From: Rhizobium sp. Leaf371
GTDB lineage: Bacteria > Pseudomonadota > Alphaproteobacteria > Rhizobiales > Rhizobiaceae
NCBI RefSeq assembly: GCF_001424045.1
Contig: NZ_LMQB01000024.1
Location: 124,001-188,000 of the forward strand
DNA length: 64,000 nt
Reading direction: 5' to 3'
Shown here in pieces: positions 1 to 64,000 of this stretch. Each line of letters opens with the position of its first letter. The stretch's first letter is position 1. The translations under genes were made by a program, and so were the position numbers. The notes below the pieces were generated by a model. The model had not been told where the DNA came from. It did not search any database and saw nothing but the letters and a program-made list of their open reading frames with translations.

Positions 1-361
1 GGTGGAAAAGAAGACCGAGATCAGCTGGACCGGCCCGCGCGTCATCATTCCGAAGAACCGCGTGAAGCTGCTGCTGAACCTCTTCCTCATCGCCTATGGC
101 GCCATTCCGCGCGGCGGCTCGCTCGACGTGACGCTGGAAAACCCGGAATACGACGCGGTCTTCAAGCTGGTCGTGCGCGGCAAGATGATGCGGGTACCAC
201 CTAAGCTTGTCGAATTGCTCTCCGGCACGCTGGAGGAAGCGGTCGATGCCCACACGATCCAGCCCTATTACACGGTGCTGCTGGCGGACGAAGCCGGCAT
301 GAAGATCGAGATCCTGCCGACACCGGAAGAGATCGTCTTCATGGCTTCCACGGTTTCGTAA
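1..361 (+). CDS. chpT: ChpT histidine phosphotransferase, 3' part (5' end outside window)
   Basis: The open frame enters from the left edge and ends at TAA 359-361, giving about 120 C-terminal residues. It contains the block ISWTGPRVIIPKNRVKLLLN and the tail LLADEAGMKIEILPTPEEIV, which I recognise as the degenerate ATPase-like domain of rhizobial ChpT. ChpT passes phosphate from CckA to CtrA and CpdR in the cytoplasm. The phospho-accepting histidine lies in the missing N-terminal half. Position supports the call, because ctrA and sciP follow within 3 kb. The apparent GTG at position 2 is an internal valine codon and not the start. Confidence 0.85.
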   Translation, partial: VEKKTEISWTGPRVIIPKNRVKLLLNLFLIAYGAIPRGGSLDVTLENPEYDAVFKLVVRGKMMRVPPKLVELLSGTLEEAVDAHTIQPYYTVLLADEAGMKIEILPTPEEIVFMASTVS

Positions 362-565
362 CGCAGATCTCGCCTCCTTGCCGTCACGGTAACGGTTTGT
401 TTGCCAAAGGCGCCTAATATTCCCGAGAACAGCGCAACCCCCGGATCCGGACTGACGGATCCCGGAGGGCGCGCAACCGGACGTTGACGAAGCGCCGGGG
501 CGGTTTCCGCCCGCGGCCCACGGTCGAGGGCTCGGATCGCGGGAATGGAAGGACAAGGAGCACCC

Positions 566-928
566 ATGCAGCGCTTGATGATCGCCGACGATTCCGACGT
601 GGTGCGCAAGGTCGGCAAGCGCATCCTTTCCGGCATGGGTTTCCTCGTCTCCGAGGCCGCCAACGGCCTGGAAGCCCTGTCGCGGTGCGAGGCGGAGCTG
701 CCGAACATCATCATCGTCGATGCCGGGCTCGACGGCGCGCTGGAGCTGATCGCCAACATTCGCGTGATGTCCGAAGGCAAGTCCGTTCGCATCTACTACT
801 GCGTCATCGAGGCGGACCTGCGCAAGATGATGGCCGGCAAGCGCGCCGGTGCCGACGACTTCCTGCTGAAGCCGTTCGACCGCAAGATCCTGACGAGCGT
901 GTTCGGCGCCTACGCCGCCGCAGCCTGA
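566..928 (+). CDS. single-domain response regulator (degenerate receiver)
   Basis: A 120-residue stand-alone receiver domain. The acidic pair is D8-D9, the putative phospho-acceptor is D52 in IIIVDAG, and the conserved lysine is K102 in LLKPFD. It departs from the family consensus: the MP-x-MDG loop after the acceptor is replaced by AGLDGALEL, and the switch Thr/Ser at the end of beta-4 is Cys79/Val80 (IYYCVIE). The start at 566 is chosen because AAGGAG at 555-560 sits five bases upstream; an in-frame ATG at 545 lacks this. It lies between chpT and ctrA, so a role in the CtrA phosphorelay is plausible, but that is inferred from position only. It is not a clear CpdR or DivK. Confidence 0.8.
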   Translation: MQRLMIADDSDVVRKVGKRILSGMGFLVSEAANGLEALSRCEAELPNIIIVDAGLDGALELIANIRVMSEGKSVRIYYCVIEADLRKMMAGKRAGADDFLLKPFDRKILTSVFGAYAAAA

Positions 929-976
929 CCTCGGGTTTTCTAGACCTCCCTCCCCGACATCCCCCATGTCCGCAGC

Positions 977-1007
977 AGGCCGCCCGCAAAGGCGGCCTTT
1001 GTCGTTT
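977..1007 (+). terminator. intrinsic terminator of the receiver gene
   Basis: AGGCCGCC (977-984), a 6-base loop and GGCGGCCT (991-998) form a perfect 8-bp stem followed by TTGTCGTTT, about 50 bases after the stop codon. Confidence 0.7.
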
Positions 1008-1060
1008 GCGCTGTCAAAGGTCGGGAATGCCCGGCTCTCTCTCACGCACTCTGGCGCCGA

Positions 1061-1087
1061 AAACGAAAAACCCGCCACGAGGGCGGG
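1061..1087 (-). terminator. intrinsic terminator of ctrA
   Basis: CCCGCC (1071-1076) pairs with GGCGGG (1082-1087). The A-run at 1066-1070 gives a T-run after the stem in the ctrA direction. It lies about 75 bases past the ctrA stop. Confidence 0.75.
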
Positions 1088-1162
1088 TCGGTCGGCACCG
1101 ATGTCGGCGATCCTGCACTGCGGGATGCATGATCGCCGATGGCGCTCAAAACATCCGGGAGA

Positions 1163-1861
1163 TCAGGCGCTTTCGGCCAGATCGCCTTCCGGTTCGCGCA
1201 GCACGTAGCCACGGCCCCAGACGGTCTCGATGTAATTTGCGCCGCCGGCGGCATTGGCCAGCTTCTTGCGCAATTTGCAGATGAACACGTCGATGATCTT
1301 GAGTTCCGGCTCGTCCATGCCGCCATAAAGGTGGTTCAGGAACATTTCCTTGGTGAGCGTCGTCCCCTTGCGGAGCGAAAGCAGCTCTAGCATCTGGTAT
1401 TCCTTGCCCGTCAGGTGGACGCGCTGGCCACCGACTTCGACGGTCTTGGCATCCAGGTTGACGATCAGCTCGCCGGTCGAGATGACGGACTGGGCATGAC
1501 CCTTGGAGCGACGCACGATCGCGTGGATGCGCGCCACCAGCTCGTCCTTGTGGAACGGCTTGGTCATGTAGTCGTCGGCGCCGAAGCCGAGTCCGCGAAC
1601 CTTGTCCTCGATGCCGGCCATGCCGGAGAGAATCAGGATCGGCGTCTTCACCTTGGACAGGCGAAGCGTCCGGAGCACCTCGTAGCCCGACATGTCGGGC
1701 AGGTTGAGGTCGAGAAGAATGATATCGTAATCGTAGAGTTTGCCGAGATCGACGCCCTCTTCACCGAGATCGGTGGTGTACACATTGAAACTCTCGGACT
1801 TGAGCATCAACTCGATGCTCTGCGCTGTCGCGCTGTCGTCCTCGATAAGCAGAACCCGCAT
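1163..1861 (-). CDS. ctrA: CtrA cell-cycle master response regulator
   Basis: A 232-residue OmpR-type regulator. The N-terminal receiver starts MRVLLIEDD with acceptor D51 in [11 protein letters not shown] and the switch motif [10 protein letters not shown]. The C-terminal winged helix contains [14 protein letters not shown] and [12 protein letters not shown], close to other rhizobial CtrA proteins. CtrA~P binds TTAA-N7-TTAA boxes and controls replication, division, flagella and envelope genes. The start at 1861 gives the canonical [10 protein letters not shown]-terminus and is preceded by AAGGGGAC; a 13-residue upstream extension is unlikely. Neighbours chpT and sciP are its phosphodonor and its antagonist. 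A TTAACCAT half-site lies about 95 bases upstream, as expected for autoregulation. Confidence 0.97.
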
Positions 1862-2308
1862 GATTTTTGTCCCCTTTTCCGCCGTCGAAAGGTAGTGCAA
1901 GGCTGCCTGACGCGAAACGGATCCAGTCGTTGCCTGATTTGGAGCTTGCCATCAAATGGTTAACAAATTCTGATTCCCTCTGGCAAGGTGCACATGCTTT
2001 GTTAAATATTTTTGTCAGCCCCTTGATTTTGTTCGATTTTGATAATGCGGCCTTCTCACCCTGAAGGTGAGGCAACCGCCCTATCGGATTCCACAGACTC
2101 GTCAAATCACCAAAGCATCACATTTCGCACTGGGCATTTACCGGGCCTTAAATGATCGTCCCTAGGATTAACTATGCCCGTAAACGAAACGTTACCAGCG
2201 GTAGGCATTTGTTAAGATCGCTGGGATTTTTTCGCGGCGCTGCAGGCATGAGCCTTCGGCAAGGGTTGCAAGTGAGATGCCGGGTCTCGCACCGCGGGAG
2301 TATTGCGT
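1862..2308. promoter_or_regulatory. ctrA / fliJ divergent intergenic region
   Basis: No gene is visible in these 447 bases. The stretch is AT-richer than its surroundings and holds several TTAA elements: ATGGTTAA at 1956-1963 (TTAACCAT on the ctrA strand), GTTAAATATTT near 2001, and TTAAC near 2168. No full TTAA-N7-TTAA box is present. It must contain the ctrA promoters and the leader of the FliJ-like gene. Confidence 0.5.
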
Positions 2309-2659
2309 ATGAAGTCACGTGAGAGCCTTGTCCGCCTGAAGGAATTTCAGGTGAAAGACAAACAGCGTCAACTGAAGCAGCTTCAGATGATGATGGCCGA
2401 ATTCGAAAGGATGACCAAGGATTTGGAGCATCAGATCGCCTTCGAGGAGAAAAAATCTGGCATTTCGGATCCGTCCCATTTTGCCTATCCGACCTTTGCC
2501 AAGGCGGCCCGCCAGCGGGCCGACAATCTGCAAGTGTCGGTACGGGAACTGAAAGTCCAGCAGGACGCGGCCGAACTCGCCCTGGAAGAAGTCCAGGCAG
2601 AGTTTGCCAAGGCCTCCGCACTCGAAGAACGCGACGGTCTCGTGCGGCTGCGCGCCTGA
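2309..2659 (+). CDS. FliJ-like flagellar export chaperone
   Basis: A 116-residue protein that is almost entirely predicted coiled coil, starting MKSRESLVRLKEF and rich in Lys, Glu, Gln and Arg. This fits the FliJ family, the stalk-like soluble component of the flagellar type III export ATPase. A FliJ-like gene beside ctrA is a usual rhizobial arrangement. The start ATG at 2309 has GGGAG eight bases upstream. The gene is isolated and ends in its own terminator. The family is assigned from coiled-coil character, length and location, not from a catalytic motif. Confidence 0.75.
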   Translation: MKSRESLVRLKEFQVKDKQRQLKQLQMMMAEFERMTKDLEHQIAFEEKKSGISDPSHFAYPTFAKAARQRADNLQVSVRELKVQQDAAELALEEVQAEFAKASALEERDGLVRLRA

Positions 2660-2704
2660 TCCGTTCTGCCGGCAGTCGAACCTGACCGGCAAACCAGACT
2701 GACC

Positions 2705-2747
2705 GACGACACCGCGCCTCGCTTCGAAGCGCGGCTGTCGTCGTTTT
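2705..2747 (+). terminator. intrinsic terminator of the FliJ-like gene
   Basis: GACGACA + CCGCGC (2705-2717) pairs with GCGCGG + TGTCGTC (2729-2742) with one bulged C, and is followed by GTTTT. It lies 45 bases after the stop. Confidence 0.8.
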
Positions 2748-2958
2748 GCTTTCAGCTCAAGTCTCTCGCCGACGATCGCGCTCCTCGCGCGCAAAGATCG
2801 ACACAGGGGATGATTGGTAAGCCAAGGAGCTTGCGCGAAGCCTGCCCGCCGCTTCGTCCCGCGGTTGCCGGCCGTGGAAAAGCACGGCGCGCCGGACGCA
2901 TATGTGGAGACGGCGCGTCCCCTGTCCCGACACGACCGATCGACCGGTCTCAAAACGC

Positions 2959-2996
2959 CAATGAGCGGCCGCGACGTAAGCCGCGACCGCTCATTG
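2959..2996 (-). terminator. strong hairpin downstream of sciP
   Basis: A 15-bp inverted repeat with one mismatch and an 8-base loop: CAATGAGCGG ... CCGCTCATTG. It lies 31 bases past the sciP stop on the sciP strand, with AAAA at 2952-2955 giving a short T-run. It is a probable terminator for sciP. No gene is seen in the rest of 2748-3026. Confidence 0.6.
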
Positions 2997-3026
2997 AACA
3001 AACCTGACGCCTGACGTCCTTGCGGA

Positions 3027-3302
3027 TCAGTGGCGATACTGCTGGATGCGCGTCGTGCGCAGTCCGGCAAGACCGTGATCGTTGATCGAGGCCTGCCAGG
3101 ACAGGAACTCTTCCACCGTCAGCGTGTAGCGCTCGCACGCCTCTTCAAGGCTGAGAAGGCCACCGCGAACGGCCGCCACCACTTCTGCCTTGCGTCGAAT
3201 TACCCAGCGCCGCGTGTTCGCCGGAGGAAGATCGGCGATCGTCAGTGGACTGCCATCCGGGCCGATGACATACTTCACGCGGGGTCGTACCATTTCGGTC
3301 AT
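3027..3302 (-). CDS. sciP: SciP, DUF1153 inhibitor of CtrA
   Basis: A 91-residue DUF1153 protein. Recognisable blocks are VKYVIGPDGSPLTIADLPP near the N-terminus, then TRRWVIRRKAEVV and the helix-turn-helix LLSLEEACERYTLTVEEF, ending GLRTTRIQQYRH. In Caulobacter SciP binds CtrA at target promoters and blocks recruitment of RNA polymerase, which resets CtrA-activated transcription in G1. Length and sequence match rhizobial orthologues. A TTAA-N7-CTAA CtrA-like box lies about 55 bases upstream, consistent with CtrA-dependent expression. Confidence 0.92.
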   Translation of the reverse strand: MTEMVRPRVKYVIGPDGSPLTIADLPPANTRRWVIRRKAEVVAAVRGGLLSLEEACERYTLTVEEFLSWQASINDHGLAGLRTTRIQQYRH

Positions 3303-3987
3303 TGGACTCTCTACACATACTCAAGACCATATTCAGCGAGCCTAGCCTGCCACATTTAAGATTTGCCTAAGCTCCACGACACAATTTATCCATCATTCGA
3401 ATGGCTTGCCGGAAAAGGTCAATCCGGTGCTGAAAGAACAGGCTTTTTCGCTCGCAACGCCCGGCCGCAAATTTCGATTGTATCGCGACAGGGCACACGG
3501 AAAAGCTGGGGAAGCCGGGAAAAGGCCTTCCCAGGACGGGCCGGCCCGGCCCCAGTATCGCCCCCGGCATGGCAAAGACGGCCCTCCTCCCCGCATGGCA
3601 GCCATGCGAAAGAGACGGGTTTCAAAACTCGTAAGTTTTAAATATAAAATGATGCAATGCTGAGGCGTGCGACGCACGCGGGCCGACGTTATACCCCCTC
3701 TTTTCCTTGCACCGGGCGCGGATCGCCCCCGCGAAGCGTTTGGGGCACAGCGTCGGGACACGGCAGAGTGTGTCTCGAGGGCCGCGGGGCTTCGGGATGT
3801 CTCTCATGCGCACCCACGGGTGCCTTCAGATCGTTTTTCCGCTAGACTGCACGCCCTCAGTGCCAGCAAAGCGCCCGTTCACGGCGCGGTGCGGAGAGCA
3901 GGGTCGTTTTGCCCGGCGGGCGGAAAAGCAGATCGGGAGACAGACAGAAAACAAGGAGCCGGTGCGGCCGGCGGTGGTGATAACGCA
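3303..3987. other. long intergenic region upstream of the LuxR-type gene
   Basis: These 685 bases contain no convincing gene; open frames here lack ribosome sites and recognisable protein character. Visible elements are a CtrA-like box next to sciP, a perfect 17-base palindrome CGCATGGCAGCCATGCG at 3592-3608 (operator-like), an AT-rich promoter-like stretch around 3636-3652, and a hairpin GCGTGC-GAC-GCACGC near 3664. Confidence 0.4.
3356..3370. promoter_or_regulatory. CtrA-like box upstream of sciP
   Basis: TTAA-GATTTGC-CTAA matches TTAA-N7-TTAA at seven of eight positions and lies 54 bases upstream of the sciP start. Confidence 0.4.
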
Positions 3988-4719
3988 ATGTCTGACGTCG
4001 ATGAAACGGTAAGCGGCAGGAAATCGAGCCTGCTGTCTGCGCACTCCGATCCATCCGCCGTTCAGACGGAATATGAGGTGCTGCGTCTCATGCGGCAATG
4101 CGCCGCCGAATTCGGCTTCGACAATTTCATGATCGTGCGGGTTCCCACCGGCGACCAGCAGAATTTCGCCGAGCGCCTCGTCGTCAGCAGCTGGCCGGCC
4201 GACCTCGTGCGCGGCTACGACGCGCTCGACATCTTCCGCCTGAGCCGGCTGGTGGAAGAGTTGCGCCACACCAAGCTGCCCGTCTTTCAGGAAACCGCCG
4301 CCTTTCTCGGTCTGCGCGGCAAGCCCGTGACAGCGCTCGGCATCGCCCCGTCCATGGCCTTCACCCTGGCGGTGCTCCTGCACACGACCTATGCCGATCC
4401 CTTCATCGTCACGCTTTCGGGAAGCCGCGACGCCCCGGAAGGCGTGGAGGCCGCAGAGCTTTATTACGTGCTGCTGCAGCTGTTCGAGCGGCTGGAGCGC
4501 GCCATGGATGCCGGCGCCACCACCCGCGAAAGGCTTTCGGCCCGCGAGATCGAATGTCTGCGCTGGGCCGCGGCCGGCAAGAGCAGCGACGAGATCGCCA
4601 TCATCCTCGGCATCTCCGCCTATACGGTCAGCAGCTATTTCAAGACGGCCGCCCGCAAGCTCGACGCCGTCAACCGCATGCAGGCCATCGCCCGCGCCAT
4701 GCGCCTGAAGATCATCTGA
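3988..4719 (+). CDS. LuxR-family transcriptional regulator
   Basis: A 243-residue protein with two domains. Residues ~25-165 resemble the autoinducer-binding-like sensory fold (AEFGFDNFMIVRVP). Residues ~180-240 are a LuxR HTH (LSAREIECLRWAAAGKSSDE, then AYTVSSYFKTAARKLDAVNR). The start ATG 3988 follows GGTGGTGA; upstream in-frame extensions are low-quality sequence. No luxI-type synthase is nearby and I cannot name a ligand. Such a regulator close to ctrA/sciP is seen in other rhizobia. It might be an orphan (solo) LuxR or respond to a non-acyl-homoserine-lactone signal. Confidence 0.8.
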   Translation: MSDVDETVSGRKSSLLSAHSDPSAVQTEYEVLRLMRQCAAEFGFDNFMIVRVPTGDQQNFAERLVVSSWPADLVRGYDALDIFRLSRLVEELRHTKLPVFQETAAFLGLRGKPVTALGIAPSMAFTLAVLLHTTYADPFIVTLSGSRDAPEGVEAAELYYVLLQLFERLERAMDAGATTRERLSAREIECLRWAAAGKSSDEIAIILGISAYTVSSYFKTAARKLDAVNRMQAIARAMRLKII

Positions 4720-4818
4720 TCGTCCCGTGCCGGCTCTGGCACCGGAACCGACACTGGAACCGGCACCACAGGATGCCGCGCAGCGCTTGTAGACGCGCCC
4801 GCGACCTTTTATATTGCG

Positions 4819-6075
4819 ATGAGCAAGGTGCAGGCGCAGATGCCGCACCGATCATCCGACAGAATCGGACCATCTCTCGTGAACAGCCTCGATTTCGACC
4901 GCAAGCCTGAAGATACCCGCGTCGTGGTCGCCATGTCCGGCGGCGTCGACAGCTCCGTCGTCGCGGGCATCCTGAAGCGGGAGGGCTACGACGTCTTCGG
5001 CATCACGCTGCAGCTCTACGATCATGGCGCGGCCGTGCATCGCGCCGGCTCCTGCTGCGCCGGCCAGGACATCGACGATGCCCGCCGCGTCTGCGAGGTG
5101 CTCGGCATTCCCCATTACGTGCTCGACTACGAGCAGCGCTTCCGCGAGACGGTCATCAACCCGTTTGCCGAAAGTTACATCGCCGGGGAAACGCCGATCC
5201 CCTGCGTTGCCTGCAACCAGACCGTCAAGTTCGCCGACCTGCTGGCCACCGCACGCGATCTCGGCGCCGATGCGCTGGCGACCGGCCATTACATCCGCTC
5301 GCGCGCCAATCCGCAGCCCGGCTTTCCCGGCCGCCGCTCGCTCTATCGCCCGGCGGATGCCGACCGCGACCAGAGCTATTTTCTCTTTGCGACCACGCAG
5401 GAGCAGATCGACTACCTTCGCTTCCCGCTCGGCCACCTGACCAAGGCGGAAACCCGGTCGCTGGCCGAGGACATGGGCCTCGTCGTCGCCAAGAAGGCCG
5501 ACAGCCAGGACATCTGTTTCGTGCCGCAGGGCAAGTACAGCGATATCGTCTCCAAGCTGAAGCCGAATGCGGCGCTCGCCGGCGATATCGTCCATCTCGA
5601 CGGGCGCGTGCTCGGCCGCCACGAGGGCATCCTGCATTATACGATCGGACAGCGCCGCGGCATCGGCGTGGCCACCGGCGAGCCGCTCTATGTCGTCCAT
5701 CTCGACGCACGCTCCTGCCGCGTCATCGTCGGCCCGCGCGAGGCGCTGGAGACGCGCCGCGTCGCGCTGCGCGACATGAACTGGCTGGGCGACGTCGCCC
5801 TTCAAGACCTGCCGGCCGAGGGCCTCGCCTGCTATGCCAAGGTGCGCTCCACCCGCATCCCCGCCCCGGCTTTGCTGAAGGTCGATGCCGCCGGCATCAC
5901 CGTCGAGCTGATGGAAGGCGAAGCCGGCATCGCCCCCGGCCAGGCTTGCGCGCTCTATTCCGGCCCCGGCGAAGACGCCCGCGTCTATGGCGGCGGCTTC
6001 ATCCTGCGCTCCGAGCGCGAACCGGCCGCCGAACAGGCGCTCCGCCACCTGCTGCAAGCCCCCGCCGCCGCCTGA
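4819..6075 (+). CDS. mnmA: tRNA-uridine 2-sulfurtransferase MnmA
   Basis: 418 residues from this start. MnmA thiolates U34 of tRNA Lys, Glu and Gln using sulfur relayed from IscS. The PP-loop is [16 protein letters not shown]. The two catalytic cysteines lie in SCCAGQD and [10 protein letters not shown], and GHYIRS and the C-terminal barrel block [16 protein letters not shown] are typical. Many rhizobial homologues start at [14 protein letters not shown], which corresponds to the in-frame GTG at 4879; neither start has a strong ribosome site, so the first 20 residues are uncertain. It is a monocistronic housekeeping gene directly upstream of tRNA-Met. Confidence 0.95.
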
Positions 6076-6153
6076 AACCGGCGGCGCCGGAGCCTTGCAT
6101 TCCCGGCACCCGGACCCGCTTTCCCCTCATCCCCCCTTTTTTTCCACCATCGC

Positions 6154-6183
6154 TTGACACCCCCCTGACCCCCATCTTATAAG
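6154..6183 (+). promoter_or_regulatory. sigma-70-type promoter of tRNA-Met
   Basis: TTGACA at 6154-6159 and TATAAG at 6178-6183 are separated by 18 bases, 40 bases before the mature tRNA. They are near-consensus -35 and -10 elements. Confidence 0.7.
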
Positions 6184-6222
6184 CCGCCCACCGCAAGCGA
6201 CCGACCAAAGGTCGCATCCGGC

Positions 6223-6299
6223 GGCGGGGTAGCTCAGGTGGTTAGAGCAGCGGAATCATAATCCGCGTGTCGGGGGTTCGAGTCCCTCTCCCGCTACCA
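6223..6299 (+). tRNA. tRNA-Met (CAT anticodon)
   Basis: A 77-nt cloverleaf with encoded CCA. The acceptor GGCGGGG pairs with TCCCGCT, the D arm is GCTC...GAGC, the anticodon loop AATCATAATC carries CAT, and the T arm GGGGG-TTCGAGT-CCCTC is complete. G1 pairs with U72 (G-U), which differs from the C1-A72 mismatch expected of initiator tRNA, so this is probably elongator Met. A CAT tRNA converted to Ile by lysidine cannot be fully excluded. Its last 13 bases plus the next A form the left attachment repeat of the adjacent element. Confidence 0.95.
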
Positions 6300-7896
6300 A
6301 CGGAACAGCCCCCCGTTTCATTCTGCTGTCATCGCTTTCCAGAAACGGCGTAAGCCATCCCTCTACAGCGAGCTTAATTGCGCCGTCCTCGCTCTTGTCG
6401 AGCGTTATGGACTTGATGACCTCACGGATGAGGCGGGATAGCTCCCCCATGTCATCCAGCATGTGCAAGGCCATCTCCAGCTTCGGACGATGGGCCTGAA
6501 GGCGTTGGGCGAAGCTGCTGATAGCTGCCGGGTGGACGACAACCTTGCTCGCCTCCGGCATGCTTTGCAGCTCTACCTGCAATCTCTTCTTTTCCTCGCC
6601 CTGCGCTTTCATTTTGGCTGCAAGCGCGTCACCGTCACCCACGCCCTTCAGCATCCAATCCAGCAAGCGGTCGTTGTCCTTCTCGATGCCCTTGACCCGA
6701 GCTTCGATCTCGGTGCGGCGGCGGTTCTCATGGACGGCTTCAGCATGGCGCTTTTCCATGTACGCTTTCGCGTAGCTGAAGATTTGATCGGGGCTGGCGA
6801 GTTCCTTCGTCAGGCTGCTGATAACCATCTCCTCCACGTCCTGAAGGTAGAATGATTTCGGGTCAGGGCATGCACCGCTGTTGGTGTGCGCTGAGCAACG
6901 CAAACGCGTCTTTCCCGACTTATCCACACCCGCAACGCTCATGCCCGAACCACAAGCCGCGCAGAGGAGGAGACCGGACAGCAGCCGCTTAGGACGCCGC
7001 TGCACGGCCATGTTTCCTTCCTGCTTTGTGTAGGAACGCGACTGCATCTGGCGCTGTACGCTCTCAAAGAGTTCGTCTGAAACGATCCTCAGTTCCGGGG
7101 CCTCTGCCGTCTGCCACTCGCTTGACGGGTTCGGTCGGGATACGCGCTTGCCCGTGTCGGGGTCCTTCTCCATGCGGACCTTGTTCCAAACGATCCGGCC
7201 TGCATAGATGGGGTTTCGTAAAATGCCTGACCCACGTTCTTCCGAGCCGATGAGCGCCGATGGCGACCACAAGGCACCCCGGGGCGGCTTGATGTATGCT
7301 GCATTCAAGCGACGGCTGATGGCCTTCGGTGACGTGCCTCTCTCATACTCTTGGAATATGAGAAGAACCGTGCTGGCCTCTTCCTCCACGATGACAGGCT
7401 TGCCCGGATTTGCGGGGTCGGGCCGATACCCGTATGCACGGCCTCCAGCGGTCAGCCCCTGCTTGATGAGACCGGTCATGCCTCGCCGTACCTTGTGGAC
7501 AGTGTCCTCGCGAAACACTTGCCCAATCACCGCACGAAGCCCGACCGTGAGGGTGTTAGCCTCACCACCGTGAACTTGGATTATTTTCACTCCAGCAAAG
7601 AGCAAACGCTTGTGAATGCCCGACATGTCTTCCATGTCGCGGCTGATACGGTCCAAGGACTCCACGATGATCACTTCGAACTCGCCAGCCCGCGCGGCGT
7701 GCAACATCTCCCGAAGCCCATCGCGCCCGTGCATCGAGCCGCCAGAACGGGCTTTGTCTTCAAAGCTAGCGACGACGCGGAAATTCTCCCGGCGCGCATA
7801 TGCTACGCAAAGGTCAAACTGATCCTCTGTCGACCGTTCGTTCTGTAGTTCGGTTGAGAACCGGGCATAGATCGCCGCTCTGACAGGCTCATGCAT
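6256..7896 (-). CDS. large serine recombinase (integrase) whose frame ends inside tRNA-Met
   Basis: 546 residues from ATG 7896, which overlaps the end of the ribbon-helix-helix gene and has GGGAGG upstream. The resolvase domain begins VRAAIYARFSTELQ with the catalytic Ser in ARFST. A recombinase domain follows (~160-265), then a zinc ribbon with CAACGSGM and CSAHTNSGAC, then a coiled coil (~375-445). It is the integrase of the element. The last ten residues (EGLEPPTRGL) are read antisense through the host tRNA, and the TGA stop overlaps the anticodon triplet. In the excised circle the frame would instead continue across the right arm. Serine recombinases rarely target tRNA genes, so this is an unusual case. 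Confidence 0.92.
   Translation of the reverse strand: MHEPVRAAIYARFSTELQNERSTEDQFDLCVAYARRENFRVVASFEDKARSGGSMHGRDGLREMLHAARAGEFEVIIVESLDRISRDMEDMSGIHKRLLFAGVKIIQVHGGEANTLTVGLRAVIGQVFREDTVHKVRRGMTGLIKQGLTAGGRAYGYRPDPANPGKPVIVEEEASTVLLIFQEYERGTSPKAISRRLNAAYIKPPRGALWSPSALIGSEERGSGILRNPIYAGRIVWNKVRMEKDPDTGKRVSRPNPSSEWQTAEAPELRIVSDELFESVQRQMQSRSYTKQEGNMAVQRRPKRLLSGLLLCAACGSGMSVAGVDKSGKTRLRCSAHTNSGACPDPKSFYLQDVEEMVISSLTKELASPDQIFSYAKAYMEKRHAEAVHENRRRTEIEARVKGIEKDNDRLLDWMLKGVGDGDALAAKMKAQGEEKKRLQVELQSMPEASKVVVHPAAISSFAQRLQAHRPKLEMALHMLDDMGELSRLIREVIKSITLDKSEDGAIKLAVEGWLTPFLESDDSRMKRGAVPLVAGEGLEPPTRGL
6287..6300 (+). other. left attachment core (attL) in the tRNA 3' end
   Basis: TCTCCCGCTACCAA, the last 13 bases of the tRNA plus one, is repeated exactly at 23323-23336. 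The two copies flank the phage-like gene block. Confidence 0.85.
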
Positions 7897-8074
7897 TGGA
7901 GCTGCCCTCCCGAAGTGCAATCTCGCGCAAGACTGCATCCCGGATAAACTCCGCCCTGCGGTTCTTGCCCACGAGGTTGTCGATTTGCTCCGGCAGGCCG
8001 GTGGGAAGACGGACCAGTACAGGCGTCAAATCCAGTGAAGGGCGTCCGGGTCCACGTTTCAGCTTGTCTACCAT
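7889..8074 (-). CDS. small ribbon-helix-helix DNA-binding protein
   Basis: 61 residues. After a basic GRPSLD leader it reads TPVLVRLPTGLPEQIDNLV and then KNRRAEFIRDAVLREIALRE, the beta-strand plus two-helix pattern of CopG/Arc-type repressors. The start at 8074 (MVDKLKRGPGRPS) is preferred over a hydrophobic upstream extension. It overlaps the recombinase start by eight bases, so the two are translationally coupled. It probably regulates the recombinase or acts as an excision accessory factor; this is inference from position. No partner toxin is visible. Confidence 0.75.
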   Translation of the reverse strand: MVDKLKRGPGRPSLDLTPVLVRLPTGLPEQIDNLVGKNRRAEFIRDAVLREIALREGSSNA

Positions 8075-8167
8075 GGCCAGTCCTTGCGTTGATAAGATCA
8101 GTACAAGGAGGATATGCGATATCACTTATCGCGTCTAGCAAGCCAAGCGTGTGGACGTTCTTTTGTG

Positions 8168-8974
8168 CTAAACCGGGCGGGTTAAGGCCAGAGTTTCATC
8201 CGTCACTGGCACTGGCCGGTTGCCTGCAAGCTTCGCAACCTTGCGCAGCCTTGCCATTACGTCAGGATTGAAGTCTACGGGGAAGCCGAAATGTGCCTCC
8301 AGAATGTGACTGTTGTTTTCGGCAAATTCGAGCATATGCGCGCCGATGTTGCCATGCTTGGCTAATTCCAACGACACTGAGTAGTACGGAGTGACGCCTT
8401 CCAAATTTATTAGAAGCTTAGCTCGCTCATCGCCAGTGGTGACATATTTCCCGTATTTGGTGCTGATTTGCGTAAGGGCCTTACTCCTCGCAGTATCAAT
8501 ATCGCGACGTAAGCTGTCGTTCACCGCAAAGCACATATCCAGTAGAAAATATGCGTCCATCTCGGTTTTGAGAGCAGTAAAGTCGATTTTCTGACCGAGC
8601 GCGTCGTGCTGAGAAACAAGCTCATCATAGAGTTTCCAGTGCTCTTTCCAGCTTCGCCCGTCCGACCAACGGCCTTCTTTCACCGCCGAAAGCACGATCT
8701 CACGGGTGTAGATGGACACGACGTTTTTCAACCGGTCGATAAGGTCAGACGCCTCTCGCTGCTTGTCTTCCCAAAGCTCAGCCTCAAATCCCAATCCGCT
8801 GAACTTCTTGAACCGCGATAGATTGGCATAGAGAAAACTGAGGAACGCGATGCCGAACACCACTCCGGCATCTGTCACCTTGCCATCCTCTAGTAAGCGG
8901 TAGAAATGATAGAGCGCAAAGAAACCGACAGCCGCGAACACGAACGCCTGCCAGTTTGTCTTTAAGAATTTCAT
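8168..8974 (-). CDS. membrane-anchored protein of unknown function (possible phage accessory gene)
   Basis: 268 residues. Two N-terminal hydrophobic segments (WQAFVFAAVGFFALYHFY, and AGVVFGIAFLSFLYANL) are followed by a ~210-residue soluble, largely helical, charged domain. ATG 8974 is chosen because GGGGAA lies five bases upstream. I do not recognise the family. It sits between tape measure and integrase, the place where prophages often carry fitness or defence genes, on the same strand as the structural operon but with a ~60-base gap from tape measure. Superinfection exclusion or another membrane-based effector would fit, but nothing in the sequence proves it. Confidence 0.75.
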   Translation of the reverse strand: MKFLKTNWQAFVFAAVGFFALYHFYRLLEDGKVTDAGVVFGIAFLSFLYANLSRFKKFSGLGFEAELWEDKQREASDLIDRLKNVVSIYTREIVLSAVKEGRWSDGRSWKEHWKLYDELVSQHDALGQKIDFTALKTEMDAYFLLDMCFAVNDSLRRDIDTARSKALTQISTKYGKYVTTGDERAKLLINLEGVTPYYSVSLELAKHGNIGAHMLEFAENNSHILEAHFGFPVDFNPDVMARLRKVAKLAGNRPVPVTDETLALTRPV

Positions 8975-9033
8975 GAGCTTCCCCGTAACCGAGGGGGAAT
9001 ACAACACATGATAGCAATCGCTGTCCAGCGTGG

Positions 9034-11631
9034 TCAGACGAACCTCTTCCCGTTCAGAGTGCCGCCAGAGCGCTGTTGCTTGGCCACAAACTCGTTCATT
9101 TTTGTATCCAGAAGCGTGTCCAGCTCGTTTGCCATGCGGTCGCTCAAGGCCGCGTCCGTCTCCTTATTCCCCGATGCCTGGACTGTTATGGGGATGGTTG
9201 GGGAGAAGACATTCGACACCTGATTGACGGAACGGCTTCCACCGCCGCCACCGAGCTTCAGCTTAGCCAGCCGGGGACGCCTGCCGGAGTTGATGCTTTC
9301 CAGAAGCTCCCGGTTCTGGCCAGCAGCCTTGGCATTTACGACATGCTCACCGTCTGACAGCCAAGCGGGCACGCTATCGGAACGGGAGGTGCCGGGGCCA
9401 CGAACACGGCCACCACGGGCGAACGCCTGTATTTCCCCGCCGTCCTTCGCAGCCACCGTACCAGCGCCGGGAATGATCATCTTGAAGAACGATCCGAGCA
9501 ATCCCCCGCTGCCGCCCATGAGCGAGCCTAGCGGTCCTTCACCGAGAAGCGCGGCCTGCACGAGCGCCTTGGCGATGCTGGCAATGAGGCCCTGAATGGC
9601 CTGTTCTGCCGTCATGCTGCCGTCAATGAGGCCGGTGATGGCATCCCCCGTCGCAGACGCAAAATAGTTCGCCACGTCCTGCGCTTGCTGCTGAGAGGTT
9701 GCGAGATTGGTGGTCGCCTGTTCGGCTGCTGCCATGTCCTGCGCCAAGCCGGTGATAGCCGCACGCTGCTGAGGTGTCAGGGCGATGCCAGCGCGCTGCG
9801 CTTCGCTGAGCATCTGCTGTTCGTAACGAAGCGCTGCCGCCTTCTGTGCAGTCAAGCCGAACGCCTGCTGTTCCGTGCCCTGTTCCGCCACGAACTCACG
9901 GGCCTTCATCAGCAGGTCATCATAGGCCTGACCACGATCCTCAAGGTCCTTCGTCTTGTCGGCCATCATCCCGGCGCGGGCGTCGGCATCCTCAATGTGC
10001 CAGTTCTCGTTAGAGAGCGGGAACTGAAGGCCGAACTGGCTCGCGTTGTCATGCGTCCATTTGCGGGCAGCGTCCGAACCGTAGCCGAGGTCAGCCGCGT
10101 TGCCCTTGTTGTGCTGGCTGTTGCCCGGAGGGGCCACCCATTTCCGGGCTTCGGCCACGGAGCCATACTTCGCAAGCGCCTGCTGCCACAACTGCTGCTG
10201 CCGCTCGACAGAACGAAAGCCGGAGGTGATGGTGATCTGGCCTGCCATCTCTTTCGGCAGCGCGCCCAAGAGCTTTTCTAGCTTCCCCTCAAATGCGGAG
10301 GACATGCCCGAGATATGTGAGGCATCCTTCCCGGGCGTCAGGTACTTTGAAAGGTCGATCTTCACGTTGACCTTGCCGCCGTCCTTCACGCTGTCGGGTG
10401 CGGGGTAATCGTTGATCGACACGCGGGGAACGGTGGGCGGCTTTGGGGTGCCGGTGTTGGCCGGTAGACGGCCCGACTTCGGTGCTGCGGGATAATCGAA
10501 AGCCTGATTGATCCTGCTCTGAATAGCTTCTGCCTTCAGACTACTGCCGAGCGGCTTGCCTTGGAGGATATCACTATTGAGCGAGCCCATCTTGTCGATG
10601 ATGCCGGGTATGCCGCCCATGATCTTCTTGAACTCGGACGCAGCGTCTACGCCCTTGGACAGCCAGCCGACAAACTTGCCGAGATCGCTGTCGGACGCCT
10701 TCACCACGATTGCACCGAACTGCTGGATGGTGGTGGCAAGGTCGGTCAGGGCTCCCCCGAATTTCCCCGATGCACCTGTCGCAGTGTCGATTTTCCCCGC
10801 CGTGTCGATCAAGACGTTTTGCAGCCGCACGAAATTCTGTGCGACAGTCATAGAAGATGTGGCCACCTTCTCTTCAAGGGTTACAGCCCCGACTTCGAAA
10901 GCACGGAAGAACGCCTGAGAGGAAACCTTCCCGTCAACCACAAGGTTGCGGAGCTTGGCAACGGAGCCGCCCGCTTCGGTCAGGCCAGCGGCAACCGCCT
11001 GTGCGATGGTGGGCGCACCTTCCAAGACGGAATTGAACTCTTCGGCCCGAACGGTGCCACCGCCCAAGGCCTGCGAGAGCTGCAAGAGCGCGCCGGATGC
11101 CTCTTCCGCCGATTGGCCACCCACTCGGAGTGCCAGCGAGACGTTTTTCGAGAACTGGATAAGCTCCTGCTGATTGACGCCGAGTTCCTTCTGCACGAGC
11201 GACAACCGCCCGTAGAGGGTAACAAGACTTTCCAGCGGCGCGGCGTTTTCCTGCGCTGCCGCATAAAGCTGCCGATACACCCCTTCAAGCTGCTCGCCTT
11301 CAAGACCGGCCACCTTCAGGGCGTTCTTGATCCGGGTCGCGGCGTCCACAAGCTGCTGAGCCTGTTTCAGGGCGACGGCTCCTGCCAATGCGCCAGCAAT
11401 ACGCTGTCCAAACTCACCCACGCGGGTTTCAGCTTGTCCGAAGGCGCGACCGATAACGGAGCCCGAACGGCCCATGCTCGCTTCGAGACGGGATGCGGCC
11501 TGCTTGGCGCGGCGTTCGATCTGGTCGAAGTTCGTGCTGACTAGCCGATGCGCACGCTGCATGCCTTTTTCTAGGTCACGGGTGCGAGCTTCAAGAGAGA
11601 TGAACAGCCGTTCGGTGTCATTTGCAGGCAT
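9034..11631 (-). CDS. tail tape measure protein with embedded VanY-type peptidase
   Basis: 865 residues. The N-terminal ~290 residues form the phage tape-measure domain (EEFNSVLEGAPTIAQAVAAG, with long helices). Around residues 465-550 lies a D-Ala-D-Ala carboxypeptidase-like domain: ITSGFRSVERQQQLW, the zinc motif SQHNKGNAADLGYG, and NENWHIE. The C-terminal part has a membrane-spanning hydrophobic stretch (~690-720) and the typical SDSVPAWLSDGEHVVNA ending. The tape measure sets tail length and the peptidase may open peptidoglycan during DNA entry. AAGGA precedes the start. No tail-tip gene follows, which is unusual. Confidence 0.9.
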   Translation of the reverse strand: MPANDTERLFISLEARTRDLEKGMQRAHRLVSTNFDQIERRAKQAASRLEASMGRSGSVIGRAFGQAETRVGEFGQRIAGALAGAVALKQAQQLVDAATRIKNALKVAGLEGEQLEGVYRQLYAAAQENAAPLESLVTLYGRLSLVQKELGVNQQELIQFSKNVSLALRVGGQSAEEASGALLQLSQALGGGTVRAEEFNSVLEGAPTIAQAVAAGLTEAGGSVAKLRNLVVDGKVSSQAFFRAFEVGAVTLEEKVATSSMTVAQNFVRLQNVLIDTAGKIDTATGASGKFGGALTDLATTIQQFGAIVVKASDSDLGKFVGWLSKGVDAASEFKKIMGGIPGIIDKMGSLNSDILQGKPLGSSLKAEAIQSRINQAFDYPAAPKSGRLPANTGTPKPPTVPRVSINDYPAPDSVKDGGKVNVKIDLSKYLTPGKDASHISGMSSAFEGKLEKLLGALPKEMAGQITITSGFRSVERQQQLWQQALAKYGSVAEARKWVAPPGNSQHNKGNAADLGYGSDAARKWTHDNASQFGLQFPLSNENWHIEDADARAGMMADKTKDLEDRGQAYDDLLMKAREFVAEQGTEQQAFGLTAQKAAALRYEQQMLSEAQRAGIALTPQQRAAITGLAQDMAAAEQATTNLATSQQQAQDVANYFASATGDAITGLIDGSMTAEQAIQGLIASIAKALVQAALLGEGPLGSLMGGSGGLLGSFFKMIIPGAGTVAAKDGGEIQAFARGGRVRGPGTSRSDSVPAWLSDGEHVVNAKAAGQNRELLESINSGRRPRLAKLKLGGGGGSRSVNQVSNVFSPTIPITVQASGNKETDAALSDRMANELDTLLDTKMNEFVAKQQRSGGTLNGKRFV

Positions 11632-11642
11632 GGGTGATCCTT

Positions 11643-13283
11643 TCAGAAGATGAGGAGCCCTTCGGCCCGTTCGTCGGTGTCATAGATTGAGCGGGTATCT
11701 TCGCCGGTTGCTGCACGGGAGACGGCCATAGCTGTTGCAACGGCTCCGTCGATACGCTCACGGGACTTCTCTTTGTCCATTTTGATGTTCTCGGCAGCGT
11801 CGGTCACGACTGAGACGTTGTCGAAGTTCCATCGCAAAATCGGGTGCCCGCCGTGCTGGAATTTGCGACCTAGAATGGCCCGCTCCAGTTCTCGGCATGC
11901 CGCATTCATGGTCTTGAAGCCCTGCCTCATTTCGATGGCGGGGAGGCCTTCGTCCACGAACTTGCTGAGTGTGCGCTGAGCGTTCCAAGGATCGAATGCG
12001 ATCTCGCGAACGTCGTACTCCCGGCAAAGGTCGCGGATGCGCTCTTCGACATATTCGTAATCGACAACGTTGCCCGGTGTGGGGGTTATAAGCGCCAGCT
12101 CCGCCCACGTCGTGTACGGAACGCCGTCAAGCTCCGAACGCCTGCGGAGGTTTTCTTTCGGGCAGAAGTACCAAGGGTGGACGATGTAACCGCCATCGCC
12201 ATCGCGCCATGCTGCGACAACAGCCGTAAGGTCCTTGTTGCTGGAAAGGTCCACGCCGATCCAGCACGGTTCGCCTTTCAACCTGTCAAGATCAACGGGA
12301 GCTGCGCCGAGATCGTAAATCGGCATCTCCACGAAGGGCGCTTCGGAGTGGTCTAGCCAGCAATTTAGGTGGAACTGCCGAAAGGCGTCACGGTCTCCGG
12401 GCCGTTCCTTTGCCTCTTTGGCCATCTGCCGAAGCCCTTCAAGGTCAGGATAGCCGTATGACAGGCCGGGGTTAGCCCGTTGCCACACGGCTTCATCTTC
12501 CCAGTCCGCATCCTGCGGGGTTTCGAACATGACCGGCAGCGTGGCGGGGTCGAGGATTTCGCCCTTGGCCACCTTCCGTGCGTAGGCGATCTGTTCAAAG
12601 GCAAGGTTCTCTTGCCCGCGTCCCGCCGTGGTGGCGATGACCATGAGGGAGCCGGGTGTCTTGGCCATGCCAGACCGGATCGCATCCCATAGGTCACGCT
12701 TTTTCCACGCGTGGATTTCGTCAATCAGGGCAAACACGGGGGTATGGCCGTGGGCACTTGCTCCATCGTTAGACACGCATACGTAGAAACTGCCGTGCGT
12801 CTTGTTCTTTACCCGGTGCTTATGGTCGGCAATTTGCGCAATCGCGTTTACCTTGGGGACGGCGCGGATGATGCTCACCGCCTCCTCAAAAGCAATTTTC
12901 GCTTGTTCCCGGGTAGATGCGGCGGATAGCACTTCTCCTCCCGGCGTCCTTTCAGGTCCCCAAGTGTGTAGCAAAGCGAGCGCTGCCGCGAGGCTGGTCT
13001 TGCGCGATCCACGAGGGAGGAGAAGGACAACGGTCTTCACTATCCGGGTGCCGTCTGGATTGCGCGGCCCGTAGATGGCGCGGACGATGCGTTCCTGCCA
13101 CTTGTCGAGCTGGAAAGGATGGCCGGGGAGCGGGTTCTTCGGGTGGTTCAAGGCACGGAGGAACTTCACCGCACGTTCCCCGTAGCCAAACGGGTCCGCA
13201 ATCGGACTGTCGTCAAAGACCCACGCCGGGTAGCTCGTGGCGGGTTTCGGCGCTATCTTCTTTTTCAGGATGAGCTTTACCAT
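11643..13283 (-). CDS. terminase large subunit
   Basis: 546 residues, Terminase_1 type. The ATPase carries a deviant Walker A (LLPRGSRKTSLAAAL) and Walker B VFALIDEIHAW. The nuclease half has acidic residues in WIGVDLSSNKDLTAVVA, EIAFDPWNAQ and ERIDGAVATAMAV. It pumps DNA into the procapsid and cuts it. The start ATG at 13283 overlaps the small-subunit stop as TGATG; a GTG three bases upstream is possible. Its place downstream of the head-tail joining genes and directly before tape measure differs from the usual order. Confidence 0.95.
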   Translation of the reverse strand: MVKLILKKKIAPKPATSYPAWVFDDSPIADPFGYGERAVKFLRALNHPKNPLPGHPFQLDKWQERIVRAIYGPRNPDGTRIVKTVVLLLPRGSRKTSLAAALALLHTWGPERTPGGEVLSAASTREQAKIAFEEAVSIIRAVPKVNAIAQIADHKHRVKNKTHGSFYVCVSNDGASAHGHTPVFALIDEIHAWKKRDLWDAIRSGMAKTPGSLMVIATTAGRGQENLAFEQIAYARKVAKGEILDPATLPVMFETPQDADWEDEAVWQRANPGLSYGYPDLEGLRQMAKEAKERPGDRDAFRQFHLNCWLDHSEAPFVEMPIYDLGAAPVDLDRLKGEPCWIGVDLSSNKDLTAVVAAWRDGDGGYIVHPWYFCPKENLRRRSELDGVPYTTWAELALITPTPGNVVDYEYVEERIRDLCREYDVREIAFDPWNAQRTLSKFVDEGLPAIEMRQGFKTMNAACRELERAILGRKFQHGGHPILRWNFDNVSVVTDAAENIKMDKEKSRERIDGAVATAMAVSRAATGEDTRSIYDTDERAEGLLIF

Positions 13284-13693
13284 CACAACCCCAAATCATC
13301 ATCTTCGGCGTCGGGCTTCTCAGCACCCATGCCGTCACGGGAACGGGATGCCGGGGTGATGCCGAGTTCCGCCGCCAGCCGCGCAACGATCACCTGCGAC
13401 TTGGTGAGGAGCGCGGACGCCGGATTGCTCTTCAGCATTCCATGGGCGGAACTGACCAGAAGGCCATGCTTCTCGATAGCCTTGGTCGCCTCACGGCATG
13501 ACCAGAGCGCGACCACGTAGCTTTCGAGCGCGCCAAGGCACGCCTGTGTGAGAAGCTTCCGGTCCCGAAGGTCTATGGCCACCGTCTGCCACTCCTCCCG
13601 CATGCAGTCGGGCACGGACGCGGGCAGTGCGGGAACGCCGCTCAGGCCTCCCTTTATCGTCTTCAATGCGGGCTTTACGCCGTGGTGTGCCAT
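13283..13693 (-). CDS. terminase small subunit (P27 family)
   Basis: 136 residues from MAHHGVKPALK, with GGGGGA upstream. The core EEWQTVAIDLRDRKLLTQAC, then SYVVALWSCREATKAIEKHG, and the C-terminal QVIVARLAAELGITPASR match P27-type small terminases, which recognise pac or cos DNA. It is coupled to the large subunit by TGATG and starts right at the end of the head-closure gene. Confidence 0.88.
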   Translation of the reverse strand: MAHHGVKPALKTIKGGLSGVPALPASVPDCMREEWQTVAIDLRDRKLLTQACLGALESYVVALWSCREATKAIEKHGLLVSSAHGMLKSNPASALLTKSQVIVARLAAELGITPASRSRDGMGAEKPDAEDDDLGL

Positions 13694-13694
13694 G

Positions 13695-14012
13695 TCATTC
13701 CCCCGCTGCCACGCAACGGAGGTCCAAGCCCTCACGGCGTCCCAGCTCTTTCAGTTCCTTGATGTCGAAGGCTTGTCCCGCGTAGGTGATGCGGTCTTCG
13801 GGCTGGATGCCGTCACGGTGCCGGAGGCGGAAGACGGTGGCCTGCTCAGAAGTCGTGCCCGCCGCCTTTAGGAACTCCTCCGTCGAAGACTGGATGACCT
13901 GCGCACGGACGGAGGCAATCGTGGTCCAGCCTTCCGACACGGTGCCGTAGTCGTCCACGGTCTCCCCACGGCGTTCGATGGTGATGGTCTTGTCCAGCTT
14001 TCCGGCCCTCAT
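13695..14012 (-). CDS. head closure protein (SPP1 gp16-like)
   Basis: 105 residues. The pattern MRAGKLDKTITIERRGETVDD-like start, a central WTTIASVRAQV and EDRITYAGQAFDIKEL is that of the phage head-tail joining family, which closes the portal channel. It overlaps the upstream gene by four bases (ATGA). Confidence 0.88.
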   Translation of the reverse strand: MRAGKLDKTITIERRGETVDDYGTVSEGWTTIASVRAQVIQSSTEEFLKAAGTTSEQATVFRLRHRDGIQPEDRITYAGQAFDIKELKELGRREGLDLRCVAAGE

Positions 14013-14419
14013 GGTGCGGTCTCCAGTACGATTGCGGACAGGCTGAGAACCGCGTGGGAATGCTGGCCTCCGGGATCACGGAGGAAGCGGGAGCTGGTCA
14101 CGTGAAGGTCAGCCACATGCAGGCCGGGGACGTTCCAGCGGCTGTCGGTGAGCGCTCCCCGGATGGCACCGGTCACCTGTTTCGAGAAGGCAAGACCGCT
14201 TTCCTTCTGCCAGATATGCAGGTCGGCAAAGACCTCGTGGCTGGTCCGGGCGATGTTGCCACCGGGCACGGTCTGGCCCTCACCGAGGAGGATGCACGGG
14301 AACGTGGCCGGGACGCCGTTGGCATCCTTGATGGACGTGGCAGGCACAAGCGCAACCACGGCAGTCGAGGCAACCAGACGGGCACGGATAGCGGCCTGAA
14401 GGGCGAGGTTAGGTTCCAT
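14009..14419 (-). CDS. DUF3168 tail completion / terminator protein
   Basis: 136 residues. It opens with LALQAAIRARLVAS, then VPATFPCILLGEGQT and HEVFADLHIWQKESGL, and ends HAVLSLSAIVLE, as in DUF3168 proteins that cap the growing tail tube and join it to the head. It overlaps the upstream gene by 11 bases. Confidence 0.87.
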   Translation of the reverse strand: MEPNLALQAAIRARLVASTAVVALVPATSIKDANGVPATFPCILLGEGQTVPGGNIARTSHEVFADLHIWQKESGLAFSKQVTGAIRGALTDSRWNVPGLHVADLHVTSSRFLRDPGGQHSHAVLSLSAIVLETAP

Positions 14420-14708
14420 GGGGACCTTCCACCGGTTTCAGAGCGTCGATCATCTTGCGGAAGTTATCCGCCGCCCAAGGCTTTGATTTGGCGATGATCT
14501 CAACCGTACCCGCGAGCGTTTCTTCCAACGGCATCCCCCAGCAGGAAGGGGTGGGCACGACGCGGATAAGGAAACCCTCAACCTCGTCTGCGGTAACGAC
14601 ATCGTCTATCCGCTGACCGTCCAAGAGCACGTCGAAGACCCGACCATCCTCGAATGCTGTCGCGTAGGCCTCGAAACCCGCATCGTTTTCATCAACTGAA
14701 ATTCTCAT
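14409..14708 (-). CDS. small unknown phage protein
   Basis: 99 residues, acidic, starting MRISVDENDAGFEAYATAFE. No family is recognised. It is coupled to the gp10-like gene by ATGA and overlaps the DUF3168 gene, so it is part of the operon and very likely translated. Its place among head-tail joining genes suggests a minor structural or regulatory role. Confidence 0.65.
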   Translation of the reverse strand: MRISVDENDAGFEAYATAFEDGRVFDVLLDGQRIDDVVTADEVEGFLIRVVPTPSCWGMPLEETLAGTVEIIAKSKPWAADNFRKMIDALKPVEGPHGT

Positions 14709-15109
14709 TTTGCTTCCTTCACTGCTTTGGAGATTGAACGCTTGATGCGGTTGGTGAGGCGCTTCCGTTTCAGACGGAACGCGGGCCAGAAGAAGGGCTG
14801 TGCTGCGGCATTGGCGGTGCCGTACTCGACAAGGTGCGGGTAGCGGACAGCGGTATCGCCCACGGTCACGAGCACCTGATTTTCACCGGCCACGGTACTG
14901 CCTCCGGGCTGGCTGTAGGCCGGGGTAGCCTCACCGGGGCGCGTGACGTGGATGCTATCGCGGAGATCGCCGCTATCGACGGGTGCAAGGCTGCGCTGAA
15001 GGTCGGCAAGCTCGTTTCCAGACTGGATAAGAGCCGGAACGACTGCCGCCTTTACGGCCTTCGGGATGGCGTCCAGCCGACGCTTGAAACGGTCCGTTTG
15101 CTTGCTCAT
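14705..15109 (-). CDS. HK97 gp10-like head-tail joining protein
   Basis: 134 residues from MSKQTDRFKRRLDAIP. It contains LAPVDSGDLRDSIHVTRP, VRYPHLVEYGTANAAAQPFFWPA and a basic C-terminus, the HK97 gp10 family signature. The start ATG overlaps the connector stop as TGATG. Confidence 0.9.
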   Translation of the reverse strand: MSKQTDRFKRRLDAIPKAVKAAVVPALIQSGNELADLQRSLAPVDSGDLRDSIHVTRPGEATPAYSQPGGSTVAGENQVLVTVGDTAVRYPHLVEYGTANAAAQPFFWPAFRLKRKRLTNRIKRSISKAVKEAK

Positions 15110-15402
15110 CAGAAGCTCCATTCCCGGTGCGGATTGATCAGGTCCCAGACGCCGAACGGAACCTCGTCTGCCGAGACGCCCACGAGGGTAGCTTCCCGGT
15201 TCTCATAGAAGTGCCCGGTGAGCATCAGCACGGCCTGCCGGAGGTCAGCCGGGACGGTGGCCATGGATGCGAGCGGGAGCAGCGTCCAGCGTCCGACGAA
15301 GGCCTCAGCCGCTTCGACCTTGCTGCTGATCAGCGCGTCATCCGCATCGTCTGTGATGTTCAGGTGCGCCTTGGCCTCTACGATGGTGACGATGTTGGTC
15401 AT
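15109..15402 (-). CDS. head-tail connector (gp6-like)
   Basis: 97 residues, with EAKAHLNITDDADDALISSK and AVLMLTGHFYENREAT, the signature of the gp6/gp15-like connector that docks below the portal. The stop overlaps the next start, and the start overlaps the upstream stop by ATGA. Confidence 0.9.
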   Translation of the reverse strand: MTNIVTIVEAKAHLNITDDADDALISSKVEAAEAFVGRWTLLPLASMATVPADLRQAVLMLTGHFYENREATLVGVSADEVPFGVWDLINPHREWSF

Positions 15403-15992
15403 GCCGTGGCCCTCTGATTTTCTGTTCGAAGTGAAATTTCCAAATGGCCTCGCTCTACAGCGCGACTACCCAGGCCGGTCCCTAGGGTTTGGCTCGAAGT
15501 TTGGACGTACCCGGGGGTATGGGGGCGGAAGGTGCTGGTGATGCGCTGTATGAGGACGCGGTTCCTGATCGACCTGAACGCGGATACGATCCCCGCGATG
15601 CGTTGCCGATTACCGGTCGGACGTGACGCCATGTCGTTCAGTGCAGCTTCCAAGCTGCCGAGGCGGTGCATGCGGGTCGCAAGAGTATCCACGCTCACGC
15701 CCATGTCTGCCGCCCATTCGCTGCGCGACTTCGAAACACCAAACGCCGTGTAGAGCCTAGGTTTCGTTCCCGGCTTGCGCCGCTCGCGCTTTGGTTCTGT
15801 CACTGCTGATAAGGGCTTGGGCTTCTGTGCCGGAGTGGTGGTCATGCTGGTTCGGTCAAGCCACCGGTCTAGCTTGGCCTTCAATGCCTCCTGTCGCTGA
15901 ACAACAGCAGCATAGGCCCGCTGCCGGATGGCTGCGCATTCGGCTGCGAACTCTTCCTGATCAACGAGACGGGCGCGTTCTGCCGGGGTCAT
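15399..15992 (-). CDS. phage protein with helix-turn-helix-like segment
   Basis: 197 residues with GAGGAG before the start. Residues ~75-115 (FGVSKSRSEWAADMGVSVDT, then LATRMHRLGSLEAAL) have the spacing of a phage HTH module that often accompanies HNH nucleases. The rest is basic and unassigned. In a structural operon such a gene may bind DNA during packaging or be an accessory regulator. Confidence 0.7.
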   Translation of the reverse strand: MTPAERARLVDQEEFAAECAAIRQRAYAAVVQRQEALKAKLDRWLDRTSMTTTPAQKPKPLSAVTEPKRERRKPGTKPRLYTAFGVSKSRSEWAADMGVSVDTLATRMHRLGSLEAALNDMASRPTGNRQRIAGIVSAFRSIRNRVLIQRITSTFRPHTPGYVQTSSQTLGTGLGSRAVERGHLEISLRTENQRATA

Positions 15993-16012
15993 GATCGCTT
16001 CTCCTCACATGC

Positions 16013-16270
16013 TCAGAACGTGACGATGGCGACGGGCTGGTCCTCGTCGGGCATCATGTAAACGTTGACCCCGGCTGAGAACTTAGCCACGCCGGGAAGA
16101 CGGAACGGGCTCGTGGCGAAGTCGGGCACGACGAAGAACACTTCCGTGTCCACGGGTGGCATCTCTTCCCCGTAGTGGATGCGAAGGCCGGTCTGGTTGC
16201 TCTTCGGCTGGATTGCGATGAATGCATTCACTTGCGTCCATACGCCGGGAGGAAGGGTTACGAGTTCCAT
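16013..16270 (-). CDS. small unknown phage protein
   Basis: 85 residues from MELVTLPPGVWTQVNAF. The start overlaps the HNH stop as TAATG. It is predicted beta-rich with no membrane segment. The family is not recognised; a minor virion or head-decoration protein is possible from size and location. A longer upstream reading would run antisense through the HNH frame and is not supported. Confidence 0.65.
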   Translation of the reverse strand: MELVTLPPGVWTQVNAFIAIQPKSNQTGLRIHYGEEMPPVDTEVFFVVPDFATSPFRLPGVAKFSAGVNVYMMPDEDQPVAIVTF

Positions 16271-16611
16271 TAGGCTTTCCTTTCGAGGCGCTGTTTTGTG
16301 CTGCTGTGGCAGGGGGTGCATAGGGGTTGCCAGTTGGACCGCGACCAAAAGAGCTTCTTGTCGCCACGATGGGGAATGACGTGGTCCACGACGGTGGCAG
16401 GCTCGCCGCATGTGGCGCACGTGGGGTGCGCTAGGAGGTAGGCCTTACGCTCCTTGTCCCACTTGCTGTCGTACCCACGTTCACGCGCTGAGGGGCGCTG
16501 CTGGTCGAATGCGGCCTTGCGCTCACGGTCACGGGCAAGACCATGCTGACACTTGCTGCCGGAGGCGACGACGCACCCGCATGCTCGGAGGGATGGCGCG
16601 CTATAAGGCAT
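16270..16611 (-). CDS. HNH endonuclease
   Basis: 113 residues. The nuclease core is CATCGEPATVVDHVIPHRGD, then NWQPLCTPCHSSTKQ, with the paired Cys motifs CxxC and CxxC around the catalytic DH and the terminal HxxxK. Phage HNH proteins beside packaging genes assist terminase cleavage. Here it is separated from terminase by eight genes, which is atypical. Confidence 0.9.
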   Translation of the reverse strand: MPYSAPSLRACGCVVASGSKCQHGLARDRERKAAFDQQRPSARERGYDSKWDKERKAYLLAHPTCATCGEPATVVDHVIPHRGDKKLFWSRSNWQPLCTPCHSSTKQRLERKA

Positions 16612-16614
16612 CCG

Positions 16615-16860
16615 TTAGCCCTCCAGTTCTGGAGTTGTCAGTTCTAAACGTGGTGCGCTGCTATCCCTCTCAAATGCGTCAAGCTCCCGTCCAAGAGGAA
16701 CAAGCAAGCGCTCGAAGTTATCAATGCGAATAGGATATGCCTTCTTGCTAAGGAAGCGCTTGATAGTAGAACGCGCTACCCCTGACTGAATGGACAGCTT
16801 ACGAATTGACAGCTTCTTCTCCTTGCTCAAGTCGCGAATGATCTGCCGCCAATCGGTCAT
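16615..16860 (-). CDS. XRE-type helix-turn-helix protein
   Basis: 81 residues. It contains WRQIIRDLSKEKKLSIRKLS, IQSGVARSTIKRFLSKK and a C-terminal helix, i.e. a small XRE-like DNA-binding fold with little else. The start ATG 16860 overlaps the chaperone stop as TGATG. It occupies the place where the second tail-assembly-chaperone frame often lies, but the sequence is clearly HTH. It could be the element's own regulator; no separate CI-like repressor is seen. Confidence 0.78.
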   Translation of the reverse strand: MTDWRQIIRDLSKEKKLSIRKLSIQSGVARSTIKRFLSKKAYPIRIDNFERLLVPLGRELDAFERDSSAPRLELTTPELEG

Positions 16861-17420
16861 CACGCGGCCTCCGGCTTCTGTGTGCCGATGCCAGCGAAGA
16901 TGCTGCGGAACTTCTGGTCTAGCGGACGGTCGTCCTTCGGCTTCTCAGCCTTCCCGCCGCCATGGATGGCGCGGAGCATGTCCATGTGACCAGCATAGGC
17001 CAGGGTGATTTCTGCCGGGGTCGCATCAAGCGTTACGTCCGGTGTCCAGCCCAGCCAGCCGGTGCCAAGCTTGTAGAGTTCGATGAGATGATCCTTGAAC
17101 GGGACGGACTTTCCCGACTTGCCCTTGCTGGCCTTCGGCGCGTCGTCAGGATCGATACCGGCGCATGCCAAAAGGTACGCGATGAGCGGAGCCTTCAGGG
17201 TCGGCAGGGCATCAAAGACGCGGTTCTCAAGATAGGGCATCGCGTCTGCATGGGGTTCGATGATGCTGAGGGCAGCGGTCAAGCTGCCTTCCTGCACCTC
17301 ACGGAGGAGCTGGCCGAAACTGCCATCACGGCGTTCCAACTGGATGGCGTAGCGAAGGGATGGCCGAAGCTCGATCTCTTCGTCTGCCACCGTGATCCAG
17401 ATTTCTTCGGCCAGCTTCAT
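16860..17420 (-). CDS. tail assembly chaperone
   Basis: 186 residues, acidic and helical. The N-terminal EEIELRPSLRYAIQLERRDG and the C-terminal LGWTPDVTLDATPAEITLAY (a W-P-x(n)-T-P-x-E pattern) resemble tail assembly chaperones that coat tape measure before tube polymerisation. It lies directly after the tail tube gene. No programmed frameshift site was obvious. Confidence 0.75.
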   Translation of the reverse strand: MKLAEEIWITVADEEIELRPSLRYAIQLERRDGSFGQLLREVQEGSLTAALSIIEPHADAMPYLENRVFDALPTLKAPLIAYLLACAGIDPDDAPKASKGKSGKSVPFKDHLIELYKLGTGWLGWTPDVTLDATPAEITLAYAGHMDMLRAIHGGGKAEKPKDDRPLDQKFRSIFAGIGTQKPEAA

Positions 17421-17436
17421 GGTCGTATCTCCGGGC

Positions 17437-17913
17437 TTAGGTGGCCGATGCCGCGACTTCGATGATCGGGCCGGAGATGGCGAGCGAGAAGGTCGTCTTC
17501 ACGATGTCGTCGGCACCCGCAAAGCTGTTCTTGGCGCTGGCGACGATGGCGCTGAAGTAGAACACGGAGTTTTTCGGGCTGGCACCGGCAGAGGGCTTGT
17601 CGTTCAGCTCCACCTTGAAGTTCCAAGCCGAGGAGGTCTTCTCCGCCGCGATGAGGGCCTGATAGCCAGCGTCGGCACTGTCACGGGCAATGACCAGTTC
17701 CATGGAACCGTTGTCGCGAGAGCCCTTGAGCTTGCGCGTGTAGGGCTGGTCAACGAACTTGCCGACGACGATCTCAGCTTCGGAACCGGCTTCACCGACA
17801 TCTTCGATGTTGGCAATCGGCTTCCACGTGTCACCGGCATAGGCAACAGCGGTGGCGAAAGCAGCGGTGGTTCCGATGGCTACGGTGGTGAGGGCAGTTG
17901 TGGTGATACCCAT
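17437..17913 (-). CDS. major tail tube protein
   Basis: 158 residues, Ala-, Gly- and Ser-rich and predicted beta. It contains YAGDTWKPIANIEDVGEAGS, FVDQPYTRKLKGSRDNGSME and a C-terminal TTFSLAISGPIIEV, as in siphophage tube proteins. AAGGAAA precedes the start. It implies a long-tailed (siphovirus-like) morphology. Confidence 0.87.
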   Translation of the reverse strand: MGITTTALTTVAIGTTAAFATAVAYAGDTWKPIANIEDVGEAGSEAEIVVGKFVDQPYTRKLKGSRDNGSMELVIARDSADAGYQALIAAEKTSSAWNFKVELNDKPSAGASPKNSVFYFSAIVASAKNSFAGADDIVKTTFSLAISGPIIEVAASAT

Positions 17914-17977
17914 CTGGGTTTCCTTTCGATCTTATGAGGAGGGAAAAGCGGCGGGTTTCCCCGCCACCTTCGATGGG

Positions 17978-19150
17978 TTAGGCCGCTGCGACCTTGACCT
18001 TGATGAAGCGGTCGGGATGGGTCACGTCGCCGCCTACGCGCTTGCGGGCGTGGAAGCGGGTGATGCCGTTGGTGGCCTTGGAGAAGGGGTCCACGAGCAC
18101 GGAGACGCCGACGCGGTCAACGATCCGGTAGCCGGAGAAGTCACCGAACACGATGGGCGTTGCGCCTGCACCGATGTTCGGCATGTCAACGGCTTCGATC
18201 ACGGGCCGACCCAGGAGCGTTGCAGGCTGGCCCGCCTGAATGGATGGCTGCCAAAGGTACGCGCCCTGTCCGTCCTTCAGCTTTCGCATGGCAGCGAGCG
18301 TAAGACGGTTCATGAGCCACGCGCCGTTCTGAGCGTGGAGGCTCGGAAGCTTGGCCATGGCATCGATGAGGAGATCAGCGGGATTGGTGCCGAGCGTGGC
18401 GGCAGCGCCGGTCACAACCTGCGCAATGCCGGTGGCCTGAAGGATGCCTTTCGGCTTGCCGTTGCCGTCACCGTTGACGAACGCAATACCTTCCTTGACG
18501 CCGAAGTCTTCGGCAAAGGACATGCGGAGTTCGCCTTCGACATCGTAAGCGGCATCTTCCAGAAGCTGCTTGGACACGTCTACGAACGTTGCCAGCTCGT
18601 ATGGGGTCAGCGTGACCTGTCCGTAGGTGAGCGTGCTTTCCGGGCGATCTTCGATCTCGGAAACCCACTGAGCGTTCGTGCTCGTGAGCTTCTTTGGATA
18701 CCGGATTTCCGGCCCGGCAATCGTCATGACGCGGGCATAGGCGCGGATAGGGCTGTAATCGACCACCGTGCGGAGGATTTCGTTGCCGTATTCCGGGGGA
18801 GCGAGGTAGCCCGCCGATACATCGTTGCCGACAGTGAGGGCGCGCTTTTCGTCGGTATTGAGTGCAGCGGCACCACGGCGGAGGTAGGTTCCGAATGCAA
18901 GCGTCTCGACCGAAGGTTCGTTGCGCTGTTCGTTCTGCTGGTTGCCCGGACGATTGAGACGGGTTTCGAGCGTAGCAACTCGCTCAAGTGCGGCGCGGAG
19001 TTCCGTCTGGTGTGCAGCATGCCGTTCTTCGGCAGCGGCACGCATTTCCTCGACGGCTGCGGTTGCCGTTGCGAGCGGGTCGGTGGTGTCATCGGAGCGC
19101 GTTTCCAGCGGAATGGCGGAACGCGTTTCAATCTTGGTGTGGTGGGTCAT
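17978..19150 (-). CDS. HK97-family major capsid protein
   Basis: 390 residues from MTHHTKIETRS, with AAGGAAG upstream. Residues ~35-80 form the delta-domain coiled coil that is removed after assembly. The coat fold follows, with GGYLAP-like SAGYLAPPEYGNEILRTVV, FVDVSKQLLEDA and NGDGNGKPKGIL. It forms the icosahedral shell. Confidence 0.95.
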   Translation of the reverse strand: MTHHTKIETRSAIPLETRSDDTTDPLATATAAVEEMRAAAEERHAAHQTELRAALERVATLETRLNRPGNQQNEQRNEPSVETLAFGTYLRRGAAALNTDEKRALTVGNDVSAGYLAPPEYGNEILRTVVDYSPIRAYARVMTIAGPEIRYPKKLTSTNAQWVSEIEDRPESTLTYGQVTLTPYELATFVDVSKQLLEDAAYDVEGELRMSFAEDFGVKEGIAFVNGDGNGKPKGILQATGIAQVVTGAAATLGTNPADLLIDAMAKLPSLHAQNGAWLMNRLTLAAMRKLKDGQGAYLWQPSIQAGQPATLLGRPVIEAVDMPNIGAGATPIVFGDFSGYRIVDRVGVSVLVDPFSKATNGITRFHARKRVGGDVTHPDRFIKVKVAAA

Positions 19151-19152
19151 TC

Positions 19153-19983
19153 TCACTTCCTTTTCAAAGACAGCGCGGCCTTGCGGCATGCAGACACAAA
19201 GGCCGCTGCGCTTTCACGGCCTGTTTCGGGATTGGCGATACGGACGGATGTGACGCCTGAACCGGGGACGCTCGGAACGGCAACCAAGCTGATTTCGTGG
19301 ATGCGAGCTTCAGTGATGTGACGTACGCCCTTAGGGCGGCTCTCCTGCTTCAAACGTCTGAAGCCGATGGACAAACCAGAGATGTCACCTGCGAGAAGCA
19401 TCGAGCGGACTTCGCGGGCACGCTGCACTTCTAGGTTCAGTTTGCCGGTGATCTTCAGGCCGTTGTTCTCTACCCGAACGGTGCGCACTGAACCGACAAC
19501 GGCGCTGGGGTCATGGGACCATAGGAGCGGGAGGCTCTTGCCGTCCCATGCGAAGGCGCGGCGGTCGAACGTGGTGCCGTAGCTGTCGAGTGTATCGAAG
19601 CGGACGGCCATCCCTTCGAAGTCGCCGTCCTCGCCCGGCGTAGCGAAACGAACCTCTAGCATGTCGAGGACATCGCCGCCCGCAGCACCACGAGCCTCAA
19701 ATGCGCAACCGCTGCGTATCTCGACTGCGGCACTCAGCGCGGCAAATTCCTTGGCCCGCTGCCGGTTGTGTGGGTAGAGGTAGGTTACCCGCCCTTTGAT
19801 CATTCGGCGGTCCCAGCCGTGCAGTGGTGCAACATGATCAGCAACACGACGGACAACCTTGATCTGATCTGCCGAAGGTGTTTCGACGCCATAGAAGGCG
19901 CTGGCGATTTCGACGGCGGTCCAGCGGAGACCATTACCGGCTTCGAATAGCTGGTGGACGTAGGCTTGCACGTATCCGGTCAT
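19153..19983 (-). CDS. HK97 prohead protease with extra N-terminal domain
   Basis: 276 residues. Residues ~105-250 are the U35-type prohead protease: FEGMAVRFDTLDSYGTTFD, LLWSHDP with the catalytic His, and the Ser in DISGLSIGF. The first ~95 residues are an added domain (GLRWTAVEIASAFYGVETPS, VVRRVADHVAPLHGWDRRM, VTYLYP) with winged-helix-like predicted structure, which is not part of the usual protease. It matures the capsid. It overlaps the upstream gene by ATGA and ends two bases before the capsid start. Confidence 0.92.
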   Translation of the reverse strand: MTGYVQAYVHQLFEAGNGLRWTAVEIASAFYGVETPSADQIKVVRRVADHVAPLHGWDRRMIKGRVTYLYPHNRQRAKEFAALSAAVEIRSGCAFEARGAAGGDVLDMLEVRFATPGEDGDFEGMAVRFDTLDSYGTTFDRRAFAWDGKSLPLLWSHDPSAVVGSVRTVRVENNGLKITGKLNLEVQRAREVRSMLLAGDISGLSIGFRRLKQESRPKGVRHITEARIHEISLVAVPSVPGSGVTSVRIANPETGRESAAAFVSACRKAALSLKRK

Positions 19984-20327
19984 AGGGTGTCCTCGCCATT
20001 TGCAATAAATTTCGTGGAAGGGACTTTTTCGGCAGGGTCCGCGAACATGAGCTTTTCAATTACCGGCAGCGCCTTGGCGTAAAGATCGGTGACGGCCATC
20101 CGGTCGGCATAGGTTATGACCAGCGCGGCGGCTTCCTTCGGGTCCATGCCACCGCCCACGAGGCCAAGGCGAAGGGTCTCGGTGAGTTCGGAAAAGCTGA
20201 AGTCTCCGGCGAAGAACCTGCGGGAGATGGCACCGATGCCGGAACCGACGATGCGCTCCAGCTCAAGGGTCATGCCGGGGTCGAGACGGAAGGCGTGCTC
20301 CGCATCCCCGAAGAATTGCTTATGCAT
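19980..20327 (-). CDS. GTA-gp10 / Phage_TAC_11-like tail assembly protein
   Basis: 115 residues from MHKQFFGDAEHAFRLD. The pattern FGDAEHAFRLD...LELERIVGSGIGAISRRF...LRLGLVGGGMDPKEA fits the short tail chaperone family known from gene transfer agents (PF11836). It lies unusually between portal and protease, far from tape measure. The start overlaps the portal stop by eight bases. Confidence 0.75.
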   Translation of the reverse strand: MHKQFFGDAEHAFRLDPGMTLELERIVGSGIGAISRRFFAGDFSFSELTETLRLGLVGGGMDPKEAAALVITYADRMAVTDLYAKALPVIEKLMFADPAEKVPSTKFIANGEDTL

Positions 20328-21573
20328 CGGGCTTGGTCTCCGGGGTGGCCGGTGTGGTGCTGGTCGTGTTGGGGTTCGCGAAGATTTCGCCACCGGCGTA
20401 GGGCGCACGGTTTTCCATGGCGCGAACCTCATTCGGGTTCAGGACGCGAGCGGCGATAAGCTTGCCATAGCTGTCCGCACGGGCAGCGAGATCGGCCCGG
20501 AGGAGATCGTCCACGAGAAATTCGGGGTAGAACTCAGCGCGGTCTTCAGGGCTGATCAGCTTCAGGCGGATTTCGCCTTCCCATGCCTTTATCCAGCGCA
20601 TGAGGGTGAAGCGAAGAAAGGAAGCGCCCATCTCGGATGCATTCCCCCACGTGGCGCGGCCCAGCTCAAACACGAGGTGAGGCGGCACGCGAAATGCCCG
20701 GCAGATTTCGAGAATGGCATGCTGCCAGAGTTCAAGCGTCTGGCTTTCAACGCTGGACAGGGTGAGGGCTTCAAACTTGGTGCCTTCTTCGAGCAGTGCC
20801 GTGCCACCGGAGTTGCTGCCGCCATGAGCTGCGCGCCAGCTCGCCATCATCCTCTTTCCGGCTTCCGGGCTGATCTTGCCTGCTGTGGAGAGGACGCCGG
20901 AGGGCTTGGCACCACGCCCGAAGAAACGAGCCGTATGGCTTTCGATGGTCATTGCGAGGCCGATGGCTTCACGGCACTGCTGAACGGGGGAAGCACCGCT
21001 CACGCCATCAAGGCTCGGTGCGGCGATGTGCAGGATGTCGCGGCGGTCGATGACGCGCTGGCTGGTGGCTTCGCTGATCTTGTAGACAGGTTCCCCGGTG
21101 CGGCTGTCGAGTTCAACCGTCACAGCCTCCGGGCGTAGGCGGATCAGTTCGCGGGGGTCACCGGCAACGCGGTTAATGAACGCATAGCCGTTTCCATGGA
21201 GGAGCGCGTCCCGGGTGATCTGTTCAAGGAAGGCAGATGCCGGGGTCCAATCGTTGGCCTGATCGTGGAGAAGCCCGTAGGCGGGATGTTCCGGGGCCCG
21301 CTCACGAGCATCGCCGTCGCGGCGGTAGATGTGGACAGGAAGCCCGCCGATGGCTTCGGCAATGGCCTCAACGGCAGCACGGACGGTGGTGCAACGCATT
21401 GCGTTCTGAGGGGTGACGGACACCCCCGACATGACCGGTGCAGCGCCGAACAATTCGAGAAGCCATTCGTCAGGCGATGCAATCGAGGCACGCGTTTCCG
21501 CTACCGGCTGAACGGATGCCTGCGGTTCACGCGCCGGGCTGGCAGAGGTTTCGTGTTTTGAGAAAGGCCACAT
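20320..21573 (-). CDS. HK97-family phage portal protein
   Basis: 417 residues from MWPFSKHETSAS. Blocks are VRAAVEAIAEAIGGLPVHIY, WTPASAFLEQITRDALLHGN, DILHIAAPSLDGVSGASPV and GATWGNASEM-like RATWGNASEMGASFL, typical of the dodecameric portal. A 25-residue in-frame upstream extension is possible but does not resemble portals. Confidence 0.94.
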   Translation of the reverse strand: MWPFSKHETSASPAREPQASVQPVAETRASIASPDEWLLELFGAAPVMSGVSVTPQNAMRCTTVRAAVEAIAEAIGGLPVHIYRRDGDARERAPEHPAYGLLHDQANDWTPASAFLEQITRDALLHGNGYAFINRVAGDPRELIRLRPEAVTVELDSRTGEPVYKISEATSQRVIDRRDILHIAAPSLDGVSGASPVQQCREAIGLAMTIESHTARFFGRGAKPSGVLSTAGKISPEAGKRMMASWRAAHGGSNSGGTALLEEGTKFEALTLSSVESQTLELWQHAILEICRAFRVPPHLVFELGRATWGNASEMGASFLRFTLMRWIKAWEGEIRLKLISPEDRAEFYPEFLVDDLLRADLAARADSYGKLIAARVLNPNEVRAMENRAPYAGGEIFANPNTTSTTPATPETKPDA

Positions 21574-22194
21574 GTTGACACCAAGGCGAGCGATTGAGGG
21601 ATCGCTTGCGGGGTGGTGCCTTCCCGCTGTTATTGACGCTCTAGGCACCTCGACAGGTGCAGGTCAATGAAGCTGGCGTGATAATAGTCGGGCCGTGGTA
21701 GTCCGTCAACGCGCACGGACAATAACCTGTAAGCATTCCGGGCCAACCGTGAGCCCGAATTTAAATTTAGTTTGTGATTAACGTCTCATTTCCGAAGTGA
21801 AATTGATTGCAGTAGCATCGAGTTACTTTTCGCCCATCTGGTTCCGGCAGAAAGCGCCTTCTGAGTTCGTCGGCTATTCCGCTGGTGCGGGACAGCCATC
21901 CGCAAGGGCGGCGGATGAGCGAGGGGCTTGGGGGAGTGAGCGCCTTCGGGCGAAGCCCTATTCTTCCCGAAAGCTGTCTTTCTCACTTCCCGGGAACGCA
22001 ACGAGGGCTTTGCCCAACTTGCAGTCTCCATCTTCAATTATTTTAGTTCTTATAGCTTATATATTATTCTAATTGTTTGGAACGGCAGCTTTTAGAAAAA
22101 TGTTGAATGATTTCAATAAAACCGCTGCGAGGGTAAGGTTGTTTTCACCCTCATTTTGCGTTTGAGCAAACGGCAACTTCGGAAGTCTAAACGG
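21574..22194. other. AT-rich regulatory gap of the element
   Basis: No gene is seen in 621 bases. It is markedly AT-rich at 22030-22120 compared with the rest of the window. Small inverted repeats: GCACCT-CGAC-AGGTGC near 21646, GTCCGT...ACGGAC at 21701-21720, CATCCGC...GCGGATG at 21897-21917, and TTGAA-TGAT-TTCAA at 22103-22116 followed on the minus strand by a T-rich run. It probably holds the terminator of the winged-helix gene and the promoter of the structural operon, and could hold a replication origin. Confidence 0.45.
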
Positions 22195-23115
22195 TCAGAC
22201 GTGCGTTAGTCCAAGGGCAGCATAAAGCCGCTTCCTGCGGGACGATCCATCGGCGGCATACGGAGCTTTCATGATGTTGTCGGTGATGGCGTAGGGCTTG
22301 GTAAGCCTGTCCCAGACTAGCCAAAGCATCTTCTTATCCAGCCCATTCAACTGCCCAGTGATAGCTTGCCGGTACAGTTCGCGGTTCTCCTCTTCAACCT
22401 TTGCATGCTTTGCGCTCATGCCCCGAGGACGCAATTTCTTGACCTTCGGTGCGGGTTCCGGGCTCTGTTGGGTACTCTGCGAGTGGCCCTCCTCGAACAG
22501 CATTCGGGACAGCTTATCGGAAGGTTTTATCCAGAGGTGGTTGTCACCGTTCCAAAGATGTGTCCTAGCGTCTATGAGACCAGCCGCTTCCAGCTTCGTC
22601 TTGATGTTGCGCAAGGTACGTTCGGAAACCCGTTTTGGTGCGTCCCTCCGCTCTTTGGCATTATTGATGCCAGACTTGCACCAATCCTCTACAGAGCGAA
22701 CGGCGTAGCGTTCCCAGCGCTCCAGTTCGGAATTCCAGCGACCATTAGTCGATTGATGATGCTGGAACTCGATATCCAACAGAAAGTCTGCAACGAACGC
22801 GACATCGCGGCAGCCGGTTTCTTTGGCGATCTGCATAAGGATTTTTTTCCAGCCCTCTACCCGAGGCAGGTCACTATGAGCAGCGAGCGACTTCGGCAAG
22901 ATAGCGGCTTTGGTCGGGGTCTCATGAGCTGCCACCAGCGTGGTAGATGTCCGATGCCAAAGGCGGAGCTTGGTGTCGGGGCTGATGAGGTCTTTCAAAT
23001 GCGCCTCTGCATTTGCCTCCGTCATGCCTACCAGCCTGTCGCGGTTGATCTCGCTTCTGTATTTAGGTCTTGCCTTCTGAGTGCTGGCAGCAAGCCATCC
23101 ATCAATCTTGTACAT
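22195..23115 (-). CDS. winged-helix phage protein, possible replication initiator or regulator
   Basis: 306 residues. Residues ~140-205 (VRSVEDWCKSGINNAKERR, RVSERTLRNIKTKLEAAGLI, NHLWIKPSDKL) look like a winged helix of the kind found in plasmid or phage replication initiators. The C-terminal part is basic. It is the first gene inside the right attachment site and has GAGG upstream. No primase, helicase or ATP-binding motif is visible, so replication is only a guess. Confidence 0.7.
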   Translation of the reverse strand: MYKIDGWLAASTQKARPKYRSEINRDRLVGMTEANAEAHLKDLISPDTKLRLWHRTSTTLVAAHETPTKAAILPKSLAAHSDLPRVEGWKKILMQIAKETGCRDVAFVADFLLDIEFQHHQSTNGRWNSELERWERYAVRSVEDWCKSGINNAKERRDAPKRVSERTLRNIKTKLEAAGLIDARTHLWNGDNHLWIKPSDKLSRMLFEEGHSQSTQQSPEPAPKVKKLRPRGMSAKHAKVEEENRELYRQAITGQLNGLDKKMLWLVWDRLTKPYAITDNIMKAPYAADGSSRRKRLYAALGLTHV

Positions 23116-23221
23116 AGGTAGTGCCTCACCGATAACATTTTGTTGTATCGCCTGAGAGCCGTGATAAGGTGGGGGTGCGTTGGTGCCCCTTCCCCTCTGT
23201 TGGCGGTCCCAGACTTCGAAG

Positions 23222-23250
23222 CCTCCGGTGTGCCAGCACCGGGGGTTTTA
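23222..23250 (+). terminator. plus-strand hairpin at the right end of the element
   Basis: CCTCCGGTG (23222-23230), a 6-base loop and CACCGGGGG (23237-23245) form a 9-bp stem including G-T pairs, followed by TTTTAC. It would stop transcription heading out of the element toward the GGDEF gene. No plus-strand gene precedes it. Confidence 0.5.
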
Positions 23251-23322
23251 CTTTATGCGCGGGGCTTCTTCGGACACCCATTTGCATCGAAGTTCCATGT
23301 GGGGCCGTGTCGTTTGTTTCGG

Positions 23323-23336
23323 TCTCCCGCTACCAA
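23323..23336 (+). other. right attachment core (attR)
   Basis: An exact copy of the 14-base tRNA 3'-end sequence TCTCCCGCTACCAA. Host DNA resumes here. The 170 bases up to the GGDEF start show no gene. Confidence 0.85.
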
Positions 23337-23506
23337 ATTTCCTTCGATTTTGATGATGGCGTGGCAGTCGATGTAGACGGCTTGAGCCCGTGTATCGCGG
23401 TGGCGGACCGGAAGGTCTCGGTTTGCGGATTGTCAGGCCGAGTGAACTGTAACGCTTTCTCGGAAAAGGGCGGGCATTTAGAAAAACGAAATGCTGTTGT
23501 AGCAAT

Positions 23507-24433
23507 ATGTCGAACGTCGAGAATGTGGGAGGCGATGTATTGTTCACGCAACAGCAATTGATGTCGATCCTTTCCTCGCTTCCGGACCCCGCATTCATCC
23601 TGACCCGTAGTGGCAGGTATGCAGCCATATTCGGGGGAAAGGATCTCCGGCATTATCATGACGGCAGCGGTCTTGTGGGGCTCAGCATTTTCGACGTGCT
23701 GAAGGAGGAAAAGGCACAGTGGTTCGCTGCCGAAATTGAGAAGGCTTTGGACGGTGGTGAGCTCCATATTGTTGAATACGAGCTTAGCGGCAGTGATGTG
23801 CAGGGAGCCGGCGACGGCCCAAGTCATTCCATCTGGTTTGAAGGCCGCGTTCAGGCGCTCGGTTTTGAAGTCGACGGCGAGGCTGCTGTCGTCTGGGTGG
23901 CGAGCAATATCACCGGCAAGAACGAGGTTCAGCAAAAGCTACGCCAACTGAGCGAAACGGACGCCCTGACGGGGTTATACAACCGACGCAAGCTCGTCGA
24001 AACCCTGGATCAACAGCTTGCGATATACAGAGAAAAAAAATTCCAGACGTCCGTCATTGTTTTCGATCTCGATAATTTTAAACGGCTGAATGACGAGTTG
24101 GGACATCACGCGGGCGATGCCGCTCTGGTGGAAATTGCCCGCATATGCCGGCAACAATTGCGCCAGAGCGATGTGATCGCCCGTCTTGGCGGAGACGAGT
24201 TCGTCGTCGTGATGCCCGGCACCCATCGTAGCGATGCACTGGAGATTGCAGAGCAGCTGCGCGGGTGTGTTCCGGCAGTCTTTCGGGAGAACCTGCGTTA
24301 CGACGCTACGATCAGCGGCGGCGTCAGTGAATTCAGCCAACCGGACCGCTTATCCAGCGATATCCTCAAACGTGCCGACGAGGGCTTGTATCTCTCGAAA
24401 CGGACCGGTCGCAACCGGGTATCCGCTCTCTGA
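23507..24433 (+). CDS. PAS-GGDEF diguanylate cyclase
   Basis: 308 residues. A PAS-like sensor (residues ~15-135, LSSLPDPAFILTRSGRYAAI) is joined by a short helix to a GGDEF domain (SETDALTGLYNRRKLVETLD, then ARLGGDEFVVVMPGTH). The intact GGDEF active site and the I-site RQSD five residues upstream indicate an active, product-inhibited cyclase making c-di-GMP. No transmembrane segment is seen, so it is probably cytosolic. It is the first host gene after the element. The ATG lacks a strong ribosome site. Confidence 0.92.
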   Translation: MSNVENVGGDVLFTQQQLMSILSSLPDPAFILTRSGRYAAIFGGKDLRHYHDGSGLVGLSIFDVLKEEKAQWFAAEIEKALDGGELHIVEYELSGSDVQGAGDGPSHSIWFEGRVQALGFEVDGEAAVVWVASNITGKNEVQQKLRQLSETDALTGLYNRRKLVETLDQQLAIYREKKFQTSVIVFDLDNFKRLNDELGHHAGDAALVEIARICRQQLRQSDVIARLGGDEFVVVMPGTHRSDALEIAEQLRGCVPAVFRENLRYDATISGGVSEFSQPDRLSSDILKRADEGLYLSKRTGRNRVSAL

Positions 24434-25322
24434 TACCCGCTTTTCCTGCAAGGGCTTCGGTCTGCGCTTGAAGAGATCGTCGTTCGTGCGAAAATTCATC
24501 CTCGAAATCGGGCGCGACCTTTTGCGTCTCAGGTCCACGTGTTCTTAAAGCGTGGGTGGACCGATAAACTTCTTTGCTGACGAGACGCCGACCGCCACCT
24601 ATCCATCGATCCGGAACAGCTTTCCGATCAGCATGCGTGTTGCTGCAGATGCATCTTAGGCGATGGCGAATGCACCCAGTGAAAACGGGCCGAGGTACCA
24701 TCACGACGACGAGAACGTCCCGACCGAAGTCGGGATAAACACCCAGAGAGGCATTCCTTCCTGTTGATTCGGATCGGACTCATGCCGCCGCCCCCGTCGG
24801 CCGAAGCCGTCGAAGGGTACGTTGAACGCGCGCTGTCGCTCTCAGCGAAAATGCAGGAATAAACTCAGTCCGACCAGACCGAGGGTAGCAATACACCCTA
24901 ACCACGTTACCCAGCGTTTGCGATCGCGCCGCCCGAGCCACTCCCACAGCACGTCGACTACAACGTCGATAGGTCCCAACAGCTTTCACTCCAGCACACG
25001 TTACCTCACGTTCCCGACCTGAACGTATCACAACATTCGACAGCTTGATAACGATGTCCACGTTACACCTCGGTTGAGCTGCGCACGGCTTCGCGACCCG
25101 CCTAGACGTGTCCAGGGCTTCGATGTCTCCTATTGCCGCGCAGCGGTCTAAGGTCGCCTATGGCCACCATTGGCCAGAGAGAGAATGCACTGCTTCCGGT
25201 TCTATGACGGGGCCAGACGCATACCACACCACCCGGTCCTGAAAGCTGGGCGATAAAGCTGCCAAAGAGCGCCGAAGTTCGGCATGACCGCTTCCGGCGT
25301 CTTTGCGGATCCTCCTAAGCGG
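24434..25322. other. apparently non-coding or decayed stretch
   Basis: 889 bases between the GGDEF and FMN-reductase genes without a convincing full-length gene. It contains a 7-bp hairpin TCCCGAC-CGAA-GTCGGGA near 24718 and one possible very short membrane-protein frame, listed separately. Base use is less biased than in neighbouring genes, consistent with decayed DNA. Confidence 0.4.
24842..24979 (-). CDS. possible 45-residue single-span membrane protein
   Basis: A short frame from TTG 24979 (GGAG about ten bases upstream) reads a charged segment VDVLWEWLGRRDRKRW followed by a hydrophobic helix TWLGCIATLGLVGLSLFL and a stop. The amphipathic-then-hydrophobic layout is protein-like, but the start is weak and no family is recognised. 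It may equally be a remnant. Confidence 0.25.
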   Translation of the reverse strand: MGPIDVVVDVLWEWLGRRDRKRWVTWLGCIATLGLVGLSLFLHFR

Positions 25323-25874
25323 TTAGAGAGAATCTGCTTCGGGTTCGCAGTGGCTGCAATGCGCGGCAAGACGGCAGATGAACCGAGCGAGTTCGGCACG
25401 AGGTTTGCCCGTTTCGAAGAAGGCCGCGATCTCCTCCGGAGACATCTTCATAAGCCCGTATCGAAGGAACACGGCTTCGCTGAAACGTGAGCTGACCGTT
25501 GAAAGGACCATCCTCAACTGTGCCAGCATGTCATCACCTCTATGCGAGGCATGCATAAGGACGATCGGTTTGTCCACGATCTCCTTGCGCGACACGAACC
25601 AGTCGATCGCATTCTTCAGACCGCCGGGGATCCCTCTGACATATTCCGGGCTCGCTATGATCAGCCCGTCGCTTCGTTCGATAAGATCTGCCAAGTCCTG
25701 GACGGTTCGCGGTAATGGCTTAGCTTCGAGGTCCGGCGAAAAGATTGGCAAATCGCCGATCCTGTCATAGACGGTCACTTGGTGGTCTGGTTGCACGGCT
25801 GAAGACAATGCGCGCAGCATCGCTGTATTTGTCGAAGCCCGTCGTCCACTGCCGGATATTGCGAGAAGTCTCAT
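25323..25874 (-). CDS. NADPH-dependent FMN reductase family protein
   Basis: 183 residues from MRLLAISGSGRRAS, with AAGGAAG upstream. The flavodoxin-like fold shows the FMN phosphate loop SGSGRRASTNTAML and the family signature SPEYVRGIPGGLKNAIDWFV. It transfers electrons from NAD(P)H to FMN or to quinones and azo or chromate-like acceptors; the physiological substrate cannot be told. It is a single gene between unrelated neighbours. Confidence 0.88.
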   Translation of the reverse strand: MRLLAISGSGRRASTNTAMLRALSSAVQPDHQVTVYDRIGDLPIFSPDLEAKPLPRTVQDLADLIERSDGLIIASPEYVRGIPGGLKNAIDWFVSRKEIVDKPIVLMHASHRGDDMLAQLRMVLSTVSSRFSEAVFLRYGLMKMSPEEIAAFFETGKPRAELARFICRLAAHCSHCEPEADSL

Positions 25875-26154
25875 CGGCTTCCTTACACCACTCCGAATTT
25901 CCCATGACATCCGAGCTATACCGCACAGCGGACATCACGCAACATTCTCAGCTACGACTGCTTTCCGCCCCTACGGGCTCGTTAGGAGAATAAAAGGCGG
26001 AAGTACCGCTTTGGGGAAGTGTGTAAATGCTACGCTATGTCTAGAATGAAGGCGCAAAGCGGCCACTGCCCTCCCATTCTCCTCCCCGTATCGCGCCGCA
26101 AAGCCCCAGCGTCCAGACACCACGACATCTTCGAAATCGACTCACCGTCCAAAA
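25875..26154. other. intergenic region between the reductase and chemoreceptor genes
   Basis: About 280 bases plus the adjacent terminator. No gene is seen. It must hold the reductase promoter. A weak inverted repeat AAAGGCGG...CCGCTTT lies near 25994. Confidence 0.4.
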
Positions 26155-26188
26155 CAAAAAAAGCGCCCCCAGCCAAGCCGGGAGCGCT
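26155..26188 (-). terminator. intrinsic terminator of the chemoreceptor gene
   Basis: A 12-bp stem (26162-26173 with 26177-26188, two G-T pairs, loop CAA) is followed on the minus strand by seven Ts. It lies 31 bases past the stop. Confidence 0.85.
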
Positions 26189-26218
26189 CTTGATCGTCAC
26201 ACGCACAAAACCCTTCGC

Positions 26219-28243
26219 TTAAAACTCTTCCCAGTTGTCGGTCGAAGGGGCGGCGGCCGTGGCGGCGGGGCTGCGGCCGGTGAAGGCCTTGGCGATCTTG
26301 CCGACCATGCTGCGGGCGGGCGAGGCCACCGGTGCGGAGCGGGACGAGGCCGAGGACAGGGTTGCCGCCGTCTTGCGCAGGGCGGCCGTCTGGGCTGAGG
26401 GATTGCCGGCGCCGTGACCCGCAAACTGACCAGCACCCTGACCAGCGCCGTGACCAGCGCCCTGGCCGAGCTGGAACTGGCTGATCAGTTCGCGCAGCCG
26501 GCCGGCTTCGCTGGCAAGCGTTGCCCCGGCGGCATTCGCCTCCTCGACCATCGCGGCGTTCTGCTGCGTCACCTGGTCCATCTGGTTGACCGCCGTGTTG
26601 ACTTCGGCAAGCCCGATCGACTGTTCCTTGGCCGAGGTGGCGATCGAGTCCATATGCTGGTTCATCGTCACGATATACTGGCTGATCGTCGTCAGGGCTT
26701 CGCCCGTTTCGCTGACCAGCTTGACCCCGGTTCCCACTTCCACGGAGGAGTTGCGGATCAGGTCCTTGATCTCCTTTGCGGCCTTGGCGGAGCGTTGTGC
26801 CAGTTCGCGCACTTCCTGCGCGACGACGGCAAAACCCTTGCCGGCCTCGCCGGCACGCGCCGCCTCGACGCCCGCGTTCAGCGCCAGGAGGTTGGTCTGG
26901 AAGGCGATCTCGTCGATCACGCCGATGATGTTGGCAACCTCCGAGGACGAGGCCTCGATCTTGCGCATCGCCTCGACGGCATTGGCGACGACCGTTCCGG
27001 ATTGCGTCGCGCTGGTGCTTGCCTGGACGGCCACGGACCGTGCTTCTTCCGCCCGCTTGGAGGAATTCGACACGTTGGCGGTGATCTGGTCGAGGGCGGC
27101 TGCGGTTTCCTCCAGCGAGGCCGCCTGCTGCTCGGTGCGCTTGGCAAGATCGTCGGCGCTCTGGCTGACTTCCCGGGCGCCGCTGTCGATCGAGCTTCCC
27201 GCCTTCGCCACATCGGCAAGCGTCGTGCGCAGCTGGGAAATGGCGAGATTGAAATCGGCGCGCAGGCTCTCGAAATCGGCGGCAAAGGGCTGCTTCAGCT
27301 CGAAGGCCAGATCGCCGGAGGCCATGTGCTTCAGGCCGTCGGCGAGACCGTTGGTCGCCTGCGCCATGGCTTCGGCGCGCGTGCGCTCCGCTTCGGCCGT
27401 GCGCAGCCGCTGTTCTTCCGTCAGATGCCGTTGCGTCGCGGCGTCCTCTTCCAGCTTGGCAGTGGCCTGGGCGTTCGCCCGGAAGACCTCGACGGCCGCC
27501 GCCATCTCGCCGATTTCGTCCGTGCGGCCCGCAAAGGGAATGGCCGTCGCGGCATCGCCGCCGGCAAGACCGTTCATGGACCCCGTGATCGCCTGGATCG
27601 GCCGCGCGATCCCGGTGATCGCAAACCAGATGGAGCCGGCAATGACGAGGGCTGCGGCGATCAGCATCGCGACCGTGACGATGAGCGCCTGGGCATAATT
27701 GGCCTTGCTCAGCTCATAGGCGTCGTTTGTGCCTTTCGTATTGATCTCGACCAGCTTGGCGATGCCATCGCTGATGCTCACCTGGAGGGCGCTCATATCC
27801 GACAGGAGGATTTTCTCCGTCTTGACATCGTCATTGGCTTCCGACGCCACTTTGAGAGTCTTGGCAAGCTCGGCGTATTGTCCGTAGTCTTCCCGAACCT
27901 TCTTCGTAATCTCAAGCTCGATCGGATAGGTATAGATCTTGTCGTAGTCTGCCAGCGCCTTGCTCAGACGGGCGTTGGCCTCCTCAAGATCGGCTTCTGC
28001 CCGCTTTTCGCCATCTTCAGCACTGGCGATGACGTGATCGCGCAAGGCGACGTTCACATCGGTAAAGGCCGTGTCGGCATCCTTGGCGAAGCCCAGGCTG
28101 GGCATCCAGTTGCCGGCAATGTCGGCCGTGCTTCTGTCGAGGTTCGCCATGGTGCTGACGGCGAACGCAGAGAAGCCTGCGAATATGAGACCGATCACCG
28201 AAAGCACGATGATCAAAGCGGTTTTGATCTTGGGGCGGGTCAT
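26219..28243 (-). CDS. methyl-accepting chemotaxis protein with C-terminal NWEEF tether
   Basis: 674 residues from [16 protein letters not shown]1 (~8-28) and TM2 (~185-208) flank a four-helix-bundle periplasmic sensor. A HAMP domain and a second HAMP-like region follow, then the signalling domain with hairpin tip [21 protein letters not shown] Gly-Ala-Gln-His-rich linker of near-repeats (GQGAGHGAG) leads to the terminal pentapeptide NWEEF, which matches the CheR/CheB docking motif. It is therefore probably a high-abundance-type receptor that recruits methylation enzymes. Ligand unknown. The start is set by TM1; a longer N-terminus is possible. Confidence 0.93.
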
Positions 28244-28382
28244 GAAAACACTCGACGCGTGCCGGAGGCAGCTCATCTGCACTGCACGTCTTAGCTGCCG
28301 GCGTCTCATGCCGACGCCGCACCTTAGCGTTTCATCGGTTTATTCACGATTAACGATCGAGCGGCGAAGTGACGGATGCGTT

Positions 28383-28397
28383 TTAACCCGATCTCAA
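28383..28397. promoter_or_regulatory. CtrA-like box upstream of the chemoreceptor gene
   Basis: TTAA-CCCGATC-TCAA, seven of eight match, 140 bases upstream of the start. Confidence 0.3.
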
Positions 28398-28537
28398 CGC
28401 GCGAGCAGACGGAAACCGGGATAAAGCTTCCATGGCGAGATCATTTCCCTCGGAATCGCCCGTTCTCGTCCTCGCGGGACTCGACTTTCGCCCCGGGAAC
28501 CATATTCTAGATTGCAACTGTATGTCTGGAGACCATC

Positions 28538-28834
28538 GTGAAAAAAGCGCTTATTCTTGCCCTCTCCGTGTGCGGCTCGCTGCTGTCCGTCACGGTGGCC
28601 TCGTCGGCCGATCTCATCCAGGACTACCCCGCAAAGCGCTACGAGCCGCGTGCGGCCTACGTCGCGACGCAGGTCGATTGCGAGCGTCTTCGGATCGACT
28701 ATCGCTTTCCCTATCCGCGCTACACCGAGGTCGTGCAGGTCTGCTTTCCCCCGGTGGATATGACCCCCTCGGGCATCAGCGGCACAGGCGGCGGCGGTCT
28801 CATCTACGCAAGCGGCCGCTCCGGCAACCGCTGA
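28538..28834 (+). CDS. small secreted protein of unknown function
   Basis: 98 residues from GTG 28538, with TGGAG six bases upstream. A clear signal peptide (KKALILALSVCGSLLSVTVASSA, cleavage after ASSA) precedes a mature ~74-residue protein with two cysteines (QVDCERLRI and VVQVCFPPVDM) that could form a disulfide, and a Gly-rich tail. It is probably periplasmic. No family recognised. Confidence 0.75.
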   Translation: MKKALILALSVCGSLLSVTVASSADLIQDYPAKRYEPRAAYVATQVDCERLRIDYRFPYPRYTEVVQVCFPPVDMTPSGISGTGGGGLIYASGRSGNR

Positions 28835-29011
28835 CATTGCCGCCGGCAGTGGACCCTCAAGGATAAAGCGCGGCGCATCCGTAACGGCGCGTTTGGGGCC
28901 ATGGGCATCGGGCGCGCCGACGTCACGGTGTCTTTACCATTCTTCATGGGAAGCCCTGTAACGATTTTCGGGCAACCTGCTTTCGATTACACAGAAAGCG
29001 GGACGCCTTTC

Positions 29012-29221
29012 ATGCAGCAGCTTCCAGTCACCTCCAGAATCATCACCGCGGTTTTCTTCAATCCGGAAGACGGCCAGCTTCATCTGCGGCTGAAGAACGG
29101 CGAGGAGCGTCGCTTTACCGGCGTCGCCGAAGCCGATGTGCAGGCGATGATCGAGGCTCCCTCGCCGGGCCAGCATTATATCGACCATATCCGCACGAAG
29201 TTTCCGAGACTGGCCGCCTGA
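29012..29221 (+). CDS. KTSC-domain protein
   Basis: 69 residues. The segment VTSRIITAVFFNPEDGQLHL, EERRFTGVAEADVQAMIEA and GQHYIDHIRTKFP matches the KTSC domain (about 60 residues), named after a lysyl-tRNA synthetase C-terminal segment; its function is unknown. A longer N-terminus from 28901 is possible but out of keeping with family length. Confidence 0.8.
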   Translation: MQQLPVTSRIITAVFFNPEDGQLHLRLKNGEERRFTGVAEADVQAMIEAPSPGQHYIDHIRTKFPRLAA

Positions 29222-29557
29222 TCGGTTTTCGCGGCGTCCAGGAGGTGCCGGAGACGGGATCCGGTCTTCCTCCCATCGAAAATCCGGCCTCCCGGCAAGG
29301 GATGTTCGATGGCGCTCGCTTCCGTTTCGCGGGCCGCGATCGGCCCGAAACCGGATGAGATCGGAGGCTCCGGCCGGCCTGTCCTTGCACTCTCCGGCTT
29401 CTGCGCGTAAACGCGGTGTACTGCCGCCAGTTCACCTGTCCCGTCGCAGCGATTTGTGGTTGCCACGGCTTTCCGAGATGCCTAACCTATATTCGAGAGA
29501 TCGAATATGTGGGCATCCGCCCCAGACAGGCTGAAACTGCCCATTCGAGGGGTTACC
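29222..29557. other. intergenic region before the methyltransferase gene
   Basis: 336 bases with no gene seen. No clear promoter or repeat was recognised. Confidence 0.4.
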
Positions 29558-30271
29558 GTGTCGACGTCCAGCATCAACAGCGAGCGATATTCCGGCGCGG
29601 ATTATCTGGCGGAAAACCCGACCTGGCACGAGGAGGATGCGCCCTGGAAAGCCGGGCACATCGCCCGCATTCTCCGGGCCAACGCGGTCGATCCGCAGAG
29701 CATCTGCGAAGTCGGCTGCGGGACCGGGGCCATTCTCGAGGTCCTCGCCCGGGATTTTCCGGCGGCCGCGATCGAGGGGTTCGAGATCGCACCGGCAGCA
29801 TACGAGCGAAGCCTGCAAAGGACTTCGCCGCGTCTGTCCTTCACGCTCGGAAGCCCGTTTGAAAGCGACCGGCGGTTCGACCTGTGCATGGCCATCGACG
29901 TCATCGAGCATGTGGAAGCCCCCTTCGACTTCGTCCGCGCGATGAAAGCCATCTCGGATCGTCAGGTGTTTCACATCCCGCTCGATATGAATGCGCTTGC
30001 CGTGGGGCGGGGCTGGGTTCTGGAAGAGGCCCGGGAGAAAATCGGGCATCTCCATTACTTCGACCGCTCGTCGGCGCTGGCGCTGCTGCGGGAATGCGGG
30101 CTCGACATCGTCGACAGCTTTTATACGCCCTGGGCGATCGACCAATCCGGCAAGACCTGGAAGAAACGGCTCGCGGCCTATCCCCGCCGCCTCGCCTTCT
30201 CCCTCGCGCCGCATGCCACGGTTCGCATGATCGGCGGCTGGTCCCTGATGGTTCTCACACGGTCGCGATGA
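29558..30271 (+). CDS. class I SAM-dependent methyltransferase
   Basis: 237 residues from GTG 29558 (GAGG seven bases upstream). Motif I is SICEVGCGTGAILEVLARDF, motif II IEGFEIAP, and motif IV DLCMAIDVIEHVEAPFDFV, the Methyltransf_11/23-type fold. It could methylate a small metabolite, a quinone or a polysaccharide precursor; no substrate clue is present. A longer start at 29507 is less likely. Confidence 0.87.
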   Translation: MSTSSINSERYSGADYLAENPTWHEEDAPWKAGHIARILRANAVDPQSICEVGCGTGAILEVLARDFPAAAIEGFEIAPAAYERSLQRTSPRLSFTLGSPFESDRRFDLCMAIDVIEHVEAPFDFVRAMKAISDRQVFHIPLDMNALAVGRGWVLEEAREKIGHLHYFDRSSALALLRECGLDIVDSFYTPWAIDQSGKTWKKRLAAYPRRLAFSLAPHATVRMIGGWSLMVLTRSR

Positions 30272-30406
30272 CGGCGTGTGAGCGTCCGGGCCCCTCCGTA
30301 GAGACGAACGGCGCGGCTTAAATCGGCACAGGCTTCGAGAGAGGATCATGCGGCACTGCGCTTTGTCGAGCCCTAAGCCCTGAGCCAAAGACACCGAGAC
30401 CGCCCG

Positions 30407-30724
30407 ATGGACTGGACCTATATCCAAGCGAATTTCGACTGGGCCGGGCATATCGTCGAGGCGATCGTCATGGCGGGGATCGTGGCGGCGCTGCTCTGCA
30501 TTCTCTTCGAGCGGCGCGTGGCGATCCTCATGGGTCTGGCCTTCGCCATCGGACATTTCCATGGCCGGGAAAAGCGCGATTTCGAGGTCAGCGTGAAGAT
30601 GAAGCCGCCGCATCTCGAGGGCTACGAGATGTGGAAATGGTCCTTCGACCAGATGACGGATTTCTGGCCGACGGCGCTGGTGATCCTCGCCATCGCCGTC
30701 TTCGTTTACCGCCGCCGGCGCTGA
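30407..30724 (+). CDS. small inner-membrane protein, unknown
   Basis: 105 residues with two hydrophobic helices (HIVEAIVMAGIVAALLCILF and WPTALVILAIAVFVYRRRR) joined by a ~45-residue loop containing AIGHFHGREKRDFEVSVKMK. The positive C-terminus suggests both ends are cytoplasmic. No family is recognised. It ends convergently 13 bases before the DUF4105 gene. Confidence 0.65.
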   Translation: MDWTYIQANFDWAGHIVEAIVMAGIVAALLCILFERRVAILMGLAFAIGHFHGREKRDFEVSVKMKPPHLEGYEMWKWSFDQMTDFWPTALVILAIAVFVYRRRR

Positions 30725-30737
30725 CGCACCAACAGGC

Positions 30738-31814
30738 TCAGGGCGTGGGCTCGGCGCGGATGATCGTGGAATAGTCGGGACCGTTGGTCGGGTGCGCCTG
30801 CGCCTTGGCGCTGATGGCGGCTTTCGCGCGCAGTTCCTTCTCCGGCAGTTTCCAGAGCGTGGCATTCTGGTCGATGAGATAGCTCGGGAGATAGCCCGAC
30901 AGCAGGATGCGCCAGTCCATGGGAATGCCGGGCGTCACCAGACGGGCGAGATCGAAGATCACGGTGGTGCAGTTGCTGGTCAGCGTATCGTAGAATTGCG
31001 GCGTCTCGGCCCGCGCATTGGCGGCGTTGACATAGGTGAGGAACAGGGCGGCGGCCGCCTGCCGCGGCAGGGCCAGAGGATAGAGATAGGTGTCCTCCCG
31101 CCGCATATTGGTTCGCAGATACAGGATGTCGCTCTCGTCCGCGGCGATAAAGGCGAGCTCGTAGCTCTTGAAGAATCCGGCGATGGAGGAGAATTCCTCG
31201 GTCGTCTCGCGGCGGATCTCCACCGAGAAGACCACGTGCCGGCCATCGGCAAAGCTGAAGCTGACCAGCGTATGGGCGATGGCATCCATGCCCCAATAGG
31301 ACAGGATGAGATCGGTGCCGGTGATGGTGTCGAGATCGTACCGGCGCGTTTCCCACAGCGGCTCGGCATCGCGCTCGCTCGTCCAGCGGAAGTTGCGCAC
31401 ATTGTGAAGCGTGACGAGATTGCCCGCTTTCCCCCCAGCGCCCTCACCCGCTTCGCCCTCACCCGTGTCACCCTCACCCGTGTCACCCTGAGTTGGCCCG
31501 ATCGTGCCCGTCACCGTGCGGGCCACATCCGGCGCCCAGTCGCGATCGAGCCGCGGGCGGATCGTCTGCCACCAGAGCCCCACGGCGATCAGCCCGACGA
31601 GGAAGATGCCGATGGCGGGCAGCGGATGCCGCCGGCCGAACAGCACGAGGCCGACAATGAACACGACCCAGAGACAAACCGCGCCGCCGCGCACCAGCCC
31701 GTCGCCCGGAATGCGGTACCAGAGCGCCAGCGCCGTCCAGCCAGTGGCGAGCAGCGCCAGCAGGAGCAGAAGGATGCCGACAAGGCCGGTGGCAAGGGTC
31801 GTGATCAGGCGCAT
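30738..31814 (-). CDS. DUF4105 membrane protein
   Basis: 358 residues. Three N-terminal transmembrane segments (within residues 1-85) are followed by a periplasmic DUF4105 domain, with RNFRWTSERDAEPLWETRRY, the conserved region DLILSYWGMDAIAHTLVSF and the Cys-containing TLTSNCTTVIFDLAR. The Cys and upstream conserved residues look like a papain-like hydrolase or transferase site. Some DUF4105 proteins have, as I recall, been linked to lipoprotein N-acylation in Bacteroides; whether that applies here is unknown. Residues ~110-125 are a GDTGE/GEGEA-type short repeat encoded by tandem 15-mers. GAGG precedes the start. Confidence 0.82.
   Translation of the reverse strand: MRLITTLATGLVGILLLLLALLATGWTALALWYRIPGDGLVRGGAVCLWVVFIVGLVLFGRRHPLPAIGIFLVGLIAVGLWWQTIRPRLDRDWAPDVARTVTGTIGPTQGDTGEGDTGEGEAGEGAGGKAGNLVTLHNVRNFRWTSERDAEPLWETRRYDLDTITGTDLILSYWGMDAIAHTLVSFSFADGRHVVFSVEIRRETTEEFSSIAGFFKSYELAFIAADESDILYLRTNMRREDTYLYPLALPRQAAAALFLTYVNAANARAETPQFYDTLTSNCTTVIFDLARLVTPGIPMDWRILLSGYLPSYLIDQNATLWKLPEKELRAKAAISAKAQAHPTNGPDYSTIIRAEPTP
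31441..31485 (+). repeat. 15-bp tandem repeat inside the DUF4105 gene
   Basis: Three units of CCCTCACCCGTGTCA, the first differing at its 3' end, encode the acidic Gly-Glu linker between the membrane domain and DUF4105. Unit length is a multiple of three, so copy-number change keeps frame. Confidence 0.8.
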
Positions 31815-31935
31815 GCAGGAAACCTCGTGAAGGGACGATGCCGATGGGGTGCATCCGCAGAGGCTTAACTAGAGCATGTCTCCCCAAAGCGGAGTCGCCT
31901 CCGCCACGCAGACTGCGGGACACCAGAGAGCCAGC

Positions 31936-31990
31936 GCATGTCGCGCGAAAGCGGGCCGCGGTTTCGCGATGACGACATGCCCCAAAATCA
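31936..31990. repeat. rhizobial-type palindromic intergenic repeat
   Basis: Outer arms GCATGTCG / CGACATGC and inner arms CGCGAAA / TTTCGCG form one long imperfect hairpin, followed by CCCAAAATCAAGG. This architecture matches a dispersed intergenic palindrome common in Rhizobiaceae genomes (from memory). It lies between the divergently regulated DUF4105 and hydrolase genes. Confidence 0.6.
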
Positions 31991-32010
31991 AGGCCCCAAA
32001 TCAAGGCGCC

Positions 32011-33189
32011 TCAGCGCGGCGACAGGATGCGGCCGGCGACGGTGAAGGGGCTCGCCACGACCTGACCCGCCGCATCGAGAATGAAGGCACCGACATCCGT
32101 CGGCGTCGCCGCACCGGGCCGGCCGAGCGCGCCGATCTGCGGGGCGATCGCCGCAAGGCTCGCATAGCGATCATGGCCGAGGCCGTCCGGCGCATCGAGC
32201 GAGGTGATATCGACCACGAGCACGCCATAGGCCCTGGCCGTCTCCCGCACCTTGGGATCCTCGACGTCGAGACGCCCGACCCGCGGGCGCGCACCGCTGA
32301 GCAGGCTCGATGCCGCGAGCGCCTCGTCCTGCGGCGAGACGAGCAGCACCAGCGGCGACCGCAGCCGGCCGATCACATCCATCTGCCGGCGAAACAGGTC
32401 CGCGTCGATATCGGGGGCGGCAAGGACGACCGACAGCTTGTCGAGCACATCGCCGCGATCCGTCAGCCGCAACTGGCGCACCGATTCCATGATGAGAAAG
32501 CCGCCCATGCTGTGGCCGAACAGCAGGATCTGGCGCACCTTTCCCGTTTCGCTGAGCGCCGCCATCAGCGAGACCAGATCGTCGCGCGAAAACAGCACGG
32601 CATCGCGATCGGCGAGGTAGCCGGACAGCGCGCCTTCCGACGGCCAGGAAAACAGCACCGGCATCGCCTTGCTGCGCGAATCCGCCGCCATCTGCGCCAG
32701 CCGGAACACGCCCTCCTGATAGCGATAGTTGAAACCATGGACGAACAGACCGACCGTGCCGTCAAACCCCGGCTGGGCCACGATGGCGGCCACCATGCTG
32801 CGCTGGTCGAGCCTGCGGCGTTCGCGCACCGTCATCGTTTTTTCAGGGTCCGGATGCGTGGACGGATATTCGATTGCCGCCGGCTTGTGCGATGCGGGGA
32901 TCGACAGCCGGTAGCGCTCATAGGTGAGTGTGCGAGCACGGCCGCTGTCAAAGCCATCGCCGTCCCGCGCGCGATTGGTGACGGCAAAGAGCGTCAGCGA
33001 CCTGGCTCCGGATGCCGCCTTGGTCGGCTGCCCGGCCGAAACGGCCACGGAATTGGGCACAGGATCGAGCACGGCCGCCGGTGGCCGGTTGGCGCAGCCG
33101 GCAAGCCCGGCAAGGACGGCGAGCAGCAGGAAACGGACGGCAAAGCGGACACGCGGCAAGGCGGCGGCACCGGCGTGAATCGCGGTCAT
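32011..33189 (-). CDS. alpha/beta-hydrolase lipoprotein (DUF900 family)
   Basis: 392 residues from MTAIHAGAAALPRVRF, with GGGGAAA upstream. A basic and hydrophobic leader ends in the lipobox LAGC, so the protein is a lipoprotein. The hydrolase has FVHGFNYRYQEGVFRLAQMA, PVLFSWPSEG and the nucleophile elbow LLFGHSMGGFLIMES, typical of DUF900 esterase-like proteins. Substrate unknown; an envelope esterase or lipase is likely. A 53-residue upstream extension is low-quality sequence. Confidence 0.85.
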   Translation of the reverse strand: MTAIHAGAAALPRVRFAVRFLLLAVLAGLAGCANRPPAAVLDPVPNSVAVSAGQPTKAASGARSLTLFAVTNRARDGDGFDSGRARTLTYERYRLSIPASHKPAAIEYPSTHPDPEKTMTVRERRRLDQRSMVAAIVAQPGFDGTVGLFVHGFNYRYQEGVFRLAQMAADSRSKAMPVLFSWPSEGALSGYLADRDAVLFSRDDLVSLMAALSETGKVRQILLFGHSMGGFLIMESVRQLRLTDRGDVLDKLSVVLAAPDIDADLFRRQMDVIGRLRSPLVLLVSPQDEALAASSLLSGARPRVGRLDVEDPKVRETARAYGVLVVDITSLDAPDGLGHDRYASLAAIAPQIGALGRPGAATPTDVGAFILDAAGQVVASPFTVAGRILSPR

Positions 33190-33500
33190 CAGGTTTCCCC
33201 AAACGTTCAAGCTTATGGTTGTGCAGGCGGGCGCGCGCACCCCGAGAAAGGCTGCGCACACCGTCTCGCGCACCATAGAGGGATGCCGCCCGCCTGACCA
33301 TCTCGCGCTTTCATCCTCAACATTTTCCGACACACGCCAAGGGCGCATTCGTGACTTTCATGCAACAGCCCCATTTTTCGAGATCCTGTGCGCCGTGATT
33401 TACGCGGATCTCCTCTACACGCCGAAAAAAATCCGGCTACTTACCCATCACACGACGCACATAGACTGGTGGCGCCGCCCTCTTTCCGAAGGATATCTTC
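33190..33500. other. intergenic region upstream of the barrel gene
   Basis: 311 bases with divergent promoters of the DUF900 and barrel genes. No gene and no exact CtrA box seen. Confidence 0.4.
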
Positions 33501-34253
33501 ATGACCCGTTTGACCAAGATCCTGCTGGCTGGCGTCGCTCTCGCGGCTTCCGGCTCCATCGTCCGCGCTGCCGATCTGACGGAGCCGGTCGGCCCGGTCG
33601 TCGTTGAAACCAGTGGCGGCTTCTACCTCGGCTCGGTCAGCAGCCTGACCTTCCTCGACGACACGTCGTTCGATGTCGGTGGCTTTACCGTCAACACCGA
33701 CTACGACGTCGGCTACTACACGGGCGTTCGCGCCGGTTACAGCTTCGGCGAGATGGGCTTCGTCACGCCCCGCATCGAACTGGAAGTCGGCATGGGCAAC
33801 GCGTCGGTCGACAATCACAGCGTTCGCGGCATCGGTCCCCTCCCCTCCATCGACAGCTATGGCGATGCCCGCACCATCCAGGGTTATGTCAACGGCTACC
33901 TCGACATCCCGCTCGGCGGCGCGCTTTCCGCAATCACGCCTTACGTCGGCGGCGGCGCCGGTGTCATGAACCTCGAACTGCGTCGCCAGGGCGCTGTCGG
34001 CGGCGGCTTCGGCGCCACGCTGATGGACGATGACGACACGCGCTTCGCCTACCACCTGGACGCCGGCGTCGGCATCAACATCCAGGAGCTCGGCCTGTTC
34101 ACCAACTTCGCCCTGCTGACCAACACCACGTTCGACATCGGTTACCGCTTCACCGCTGCCGACAACTTCTCCTTCACGGCCCGCGACGGTTCGCGCTCGG
34201 AAACGGATTTCCGCAGCCACGCCGTCATGGTCGGCTTCCGCAAGACCTTCTAA
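33501..34253 (+). CDS. Omp25/31-like outer membrane beta-barrel
   Basis: 250 residues. A signal peptide (residues 1-23, ending VRA-ADL) precedes an eight-stranded OMP_b-brl barrel. It starts with GGFYLGSVSSLTFLD, has alternating aromatic and Gly strands (YYTGVRAGYSFGEMG, ITPYVGGGAGVMNLEL) and ends with Phe (MVGFRKTF), as BamA substrates do. GAAGGAT precedes the start. Distantly related to the two barrels at 44-46 kb. Confidence 0.88.
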   Translation: MTRLTKILLAGVALAASGSIVRAADLTEPVGPVVVETSGGFYLGSVSSLTFLDDTSFDVGGFTVNTDYDVGYYTGVRAGYSFGEMGFVTPRIELEVGMGNASVDNHSVRGIGPLPSIDSYGDARTIQGYVNGYLDIPLGGALSAITPYVGGGAGVMNLELRRQGAVGGGFGATLMDDDDTRFAYHLDAGVGINIQELGLFTNFALLTNTTFDIGYRFTAADNFSFTARDGSRSETDFRSHAVMVGFRKTF

Positions 34254-34275
34254 GGGCTCTTCGCCCCCTGACTGC

Positions 34276-34308
34276 AAAAAGCCGGCTGGTCCCACCAGCC
34301 GGCTTTTT
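34276..34308 (+). terminator. perfect bidirectional-type terminator after the barrel gene
   Basis: AAAAAGCCGGCTGGT, CCC, ACCAGCCGGCTTTTT: a 15-bp perfect stem with T-runs in both directions, 22 bases past the stop. Confidence 0.9.
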
Positions 34309-34409
34309 CGTGTCGTCTTGATTTTAAAGCCCGGCCGGTCGAGTTTGGATCGAAAACCGAGGGGCAGGCTTGCCGACAAACAGACCGACAGGAAAAGGCA
34401 CGACCGTTC

Positions 34410-34925
34410 GTGACACCCGCAGACTTTCCGCCGCCCGCAACGGGGACGACGACGCCCCTCCCCGTTTCGGTTGAAGGTCGCGCCTGCCGGACCTGCACGC
34501 TCTGCTGCCGCCTGCCGGATATCGACGCGCTGGACAAGCCGGCCAATGCCTGGTGCCGCCACTGCGCTGCCGGGCGCGGCTGCACCATCTATCCCGAGCG
34601 CCCGAACCTCTGCCGGGACTTTCTCTGTGGCTGGATGACGCGGCCGGATCTCGCACCGGAATGGGACCCGCTGGTCGCAAAGATGATGGTCTACGAGCAG
34701 GGACCGCAGACGACCGTGCTGGTCGATCCCGATCACCCCACGATCTGGCAGCAGGCGCCCTACAAGGCGCTGCTCGCACGCTGGGCCGCAGAGGCCGAGG
34801 CGAAAGGCGGCTATGTCGTGCTGTTCGTGGGCGACGACGTCTTCAAGATCGAGCCGTCAGCCGGGTCAGGCCGGGCGCCGCATCCGGGACCGCGCGAGGC
34901 GATCCCGGACGGCCATGGCGGCTAG
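34410..34925 (+). CDS. cysteine-rich YkgJ-like protein
   Basis: 171 residues from GTG 34410. The N-terminal half carries the cluster CRTCTLCCRLPDID, WCRHCAAGRGCTIYP and LCRDFLCGWM, the arrangement of YkgJ-type proteins thought to chelate Zn or an Fe-S cluster. The rest has no motif, and the C-terminus is Pro/Gly-rich. Function unknown. Its last four bases overlap the end of the convergent 950-residue gene. Confidence 0.78.
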   Translation: MTPADFPPPATGTTTPLPVSVEGRACRTCTLCCRLPDIDALDKPANAWCRHCAAGRGCTIYPERPNLCRDFLCGWMTRPDLAPEWDPLVAKMMVYEQGPQTTVLVDPDHPTIWQQAPYKALLARWAAEAEAKGGYVVLFVGDDVFKIEPSAGSGRAPHPGPREAIPDGHGG

Positions 34926-37774
34926 TTCCCGGCGGGGCGTGCCTGGCTCCAGGCGGCGAGCGCCTTGGTGAAGGCCTCGGTGCCGGCCGTCCCCTTTTCG
35001 AGCGTCAGCAGCGCACGGCGGCCGTTGCGATAGGTCAGGGGAATATCGATCCAGGAGCGCGTGCGCATCAGGTCGAGATTGGTGGTGACGGCCTCGGGGA
35101 AATCGTTGAGAGCGATCATGTGGAAGTCGTCGGTGATCTTCGCCGGCACCGCGATCAGCGGATCGCCGCGATCCTGCTCGTTGCGCTTCATGGCGACGCG
35201 CTGGACGCTGTCGATGCTGCCGCCCTCGAAGTTCTCCGGCAGCGAGAACACGAACTCGATCGTATGGCTGGCCGGCAGCGACGTGTCGGTGTTGCGCTTG
35301 ATCGTCATCAGCGCGGTCAGGCCGCGATCCGGCACGGTGATCTGCGCCTGGATGACCGGCTCGGGACGCTGCCCGGCTTCCGGCGCTTCCTCCTTGAGCG
35401 ACCACGCCACGCCACCTTCGATGGCGGTGGGGGCCGTCTGGCCGAGACGCTCCTCATAGAGGAACATCTTCTGGGCACCGGCCGGCATCTGGGTCGTGGC
35501 CTCGTCCGGCGCGCCGGTCGGGCTGACCGGTGGGGTCTGCGCATCCGAGGCCGGTGTGGTCCCGGGGGTGGTCTCGGGGCTGGTCTCGGGTGTCGTCTCC
35601 GGTCCGATGCCGGGCGTGGTCGCCGAGGGGTCGGCCTGCGCCGTATCGGGCGTCGTGGCCTGCGTTCCCGCCGCAGGCGGGGTCGCGGTTGCCGATGCGT
35701 CGGCCGTATCGACAGGACGGCTCGCCTCGGTCTGGGCGGCCACGGATTTGCCTTCCTGCGCCGCACTTTCGCCGGCCGGCGGCTGGGCCGCACCCTCGTC
35801 GACCTCGCTGCCATCCGTCTGCAGGCGCTGGGTGAACTTGGTGTTCGGCTCGGCCGAGGCGACATCGGTCGTCGCATTGCCGCTGGCGGCGGTTCCCGAC
35901 GCCGCACCGCCGGTGCCGGTCGCCGAAGCTCCACCATTGCTCGCAGTCGGCGGCGCCGTGTTGAGCGAGGCGATCGTCTCCGTCACCCAGCCGTTCACCG
36001 CATCGCGGTTCATCCAATAGGCATATCCGCCGCCGCCGAAGACGAGCAGGAGGACGAGCACGGAGACGATCCGCTTGATGCTGAAGGCCGACTTGCGCGG
36101 CTCGGCACGATAGGAGGCCGGACGACGCGGCGCGGCAGGCGCCTCGGTCGGATCGAGCGCCGAACGGCCGGTCTGGGCGGCGGCCGCAGCGCCGCCGGCG
36201 GCAAGCAGGCTGTCGATCTCGTCCCAGTTCTGCGGCGGCGGCGGCTCGTCGCCGGCCTCTGTCCGCTCGGTCTCGTTGCTGCGATCGACCGGCCAGGACC
36301 AGTCGGACACGGCAGGCTCGACGCTTTCGGGTCCCTCGGGGCGGACCTCCTGCTGGAAGGGATCGGTCTCGTCCAGCGCCCAGGAATGCGATGGCTCGCC
36401 CTCGGGCGTCAGCCCACCGGACACGGCCGGCAGGACGACCGGCACGGCATCGGCGAGCGTCTCGTCCCGCCAGTCGTCATGGGGATCGGCGGCCTGTTCG
36501 GCCGGATGGGTCTCGACCGCTTCCGTCCAGACGGGCTCGATATGGCCGGTGACCGGCGTGGCGGCATGATCGCCGGCGAGCTCATACGTCTGCTCGGCTG
36601 GCTGTTCCGCGACGGGCTGTTCCGCGGCTGGCTCGACAATCGGTTCGGCGACCGGCTCGGCGACCGGATCAATCGGGGCCTCGTTCCATTCCGGCAGATC
36701 CCAGCTCGCAGACGGCATGGCGCTGACATCGCTCGACGCTGCGACCGGCTCCACGACGGGTGCGGGCTCATAGGACACCGGCGCGTGCGCCGGCTGTTCC
36801 GGCTCGATGGTCTCCGGCGCGATCGAGGCCGGTTCGGCGTCTGGCTCCGGTGCGCTGTAGGGGAGATAGGCCCAATCCTGAACGGGCTCCTCGACGGGCG
36901 CGGGCTCCTCCAGGGGCTCTGGCTCATCGGTGACCGGCTCGGGCTCGACGGCCTCTTCGGAGGCGACCGTGTCGTTCTCATCGACGGGCTCGATGGCCGC
37001 GTCTTCCGGGTGCGAGACCGGTTCCTGCAGATAGGAAAAATCCTCGACCGGCGTAGAGGCCGCTTCCGGCTGATACCGATCGGCGTCCGGTTCGGCGGCG
37101 GGCTCGGCGTAAGCTTCGGGCGCGTGATAAACCTCAGGCTCCGGCTCGGAATAGGGCTCATAGGCCGGCACGTCTGCGGCTTGCGCAGGTTCGTCGGCGG
37201 GCTCTTCATAGACCGGTTCGGGCGCGACGTCCGCGACGGGCTCCGGCTCGGAATACGGCGTATCTTCCGGCTCAGGCACGATCGGCGCGGCTTCGACCGG
37301 CTGGTCCGGCGCCACATGCGTGACGTCGTAGGGCACGGGCGGCTGCTGGAAGGCAACCTCGGCCGGCGCATCCTCGACGGCGGGAGCGGCTTCGGCCTGC
37401 GTATATTCGGGCGCCGTCTCTTCGGGCGCCGTATCTTCTGCTGGCGCATTTTCGGAAAGTGCGCTCTCGGGAGGGGCGTCGTCGACGGGCGCGAAAGCCG
37501 GGGCGGCAACCGCTGCGGCCGCAGCCACCGGCACCGGCATCGGCACCGCATCCACTGCCGGCGCTGCGGCGTGGCTGGCCTCCACCTCGGTGATGGCCGC
37601 TTCGAGCTTGCCCATCTGCCGGTCGATCATCTCGTCGGAGGGACGAGGCTTCATGCTTTCAAGCTGACGGCGGACGGCGCCTCGGGCCTTTTCGTATACC
37701 CTGGAGCGCATGTCCGGACTGTTGTCGGACAGGCCGTCCACGGTCCTGCGAATAACTGCTACAAAATCCGCCAT
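34922..37774 (-). CDS. very large Pro/Glu/Ala-rich single-span membrane protein
   Basis: 950 residues. Residues 1-70 are a conserved helical head (MADFVAVIRRTVDGLSDNSP). Residues ~75-520 are an acidic Pro/Ala/Glu/Val low-complexity region. A basic stretch and transmembrane helix (KRIVSVLVLLLVFGGGGYAY) lie at ~575-600. A second Thr/Pro/Ala-rich stretch reaches ~765, then a folded C-terminal domain (~770-945, with TIEFVFSLPENFEGGSID and DDFHMIALNDFP). Topology would place the acidic domain in the cytoplasm and the C-domain in the periplasm. The architecture resembles a spacer or tether linking the envelope to a cytoplasmic partner. No family name is known to me. GAAAG precedes the start. Confidence 0.82.
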   Translation of the reverse strand: MADFVAVIRRTVDGLSDNSPDMRSRVYEKARGAVRRQLESMKPRPSDEMIDRQMGKLEAAITEVEASHAAAPAVDAVPMPVPVAAAAAVAAPAFAPVDDAPPESALSENAPAEDTAPEETAPEYTQAEAAPAVEDAPAEVAFQQPPVPYDVTHVAPDQPVEAAPIVPEPEDTPYSEPEPVADVAPEPVYEEPADEPAQAADVPAYEPYSEPEPEVYHAPEAYAEPAAEPDADRYQPEAASTPVEDFSYLQEPVSHPEDAAIEPVDENDTVASEEAVEPEPVTDEPEPLEEPAPVEEPVQDWAYLPYSAPEPDAEPASIAPETIEPEQPAHAPVSYEPAPVVEPVAASSDVSAMPSASWDLPEWNEAPIDPVAEPVAEPIVEPAAEQPVAEQPAEQTYELAGDHAATPVTGHIEPVWTEAVETHPAEQAADPHDDWRDETLADAVPVVLPAVSGGLTPEGEPSHSWALDETDPFQQEVRPEGPESVEPAVSDWSWPVDRSNETERTEAGDEPPPPQNWDEIDSLLAAGGAAAAAQTGRSALDPTEAPAAPRRPASYRAEPRKSAFSIKRIVSVLVLLLVFGGGGYAYWMNRDAVNGWVTETIASLNTAPPTASNGGASATGTGGAASGTAASGNATTDVASAEPNTKFTQRLQTDGSEVDEGAAQPPAGESAAQEGKSVAAQTEASRPVDTADASATATPPAAGTQATTPDTAQADPSATTPGIGPETTPETSPETTPGTTPASDAQTPPVSPTGAPDEATTQMPAGAQKMFLYEERLGQTAPTAIEGGVAWSLKEEAPEAGQRPEPVIQAQITVPDRGLTALMTIKRNTDTSLPASHTIEFVFSLPENFEGGSIDSVQRVAMKRNEQDRGDPLIAVPAKITDDFHMIALNDFPEAVTTNLDLMRTRSWIDIPLTYRNGRRALLTLEKGTAGTEAFTKALAAWSQARPAGN

Positions 37775-37828
37775 CGAAAACTTTCTTTCAACCCTTCGGG
37801 GTGATTAAGCCGATACTTGATACGGCGC

Positions 37829-37858
37829 AAGCGCGGGATCTCTGCAAAACCCGCGCTT
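37829..37858. other. hairpin between purA and the 950-residue gene
   Basis: AAGCGCGGG and CCCGCGCTT form a 9-bp stem with a 12-base loop, about 40 bases past the purA stop. No strong T-run follows on the minus strand, so terminator function is uncertain. Confidence 0.45.
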
Positions 37859-37895
37859 TTCGCCTTTGTCATCACCCCGTTACAGGCTTGTTAAC

Positions 37896-39194
<1,299 letters not shown>

Positions 39195-39489
39195 TTCGTT
39201 TTTCCTGTCTGCAAGCGCGCGTTTTCATCCGCGCTCATCTTCGCCTCGCACGAAAACGCCCTGCCTCGTCCGGCAATGAGCGCCCGCACCGACCCATGGT
39301 CCTGCATCCCGGCCCATGATCCGGGGCTGCAAACCCGCGCATCTATACTGCCTCGTTTTTTCAAAAGCTATTCCGTTTGCCCGGAAATCAGGGCTTTTTG
39401 CATGGCAACGCCGCGCTTTACGCGATATGCAGCGGAAAGGGCGCGTCGCGAAACGCTCGGCCCCACCTGTGCGAGATGGAATTTCAGCC

Positions 39490-40380
39490 TTGAACATCCA
39501 GGCCTATCTGATCCTTGCCCTGACCACCTTCATCTGGGGCGGCAACTCCGTGGCCGGCAAGATCGCCGTTGGCCATGTCAGCCCCATGCTGCTGACGGGC
39601 ATGCGCTGGATGATCGCCTGCGCACTGCTGCTCGCCATCGCCGTTCCCGCGCTGCGCAAGGACTGGCCGCTGATCCGCCGTCACTGGCTGCTGCTCTTCA
39701 GCTACGGCGCCGTCGGCTTCACCGCCTTCAATGCCTCGCTCTATTCCGCCCTGCAATATACCAGCGCGATCAATGCGGTGATCGAGCAGGCGGCGGTCCC
39801 CATCGTGATCTTCGCCATGAATTTCGTGCTGTTTCGCACCGGCGTGTCGATCGCCCAGTGGTTCGGCTTCGTGCTGACCCTGTTTGCGGTCGCGCTCACC
39901 GCCTCGCACGGCGACCTCTCGACCCTGCTCGCGCTCGACCTCAACCGCGGCGATGCGCTGATGATGTTCGCGGTGCTCGTCTATGCCGGCTATACGGTGA
40001 CGCTGCGCTACAAGCCGGGCATCCACTGGAAGAGCCTGATCGCCGTCTCCGCCTTTGCAGCGCTTCTGAGCAGCGTGCCCCTGATGGTCTGGGAAAGCAC
40101 CGCCGGCGCGATGATCTGGCCCGACACCACCGGCTGGATCATCGTCGCCTATGCCGGCATCTTCCCGTCGCTGGTCTCGCAGATCCTCTATGTGCGCGGC
40201 GTCGAGCTCATCGGTCCCAACCGCGCCGGCCTGTTCATCAACCTCATCCCCATCTTCGGCACGCTCCTCTCGATCGCGCTGATCGGCGAGACGCTCCACA
40301 CCTTCCACGTCATCGCTTTGGTTCTGGCGCTTGTCGGCATCGCGGTCGCGGAAAAGGGGCGGCCGAAGGCGCAGGCTTAG
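39490..40380 (+). CDS. EamA/DMT-family transporter
   Basis: 296 residues with ten predicted helices in two EamA repeats (NIQAYLILALTTFIWGGNSV at the start, ALMMFAVLVYAGYTVTLRY opening the second half). Families of this type export amino acids or metabolites; the substrate is unknown. The TTG start at 39490 gives the usual LNIQAYL N-terminus of homologues; GTG 39469 is an alternative. Longer readings add non-hydrophobic sequence foreign to the family. Confidence 0.88.
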   Translation: MNIQAYLILALTTFIWGGNSVAGKIAVGHVSPMLLTGMRWMIACALLLAIAVPALRKDWPLIRRHWLLLFSYGAVGFTAFNASLYSALQYTSAINAVIEQAAVPIVIFAMNFVLFRTGVSIAQWFGFVLTLFAVALTASHGDLSTLLALDLNRGDALMMFAVLVYAGYTVTLRYKPGIHWKSLIAVSAFAALLSSVPLMVWESTAGAMIWPDTTGWIIVAYAGIFPSLVSQILYVRGVELIGPNRAGLFINLIPIFGTLLSIALIGETLHTFHVIALVLALVGIAVAEKGRPKAQA

Positions 40381-40471
40381 GGCGCCTTTGTCTCCGCGTC
40401 GGGGCTTCCCCGGCTGCAATCGCCATCCGCAGATCCCCCGCCCCCTCTGCGGTCCCGCCGCGACTTCACGC

Positions 40472-40505
40472 AAAAGCGCCGGACCTGACAAAAGATCCGG
40501 CGCTT
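40472..40505 (-). terminator. intrinsic terminator of serA
   Basis: AAGCGCCGGA and TCCGGCGCTT form a 10-bp stem with a 12-base loop, and four Ts follow on the minus strand, 32 bases past the serA stop. Confidence 0.75.
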
Positions 40506-40537
40506 CCAATCCTATCGTCAGGCCTTTGCGCTTCGGC

Positions 40538-42133
40538 TTACTCGACGTTGAAGACCAGTGGCTTGGCGTGGCGGATGGCCGGGTTGTCGGTGAGGGTCTG
40601 GAGGAGGCTGTCCGGTACGGGGCCGTCGACGTAGAGGAGCGCGATGGCGTCCGAGCCCGCATCCTTGCGGCCGAGCTGGAAGTTGGCGATGTTGACGCCG
40701 GCATCGCCGAACGTCTTGCCGATGAAGCCGATCATGCCGGGAACGTCGGTGTTGGTGATGTAGACCATGTGGCTGCCGACGTCGGCATCGAGGTTGATGT
40801 CCTTGATCTGGATGAAGCGCGGCTTGCCATCCGAGAATACCGTGCCGGCGACCGAGCGCGTCTGGTTGTCGGTCGTCACCGTCAGCTTGATGTAGCCGTC
40901 GAACACGCCGGTCTTGTCGCGCTTGACCTCGGACAGGATGACGCCCTTTTCCTTGATCATGATCGGCGCGGAAACCATGTTGACATCCGACACCTGGCTG
41001 CGGATGAGGCCGGCCAGCGCCGCGCTCGTCAGAGCCTTGGTGTTCATGGCGGCGGTGGAGCCGTCATAGAGGATCTCGATTTCCTTGATCGCGCTGTCCG
41101 TGACCTGGCCGACGAAGGCGCCGAGCACGTCGGCAAGACGGATGAACGGCTTCAGGATCGGGGCTTCTTCCGCCGTGATCGAGGGCATGTTGATCGCGTT
41201 GGAGACGGCCCCCTTGACCAGATAATCCGACATCTGCTCGGCCACCTGCAGCGCGACGTTCTCCTGCGCTTCCGTGGTGGCGGCGCCGAGATGTGGGGTG
41301 CAGACCACGTTCGGCAGGCCGAACAGCGGGCTTTCCTTGGCGGGCTCGGTCTCGAACACGTCGAAGCCGGCGCCGGCGACATGGCCGGACCTGATGGCTT
41401 CGGCGAGGGCCGCCTCATCCACCAGACCGCCGCGGGCGCAGTTGATGATCCGCACGCCGGGCTTGGTCTTGGCCAGCGCTTCGGCATTGAGGATGCCGCG
41501 CGTCTTGTCGGTCATCGGCACGTGCAGGGTAATGAAATCGGCGCGGGCGAGCAGCTCGTCGAGTTCGACCTTGGTCACGCCCATTTCCTCGGCGCGCTCC
41601 TTGGACAGGAAGGGGTCGTAGGCGACGACATGCATCTTGAGGCCGATGGCGCGCGAGATGACGATCGAGCCGATATTGCCGGCGCCGATGACGCCGAGCG
41701 TCTTGCCGGTGATCTCGACGCCCATGAACTTGGATTTTTCCCACTTGCCGGCCTGCGTCGAGGTATCGGCGGCGGGCAGCTGGCGGGCGACGGCGAACAT
41801 CAGCGCGATCGCGTGTTCGGCCGTCGTGATGGAATTGCCGAACGGCGTGTTCATGACGATGATGCCGCGGCGCGAGGCCGCGGGGATATCGACATTGTCG
41901 ACGCCGATGCCGGCGCGGCCGATGACCTTGAGATTGGTCGCAGCGGCGATCAGCTTTTCCGTTGCCTTGGTGGCGGAGCGGATGGCGAGGCCGTCATAAT
42001 TGCCGATGATCTCGGCGAGCTTGTCCTTGTCCTTGCCGAGCTGCGGCTGGAAATCGACATCGACGCCGCGATCGCGAAAGATCTGGACGGCGGTTTCCGA
42101 CAGTTCGTCGGATACGAGAACGCGAGGTGCCAT
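40538..42133 (-). CDS. serA: D-3-phosphoglycerate dehydrogenase (ACT-containing)
   Basis: 531 residues from MAPRVLVSDELS, with GGAGG upstream. SerA oxidises 3-phosphoglycerate to 3-phosphohydroxypyruvate with NAD. The Rossmann motif is LGVIGAGNIGSIV, catalytic Arg and His lie in NCARGGLVDE and CTPHLGAAT, and the C-terminal regulatory part ends in an ACT domain (MVYITNTDVPGMIGFIGKTF), suggesting serine feedback. It follows serC on the same strand, separated by 99 bases that contain a GC-rich hairpin. Confidence 0.97.
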   Translation of the reverse strand: MAPRVLVSDELSETAVQIFRDRGVDVDFQPQLGKDKDKLAEIIGNYDGLAIRSATKATEKLIAAATNLKVIGRAGIGVDNVDIPAASRRGIIVMNTPFGNSITTAEHAIALMFAVARQLPAADTSTQAGKWEKSKFMGVEITGKTLGVIGAGNIGSIVISRAIGLKMHVVAYDPFLSKERAEEMGVTKVELDELLARADFITLHVPMTDKTRGILNAEALAKTKPGVRIINCARGGLVDEAALAEAIRSGHVAGAGFDVFETEPAKESPLFGLPNVVCTPHLGAATTEAQENVALQVAEQMSDYLVKGAVSNAINMPSITAEEAPILKPFIRLADVLGAFVGQVTDSAIKEIEILYDGSTAAMNTKALTSAALAGLIRSQVSDVNMVSAPIMIKEKGVILSEVKRDKTGVFDGYIKLTVTTDNQTRSVAGTVFSDGKPRFIQIKDINLDADVGSHMVYITNTDVPGMIGFIGKTFGDAGVNIANFQLGRKDAGSDAIALLYVDGPVPDSLLQTLTDNPAIRHAKPLVFNVE

Positions 42134-42232
42134 GAGAGGCCTCCACTGGTAAAACGTCTTCAAAAAAACGGATGATGCGGTGAAAGGCAACGGGACCGCG
42201 CGCCGGGGCGCGGCCCTGCCGAGCCGGCTTTT

Positions 42233-43411
42233 TTAAGCGGCGGCCTTGAGCTGCGCGGCCTTCTGGGTTGCAAATGCCCAGTCGAACCAGGGCATCAGCG
42301 CCTGGAGGTCGGCGGTGTCGATGGTCGCGCCGGCCCAAATGCGGAAGCCCGAGGGGGCATCGCGATAGGCGCCGATATCATGGGCGACGCCCTGCTTTTC
42401 GAGCAGTGCCACCATGCCCTTGGCAAAGGCGTCCTGCTGGTCGGGCGCAAGCGCCGTGACGGCGGGATCCACGATCCTGAGGCAGACGGACGTGTTGGAG
42501 CGGGTCTCGGCGACGTCGGCCAGATTGGCGATCCAGTCGGTCTTCTCGACATAATCGAAGATGACCTGCGCATTGGCATCCGCCCGCGCCATCAGCGCGT
42601 TGAGGCCGCCGAGCGACTTCGCCCATTGCAGCGCATCGATGTAATCCTCGACGCAGAGCATGGAGGGCGTGTTGATCGTCTCGCCCTGGAAAATGCCTTC
42701 GACGATCTTGCCGCCCTTGGTCATGCGAAAAATCTTCGGCAGCGGCCAAGCCGGAGTGTAGCTTTCCAGACGCGCGACGGCGCGCGGGGACAGGATGAGC
42801 ACGCCATGACCGCCCTCGCCGCCCAGCACCTTCTGCCAGGAAAAGGTGACGACATCGAGCTTGGAGAAATCGAGGTCCTGCGCGAAGGCGCCGGAGGTCG
42901 CGTCGCAGATCGTCAGGCCCTGGCGGTCGGCGGGAATGAAATCGGCGTTGGGAACGCGGACGCCAGAGGTGGTGCCGTTCCAGGTGAAGACGACATCGCG
43001 ATTGAAATCGATCGTGGAGAGATCGGGCAGCTTGCCGTAATCGGCGGTGATCTTGCGGGCGTCGGGGAGCTTCAGCTCCTTGACGACGTCGGAAACCCAG
43101 CCGGAGCCAAAACTTTCCCAGGCGACCATGTCGACGCCGCGCTCGCCCAGCAGCGACCACATCGCCATTTCCACGGCGCCCGTGTCGGAGGCGGGAACGA
43201 TGCCGATGCGGTAGTCCGCCGGCACGTTCAGGACCTCACGGGTCAGATCGATGGCTTGTTTGAGCTTGGCTTTGCCGACCTTGGCGCGATGCGACCGGCC
43301 GAGCGGTGCATCGGAGAGTGCATCCAGCGACCAACCGGGGCGCTTGGAGCAAGGTCCAGACGAAAAATGGGTGTTCGCCGGACGGAGGTCCGGTGTCGCA
43401 GTCGTATTCAT
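42233..43411 (-). CDS. serC: phosphoserine aminotransferase
   Basis: 392 residues of the alphaproteobacterial SerC type. It converts phosphohydroxypyruvate and glutamate to phosphoserine using PLP. Blocks are [41 protein letters not shown] and the PLP-lysine segment [17 protein letters not shown]. It precedes serA, giving two consecutive pathway steps in one unit. The long leader upstream may carry a regulatory RNA. Confidence 0.97.
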
Positions 43412-43580
43412 GATGGCTACCCTTCCAGATAGAAAGCACCTCGTTAGGGAGGCGTGTCCTGCCCTCGCAGATACAGAAACCGCTCATGGAAGGCAAGACA
43501 AAATTCGACGGTGCCATCCGGCCGCCGACTGTCAGGCCGGGGATCCCGTGCCCGGATATTGTCGAGGCGACGCGGCGCGC
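43412..43580 (-). ncRNA. serC 5' leader, possible serC-motif RNA
   Basis: A conserved alphaproteobacterial leader called the serC motif is known upstream of serC. This leader has alternative pairings: GAGG (43463-43466 on the minus strand) with CCTC at 43449-43452, or that CCTC with GAGG at 43439-43442, plus a CCGGCC...GGCCGG stem further upstream. I cannot align it to the published consensus here, so the assignment is tentative. Confidence 0.35.
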
Positions 43581-43583
43581 ACC

Positions 43584-43910
43584 CTAGCGCGACCGGCCGC
43601 CATGGACGGCGAGCGCCAGGGCGTAGCCGGCCAGGAGGGCCGCCGCGAGGCTGGTCATCGGGTGATCGTTGACGGTGGTATGAACGGTGGTGCGGATCGT
43701 TTCGACGGCGTCGGCGCGGCGCTTCGAAATGCGGCTGCGGAGCGTCTCGATCTCCGCCTTCAGCGCGGTCACCGTGTCGGCGGCGTCGCTGGAGGACTGG
43801 TCTTCCTTGGCGGCGAGCGCCTCATCGACCAGCGGGGCGTCGGTGTGGCCCTCGGTGGTGTCGTCGGGATCGATCGTGCCGCGGGGGATGGGGTTTCCGA
43901 TATCGGTCAT
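43584..43910 (-). CDS. YqjD/ElaB-like membrane-anchored protein
   Basis: 108 residues. A polar N-terminus and a coiled-coil (TVTALKAEIETLRSRISKRR, with VETIRTTVHTTVNDHP) precede one C-terminal hydrophobic helix (MTSLAAALLAGYALALAVHG) and basic tail. This is the DUF883 layout; E. coli YqjD anchors inactive ribosomes to the membrane in stationary phase. Function here is by analogy only. GGAG precedes the start. Confidence 0.75.
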   Translation of the reverse strand: MTDIGNPIPRGTIDPDDTTEGHTDAPLVDEALAAKEDQSSSDAADTVTALKAEIETLRSRISKRRADAVETIRTTVHTTVNDHPMTSLAAALLAGYALALAVHGGRSR

Positions 43911-43994
43911 GGCGGGCTCCTCTGTTGGAGCCAGAACAACCGGACCGCAACAAGGTTCCGCCCGCCTCGTTCATCCCGACCAGGCGAGATCTTT

Positions 43995-44046
43995 GTCTTT
44001 ACCGCATCGTCCGACGCCGAAGCGATCCCGCTTCGGCTGGAATGCC
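43995..44046. repeat. rhizobial-type palindromic repeat / hairpin after the barrel gene
   Basis: GCCGAAGCG-ATCC-CGCTTCGGC (44016-44037) is flanked by TTTGTCTTTACCGCATCG and GGAATGCCC, the layout of another dispersed rhizobial intergenic element (from memory). It directly follows the barrel stop codon and may help terminate or stabilise that transcript. Confidence 0.55.
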
Positions 44047-44820
44047 CTAGTAGAGCTGGAAGCGCAGGCCGGCGCGGACTTCGTGGCGGGACAGGCCGTC
44101 GTCGCGCGCCGTCTCGCCGGCTCGGGCGAACATGTCGCCGGCCGCGATGTCGGAATAGCGGTAGCTGATATCGAGCTTCAGACGCTCGGTGAGATCGTAG
44201 GAGGCGCCGGCCATGAGGGCATAGGTGAAGCGCCAGCTGCTGTCGCCCGCGTAGTCGCTCCCCGAGATGGGGACGCCGCCGGATTTCGCGGTGACATCGT
44301 TCCAGTCGAGCGAGGTGGCACCGATGCCGGCGCCGAGATAGGGGGTGAAGCCGGCGACGGTCGCCAGATCCACATAGCCGTTCGCCATGATGCCGACGCC
44401 GCGCAGATCGGCCCGGTAGCGCGCGGTGGTCCCGGTCGCGTCGCTGGTGCCGGAGAAACGGCCCTCGAAGAGGTCCGCGGTGATATCGGCGCGCAGGATG
44501 TCGGTGAAGCGGTAGCCGAGGCCGAGCGTGCCGGAGACGGGACGGTCGAAGCGATCGTCGTCGAAGCGGCTGCGGGTGCCGCCGACCGAGAGGTCGGAGC
44601 CGGTATCGGGGCGGAAGGCGGCCACGCCGAGATCGGCGCGGAGATAGAGGCCGGTCGAGACGGTCTCGGCTGCGATGGTGACCTCTGGCGCCGACAGGAG
44701 CACATCCTCGGCCTGTGCCGCCGGCGAGAGACCGAGGCCTGCCGCGAGGAAGGCTGCCGCGATGGTCGCGCGGCCCGGAACGACCGATCCTGCAGTGCCC
44801 GAATGTGAAAGACGCGTCAT
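44047..44820 (-). CDS. Omp25-like outer membrane beta-barrel (paralogue 1)
   Basis: 257 residues. Signal peptide to ~38 (LSPAAQAEDV) and an eight-strand barrel starting GLYLRADLGVAAFRPD, with LGLGYRFTDILRADITADLF, ANGYVDLATVAGFTPYLGAG and a C-terminal aromatic (RAGLRFQLY). GAGG lies seven bases before ATG. It shares strand order and C-terminal wording (HEVRAGLRF vs HEARAGLRY) with the next barrel, indicating duplication. An exact CtrA box lies about 85 bases upstream. Confidence 0.9.
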   Translation of the reverse strand: MTRLSHSGTAGSVVPGRATIAAAFLAAGLGLSPAAQAEDVLLSAPEVTIAAETVSTGLYLRADLGVAAFRPDTGSDLSVGGTRSRFDDDRFDRPVSGTLGLGYRFTDILRADITADLFEGRFSGTSDATGTTARYRADLRGVGIMANGYVDLATVAGFTPYLGAGIGATSLDWNDVTAKSGGVPISGSDYAGDSSWRFTYALMAGASYDLTERLKLDISYRYSDIAAGDMFARAGETARDDGLSRHEVRAGLRFQLY

Positions 44821-44904
44821 GGAGCCCTCGATTGCCGGTGCCCCGCCGGTCCGCGAATCAGGCGACCGGGGGAGGAACAGGCGTTAACTTTTGGGCCGGT
44901 ATGG

Positions 44905-44919
44905 TTAATGCCGCGTTAA
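44905..44919. promoter_or_regulatory. exact CtrA box upstream of barrel paralogue 1
   Basis: TTAA-TGCCGCG-TTAA matches TTAA-N7-TTAA at all eight positions, 85 bases before the start, and is preceded by ATGG. Confidence 0.65.
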
Positions 44920-44934
44920 CGCGGGGGCGCCCTC

Positions 44935-45258
44935 TCAGGCGGCAAGCCCGGCGTTGCGGGCATCTGCAAAGGACGCGGGACGCTCCGCCATGACGCTCGC
45001 CTCGAAAACGACATCCGCCTCGGCAAGCCTGTAGTGCACCGGCGGTCCGGGATCCCGGCGGACATCGAGCGGGCCGGCGCCGGCAGTGCCCGGCTGGCCG
45101 AGACCGTCGATCAAGGCGTTGATATCGACCTCGCGGGCCACAAGGCACTGGAGAAGGAGGCACACGGCGGCATCCGACAGGCTGTCCACGGGCACGATCC
45201 GCTCGAAAATCTGGTCCATGCCGCTATGGCCGGTGATCCGCCAGAAGTGTCTTTCCAT
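44935..45258 (-). CDS. small conserved-looking protein of unknown function
   Basis: 107 residues, starting MERHFWRITGHSGMDQIFER, acidic and mainly helical with no membrane span. It has protein-like composition and a clear frame between the two barrels, but no strong ribosome site and no recognised family. A CtrA-like box lies ~100 bases upstream. Confidence 0.6.
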   Translation of the reverse strand: MERHFWRITGHSGMDQIFERIVPVDSLSDAAVCLLLQCLVAREVDINALIDGLGQPGTAGAGPLDVRRDPGPPVHYRLAEADVVFEASVMAERPASFADARNAGLAA

Positions 45259-45356
45259 CGTCGCGTCCCGTCAAGTTTTCATCGAATCATCCGGGATCGA
45301 CCCTAACCCGCGAGGCGGAGCGCACAAGCAACCCACGGCACCGCCCGCCATGCTGG

Positions 45357-45371
45357 TTAAGACGGCGTCAA
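45357..45371. promoter_or_regulatory. CtrA-like box upstream of the 107-residue gene
   Basis: TTAA-GACGGCG-TCAA, seven of eight match, about 100 bases upstream of the 45258 start. Confidence 0.3.
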
Positions 45372-45404
45372 CAGGCCACCCGCTTCGTGTGCCGGAAACG
45401 CACG

Positions 45405-45429
45405 AAAGCCGCCCTTGCGAGGCGGCTTT
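45405..45429 (-). terminator. intrinsic terminator of barrel paralogue 2
   Basis: AAAGCCGCC and GGCGGCTTT form a 9-bp stem with a 7-base loop, 24 bases past the stop. Confidence 0.75.
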
Positions 45430-45452
45430 GCGGCATTTCGGACAGGGGATGC

Positions 45453-46286
45453 TTACTTGTAGACGGGCTGTTCGACCGGATAGTCCGGCACATAGGCTGC
45501 CTGATCGCAACCGCCGAAGTTGTAGCGCAGGCCGGCGCGGGCTTCGTGGACATTGATGCCCTTGTCGCGGCCGGGGCCGCCGCTCGCCTTATAGCCGAAC
45601 ATGTCGCCGCCGACGATCTGGCGGAAGCGATAGCCGACGTCGGCCTGCAGGTTGCAGGTGATGTCGATCGCCGTACCGGCCATGAGGCCGTAGGTGAAGC
45701 GCCACTTGCGCTTGCCGCCATGCTCGAACGTGTCGTCGCAATTGTTGGGGTTGCCGGATTCGCAGCTGGTGTTCTTCAGCTTGTCCCAGCGCACCTGCGT
45801 GCCGCCGATGCCGGCGCCGACATACGGGGTGAAGATGCCGTAGGTGCCGATATCGACATAGGCGTTGGCCATCAGGCTCCAGGCGGTCATCGAGGAAATG
45901 TCGCGCGAGGTGCAGAACGTGGCGACGCCGCAGCTGCCGCTGGTGGAGCCTTCGAAATCGGTCTTGCCGAGGTGATCGAGCGTCAGATCCGTGCGCAGGT
46001 GCTTGGTGATCTGGTAACCGACGCCGATGCCGCCGGTCCAGGTGTCGTCGAGATCGTAGCTGTCGAAATCGCGCTCGTAGGAATTCGATCCCTGGTAGAA
46101 TTTCGCGCCGCGCAGCTTGGTGAAGGCGTAGCCGACATCGCCGCGCAGATACCAGCCGCTGGCTTCGCTGACCTCGACGGGGGCTGCTTCGACGACGGGT
46201 TCGAGCGGGGGCTGATAGAGGTCGGCGGCAAAGGCGACGGTGCCGGTCAGCATAGCTGCCACAACGCCGAGCACGATAGTCTTCAT
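45453..46286 (-). CDS. Omp25-like outer membrane beta-barrel (paralogue 2)
   Basis: 277 residues. Signal peptide 1-20 (TGTVAFAADL), an acidic Pro-rich linker, then barrel strands GWYLRGDVGYAFTKLRG, GIGVGYQITKHLRTDLTLDH, ANAYVDIGTYGIFTPYVGAG and RAGLRYNFGG. Four cysteines sit in two predicted loops. The C-terminus extends past the barrel (YVPDYPVEQPVYK), unlike paralogue 1. GGAG precedes ATG. A perfect CtrA box lies 85 bases upstream. Confidence 0.9.
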   Translation of the reverse strand: MKTIVLGVVAAMLTGTVAFAADLYQPPLEPVVEAAPVEVSEASGWYLRGDVGYAFTKLRGAKFYQGSNSYERDFDSYDLDDTWTGGIGVGYQITKHLRTDLTLDHLGKTDFEGSTSGSCGVATFCTSRDISSMTAWSLMANAYVDIGTYGIFTPYVGAGIGGTQVRWDKLKNTSCESGNPNNCDDTFEHGGKRKWRFTYGLMAGTAIDITCNLQADVGYRFRQIVGGDMFGYKASGGPGRDKGINVHEARAGLRYNFGGCDQAAYVPDYPVEQPVYK

Positions 46287-46370
46287 GGCTCACTCCATTA
46301 CAATGTTGTGTCAGCCCACCTCATCGTGCAGCCCGACCGTCCTGTTGACGGGCATCATGACGGAGATTGG

Positions 46371-46385
46371 TTAAGCTGCGCTTAA
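46371..46385. promoter_or_regulatory. exact CtrA box upstream of barrel paralogue 2
   Basis: TTAA-GCTGCGC-TTAA, eight of eight, within the 19-base palindrome GGTTAAGCTGCGCTTAACC, 85 bases before the start. Confidence 0.7.
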
Positions 46386-46412
46386 CCACAAATCTTCACC
46401 TTGTTTCGAGAT

Positions 46413-46438
46413 AAAAAAACCCGGCCGAAGCCGGGTTT
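46413..46438 (-). terminator. intrinsic terminator of glmM
   Basis: AACCCGGC-CGAA-GCCGGGTT stem with seven As before it, i.e. a T-run on the glmM strand, 29 bases past the stop. Confidence 0.85.
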
Positions 46439-46466
46439 CAAACGTCGATCATCCGTGTTGGGACGC

Positions 46467-47819
46467 TTAAGCCGCGTGTCGGGCCGAGCCGATGACGGAG
46501 ACGAGCTCGTCGACGATGCGCTCCACCTGGCCGCGATCGTCGCCTTCCGCCATGACGCGGATCAGAGGCTCGGTGCCGGAGGGGCGGATGAGCAGGCGGC
46601 CGGTCTTCGACAGCGCGGCCTCGGCATCGGCGATCGCCTGGCGCACGGCATTGTCTTCGAGCGGCGCACCGGCGGAGACGCGCACGTTTTTCAGCACCTG
46701 CGGCACGGGGGTGAACTTGTGGCAGATCTCGCTCACGGGCTTGCCGAGCCGCTTGACGCTGGAGAGCACCTGCAACGCGGCAACGAGGCCATCGCCCGTC
46801 GTGCCGAAATCCGACAGGACGATATGGCCGGACTGCTCGCCGCCGATGTTGAAGCCCTTCTCGCGCATATGCTCGACCACATAGCGGTCGCCGACCTTGG
46901 TGCGCTGGAGCGACAGCTTGCGGCTCTGCAGATAGCGCTCGAGCCCGAGATTGGACATGACGGTGGCGACGATGCCGCCGCCGCGCAGGGTGCCTTCGGC
47001 CGCCCAGCTATCGGCGATGACGGCCATCAGCTGGTCGCCATCGACGATGCTGCCCTTCTCGTCCACGATCAGCACGCGGTCGGCATCGCCATCGAGCGCG
47101 ATGCCGATATCGGCGCGCACCTCGTGCACCTTCTTCGACAGCGCCGCCGGGCTGGTGGAGCCGCAATCCAGATTGATATTGGTACCGTTCGGCTCGGTGC
47201 CGATCGACACCACGTCCGCACCGAGCTCCCAGAGGGCGGCGGGCGCGACCTTGTAGGCGGCGCCATTGGCGCAATCGATGGCGATGCGCAGGCCCTTGAG
47301 CGTGACGTCGCGGGGCAGCGTGCGCTTGGCATGCTCGATATAGCGGTCATGGACGCCGTCGATGCGCTTGGCGCGGCCGATCTCGTTGGAGCGGGCGAGC
47401 TGCATCGACAGGTCCTGGTCGAGCAGTTCCTCGATCTGGCTCTCGATATCGTCCGAAAGCTTGTAGCCGTCCGGGCCGAACAGCTTGATGCCGTTGTCCT
47501 CGAACGGATTGTGCGAGGCGGAGATCATCACGCCGATATCCGCGCGCAGCGACCGCGTCAGCATGGCGACGGCGGGCGTGGGAATGGGGCCGAGGACGAA
47601 GGCATCGACACCCGCCGCGGTGAAGCCGGCGACCATGGCGTTCTCCAGCATATAGCCGGACAGCCGCGTATCCTTGCCGATGACGACCCGGTGGCGGTGG
47701 GCGCCGCGCCGGAAGATGGTGCCGACGGCGATGCCGACCCGCATGGCGAGATCCGGCGTCATCGGGAAAATGTTGGACTGCCCGCGAATGCCGTCGGTGC
47801 CGAAATATCTGCGCTTCAT
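46467..47819 (-). CDS. glmM: phosphoglucosamine mutase
   Basis: 450 residues. GlmM converts glucosamine-6-P to glucosamine-1-P for UDP-GlcNAc, peptidoglycan and LPS. The N-terminal [13 protein letters not shown], phosphoserine loop [15 protein letters not shown], metal loop [13 protein letters not shown] and phosphate site [17 protein letters not shown] are all intact. It lies downstream of ftsH on the same strand, as in many proteobacteria, but here ~855 bases separate them. Confidence 0.97.
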
Positions 47820-48084
47820 GATCGCTCCATCCTATCGTCCAAACCGTCTTGTGCTGGCCGTCTTCTGCTGGCCGTCTGCCCGAAGGCGAGGCCGGGCCGG
47901 ACGCCCCTGTCTTCTTCGCACGCGCGGTGCGTCGTCGTCCTTCTGCCACAGACACGCAGAAAACGGCATCCTCCGGGCCATCAGAAATGATTACACGTCG
48001 TTACCTTCGCAAAGCTGACCCGAAATGCGGACGGCAGACGCGCCGAGAACCACGCACGCGGGACGCGCCGTGGGGGAAACAGTT

Positions 48085-48162
48085 CGGACGAGGCGCTGGA
48101 AGCTGCCGCGGTAAGTAGAAGTTGGAAGATGACATCTTCCAGCGCCTCGTTCGGTGGTTTTT
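48085..48162 (+). ncRNA. long hairpin with T-run, possible sRNA 3' end or repeat
   Basis: CGAGGCGCTGGAAG (48089-48102) is repeated inverted as CTTCCAGCGCCTCG (48136-48149), with near-matching flanks. The right arm also belongs to the internal 17-base palindrome GGAAGATGACATCTTCC, and TTTTT follows at 48158-48162. This has terminator form on the plus strand, although no plus-strand gene is present. It could be the end of a small RNA or a mobile palindrome. Confidence 0.4.
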
Positions 48163-48351
48163 CCCGCAGCCCGGCCGTCTCGAAGAGGATTCCCTCGGCT
48201 TCACCCGAGAGCGCGTCCGGCAGTCACGGCGCGGCTTGCCGCCGCCTTGCCAGGTTTCACAGGACGATCGCGGTTTCAACGATCGCCGCCTCTTGTATGA
48301 CATCGCCACACCGCAGGCCTTTCTGAGGTCCCACGGCTGACGGCCTTTTCG

Positions 48352-48533
48352 CGAGCCCGACGATGAGGATGTGCGTCATCCCCTCACAATCGGCACCGGC
48401 CCCGCCTCGCCGGAACGCCTTCCGGTGCATCCGATAACGGGACGAGCCCGACGATGAGGATGTGCGTCATCCCCTCACAATCGGCACCGGCCCCGCCTCG
48501 CCGGAACGCCTTCCGGTGCATCCGATAACGGGA
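48352..48533. repeat. perfect 91-bp tandem duplication
   Basis: Two identical units (48352-48442 and 48443-48533), each beginning CGAGCCCGACGATGAGGATG and ending CCGATAACGGGA. Each unit contains the hairpins GGATG-TGCGT-CATCC and CCGGAA-CGCC-TTCCGG. Exact identity implies recent duplication or active homogenisation. Confidence 0.95.
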
Positions 48534-48602
48534 CGAGGCCAGTATGGTGCTGGAAAAATCGGGCGGGGAAAAGAAAGCGCGAAAAAAAGGATGGCCCGAC
48601 AG

Positions 48603-48631
48603 AAAAAATCCTCCGGCTTGCGCCGGAGGAT
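48603..48631 (-). terminator. intrinsic terminator of ftsH
   Basis: ATCCTCCGGC-TTGC-GCCGGAGGAT 10-bp perfect stem with six As on its left, i.e. Ts on the ftsH strand, 44 bases past the stop. Confidence 0.9.
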
Positions 48632-48674
48632 GTCGATGTCGGGGGTCGTGCTGAGGGTGGTTCAGGCTCGCGCC

Positions 48675-50612
48675 TTATTGCGGCTGCGGCTCCAGACCGC
48701 CTTCGGCTTCGCCCTTCGGCGTGGTGCCGTCCTTCTTGGTGCCGGTCGAGGGGACGGCCGAGCCGCGATGCGGCGGCGAGTCGTCGCCGAGGTCGCGGGC
48801 GGGCTTGTCGCCGCGGATCAGCGCCTTGATTTCTTCCCCGGTCAGCGTTTCGTATTCCAACAGGCCTTCCGCCACCGCCACGAACTGCGAGTTCATGTCG
48901 GTGATGATCCGGCGGGCCTCGTCATAGGCCTCGTCGATCAGCCGGCGCACCTCGTTGTCGATCTTCTGCGCCGTGGCTTCCGACACGTTCTTCGACTGCG
49001 AGACGGAGTGGCCGAGGAAGACTTCCTGCTGGTTTTCGCCGTAGGAGACCTGGCCGAGCTGGTCGGAGAAGCCCCACTGCGTGACCATGGCGCGGGCAAG
49101 CTTGGTCGCCTGCTCGATATCGGACGACGCGCCGGAGGTGATGTTTTCCTTGCCGAAAGTGATTTCCTCGGCAACGCGGCCGCCCATCATGATGGCGAGG
49201 CGCGAGACCATCCACTTGTAGCTCATCGAATAGCGGTCGCCCTCGGGCAGCTGCATGACCATGCCGAGCGCGCGACCGCGCGGAATGATGGTGGCCTTGT
49301 GCAGCGGATCGGCAGCGGGAACCTTGAGTGCGACAATGGCATGGCCGGCTTCGTGATAGGCCGTCAGCTTCTTCTCGGACTCGGTCATGGCGGAGTTGCG
49401 GCGTTCCGCACCCATCATGATCTTGTCCTTGGCATCCTCGAACTCGGCCATGGTGACGACGCGCTTGTTGCGGCGGGCGGCCATCAGGGCGGATTCGTTG
49501 ACGAGGTTCATCAGGTCCGCACCGGAAAAGCCGGGCGTACCGCGGGCGAGGATCTTCAGATCGACGTTCGGTGCGAGCGGCACGTTGCGGACGTGAACCT
49601 TGAGGATACGCTCGCGGCCGTTGATATCCGGGTTGGGAACGACGACCTGACGGTCAAAGCGGCCCGGACGCAGCAGCGCGGGATCGAGAACGTCGGGACG
49701 GTTGGTCGCGGCGATGAGGATGATGCCCTCGTTCGCCTCGAAGCCGTCCATTTCGACCAAGAGCTGGTTCAGCGTCTGCTCGCGTTCGTCGTTGCCGCCG
49801 CCGAGACCCGCACCGCGGTGACGACCGACGGCATCAATTTCGTCGATGAAGATGATGCAGGGCGCATTCTTCTTGGCCTGCTCGAACATGTCGCGGACGC
49901 GGCTGGCGCCGACACCGACGAACATTTCGACGAAGTCCGAACCCGAGATCGTGAAGAACGGCACATTGGCTTCGCCGGCGACCGAGCGGGCGAGCAGCGT
50001 CTTGCCGGTGCCCGGAGGGCCGACGAGCAGAACGCCGCGCGGAATGCGACCGCCGAGGCGCTGGAATTTTTGCGGATCGCGCAGGAATTCGACGATTTCC
50101 TCGAGATCCTGCTTGGCTTCGTCCACGCCGGCGACGTCATCGAAAGTGATGCGGCCATGCGCTTCGGTGAGGAGCTTCGCCTTGGACTTGCCAAAACCCA
50201 TGGCGCCGCGCGAGCCGCCCTGCATCTGCCGCATGAAGAACAGCCAAACGCCGAGGATCAGCAGCATGGGGAGCAGCGTGCCGATGAAGCTCAGGAAGCC
50301 GTTCGACCCATCCGTTTCCGGACGGACGGTGACCGTCACGTTCTTGGCTTCGAGCCGCTCGGTCAGCGCCGTGTCCACGGAGGGCGCATAGGTCTGGAAG
50401 GTCGCGCCGCTCTCGTTATAGGTGCCGAGCACCTTGTTGCCGGTGATAACAACGTCCTTGACGCGGCTGCCATCGACATCCTTCAGGAACTGCGAGAACG
50501 GAACTTCCCGCGAGCCGCTTCGCTCGGACGGCTGCTGAAACATGCTGAACAGCGCTATCAGCAACAGAGCGATAATGGCCCAGAGGGCAAGATTACGAAA
50601 ATTAGGGTTCAT
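48675..50612 (-). CDS. ftsH: ATP-dependent zinc metalloprotease FtsH
   Basis: 645 residues. TM1 (~8-25) and TM2 (~108-128) flank a periplasmic domain. The AAA module has GPPGTGKT, Walker [13 protein letters not shown] and [22 protein letters not shown]. The protease domain has zinc motif HEAGH. FtsH degrades damaged membrane proteins and selected cytosolic regulators. The C-terminal ~35 residues are polar and variable. GGGGAG lies before ATG. It is downstream of tilS in the tol-to-glmM block. Confidence 0.98.
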
Positions 50613-50716
50613 CGAACTCCCCGGAACCGGTGCTGGCCCCGCGACCGGGGCTCATATTTCTTCGCTAACATAGGGTTCGCGAGAGGCCTTGCCAAGGCAA
50701 TCCGCCTTTTGGCTGA

Positions 50717-52234
50717 TCATTTCATCGCGATATCGTCAACCGGACAGGCCGGATAGGGCGCGCGGCCGATCTTTGCGGCCATGCTTTGCGCGATCATCAG
50801 GTCGAAACGCGGCAAAAAGGTGTCGTAGGGCGCGATGACCGGGCTGAGGCAAAAGGCCTCGTTTCCGGCGGGGGTGCCATCCGGGGAGAGCATCTGGGGA
50901 GAGGCTCGACCGACGCGGCCGGCGATGCCGGCGGGGATGTCTCGGGAGGTGATCCTTGCCGTCAGCGCGGGATCTCCGCCGGCCTTTACCGTGAGCGGGA
51001 CTGCGCCCGTGTTCTCGACCGTGAATCGGCCGTCCCAGACGATGGACTGGCCGGGTGCGACGATTAAGGGCGGCGGGAGATTGCGGCGCTCGCGATAGAC
51101 GAACAGGCGCCCGCCGCGCCGCTCGAACACGCAGCTGCCGGCGGTGGCGGCGGTGGCCGCGGGATCGCCCAGAGACGAGACCAGGCGGGCGACGGTCTCC
51201 TGCCCGATCGGATGCGGCTTTCCGGCGAGCGTGGCGGCGAGAAGCGCGAGCAGACGCTGCCAACCGGCATCGGCAAGGTCGAGATCGGCAAGCGCGATCT
51301 CGGCGGCCACGGCCTCATGGATGCGGACATGGCGCGTGAGACGGTCCGACAGGAGAGCTGCGGAGCGGAGGCGCCCTGCTGCGGCATCCGGCGGGGCGGT
51401 TTCGGCTTCCGCCGCCGAGGGCCGGGGTCCGGCCTTGCGGATACGGACGCGCTCGAAACGGGGATCGTCATTGCTCGGATCGTCGATCCAGCCCTCCCCG
51501 CGCGATGTCAGCATCTCCCGCACGGCCTGCCGGCGAATGCCAAGAAACGGTCGGCAGATCCAGAGCCGGCGGCCGAAGAGAACGGCGTCCGCCATGCCGG
51601 CCAGGCCTATGGGAGGCAGGCCGATGGGAGGCATTTCGAGGGGGATACGGTCGCGATCCACCCCGCCCTGCCGGCTCCGGGCGGCGCGCATGGCGATGGT
51701 CTCCGCCTGGTCGTCGGCGGAATGGCCGGTGACGACGAGATCGGCCCCGAAGGTCTCGGCCGCTGCGCAGAGGAGGCGGTAGCGGGCGAGACGCGCTTCC
51801 GCCTGCAGGCCGGAGGTGACGCCTGAATGCGACCAGCGGGCGACATGGTGGGGGATGCCGAGCCCCTGGCAGCGCCGGGCGACGGCCGCAGCCTCGGCCG
51901 CGGACCCGGGGCGCAGGGCGTGATCAATGGTGCAGGCGACGAGGCGATGGGGCGCGCCGAACGTCTTCAGCGCGTGATGAAGGGCGAGGAGCAGGCCGAT
52001 CGAATCGCTGCCGCCGGAGACGGCGACGAGGATGGTGGACGATGGGTGCAGGCGCGTGAGGAAATGATGGGCCGCAGCGATGGGCTGGTCGATGCGGGGC
52101 TGGTCGATGTGGGGCTGGTCGATGTGGGGCTGGTCGATGTGGGGCTGGCCAATGCCGGGCTCGGGTGTCGCAAGCGTCGCACGCTCGGGCTCGGACGTCT
52201 CGGCATCGGCATCGGCCGGCGCGGGCGGCCGCAT
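50717..52234 (-). CDS. tilS: tRNA(Ile)-lysidine synthase with N-terminal pentapeptide repeats
   Basis: 505 residues. TilS modifies C34 of tRNA-Ile(CAU) to lysidine so that it reads AUA. The PP-loop is ILVAVSGGSDSIGLLLALHH; HALRPGSAAEA, VVTGHSADDQAETI and the Arg-rich WICRPFLGIRRQAVREML follow. The N-terminus before residue ~55 is odd: it contains five near-identical QPHID units encoded by 15-bp tandem repeats. The start ATG 52234 overlaps the cpoB stop as TGATG. An internal start after the repeats cannot be excluded. Confidence 0.93.
   Translation of the reverse strand: MRPPAPADADAETSEPERATLATPEPGIGQPHIDQPHIDQPHIDQPRIDQPIAAAHHFLTRLHPSSTILVAVSGGSDSIGLLLALHHALKTFGAPHRLVACTIDHALRPGSAAEAAAVARRCQGLGIPHHVARWSHSGVTSGLQAEARLARYRLLCAAAETFGADLVVTGHSADDQAETIAMRAARSRQGGVDRDRIPLEMPPIGLPPIGLAGMADAVLFGRRLWICRPFLGIRRQAVREMLTSRGEGWIDDPSNDDPRFERVRIRKAGPRPSAAEAETAPPDAAAGRLRSAALLSDRLTRHVRIHEAVAAEIALADLDLADAGWQRLLALLAATLAGKPHPIGQETVARLVSSLGDPAATAATAGSCVFERRGGRLFVYRERRNLPPPLIVAPGQSIVWDGRFTVENTGAVPLTVKAGGDPALTARITSRDIPAGIAGRVGRASPQMLSPDGTPAGNEAFCLSPVIAPYDTFLPRFDLMIAQSMAAKIGRAPYPACPVDDIAMK
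52081..52155 (+). repeat. 15-bp tandem repeat in the tilS 5' end
   Basis: Five consecutive copies of GGGGCTGGTCGATGT; three are identical and the outer ones differ by two or three bases. They encode (QPHID)n, and the unit length keeps frame when copy number changes. Confidence 0.95.
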
Positions 52235-53322
52235 CAGCAGGACAGGCGGCTCTGCTCGCTCGTGACCTTGGCCTTCACCGCAGGCGAGGCCTTGGGATAG
52301 CGCTTGCCGACCTCGCGCAGCGTCGCGCAGGCGGTTTCCTTGTTGTCGAGCGCGGCCAGCGACATGCCGAGCTTCAGGAGCATTTCCGGCGCCTTGGGCG
52401 ACTTGGAAAAGGCCTGATGCGCATTGAGGAACGTCTTGGCGCTGTCGTTGAACTTGCCCTGGGAATATTGGGCCTCGCCCATCCAGAAGCTGGCATCCGC
52501 CGCCTTCTCGCCCTTGGGGAAGGCTTCGAGATAGTCGCGGAACTCGTTTTCGGCCTGGCTGTAATCGCCCGAGAGCACATGGCCATAGGCCGACTGGTAG
52601 AGATCGCCGGGATTGTCGAGGCTCGCGGTCTGCTGCTCGGTCTCGGGCGTGGAATTGAGGCCGGGCGCGGCGCGCGTGTTCGGATCGGTGGAAGCGACCG
52701 AGCCGATGTCGGTGCCCGGCCCGGCACCCGGATTAGCACCGGGATCCGGCAGGTTTTCCGCATTGGTGCCGATCGGGTTGCCGGCATCGTCGAGGATGAT
52801 CTGGCCGAGCGTCGTCGGCAGGCTGCCCTGAGAGCCGGTGGCCGCGCCCGGGGCAACGCCCGGCACGCCGCGGGCGGCCGTCTCCGATCCCGTGCTTGCG
52901 CCGGGATCGGTAACGGTTGCCGACGGTGCCGTGCGACCGGTGGTCGCCATGGCCTCGTTGGAGGTGCGCGGCGTTTCGAGCGCCCCGCTCTTGCGCGGAG
53001 CCGCAGGCTTGCCGCCTTCGAGATCCTGAAAGCGCAATTCGTTGTCTTCCTGGAACTTCCGGATCTGCTCCTGCATCTGCAGGAGCTGGAAGCTCATTTC
53101 CTCGATACGCCCGTTGAGGGAGCGGATCGTTTCCTCGAGTTGCCCGATGCGCCCGGCCTCGCTGGCCTGTACCTTCAGCACTGGCGCTTGTGGCGCGGGC
53201 TTCGTGTCGTTGCGGTGGAACGTCTTGTCCAACCAGCCGGAAAGCGGCATGGCAGTCACGGGCTGGCTCAGCGACCCGAAGGCGCCAAGACCGATCATGG
53301 CTGCCACGACAATGTTCTTCAT
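52234..53322 (-). CDS. cpoB: cell division coordinator CpoB (YbgF)
   Basis: 362 residues. Signal peptide 1-24 (SQPVTAMP), a coiled coil at ~55-105 (LEETIRSLNGRIEEMSFQLL) for trimerisation, a long Gly/Pro/Thr linker, and C-terminal TPR repeats from ~240 (LYQSAYGHVLSGDYSQAENE, FRDYLEAFPKGEKAADASFW). CpoB links the Tol-Pal system with peptidoglycan synthesis during division. It follows pal, the normal order. Confidence 0.92.
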   Translation of the reverse strand: MKNIVVAAMIGLGAFGSLSQPVTAMPLSGWLDKTFHRNDTKPAPQAPVLKVQASEAGRIGQLEETIRSLNGRIEEMSFQLLQMQEQIRKFQEDNELRFQDLEGGKPAAPRKSGALETPRTSNEAMATTGRTAPSATVTDPGASTGSETAARGVPGVAPGAATGSQGSLPTTLGQIILDDAGNPIGTNAENLPDPGANPGAGPGTDIGSVASTDPNTRAAPGLNSTPETEQQTASLDNPGDLYQSAYGHVLSGDYSQAENEFRDYLEAFPKGEKAADASFWMGEAQYSQGKFNDSAKTFLNAHQAFSKSPKAPEMLLKLGMSLAALDNKETACATLREVGKRYPKASPAVKAKVTSEQSRLSC

Positions 53323-53453
53323 GTCATGTGTCCCGTTCGATACCGATCATGTCGCAGGCCGAGGCGAAGGAAGCCCGCCTCTACCGCACTGCAACCGCCG
53401 CACAGTTTTCCAATTGCCTGCAAAAAGCAACGGAGTTCGGTCAAAGTGTGACG

Positions 53454-53483
53454 AAAAAGAAAGGCGGCCCTTGCGGACCGCCT
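53454..53483 (-). terminator. intrinsic terminator of pal
   Basis: AGGCGGCC...GGACCGCCT forms an 8-bp stem and is followed on the minus strand by TTCTTTTT, 70 bases past the pal stop. It partly separates pal from cpoB. Confidence 0.75.
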
Positions 53484-53556
53484 CCCCCAACCAAAAGCTC
53501 GTGTCGACGCGCGGGACCGGCGAGCCGTGTGCCCGCCGAAACCGGTCGTTCGAGAC

Positions 53557-54093
53557 TTACATGTTGCCGCCGCCGAGAACGGTGACCGAGCGGCGGTTCT
53601 GCGACCAGCAGGAAATGTCGTCGCAGACGGCGACCGGCTTTTCCTTGCCGTAGGAGATGGTGCGCATGCGGCCGGCCGGAACGCCCTGGCCCGAGAGGAA
53701 CTCCTTGGCGGCGGCGGCGCGACGGGCGCCGAGCGCCAGGTTGTATTCGCGCGTGCCGCGTTCGTCGGCATGGCCTTCGACGGTGATCTGGTAGTTCGGA
53801 TACTTGGCCAGCCACTGTGCCTGGCGCGACAGGGTCGCCTGGGCATCGGCGCGGATGGACGACGAGTCCGTGTCGAAGAAGATGCGGTCGCCGACATTGA
53901 CCGTGAAGTCCTGCTGGGAGCCCGGCGTTGCCGAACCGCCGGCGCCGAGGCCGAGGCCGGCGGCATCGTTCGGCATGTTGTTCTTCTTGGAGGCGCAGCC
54001 TGTAATGGCCAGCGACAGGAACAGGGCGATCGCGACGGGATTGCGTGCGAGGGACTGAAGACGGCCTGTGGCCGGGACGTGAATGCGGCTCAT
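53557..54093 (-). CDS. pal: peptidoglycan-associated lipoprotein Pal
   Basis: 178 residues from MSRIHVPATGRL, with AAGGAG seven bases upstream. The signal ends in the lipobox ITGC, placing it on the outer membrane. The OmpA-like domain has FFDTDSSSIRADAQATL, ITVEGHADERGTREYNLALG and RRAAAAKEFL, the diaminopimelate-binding motif. Two cysteines near the C-terminus (AVCDDISCWSQNRRS) are typical of the alphaproteobacterial form. A longer start at 54177 lacks support. Confidence 0.96.
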   Translation of the reverse strand: MSRIHVPATGRLQSLARNPVAIALFLSLAITGCASKKNNMPNDAAGLGLGAGGSATPGSQQDFTVNVGDRIFFDTDSSSIRADAQATLSRQAQWLAKYPNYQITVEGHADERGTREYNLALGARRAAAAKEFLSGQGVPAGRMRTISYGKEKPVAVCDDISCWSQNRRSVTVLGGGNM

Positions 54094-54190
54094 GAGCCGG
54101 TCTCCTTGGTAAGCGAAGGTCGGGAAGACGTGAAGTTTAGGGTTGCCGAACTGTAACCGGAAGCGGTTAACCTTCATGCAACGGAGATGG

Positions 54191-54205
54191 TTAAAACTCT
54201 CTCAA
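54191..54205. promoter_or_regulatory. CtrA-like box upstream of pal
   Basis: TTAA-AACTCTC-TCAA, seven of eight match, ~98 bases upstream of pal. A second TTAACC lies at 54167. Confidence 0.35.
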
Positions 54206-54293
54206 CACGCGACCATCGCGTGGGTCGTAATCCGTCTTTTGCGGCGGGAAAGCGGCATTTGGCCCCATTTCCCACCGCAATCGCGAGATCTGG

Positions 54294-55598
54294 CTATTCC
54301 AGAAGCGGCGACCAGGCCGGGTCGGAAGCAAAGCCCTGCGTGGCGACGCGCTGCTCGTTATAGCCCGTGAGGTCGATGGAATAGAGCTGCGGACCGCCGG
54401 CACCGGCATCCTGGCGGAAGAACATCAGCACGCGGCCGTTCGGCGCCCAGGTCGGGCCTTCATTGTGGAAGCCCGAGGTCAGGATACGCTCGCCCGAGCC
54501 GTCCGGCTTCATCACGCCGATCGAGAACTTGCCGCCCGACTGCTTGGTGAAGGCGATGAGGTCGCCGCGGGGCGACCAGACCGGCGTCGAATAGGAGCCG
54601 TCGCCGAACGAGATGCGCGTCTGGCCGGAGCCGTCCGCCCCCATGACGTAGAGCTGCTGACGGCCGCCGCGGTCGCTTTCGAACACGATGCGCGCACCGT
54701 CCGGCGAATAGGACGGCGAGGTATCGATGGCCGGCGTCGAGGTCAGGCGCGTCGTCGTGCGCGATCGCAGGTCCATCGTGTAGATATTGGCGTTGCCCTC
54801 CTGCTGGAGGCTCATGATGACGCGCTGGCCATCCGGCGAGAAGCGCGGCGCGAAGGTCATGCCGGGGAAGTTGCCGACCACCTCGCGCTGTCCGGTTTCC
54901 AGCTGCAGCAGGTAGACCCGCGGCTCCTGGCCCTCGAACGACATATAGGTGATTTCCTGGCGGCTCGGCGAGAAGCGCGGCGTCAGCACGATGTCGTTGG
55001 AATTGGTGATGGCGCGCGCATTGGCGCCGTCCTGGTCCATGATGGCGAGCTGGCGCTTGCGGGCCGTCTTCGGGCCGCTTTCGGCGACATAGACGACGCG
55101 GGTATCGAAATAGCCCTCTTCGCCGGTGATTTCCTTGTAGATCGCGTCCGCGATGATGTGGGCGAGACGGCGCCAGTTTTCCGGCTGGGTGAAATATTGC
55201 TGGCCGGTGATCTGGTTCTGCGCGGTGGCATCCCACAGGCGGAACTGGGCCTTCAGGCGGCCATCGCCCTCCTGCGTCACGCGGCCGGTGACGAGCGCCT
55301 GCACGTTGAGCACGCGCCAGTCTTCAAAGCGCGGCGGCGCATCCGGATTGGTGACCTTCTCGATGAAGGCCTTGCGATCGACCGGCGCGAACAGGCCCGA
55401 CCGTTTCAGGTCGGCCGCCACGACGTCCGAGATCTTCTGCCCCATCTCCCCTTGCAGGAAGTCGGTGATGGCGATCGGCAGCGGCTCGACATTGCCCCGG
55501 TTGATGTTGATCTCGACGCGCGCATGCGCCGGGCCGGTCGCAACAGCGACCAGACCCGTCAACGCGACGAAGAGCCGGAAAAAGGTGCGTCTAAGCAT
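54294..55598 (-). CDS. tolB: Tol-Pal system beta-propeller TolB
   Basis: 434 residues from [13 protein letters not shown]. Signal peptide to ~27 (GPAHARVEI, the new N-terminus). An N-terminal alpha/beta domain (~30-165) precedes a six-bladed WD40-like propeller with repeated SPDG and [16 protein letters not shown] units. TolB is the periplasmic link between TolA and Pal. Downstream of tolA as usual. The start is set by the signal peptide. Confidence 0.96.
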
Positions 55599-55694
55599 GA
55601 TTACGGAGCCTCTCAGCAGTCCATTCGGTATGATGACGGCCATCCCGCGAAGCGATGGCCGGTGTGATGTCGTTGGTGTTCGCAGAGCCGGCGG

Positions 55695-56807
55695 TCACAG
55701 CAGCATGTCCGACGGATCGAAGTGGATGACGACTTCCTGCCAGGAGTCGTATTTGTCGGCCGGCAGCTTGAACGGTGCGGAGCGGCGCACGGCGCGCGTG
55801 GCGCTGCCGATCATGGCGCGCTGCGAGGTGGGCGTGCCCCCCGTCGCTTCGACCTCGGGCTGGCCGACGATCTCGCCCTGGGGATCGAGCTGGATGGTGA
55901 CGGTGATCACCATGCCCTCGAGATCCGCCATGCCGGGGATGATCGACCAGTTCTTCTGGATCGCGCCCTTCAGCGCGTCCATCTCGCTCAGCGACAGCGT
56001 GTTGCCGGTCGTCGTCTTCTTGCCGCCGAGCGCTGCCTTGTCCTGCGAGCGCTTGGCGCCGCCACCCGACGAGTCCGTCTTGTTGAGGAGGGCTGCCACC
56101 TCGTCGGCGTTGAAGTCGCTTTCCTTCTGGGACGACGTCTTCTTCTGTTCCTTCGGCGCCGCATCCGTCTTGCGGTCGGGCGTCTTGGCGGTCTGGGCCG
56201 CGGCGGTCTGCTCCACCTTCGGGCGCGCGGTCGGGGCCGGCACGTTTTCCGGCAGGGCGGCGGCATCCGGGCTTTCGGCGGGCGTCTGCTCGGCCGGCGT
56301 CGGTGTCTGTTCGGGCGTCGGCTCGGCCTTCGCCTCGGGCTGCGGCTTCGGATCGGGCTTGGGGTCCGGCTTCACCTCTTCCTTGGGTTCGGGAAGGGCG
56401 GCGACCTCGGTGGCCGGTTCGGCCGGCGGCTTTTCGGACGGCTTGACCTCTTCCTTCACCGGGTCCGGCGACGGCGGCGCGTCCTCCGACTTCGGCGGGG
56501 CGGCGGAGGCCTGGTTTTCGATCGGCTTGGACACCGGCTTCGGCGGCGTCTTCATGTCGACGTCGTTGTCGCCGACATTTTCGGCCTCGGGCTTGGTCTG
56601 GGGTTTTTGCGAGGGCTTGGGCGCAGACTTCTCGGCCATCGGCGCCTTGAGGTCGCCCTGCTGGATCTGGCTCATCTCGCTGATGATTTCGACGGGCACG
56701 GACTCGACCGCCGCAACCTCGAGAGGCTTCGGACTGCCGAGCGACACCAGCGCCCAGGTGAGCACCAGTCCGTGAAGCACAGCGGAGGTGGCGATGCTGC
56801 CCTTCAT
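55695..56807 (-). CDS. tolA: TolA energy-transducing protein
   Basis: 370 residues. One N-terminal transmembrane helix (SAVLHGLVLTWALVSLGS), a long Pro/Lys/Glu/Ala-rich extended periplasmic region (~55-260), and a C-terminal TonB-like domain (LSEMDALKGAIQKNWSIIPG, with VTIQLDPQGEIVGQPEV and AVRRSAPFKLP). It spans the periplasm from TolQR to Pal/TolB. Eight bases separate it from tolR. Confidence 0.93.
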   Translation of the reverse strand: MKGSIATSAVLHGLVLTWALVSLGSPKPLEVAAVESVPVEIISEMSQIQQGDLKAPMAEKSAPKPSQKPQTKPEAENVGDNDVDMKTPPKPVSKPIENQASAAPPKSEDAPPSPDPVKEEVKPSEKPPAEPATEVAALPEPKEEVKPDPKPDPKPQPEAKAEPTPEQTPTPAEQTPAESPDAAALPENVPAPTARPKVEQTAAAQTAKTPDRKTDAAPKEQKKTSSQKESDFNADEVAALLNKTDSSGGGAKRSQDKAALGGKKTTTGNTLSLSEMDALKGAIQKNWSIIPGMADLEGMVITVTIQLDPQGEIVGQPEVEATGGTPTSQRAMIGSATRAVRRSAPFKLPADKYDSWQEVVIHFDPSDMLL

Positions 56808-56816
56808 GTCAAAGGC

Positions 56817-57272
56817 TCACTTGTCCGTTTCCTGGAGGGTCACGAGACCCAGGTTCTTGAAGCCGGCCGAGGAGATGCGCGCCATGACCTTCATGACCGT
56901 TCCATAGTCCGCATTGGTATCGCCGCGCACATAGATGCGCTCTTCGTAGCCGGTCTTGGCGATGGCCTCGAGCTTCGGCACGACCTCTTCGAGGGTGATG
57001 GGGCTTTCCTGCAGGAAGATCTCGCCGGCCGGGTTGACCGAGATCGTGATCGGCTGCGTATCGGAATTCAGCGCCTTGGCCTGGGTTTCCGGCAGGTCGA
57101 TCGGCACGCCGACGGTCATCATCGGTGCGGCCACCATGAAGATGATGAGCAGCACGAGCATGACGTCCACGAAGGGCGTCACGTTGATTTCGCTCATGAC
57201 GGCCTTGCCGCCGCGTCCACGCCCGCGGCGTCTGCCGCCCGAGCCCTTGGATCCGCCCACTGCCATACCCAT
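56817..57272 (-). CDS. tolR: TolR proton-channel protein
   Basis: 151 residues. A Gly/Arg-rich cytoplasmic head leads to the single helix [20 protein letters not shown], with the proton-carrying Asp in FVDVML, and a periplasmic domain ([20 protein letters not shown], with [17 protein letters not shown]). ExbD/TolR family. Confidence 0.96.
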
Positions 57273-57293
57273 CGTCGCGGTCTCCGTCCGGTC

Positions 57294-58013
57294 TTATTGA
57301 GCCGCCTGGCGCGGCTGCAGCTTTTCGTCGATCTGACGCGACAGGATCGCGGAGAACTCGTCGGCAAAGCCTTCCATGCGGGAATTGATCTTGCCGGCAT
57401 CCGCCGTGAACTTGTTGTAGGCGATGACGGCGGGGATGGCGGCGAGAAGGCCGATGGCGGTGGCGAGCAGCGCTTCGGCGATCCCCGGCGCCACGACGGC
57501 CAGATTGGTGGACTTCGAGCCGGCAATGGCCTGGAACGACGTCATGATGCCGATGACGGTGCCGAACAGGCCGACGAACGGGCCGGCCGAGCCGATGGTG
57601 GCGAGCGAGCCGAGGCGCGCTTCGAGCGCTTCGGATTCGCGCGACAGCGTCACGTCCATGGCCCGGTCGATGCGCATCTGCAACCCGATCGGCGAGCGCG
57701 CGCCGCGCTCGAAACTCTTCTTCCACTCGCGCATGGCCGAGACGAAGATCGCCCCCATGCCGGAGGTCTGGCGATCCGACAGCGTGCGATAGAGCTCTTC
57801 CAGCGACTGGCCCGACCAGAACACCTGCTCGAAACTATCGAGCTGGCGACGGACGCGGGCATAGCGGATGGTCTTGTCGACCACGATCGCCCAGGTCCAG
57901 ACCGAGGCGGCCATGAGCCCGAGCATGACCAGCTTCACGACGAAGCCGGCCTCCATGAAAAGAGACCACAAGGTCACGTCCGTGGTCACAGCGGCCAATC
58001 CAGCCTGTTCCAT
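57294..58013 (-). CDS. tolQ: TolQ proton-channel protein
   Basis: 239 residues from [13 protein letters not shown]. Three transmembrane helices, the last two in [20 protein letters not shown] and the region [20 protein letters not shown], are the ExbB/TolQ channel signature. It forms the proton channel with TolR that powers TolA. First gene of tolQRAB. An 11-residue upstream extension is possible. A CtrA-like box lies ~215 bases upstream. Confidence 0.96.
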
Positions 58014-58227
58014 GCTTTCAAATCCCCGAATCCGGACGCCCGGCAAGAGCCATCACATGCTCGACGCCAGGTCGCTCAAACGTCATTGTTTTCAAGTTCG
58101 CCCCGGCAGCCCGCCGCCGATCGCACACGTGCAATCCAAGCTTCGGGCAAACCTTTCCCGCGTAATCTTGGTCAAAGGATGACGTGCAGTGCACAAAATC
58201 CCGTGGGTCGATAAGACATCATTATGG

Positions 58228-58242
58228 TTAAGGGAGTGTTAC
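58228..58242. promoter_or_regulatory. CtrA-like box upstream of tolQ
   Basis: TTAA-GGGAGTG-TTAC, seven of eight match and preceded by ATGG, between tolQ and the glycosyltransferase gene. Confidence 0.4.
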
Positions 58243-58279
58243 CGGGGGTCTGGCCACGGGCGGAAGAGACGGCCGGACG

Positions 58280-59320
58280 TCAGATATCCGCGCCGAGCGC
58301 GCGGAACAGCGTCCGATACTGCCCGGCGGCGGCGTCCCAGGAGAAATCCCGGGCGCGCCTGAGCCCGTCCGCCGCAAGCCGGGTCCGCAGGCCCTCGTCC
58401 CGCATCAACGCGACGATGCCCTCGGCGATCGCCGCATCGGACGCGGGATCGACGAGCAGGGCCGCGCCGCCTGCGATCTCGTCCGTGGCGGTGGCCGCGG
58501 CGGTCAGAACCGGCGTGTTGCAGGCCATCGCCTCGACGATCGGCAGGCCGAAGCCTTCATAGAGCGAGGGAAACAGAAAGGCCTCCGCCCCCGCCATCAG
58601 CGGCCCCATATGCGCCTCCGCGACATAGCCGATCAGCCGCGTGCGCGGCACATCGGGAAGGGCCTCGACATCGCCGAAGACATGCGCCCGGCCGAGATTT
58701 CCCGAGACGACGAGCGTGATATCGTCGGGCAGCGCCGCCTGCGCGATGGCCCAGGCCCGCAGCGTCGCGGCCAGGTTCTTGCGCCGGTCGGAGGTGGCCT
58801 GCAGCAGCAGGTAGCGCGCCGGCAGGTCGAGTGCGGCGCGGGTGGCGGCGATCTCGTGCAGCGCGTGCGGGCGGAAATGGCGGCTGACGCCGTTCGGGAT
58901 GACGTCGATACGGCTCTCGTCGATGCCAAGGGTCGCCGCGATCCGCGCGCGGGAGAAAGCCGAGACCGTGACGACGCGATCGACGCGCCTGACCAGCACC
59001 GGCAGGAGCGCCTTGTAGAACGCGGTGAACGAGCGGGAGAAGAATTCGGGCACATCCAGAAAGGCGACATCGTGGAGCGTGACGACCTGGCGCGCCTTCG
59101 ACACCGGCCCAGTGGCCGAGGGCGACCAGAGGAGATGGCCGCGGGCGCGCACCGGCAGCACGACCTGCTCCCAGGCATGCGCCTTCATGCCGCCGAGCGG
59201 GCGATCCGGCACGAGTTCGGTCATGGGCCCGAGGCGGGACGCGATTTCGGCGGCGACGCGCTGCTGTCCGCCCATGGCGAATTGCGTGACCCTGGCATTG
59301 ACGGCTATCTTCATCGACAT
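58280..59320 (-). CDS. GT4-family glycosyltransferase
   Basis: 346 residues, GT-B fold. The N-terminal VNARVTQFAMGGQQRVAAEI opens the acceptor half, and the donor half has LLLQATSDRRKNLAATLRAW and the E-x7-E motif EGFGLPIVE within FLFPSLYEGFGLPIVEAMAC. It probably adds a sugar to a surface glycan or lipid; donor and acceptor are unknown. GAGGGG precedes ATG. It sits between ybgC and tolQ, which are usually adjacent, so it looks like an insertion into that block. Confidence 0.88.
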   Translation of the reverse strand: MSMKIAVNARVTQFAMGGQQRVAAEIASRLGPMTELVPDRPLGGMKAHAWEQVVLPVRARGHLLWSPSATGPVSKARQVVTLHDVAFLDVPEFFSRSFTAFYKALLPVLVRRVDRVVTVSAFSRARIAATLGIDESRIDVIPNGVSRHFRPHALHEIAATRAALDLPARYLLLQATSDRRKNLAATLRAWAIAQAALPDDITLVVSGNLGRAHVFGDVEALPDVPRTRLIGYVAEAHMGPLMAGAEAFLFPSLYEGFGLPIVEAMACNTPVLTAAATATDEIAGGAALLVDPASDAAIAEGIVALMRDEGLRTRLAADGLRRARDFSWDAAAGQYRTLFRALGADI

Positions 59321-59455
59321 CCCCTCATGGCCCTCCCCCGTGTGCGGAGCGATCTAGCTGCGGCTGGACATGCCCTAGCATCGGCACGTGAAGCTTCGGT
59401 TAGCGTTGACGAGAGAGGGCGGACGGCGCGGGGCCGACCTTTGTCGAGGACCGCC

Positions 59456-59950
59456 TCAGGCGAGGAATTTTCGGGCCAGCGCGTCCGGCAGGCGGCGCGG
59501 ACGGCCGGCGGCGTTGATGACGGCGATGATGACCTTGGCGTCCATCAACAGGCGCCCGTCGCAGAGGATCTGCTGCACGAGCACCATCTTGGCGCCACCC
59601 GCCTTCTCCGTCACGGTCCGGATCTCCAGAATGTCGTCCATGCGGGCCGGAAGGCGGAAGTCGATCTCCATGCGGTGGACGACGAAGACGAGGCCTTCCG
59701 CGTCCGCCGTCAGCAGCGCCCGCTGCTCGACGCCGAGGCAGCGCAGATAGTCGGTGCGGCCGCGCTCGAGGAAATGCAGGTAGCGGGCGTGATAGACCAG
59801 GCCGGAAAAATCCGTGTCTTCGTAATAGACCCGCTGGCGGAGCGAATGCCCGTCTTCCGTCAGCCTACCCGCAATCGAGAAATCCACCGTGCCGTCGCCT
59901 CTTGCTGCCGTTATCGTCTCCGTTTGGCCGTTGTGGCGCAAAGACGCCAT
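59456..59950 (-). CDS. ybgC: acyl-CoA thioesterase YbgC
   Basis: 164 residues with a single hotdog fold. The catalytic segment is RVYYEDTDFSGLVYHARYLH, with the active Asp in EDTD, followed by FLERGRTDYLRCLG and FVVHRMEIDFRLPARMDD. YbgC acts on short or phospholipid-linked acyl-CoA and normally heads the tol-pal operon. Here it is separated from tolQ by the glycosyltransferase gene. The start is uncertain: ATG 59950 or 59959, neither with a good ribosome site. Confidence 0.9.
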   Translation of the reverse strand: MASLRHNGQTETITAARGDGTVDFSIAGRLTEDGHSLRQRVYYEDTDFSGLVYHARYLHFLERGRTDYLRCLGVEQRALLTADAEGLVFVVHRMEIDFRLPARMDDILEIRTVTEKAGGAKMVLVQQILCDGRLLMDAKVIIAVINAAGRPRRLPDALARKFLA

Positions 59951-60075
59951 CGCGACAAGCATTGAACAACTGTCATAATTTCTAATTACAGCGGGAGAGA
60001 CGCAAAATCCGTTCGAGAGGCGGGTTGCGGGCGGCCGGACGAACCGGGACACCAAACTCTCTAGGAGGCGACGTC

Positions 60076-61292
<1,217 letters not shown>

Positions 61293-61296
<4 letters not shown>

Positions 61297-62135
61297 GCGG
61301 GGGGGCTGCCCACGCCTATGTCACGCTGGTGACCAATGCGGACTACGCCATGGGCGCAAAGGCGCTGTGCCGCTCGATCCGCCGCACCGGCACGCGCGCC
61401 GACATCGTGGTGCTGCACACGCCCGCGGTCTCGGCCGGGATGCTGGCAGCGCTTGCCGCCTTCGATGTGCGGCTGATCGAAACCGGGCTTCTGCCGCTGT
61501 CGGACGCCTTCGACGAGCGGCACGCGCGGCGCAACGTCCATGCCGCGGCACCCTTCACCAAGGGGCGCAAGCCGGCCTTTCATTCGCCGCTCGACAATTT
61601 CTGCAAGCTGCGCCTCTGGCAGCTGACGGACTACGAGCGCTGCGTCTTCATCGACGCAGATGCGCTGGTGCTGCGAAACATCGACCGGCTGTTTGCCTAT
61701 CCCGAATTCTGCGCCGCGCCGAACGTCTATGAGAGCCTGGCCGATTTCCACCGGATGAACTCCGGCGTCTTCGTGGCCACGCCATCGGAGGAGACGTTTC
61801 AAGCCATGCTGCAGCGGCTGGACGGGCCCCACGCCTTCTGGCCGCGCACCGACCAGAGTTTTCTCCAGGCCTTCTTTCCCGACTGGCACGGCCTGCCGGT
61901 GACGATGAACATGCTGCAATATGTCTGGTTCGCGCTGCCCGCGCTCTGGGACTGGCCGTCCATCGGCGTGCTGCACTACCAGTATGAAAAGCCGTGGGAG
62001 GCGGATCATCCGAAGGCCGAGGCGCTGAGACCGCTGATCGACCTCTGGCAGGCTTTCCATGACGGCACCGACATTCCCGACATCGCAAGCCTTCCCGGTC
62101 CGGATCTTTCCGACCGGGACACGAAGGCGGGCTGA
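61293..62135 (+). CDS. sqdD: GT8-type glycosyltransferase, SqdD-like
   Basis: 280 residues, GT8 (glycogenin-like). VTLVTNADYAMGAKALCRSI opens the fold, the DxD metal site is in CVFIDADALVLRNIDRLF, and FHRMNSGVFVATPS and GVLHYQYEKPW follow. In sqdBDC operons SqdD is the glycosyltransferase for sulfoquinovose transfer. The start overlaps the sqdB stop by four bases (ATGA). Confidence 0.88.
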
Positions 62136-63070
62136 TGCGGGTGCTGGTCTCGGGCGCGAGCGGGATCGTCGGCCGCTTCGTGGTGGAGCATTTGTTGGCC
62201 CACGGCCATGAGGTGGTGGCGGGCGTCCGGGCCGTGACAAGCGCCCCGCCCGTCTTACAGACCTCATTCTCGCGACAGGTCAAGACCGTTCCGCTGTCGC
62301 TCGACCCCGCGGCGGCGGCGCCGGATTTCGGCGGGATCGACGCCTTCGTCCACGCCGCGTTCCAGCATGTGCCCGGAAGATATCGCGGCGGAGAGGGCGA
62401 CGACCCCGAGGGTTTCCGGCGTGCCAATCTCGAGGGCTCGCTGGCTCTGTTTGCGGCCGCGCGCAAAGCGGGCGTGCGGCGCTGCGTCTTCCTGTCAAGC
62501 CGCGCCGTCTATGGCCGCCCGCCGGACGGCAAGCTGCTGACGGAGGAGAGGGAGCCGGCGCCCGAAAGCCTCTACGGCCTCGTCAAGTGGGAGACGGAGC
62601 AGGCACTGGCCGCCATGGACGGGGAGGATTTCGTCACGACAAGCGTCCGCGCCACGGGCGTCTACGGCCTGTTGCCCGGCCTGCCACACAAATGGGAAAC
62701 TCTCGCGCGCGACTATCTCTCCGGCCGGCCGATCGCGGATCGCGTGGGGACCGAAATTCATGGCGACGACCTCGCCGCCGCCATCCTGCTGCTGCTGACC
62801 GCCGACGCCTCCCTCGTCGCAGGCCGCTCGTTCAACGCCTCGGACCTGCTGACGAGCCACCATGAGATCCTTTCGGAACTCCAGCAGGCGACGACCTGCA
62901 TCCACCCGCTGCCCGACCCGGCCGACCTCTCCGGCTTCGCCCGGATGGACACGATGCGACTGCGATCTCTCGGCTGGACCCCCGGCGGCACGAAGCGCCT
63001 GCGCGCCGACATCGCATCGCTTGCCGATCGCCTCGCCAGCGGAGATGCACTCTCACAAACTGCTAACTGA
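62135..63070 (+). CDS. sqdC: NAD-dependent epimerase/reductase, SqdC-like
   Basis: 311 residues, extended short-chain dehydrogenase. The NAD motif is MRVLVSGASGIVGRFVVEHL; CVFLSSRAVYGRPP and the catalytic YGLVKWETEQ are present. In sulfolipid operons SqdC is a reductase-like protein acting after SqdD. The start overlaps the sqdD stop as TGATG. Assigned mainly from operon position, because sequence alone says only epimerase family. Confidence 0.78.
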   Translation: MRVLVSGASGIVGRFVVEHLLAHGHEVVAGVRAVTSAPPVLQTSFSRQVKTVPLSLDPAAAAPDFGGIDAFVHAAFQHVPGRYRGGEGDDPEGFRRANLEGSLALFAAARKAGVRRCVFLSSRAVYGRPPDGKLLTEEREPAPESLYGLVKWETEQALAAMDGEDFVTTSVRATGVYGLLPGLPHKWETLARDYLSGRPIADRVGTEIHGDDLAAAILLLLTADASLVAGRSFNASDLLTSHHEILSELQQATTCIHPLPDPADLSGFARMDTMRLRSLGWTPGGTKRLRADIASLADRLASGDALSQTAN

Positions 63071-63095
63071 CGACCGACGACTCACAACTTGCCGC

Positions 63096-63410
63096 TCACG
63101 TCTCAAGCTTTTCCTTCTGCTTCTCCACCCAATCCCGTCCCGCGTCGCCGCCCCAGAGCAGCCAGGCGATGTAGCCGGCGGACGGATTGTCGTCGTCGCC
63201 GAAATTCTTGGCGCGCTTGTCGACCTTGTGGCGGGAAAAGTAGCTCGACATGCGCTTGATCGTGTCGGGCGAAAGATGGGTGCGGTTCTTGAGGTCGCGG
63301 GCGCGGGCGACGCCGATCTGCGTGCCGCCGCGCTTGAATTTTTCGCGCAGCGTCAGGCCCTTCTCGGCTTGCCTGGCGACGGCGACCGGCGGAACATGAT
63401 CGCCGGCCAT
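63096..63410 (-). CDS. small basic protein of unknown function (DUF3175-like)
   Basis: 104 residues from MAGDHVPPVAVARQ. It contains TQIGVARARDLKNRTHLSPD, TIKRMSSYFSRHKVDKRAKN and AGYIAWLLWGGDAGRDWVEK, a pattern seen in rhizobial genomes and phage-related proteins, function unknown to me. The start ATG overlaps the upstream stop as TGATG. It ends 25 bases from the convergent sqdC stop. Confidence 0.72.
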   Translation of the reverse strand: MAGDHVPPVAVARQAEKGLTLREKFKRGGTQIGVARARDLKNRTHLSPDTIKRMSSYFSRHKVDKRAKNFGDDDNPSAGYIAWLLWGGDAGRDWVEKQKEKLET

Positions 63411-63625
63411 CAGTGCGCACTCAGTTCCGAATGGCTCTTGAGCACATGCGCGCCATCCTCCTGGCTGATGAGATAGGCCGGTTCGTCGGTCGAGGCCTTG
63501 CGCTTGATCTTGTGGCCCTTGATCGTGCGTTCGACATCCTCGGTGAAGCTCTCGTCCACCTTGCCTTCTGCCGTGCCCTGCCCCCATTTCCAGGAAACGG
63601 TGGTGCCCTTCGTAAATTTCTTCAT
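63410..63625 (-). CDS. DUF2945 / HVA1-type TUDOR-like protein
   Basis: 71 residues. MKKFTKGTTVSWKWGQGTAE, then VDESFTEDVERTIKGHKIKR and PAYLISQEDGAHVLKSHSEL match the hypervirulence-associated (DUF2945) TUDOR-like family. GAGGAG lies six to seven bases before ATG. It is coupled to the following gene. Confidence 0.88.
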   Translation of the reverse strand: MKKFTKGTTVSWKWGQGTAEGKVDESFTEDVERTIKGHKIKRKASTDEPAYLISQEDGAHVLKSHSELSAH

Positions 63626-63690
63626 CGCTCGCTCCTCTGACGCGACGGTCGGTCGCTTGGACGAAATGCGCGCGCGGGAAACCGGTTCCG

Positions 63691-64000
63691 TCAGTCGCGG
63701 TCGAGATTGCCATCGTGCCAGACGACGTGCCGGCTGGTCTCGGGCAGCGCCTCGATCTCCTCGGCGATGAAATAGGGCGGGATGTCGAGCGCGCGGAGCG
63801 CGGCGACGGTGGCGGGCACCCATTTGAATTCGAGATCGTTCTTGCCGTCGCGGTTGCGATGCACGATCTCGCTCGCGTGGAAGGGAAAGACCGGCGGCAC
63901 CGTCATCAGATAGTAAAAGCCGATCTCGTGATAGTCGCGCGCCTCGTAGCGGAAGAAGTTCTCGACCGTCCACAAAAGCCGCCCCACCGCGACATCGACG
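63691..64000 (-). CDS. NUDIX hydrolase, C-terminal part (5' end outside window)
   Basis: The frame is open to the right edge and ends at 63691; about 103 C-terminal residues are visible. VAVGRLLWTVENFFRYEARD, YHEIGFYYLM and ALDIPPYFIAEEIEALP resemble the C-terminal half of cytosolic NUDIX hydrolases. The Nudix box itself lies outside. The apparent GTG at 63987 is internal. Confidence 0.75.
   Translation of the reverse strand, partial: VDVAVGRLLWTVENFFRYEARDYHEIGFYYLMTVPPVFPFHASEIVHRNRDGKNDLEFKWVPATVAALRALDIPPYFIAEEIEALPETSRHVVWHDGNLDRD

What the first reader, a model, noticed from the sequence alone, without database searches (positions are those of the whole stretch)
6287..23336. Compact 17-kb phage-like element with head, tube and tape measure but no tail tip or lysis genes
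The sequence shows an intact, one-direction gene set for packaging, capsid, connector, tail tube and tape measure, with ATGA/TGATG coupling and no frameshifts. No baseplate/tail-tip, fibre, holin, endolysin or CI-like repressor is recognisable. Known capsid-forming satellites (cf-PICI) encode head genes and borrow tails; this one would borrow only the tail tip and lysis. A defective prophage that lost its distal tail genes is the alternative, but the clean junction to the recombinase argues for a stable form.
Basis: partly seen in the sequence, partly recalled or inferred. Interest (0 to 1): 0.8.

Follow-up and report, generated by a model that had tools for sequence, protein, structure and literature searches.

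The report
Phage satellite carrying most of tail
A 17-kb stretch of a bacterial chromosome looks like a phage parasite that makes its own head and tail tube and seems to need another phage only for the tail tip and for bursting the cell; about a hundred relatives share the plan, and the end of one tail protein may name the phage that is used.

Summary
A 17,036-bp element lies between copies of a 14-bp repeat, one in the 3' end of tRNA-Met. It encodes head, packaging, neck, tail terminator, tube protein, chaperones, tape measure (TMP) and a serine recombinase. No tail-tip, fibre, holin or endolysin gene was recognised. It is not a recent wreck: among 111 non-redundant relatives the terminase lies behind the portal in 109 of 109 with a portal, unlike in phages; 53 of 54 elements with mapped ends (not deduplicated) measure 15-19 kb; dN/dS is 0.09-0.37 in 12 of 12 genes. 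87 carry a TMP, 24 none; neck, terminator and tube genes go with the TMP.

Best reading: a satellite like capsid-forming PICIs that builds head and tail shaft and borrows tip and lysis. The last ~60 TMP residues look like a helper-specific dock: the window's match one phage of 50,697 records (RHph_Y1_11, 67%); 32 of 87 C-termini, but 2 of 87 N-termini, match four 100-122-kb Rhizobium phages; one satellite shares its last 131 TMP codons exactly with a prophage in its own genome. PLE chimeric tails, and cf-PICIs with putative tmp genes, are in print (PMC12987554). Helper dependence was not tested.

The parts
6287..6300 (.). att core, copy in the 3' end of tRNA-Met
   Evidence: 14-bp direct repeat with 23323-23336; homology to 6 of 6 genus relatives ends at 6300
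6223..6299 (+). tRNA-Met, integration target
   Evidence: ARAGORN
6256..7938 (-). large serine recombinase (integrase), 560 aa; its frame runs into the tRNA
   Evidence: Pfam Resolvase, Recombinase, Zn_ribbon_recom; phrog_95
8168..9007 (-). 279-aa protein of unknown function, hydrophobic N-terminus; one homologue (L027) among the loci compared
   Evidence: no PHROG or Pfam match; 40% to L027
9034..11631 (-). tape measure protein, 865 aa
   Evidence: phrog_17300 4.8e-110; Pfam TMP_3 5.2e-51
10006..10290 (-). VanY/M15 peptidase domain inside the tape measure protein (residues 448-542)
   Evidence: Pfam PF02557 1.9e-13
9037..9210 (-). last 58 residues of the tape measure protein: proposed dock for the helper's tail tip
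   Evidence: 67% identical to the TMP C-terminus of Rhizobium phage RHph_Y1_11, the only hit in 50,697 records at E <= 1
11643..13286 (-). terminase large subunit
   Evidence: phrog_9 2.3e-147; Pfam TerL_nuclease
13283..13735 (-). terminase small subunit
   Evidence: phrog_83, Pfam Terminase_4
13695..14012 (-). head closure Hc1
   Evidence: phrog_25
14009..14419 (-). tail terminator (gp17-like)
   Evidence: phrog_176; Pfam Tail_completion_gp17 1.1e-21
14409..14708 (-). 99-aa protein of unknown function in the operon
   Evidence: weak phrog_24619
14705..15121 (-). Neck1 / tail completion protein
   Evidence: phrog_5
15109..15402 (-). head-tail adaptor Ad1
   Evidence: phrog_40
15399..15992 (-). 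197-aa protein of unknown function, conserved in part of the family
   Evidence: homologues in 50 of 177 locus sequences
16270..16611 (-). HNH endonuclease
   Evidence: phrog_2323; Pfam HNH
16615..16863 (-). small Cro/CI-type HTH protein
   Evidence: weak phrog_8; Pfam HTH_26 below its cut-off
16860..17420 (-). 186-aa protein, probable tail assembly chaperone (name inferred)
   Evidence: phrog_7493, unknown function; no Pfam match; family alignment; the chaperone reading is from memory of such sequences
17437..17913 (-). major tail (tube) protein
   Evidence: phrog_158 3.5e-22; Pfam Phage_tail_3
17978..19189 (-). major capsid protein
   Evidence: phrog_10; Pfam Phage_capsid 7.4e-88
19153..19983 (-). 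prohead protease
   Evidence: phrog_80; Pfam Peptidase_S78
19980..20432 (-). GTA-gp10-type tail assembly protein
   Evidence: Pfam Phage_TAC_11 1.2e-19
20320..21648 (-). portal protein
   Evidence: phrog_12; Pfam Phage_portal 1.5e-97
22195..23115 (-). 306-aa protein upstream of the portal; function unknown
   Evidence: no Pfam match at E <= 0.01; weak phrog_38056 0.0026
23323..23336 (.). att core, second copy
   Evidence: 14-bp direct repeat with 6287-6300

Best explanation
The element is an intact, integrative phage satellite of a widespread family, so far seen in Alphaproteobacteria where the host is named. Shown by sequence: it carries its own head, packaging, neck and tail-shaft genes in an order peculiar to the family, and has no recognised tail tip, receptor-binding or separate lysis gene. 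Inferred: after excision by its serine recombinase and helper-driven induction it packages its 17 kb into its own head and builds its own tail tube around its own TMP. The tube is started on the tip complex of a helper siphophage; the last ~60 TMP residues are the dock that fits the satellite to that tip. The helper also lyses the cell. For the window the tip is predicted to be of the lambda M-L-K-I-J kind found in Rhizobium phage RHph_Y1_11.
For: Ends and size: att repeats at tRNA/tmRNA genes at 14 of 14 TerL relatives, 16.6-18.5 kb, and at 40 of 163 further loci, 39 of them 15.0-18.9 kb. Layout: TerL lies behind the portal in 109 of 109 loci with a portal, whereas in 8 of 8 more distant phage loci and in phage LagS_V1 the terminase comes first. 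One block: TMP-bearing vs TMP-less loci have Neck1 80/87 vs 1/24, tail terminator 79/87 vs 1/24, tube protein 53/87 vs 0/24; Ad1 and HNH do not differ. On the tree, TMP with Neck1 goes the same way in 6.6 independent pairs and the other way in 0 (median p 0.016), terminator 5.6 to 0 (0.031). Selection: dN/dS 0.087 (TMP), 0.149 (terminator), 0.257 (tube) against L027. Dock: window C-terminus 67% to RHph_Y1_11 alone, whose next genes are annotated M, L, K, I, J; C-termini of three other satellites hit 115-122-kb Rhizobium phages in 30 of 32 record hits; 32/87 C-termini vs 2/87 N-termini match four such phages; one satellite shares exactly its last 131 TMP codons and stop with a prophage of its own genome that has distal tail, J-like fibre and endolysin genes. 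In phage lambda the TMP C-terminus sits in the tail tip on gpI (PMC10721106, passages).
Against: No induction, particle or transfer data. No helper is known for the window: its own genome holds no second copy of its TMP or TMP end, and 396 other genomes of the order hold no match to the end at E <= 1e-5. 22 of 87 TMP C-termini (cluster 2) match none of the four large phages, and one tested singly had no hit in the phage records. 5 random internal 65-aa pieces also matched those phages. 34 of 87 TMP-bearing loci show no tube protein by my profile, so the tube is not recognisably self-made everywhere. Three ancestry-corrected associations did not reach 0.05: Hc1 and tube-or-chaperone (median p 0.0625 each; the tube's own summary line was cut). 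Holins, which are small, could be missed: accessory ORFs under 100 aa were not screened. Lysis genes were screened in 16 elements only. A spanin family matched 16 residues of one accessory protein at E 0.0021, taken as chance.
Confidence: 0.74

Rival explanations
1. A defective prophage that lost its distal tail and lysis genes.
For: Gene content is what such a deletion would leave; the N-terminal part of the TMP is nearest to ordinary siphophages such as Labrenzia phage vB_LagS-V1 (54%).
Against: The same layout, size and terminase-last order recur in 111 non-redundant loci; their TerL separates from 8 other phage loci with support 99; purifying selection on 12 of 12 genes tested; att core in both copies.
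Confidence: 0.06
2. A complete but minimal phage whose tip and lysis proteins are too divergent to recognise (for example the TMP with its M15 domain serving in lysis, or the 279-aa protein as a holin).
For: The 279-aa protein has a hydrophobic N-terminus; the TMP holds a peptidoglycan-hydrolase domain that also hits a PHROG endolysin family; several genes have no known function.
Against: The 279-aa protein has one homologue among 177 locus sequences, so what follows the TMP is not conserved; 133 accessory ORFs (100 aa or more) of 16 elements gave no endolysin or tail-fibre family among the families shown (25 of 98, 25 of 30 and 25 of 32); TMP-less, head-only relatives lie in the same clade and must borrow a tail (inference).
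Confidence: 0.1
3. A gene-transfer-agent-like or tailocin-like host system.
For: GTA-gp10-type protein and an alphaproteobacterial setting.
Against: It has a recombinase, att repeats and a break point that genus relatives show, and capsid and terminase genes, which tailocins lack; GTAs have complete tails and no such ends (both recalled).
Confidence: 0.03
4. A satellite, but the TMP is a decoy that disturbs helper tail assembly, and particles use whole helper tails.
For: A satellite protein that blocks helper tails is known (Rta, PMC12987554, section 8 read).
Against: Neck, terminator and tube genes go with the TMP and are absent from nearly all TMP-less relatives, which would be odd for a decoy.
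Confidence: 0.07

Closest known systems
Capsid-forming PICIs (cf-PICI, cfPICI)
   Same: Chromosomal satellites that make their own capsids and use helper tails (passages of PMC11389934; the founding paper, Alqurainy et al., is not held and its details are recalled). The TMP-less relatives found here (24 of 111) fit this description.
   Different: cf-PICIs are described as stealing whole tails. This element and 86 of the 110 others also carry a TMP, mostly with neck, terminator and tube or chaperone genes. A figure legend in PMC12987554 (Extended Data Fig. 10b, read in passages) already shows a sampling of cf-PICIs with putative tmp genes, so the TMP alone is not new.
PLE satellites of Vibrio cholerae and their chimeric tails (PMC12987554: section 8 read whole, other passages)
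   Same: Satellite-encoded TMP and chaperone built into a tail whose other parts come from the helper.
   Different: PLEs use the helper's capsid and tube and encode TMP, TAC and a hub protein; here the satellite makes capsid and shaft and lacks the hub. No homology was tested.
MulchRoom and MiniFlayer satellites of Streptomyces phages (PMC10690885: abstract and part 1 of 2 of Results read)
   Same: 15-17-kb satellites with own capsid, portal and terminase genes; MulchRoom particles have long tails.
   Different: The part read names head and packaging genes (and a tail fibre in MiniFlayer); no TMP or tube gene is mentioned there.
Labrenzia phage vB_LagS-V1
   Same: Best match for the N-terminal TMP (54%), with head, joining, terminator and major tail genes annotated.
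   Different: 39 kb, terminase first, four genes annotated hypothetical directly behind the TMP and a putative endolysin.

Membership tests
cf-PICI | integrated element with recombinase and att sites | tested here: met
   Serine recombinase and 14-bp core at tRNA-Met
cf-PICI | own capsid, portal, protease, adaptor/connector, HNH and terminase genes (list recalled) | tested here: met
cf-PICI | no tail genes (whole tail stolen) | tested here: not met
   Tube protein, tail terminator, Neck1 and TMP present. It works like a cf-PICI but is not filed as one in the strict sense.
cf-PICI | no lysis genes | tested here: met
   No separate lysis family among the window proteins scanned; the M15 domain inside the TMP hits an endolysin PHROG; ORFs under 50 aa not examined
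cf-PICI | PICI-type regulation and replication genes (alpA, pri, rep; recalled) | tested here: inconclusive
   306-aa protein unclassified; relatives carry a primase-helicase (G070) or weakly replication-initiator-like genes (G058, G002)
cf-PICI | induced and mobilised by a helper phage | not testable with these tools
   needs an experiment
cf-PICI | capsid protein inside one of the three published cf-PICI clades | not tested
   published sequences not held; the three clades are mentioned in PMC11389934
Complete temperate phage | tail tip, receptor-binding and lysis genes | tested here: not met
   none recognised in the window; recognised in the G024 prophage with the same library
Gene transfer agent | no recombinase or att sites; complete tail (recalled) | tested here: not met
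   recombinase, att core and missing tip

The most novel reading that the evidence does not exclude
Tail-shaft satellites are a general stage between head-only satellites and phages. Their helper choice is written in a swappable C-terminal tag of the tape measure protein, copied from the helper (in one genome as an exact block of 131 codons), which plugs a satellite-made tail onto the helper's tip. Many of them are tuned to large 100-122-kb, probably lytic, Rhizobium siphophages.
Probability: 0.5. Interest if true: 0.86.

Novelty: new variant of a known kind. Interest (0 to 1): 0.74.

Why it matters
Satellites were known to steal a head or a whole tail, or to slip their own TMP into a helper tail. 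Here the line between own and stolen parts runs between tail shaft and tip, and TMP-bearing and TMP-less forms alternate in one clade. How a satellite TMP gets selectively into particles was left open for PLEs (legend of Fig. 4h, PMC12987554); the TMP C-terminus offers a concrete, sequence-readable answer that would also predict helpers from genome sequence.

Tried and rejected
Defective prophage, minimal phage and GTA readings were weighed and set low (see rivals). A perfect empty site was sought: the GGDEF gene behind the right repeat was found in three of six genus relatives, elsewhere and with no tRNA within the 20 kb read, so only the left break at base 6300 is clean; in G003 the sequence 494 bp beyond the tRNA matches window 30403-31387, which means a further ~7 kb sits between element and old flank. 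A resident helper for the window was sought and not found. The capsid-like locus at G000:C12 (40% MCP) is a different phage-like cluster, not shown to be a helper. I took the 128-aa protein behind the capsid (phrog_5707) for a possible tube protein; it occurs in 18 of 24 TMP-less loci, so it is more likely a head protein. Structure prediction and fold search were not used. Weak second hits in G455:C2 and G456:C13 were not followed. G479 (L333) and G470 (L330) were not clearly complete prophages and carry less weight in the rank test. One search, a first try at the same-genome comparison, mishandled minus-strand loci and was replaced. For G070 the longest repeat near the tmRNA was a 16-mer outside it (21,751 bp apart); I took the 15-mer inside the tmRNA 3' end (16,736 bp).

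Not in print: searches of the held library listed no paper that I could recognise from title and abstract start as describing satellites with a whole tail shaft or TMP C-terminal matching (listings only, apart from the papers named in this report); bioRxiv and most subscription papers are not held.
Full report
WHAT IS THERE. The element runs on the minus strand from 23336 to 6287. A 14-bp core lies in the 3' end of tRNA-Met (6287-6300) and again at 23323-23336, so the unit is 17,036 bp. In 6 of 6 other genomes of the genus, homology with the window ends at base 6300 (through the gene before the tRNA in five, over 165 bp in G005). In order of transcription the genes are a 306-aa protein, portal, GTA-gp10-type protein, protease, capsid, tube protein, a probable chaperone, small HTH, HNH, unknowns, Ad1, Neck1, one unknown, tail terminator, head closure, TerS, TerL, tape measure, a 279-aa unknown and a large serine recombinase. 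Tail tip, fibres, holin and a separate endolysin were not recognised. The TMP holds a VanY/M15 domain, which also hits an endolysin PHROG.

IT BELONGS TO A FAMILY. TerL was searched in 101 genomes: 14 further loci at 40-65% identity, then eight at 31-35%. All 14 have direct repeats at a tRNA (13) or tmRNA (1) gene, 16,634-18,478 bp apart (for G070 I chose a 15-mer inside the tmRNA over a 16-mer outside it). One scan of genome contigs gave 228 relatives, of which the best 80 were kept; 79 titles name alphaproteobacterial taxa (Rhizobiales, Rhodobacterales and Rhodospirillales groups, by my reading of the names) and one only 'Proteobacteria'. Two scans of viral contigs gave 18 and 80 rows, many from contigs of 13-22 kb, without named hosts. 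In 163 of these loci, repeats of at least 14 bp at a tRNA were found in 40, spacing 15,013-18,888 bp in 39 and 7,093 in one broken locus. The 10-kb flanks cannot show units much above 20 kb, so this range is biased; the 14 were read in stretches of 20-45 kb.

ARCHITECTURE. Profiles built from the window's and relatives' genes were run over 177 locus sequences. 118 loci with enough flank (over 7,000 bp before and 3,500 bp behind TerL) remained after three were dropped by hand (L164 broken, L126 and L156 repeats of other rows); seven near-identical ones were removed, leaving 111. In 109 of 109 with a portal, TerL lies behind it. In 8 of 8 more distant phage loci and in LagS_V1 the terminase lies before the portal (TerL of one of the eight, G014, is broken by a stop). 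87 loci have a TMP and 24 have none. Neck1 80/87 vs 1/24, terminator 79/87 vs 1/24, Hc1 72/87 vs 4/24, tube 53/87 vs 0/24, tube or chaperone 76/87 vs 1/24; Ad1 75/87 vs 19/24 and HNH 78/87 vs 23/24 do not differ. 34 of the 87 have no recognised tube protein; in 23 of these the chaperone-like protein is present. One TMP-less locus, L160, has neck and terminator genes. On a TerL tree the 111 stand apart from 8 other phage loci (support 99), and the tail state changes at least 9 times on well-supported branches; the tree is a quick one with long branches in the outgroup. Independent pairs: Neck1 6.6 to 0 (median p 0.016), terminator 5.6 to 0 (0.031), Hc1 4.8 to 0 (0.0625); tube or chaperone 5.0 to 0 (0.0625), Ad1 0.7 to 1.0, HNH 0.1 to 1.8; the summary line for the tube alone was cut from the output, its printed pairings run 3-6 to 0. 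Between the window and L027, dN/dS is 0.087 for TMP, 0.114 TerL, 0.109 capsid, 0.257 tube, 0.149 terminator, 0.129 Neck1, and at most 0.37 in 12 of 12 genes.

WHAT IS MISSING ELSEWHERE. 133 accessory ORFs of 100 aa or more from 16 elements (15 fetched ones and the window) were scanned. Pfam showed integrases, primase-polymerase, regulators, one minor tail family and others, no lysozyme, amidase or holin among 25 of 30 families; by the sort order the five unseen ones match one ORF each, at E above 2.5e-4. PHROGs showed one minor tail protein and no endolysin or fibre among 25 of 32 families at E <= 1e-12, and none among the 25 of 98 shown at E <= 0.001. Against this, a spanin family matched 16 residues of one protein at E 0.0021. 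The other loci were not screened for lysis genes. Single tip proteins do occur: Dit-like in 6 of 87, M-like in 10, I-like in 3, 19 loci in all. L027, the window's nearest relative in the tree, has M directly behind its TMP (phrog_14); the window has not. No L, K or J homologue appeared. So the borrowed part seems to vary from whole tail, through tip, to tip without its first ring.

THE DOCK. The window's last 65 TMP residues hit one of 50,697 phage records, Rhizobium phage RHph_Y1_11 (58 residues, 67%), whose next genes are annotated M, L, K, I, J. The N-terminal part hits other phages, best LagS_V1. Five other satellite ends were sent singly: those of G052, L165 and G079 hit Rhizobium phages of 115-122 kb (10 of 10 records; 10 of 12, the other two being Cylindrospermopsis phages; 10 of 10); that of L154 hits one 55.6-kb Rhizobium phage; that of G002 hits nothing. 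Against the TMPs of RHph_Y1_11, RHEph10, RHph_X66 and B1VFA, 32 of 87 C-termini match, 2 of 87 N-termini, 8 of 87 middles and 5 random internal pieces (drawn from TMPs over 500 aa); all 32 are in one C-terminal cluster of 44, and none of the 22 in the second cluster match. These four phages carry further tail genes directly behind the TMP.

SAME-GENOME PAIRS. Satellite G024 and a prophage of the same genome share the last 131 TMP codons and the stop without a difference (a 400-column alignment with no mismatch and one gap, which by the coordinates falls behind the stop); the rest of the two TMPs has no significant match. Behind its TMP that prophage has a distal tail protein, a tail protein, an acetyltransferase-like hit, a J-like fibre, a fibre-assembly hit and an endolysin. 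C-terminal profiles were run over 24 and 17 host genomes (two genomes, G056 and G458, in both lists, so 39 in all; one locus's genome, L157, not held): 31 of 39 gave no second match beyond one per list, 8 did. Eight regions were fetched; one is the satellite itself and one a second satellite, leaving six, and with G024 seven. By last 65 residues the same-genome satellite ranks 1, 1, 1, 1, 2, 2, 2 of 87 (for G056, the better of its two satellites); by last 130 residues 1, 1, 1, 2, 2, 5, 6; by first 350, unlisted in five, 50th and 1st. The profiles had been built from satellite ends, so a bias towards the cluster, though not towards the same genome, is built in; shared host lineage is not controlled; two of the seven (G479, G470) are not clearly prophages, and the one with an N-terminal rank of 1 (G479) matches over its whole length.

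HOW IT MAY WORK. [quoted passage not shown] A satellite TMP ending like the helper's would therefore let the helper's tip start a tail that the satellite's chaperones, tube protein and terminator finish, for joining to the satellite's head. Shown: gene content, conservation, C-terminal matches. Inferred: dependence, docking, lysis by the helper.

PRIOR WORK. PLEs build chimeric tails with their own TMP, TAC and hub in the helper's tail, and a sampling of cf-PICIs with putative tmp genes is shown in a figure of the same paper (PMC12987554). A whole shaft set, its block behaviour and the C-terminal match were not recognised in the listings of the searches named under Tried and rejected.

On rereading the calls, terminase-first was corrected from 7 to 8 of 8, the genome count of the C-terminal search from 41 to 39, and the tube and tube-or-chaperone pair counts were told apart.

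Noticed in passing
window 23337-30402: About 7 kb behind the right repeat (GGDEF gene, FMN reductase, a chemotaxis-receptor-like ORF) is not at this place in genus relative G003, where sequence 494 bp beyond tRNA-Met matches window 30403-31387: a second insertion or rearrangement next to the element.
   Followed up: partly
G000:C12:281068-282120 (L070/L071): A second capsid-like cluster in the window's own genome (40% MCP, with portal, Ad1, terminator and gp10-like hits); possibly a gene transfer agent cluster or another prophage.
   Followed up: no
L146, L160: Two satellite-like units in tandem or nested (more than one TerL and portal gene within the 20 kb read), in Brucella pituitosa and Devosia rhodophyticola.
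   Followed up: no
L093, L102, L103 (Martelella lutilitoris); G056; L097 and L136 (Rhodopseudomonas palustris JSC-3b): Several satellites in one genome; in M. lutilitoris TMP-bearing and TMP-less forms side by side.
   Followed up: partly
elements of G048, G056a, G002, G058 behind the TMP: A 305-484-aa protein with HNH-type PHROG matches follows the TMP in one subgroup; possibly a homing or packaging nuclease.
   Followed up: no
L333 (G479), compared with L154: A TMP 82% identical over nearly its whole length to that of the same-genome satellite, next to a capsid gene but with no TerL hit in the 20 kb read: a further variant of the layout.
   Followed up: no
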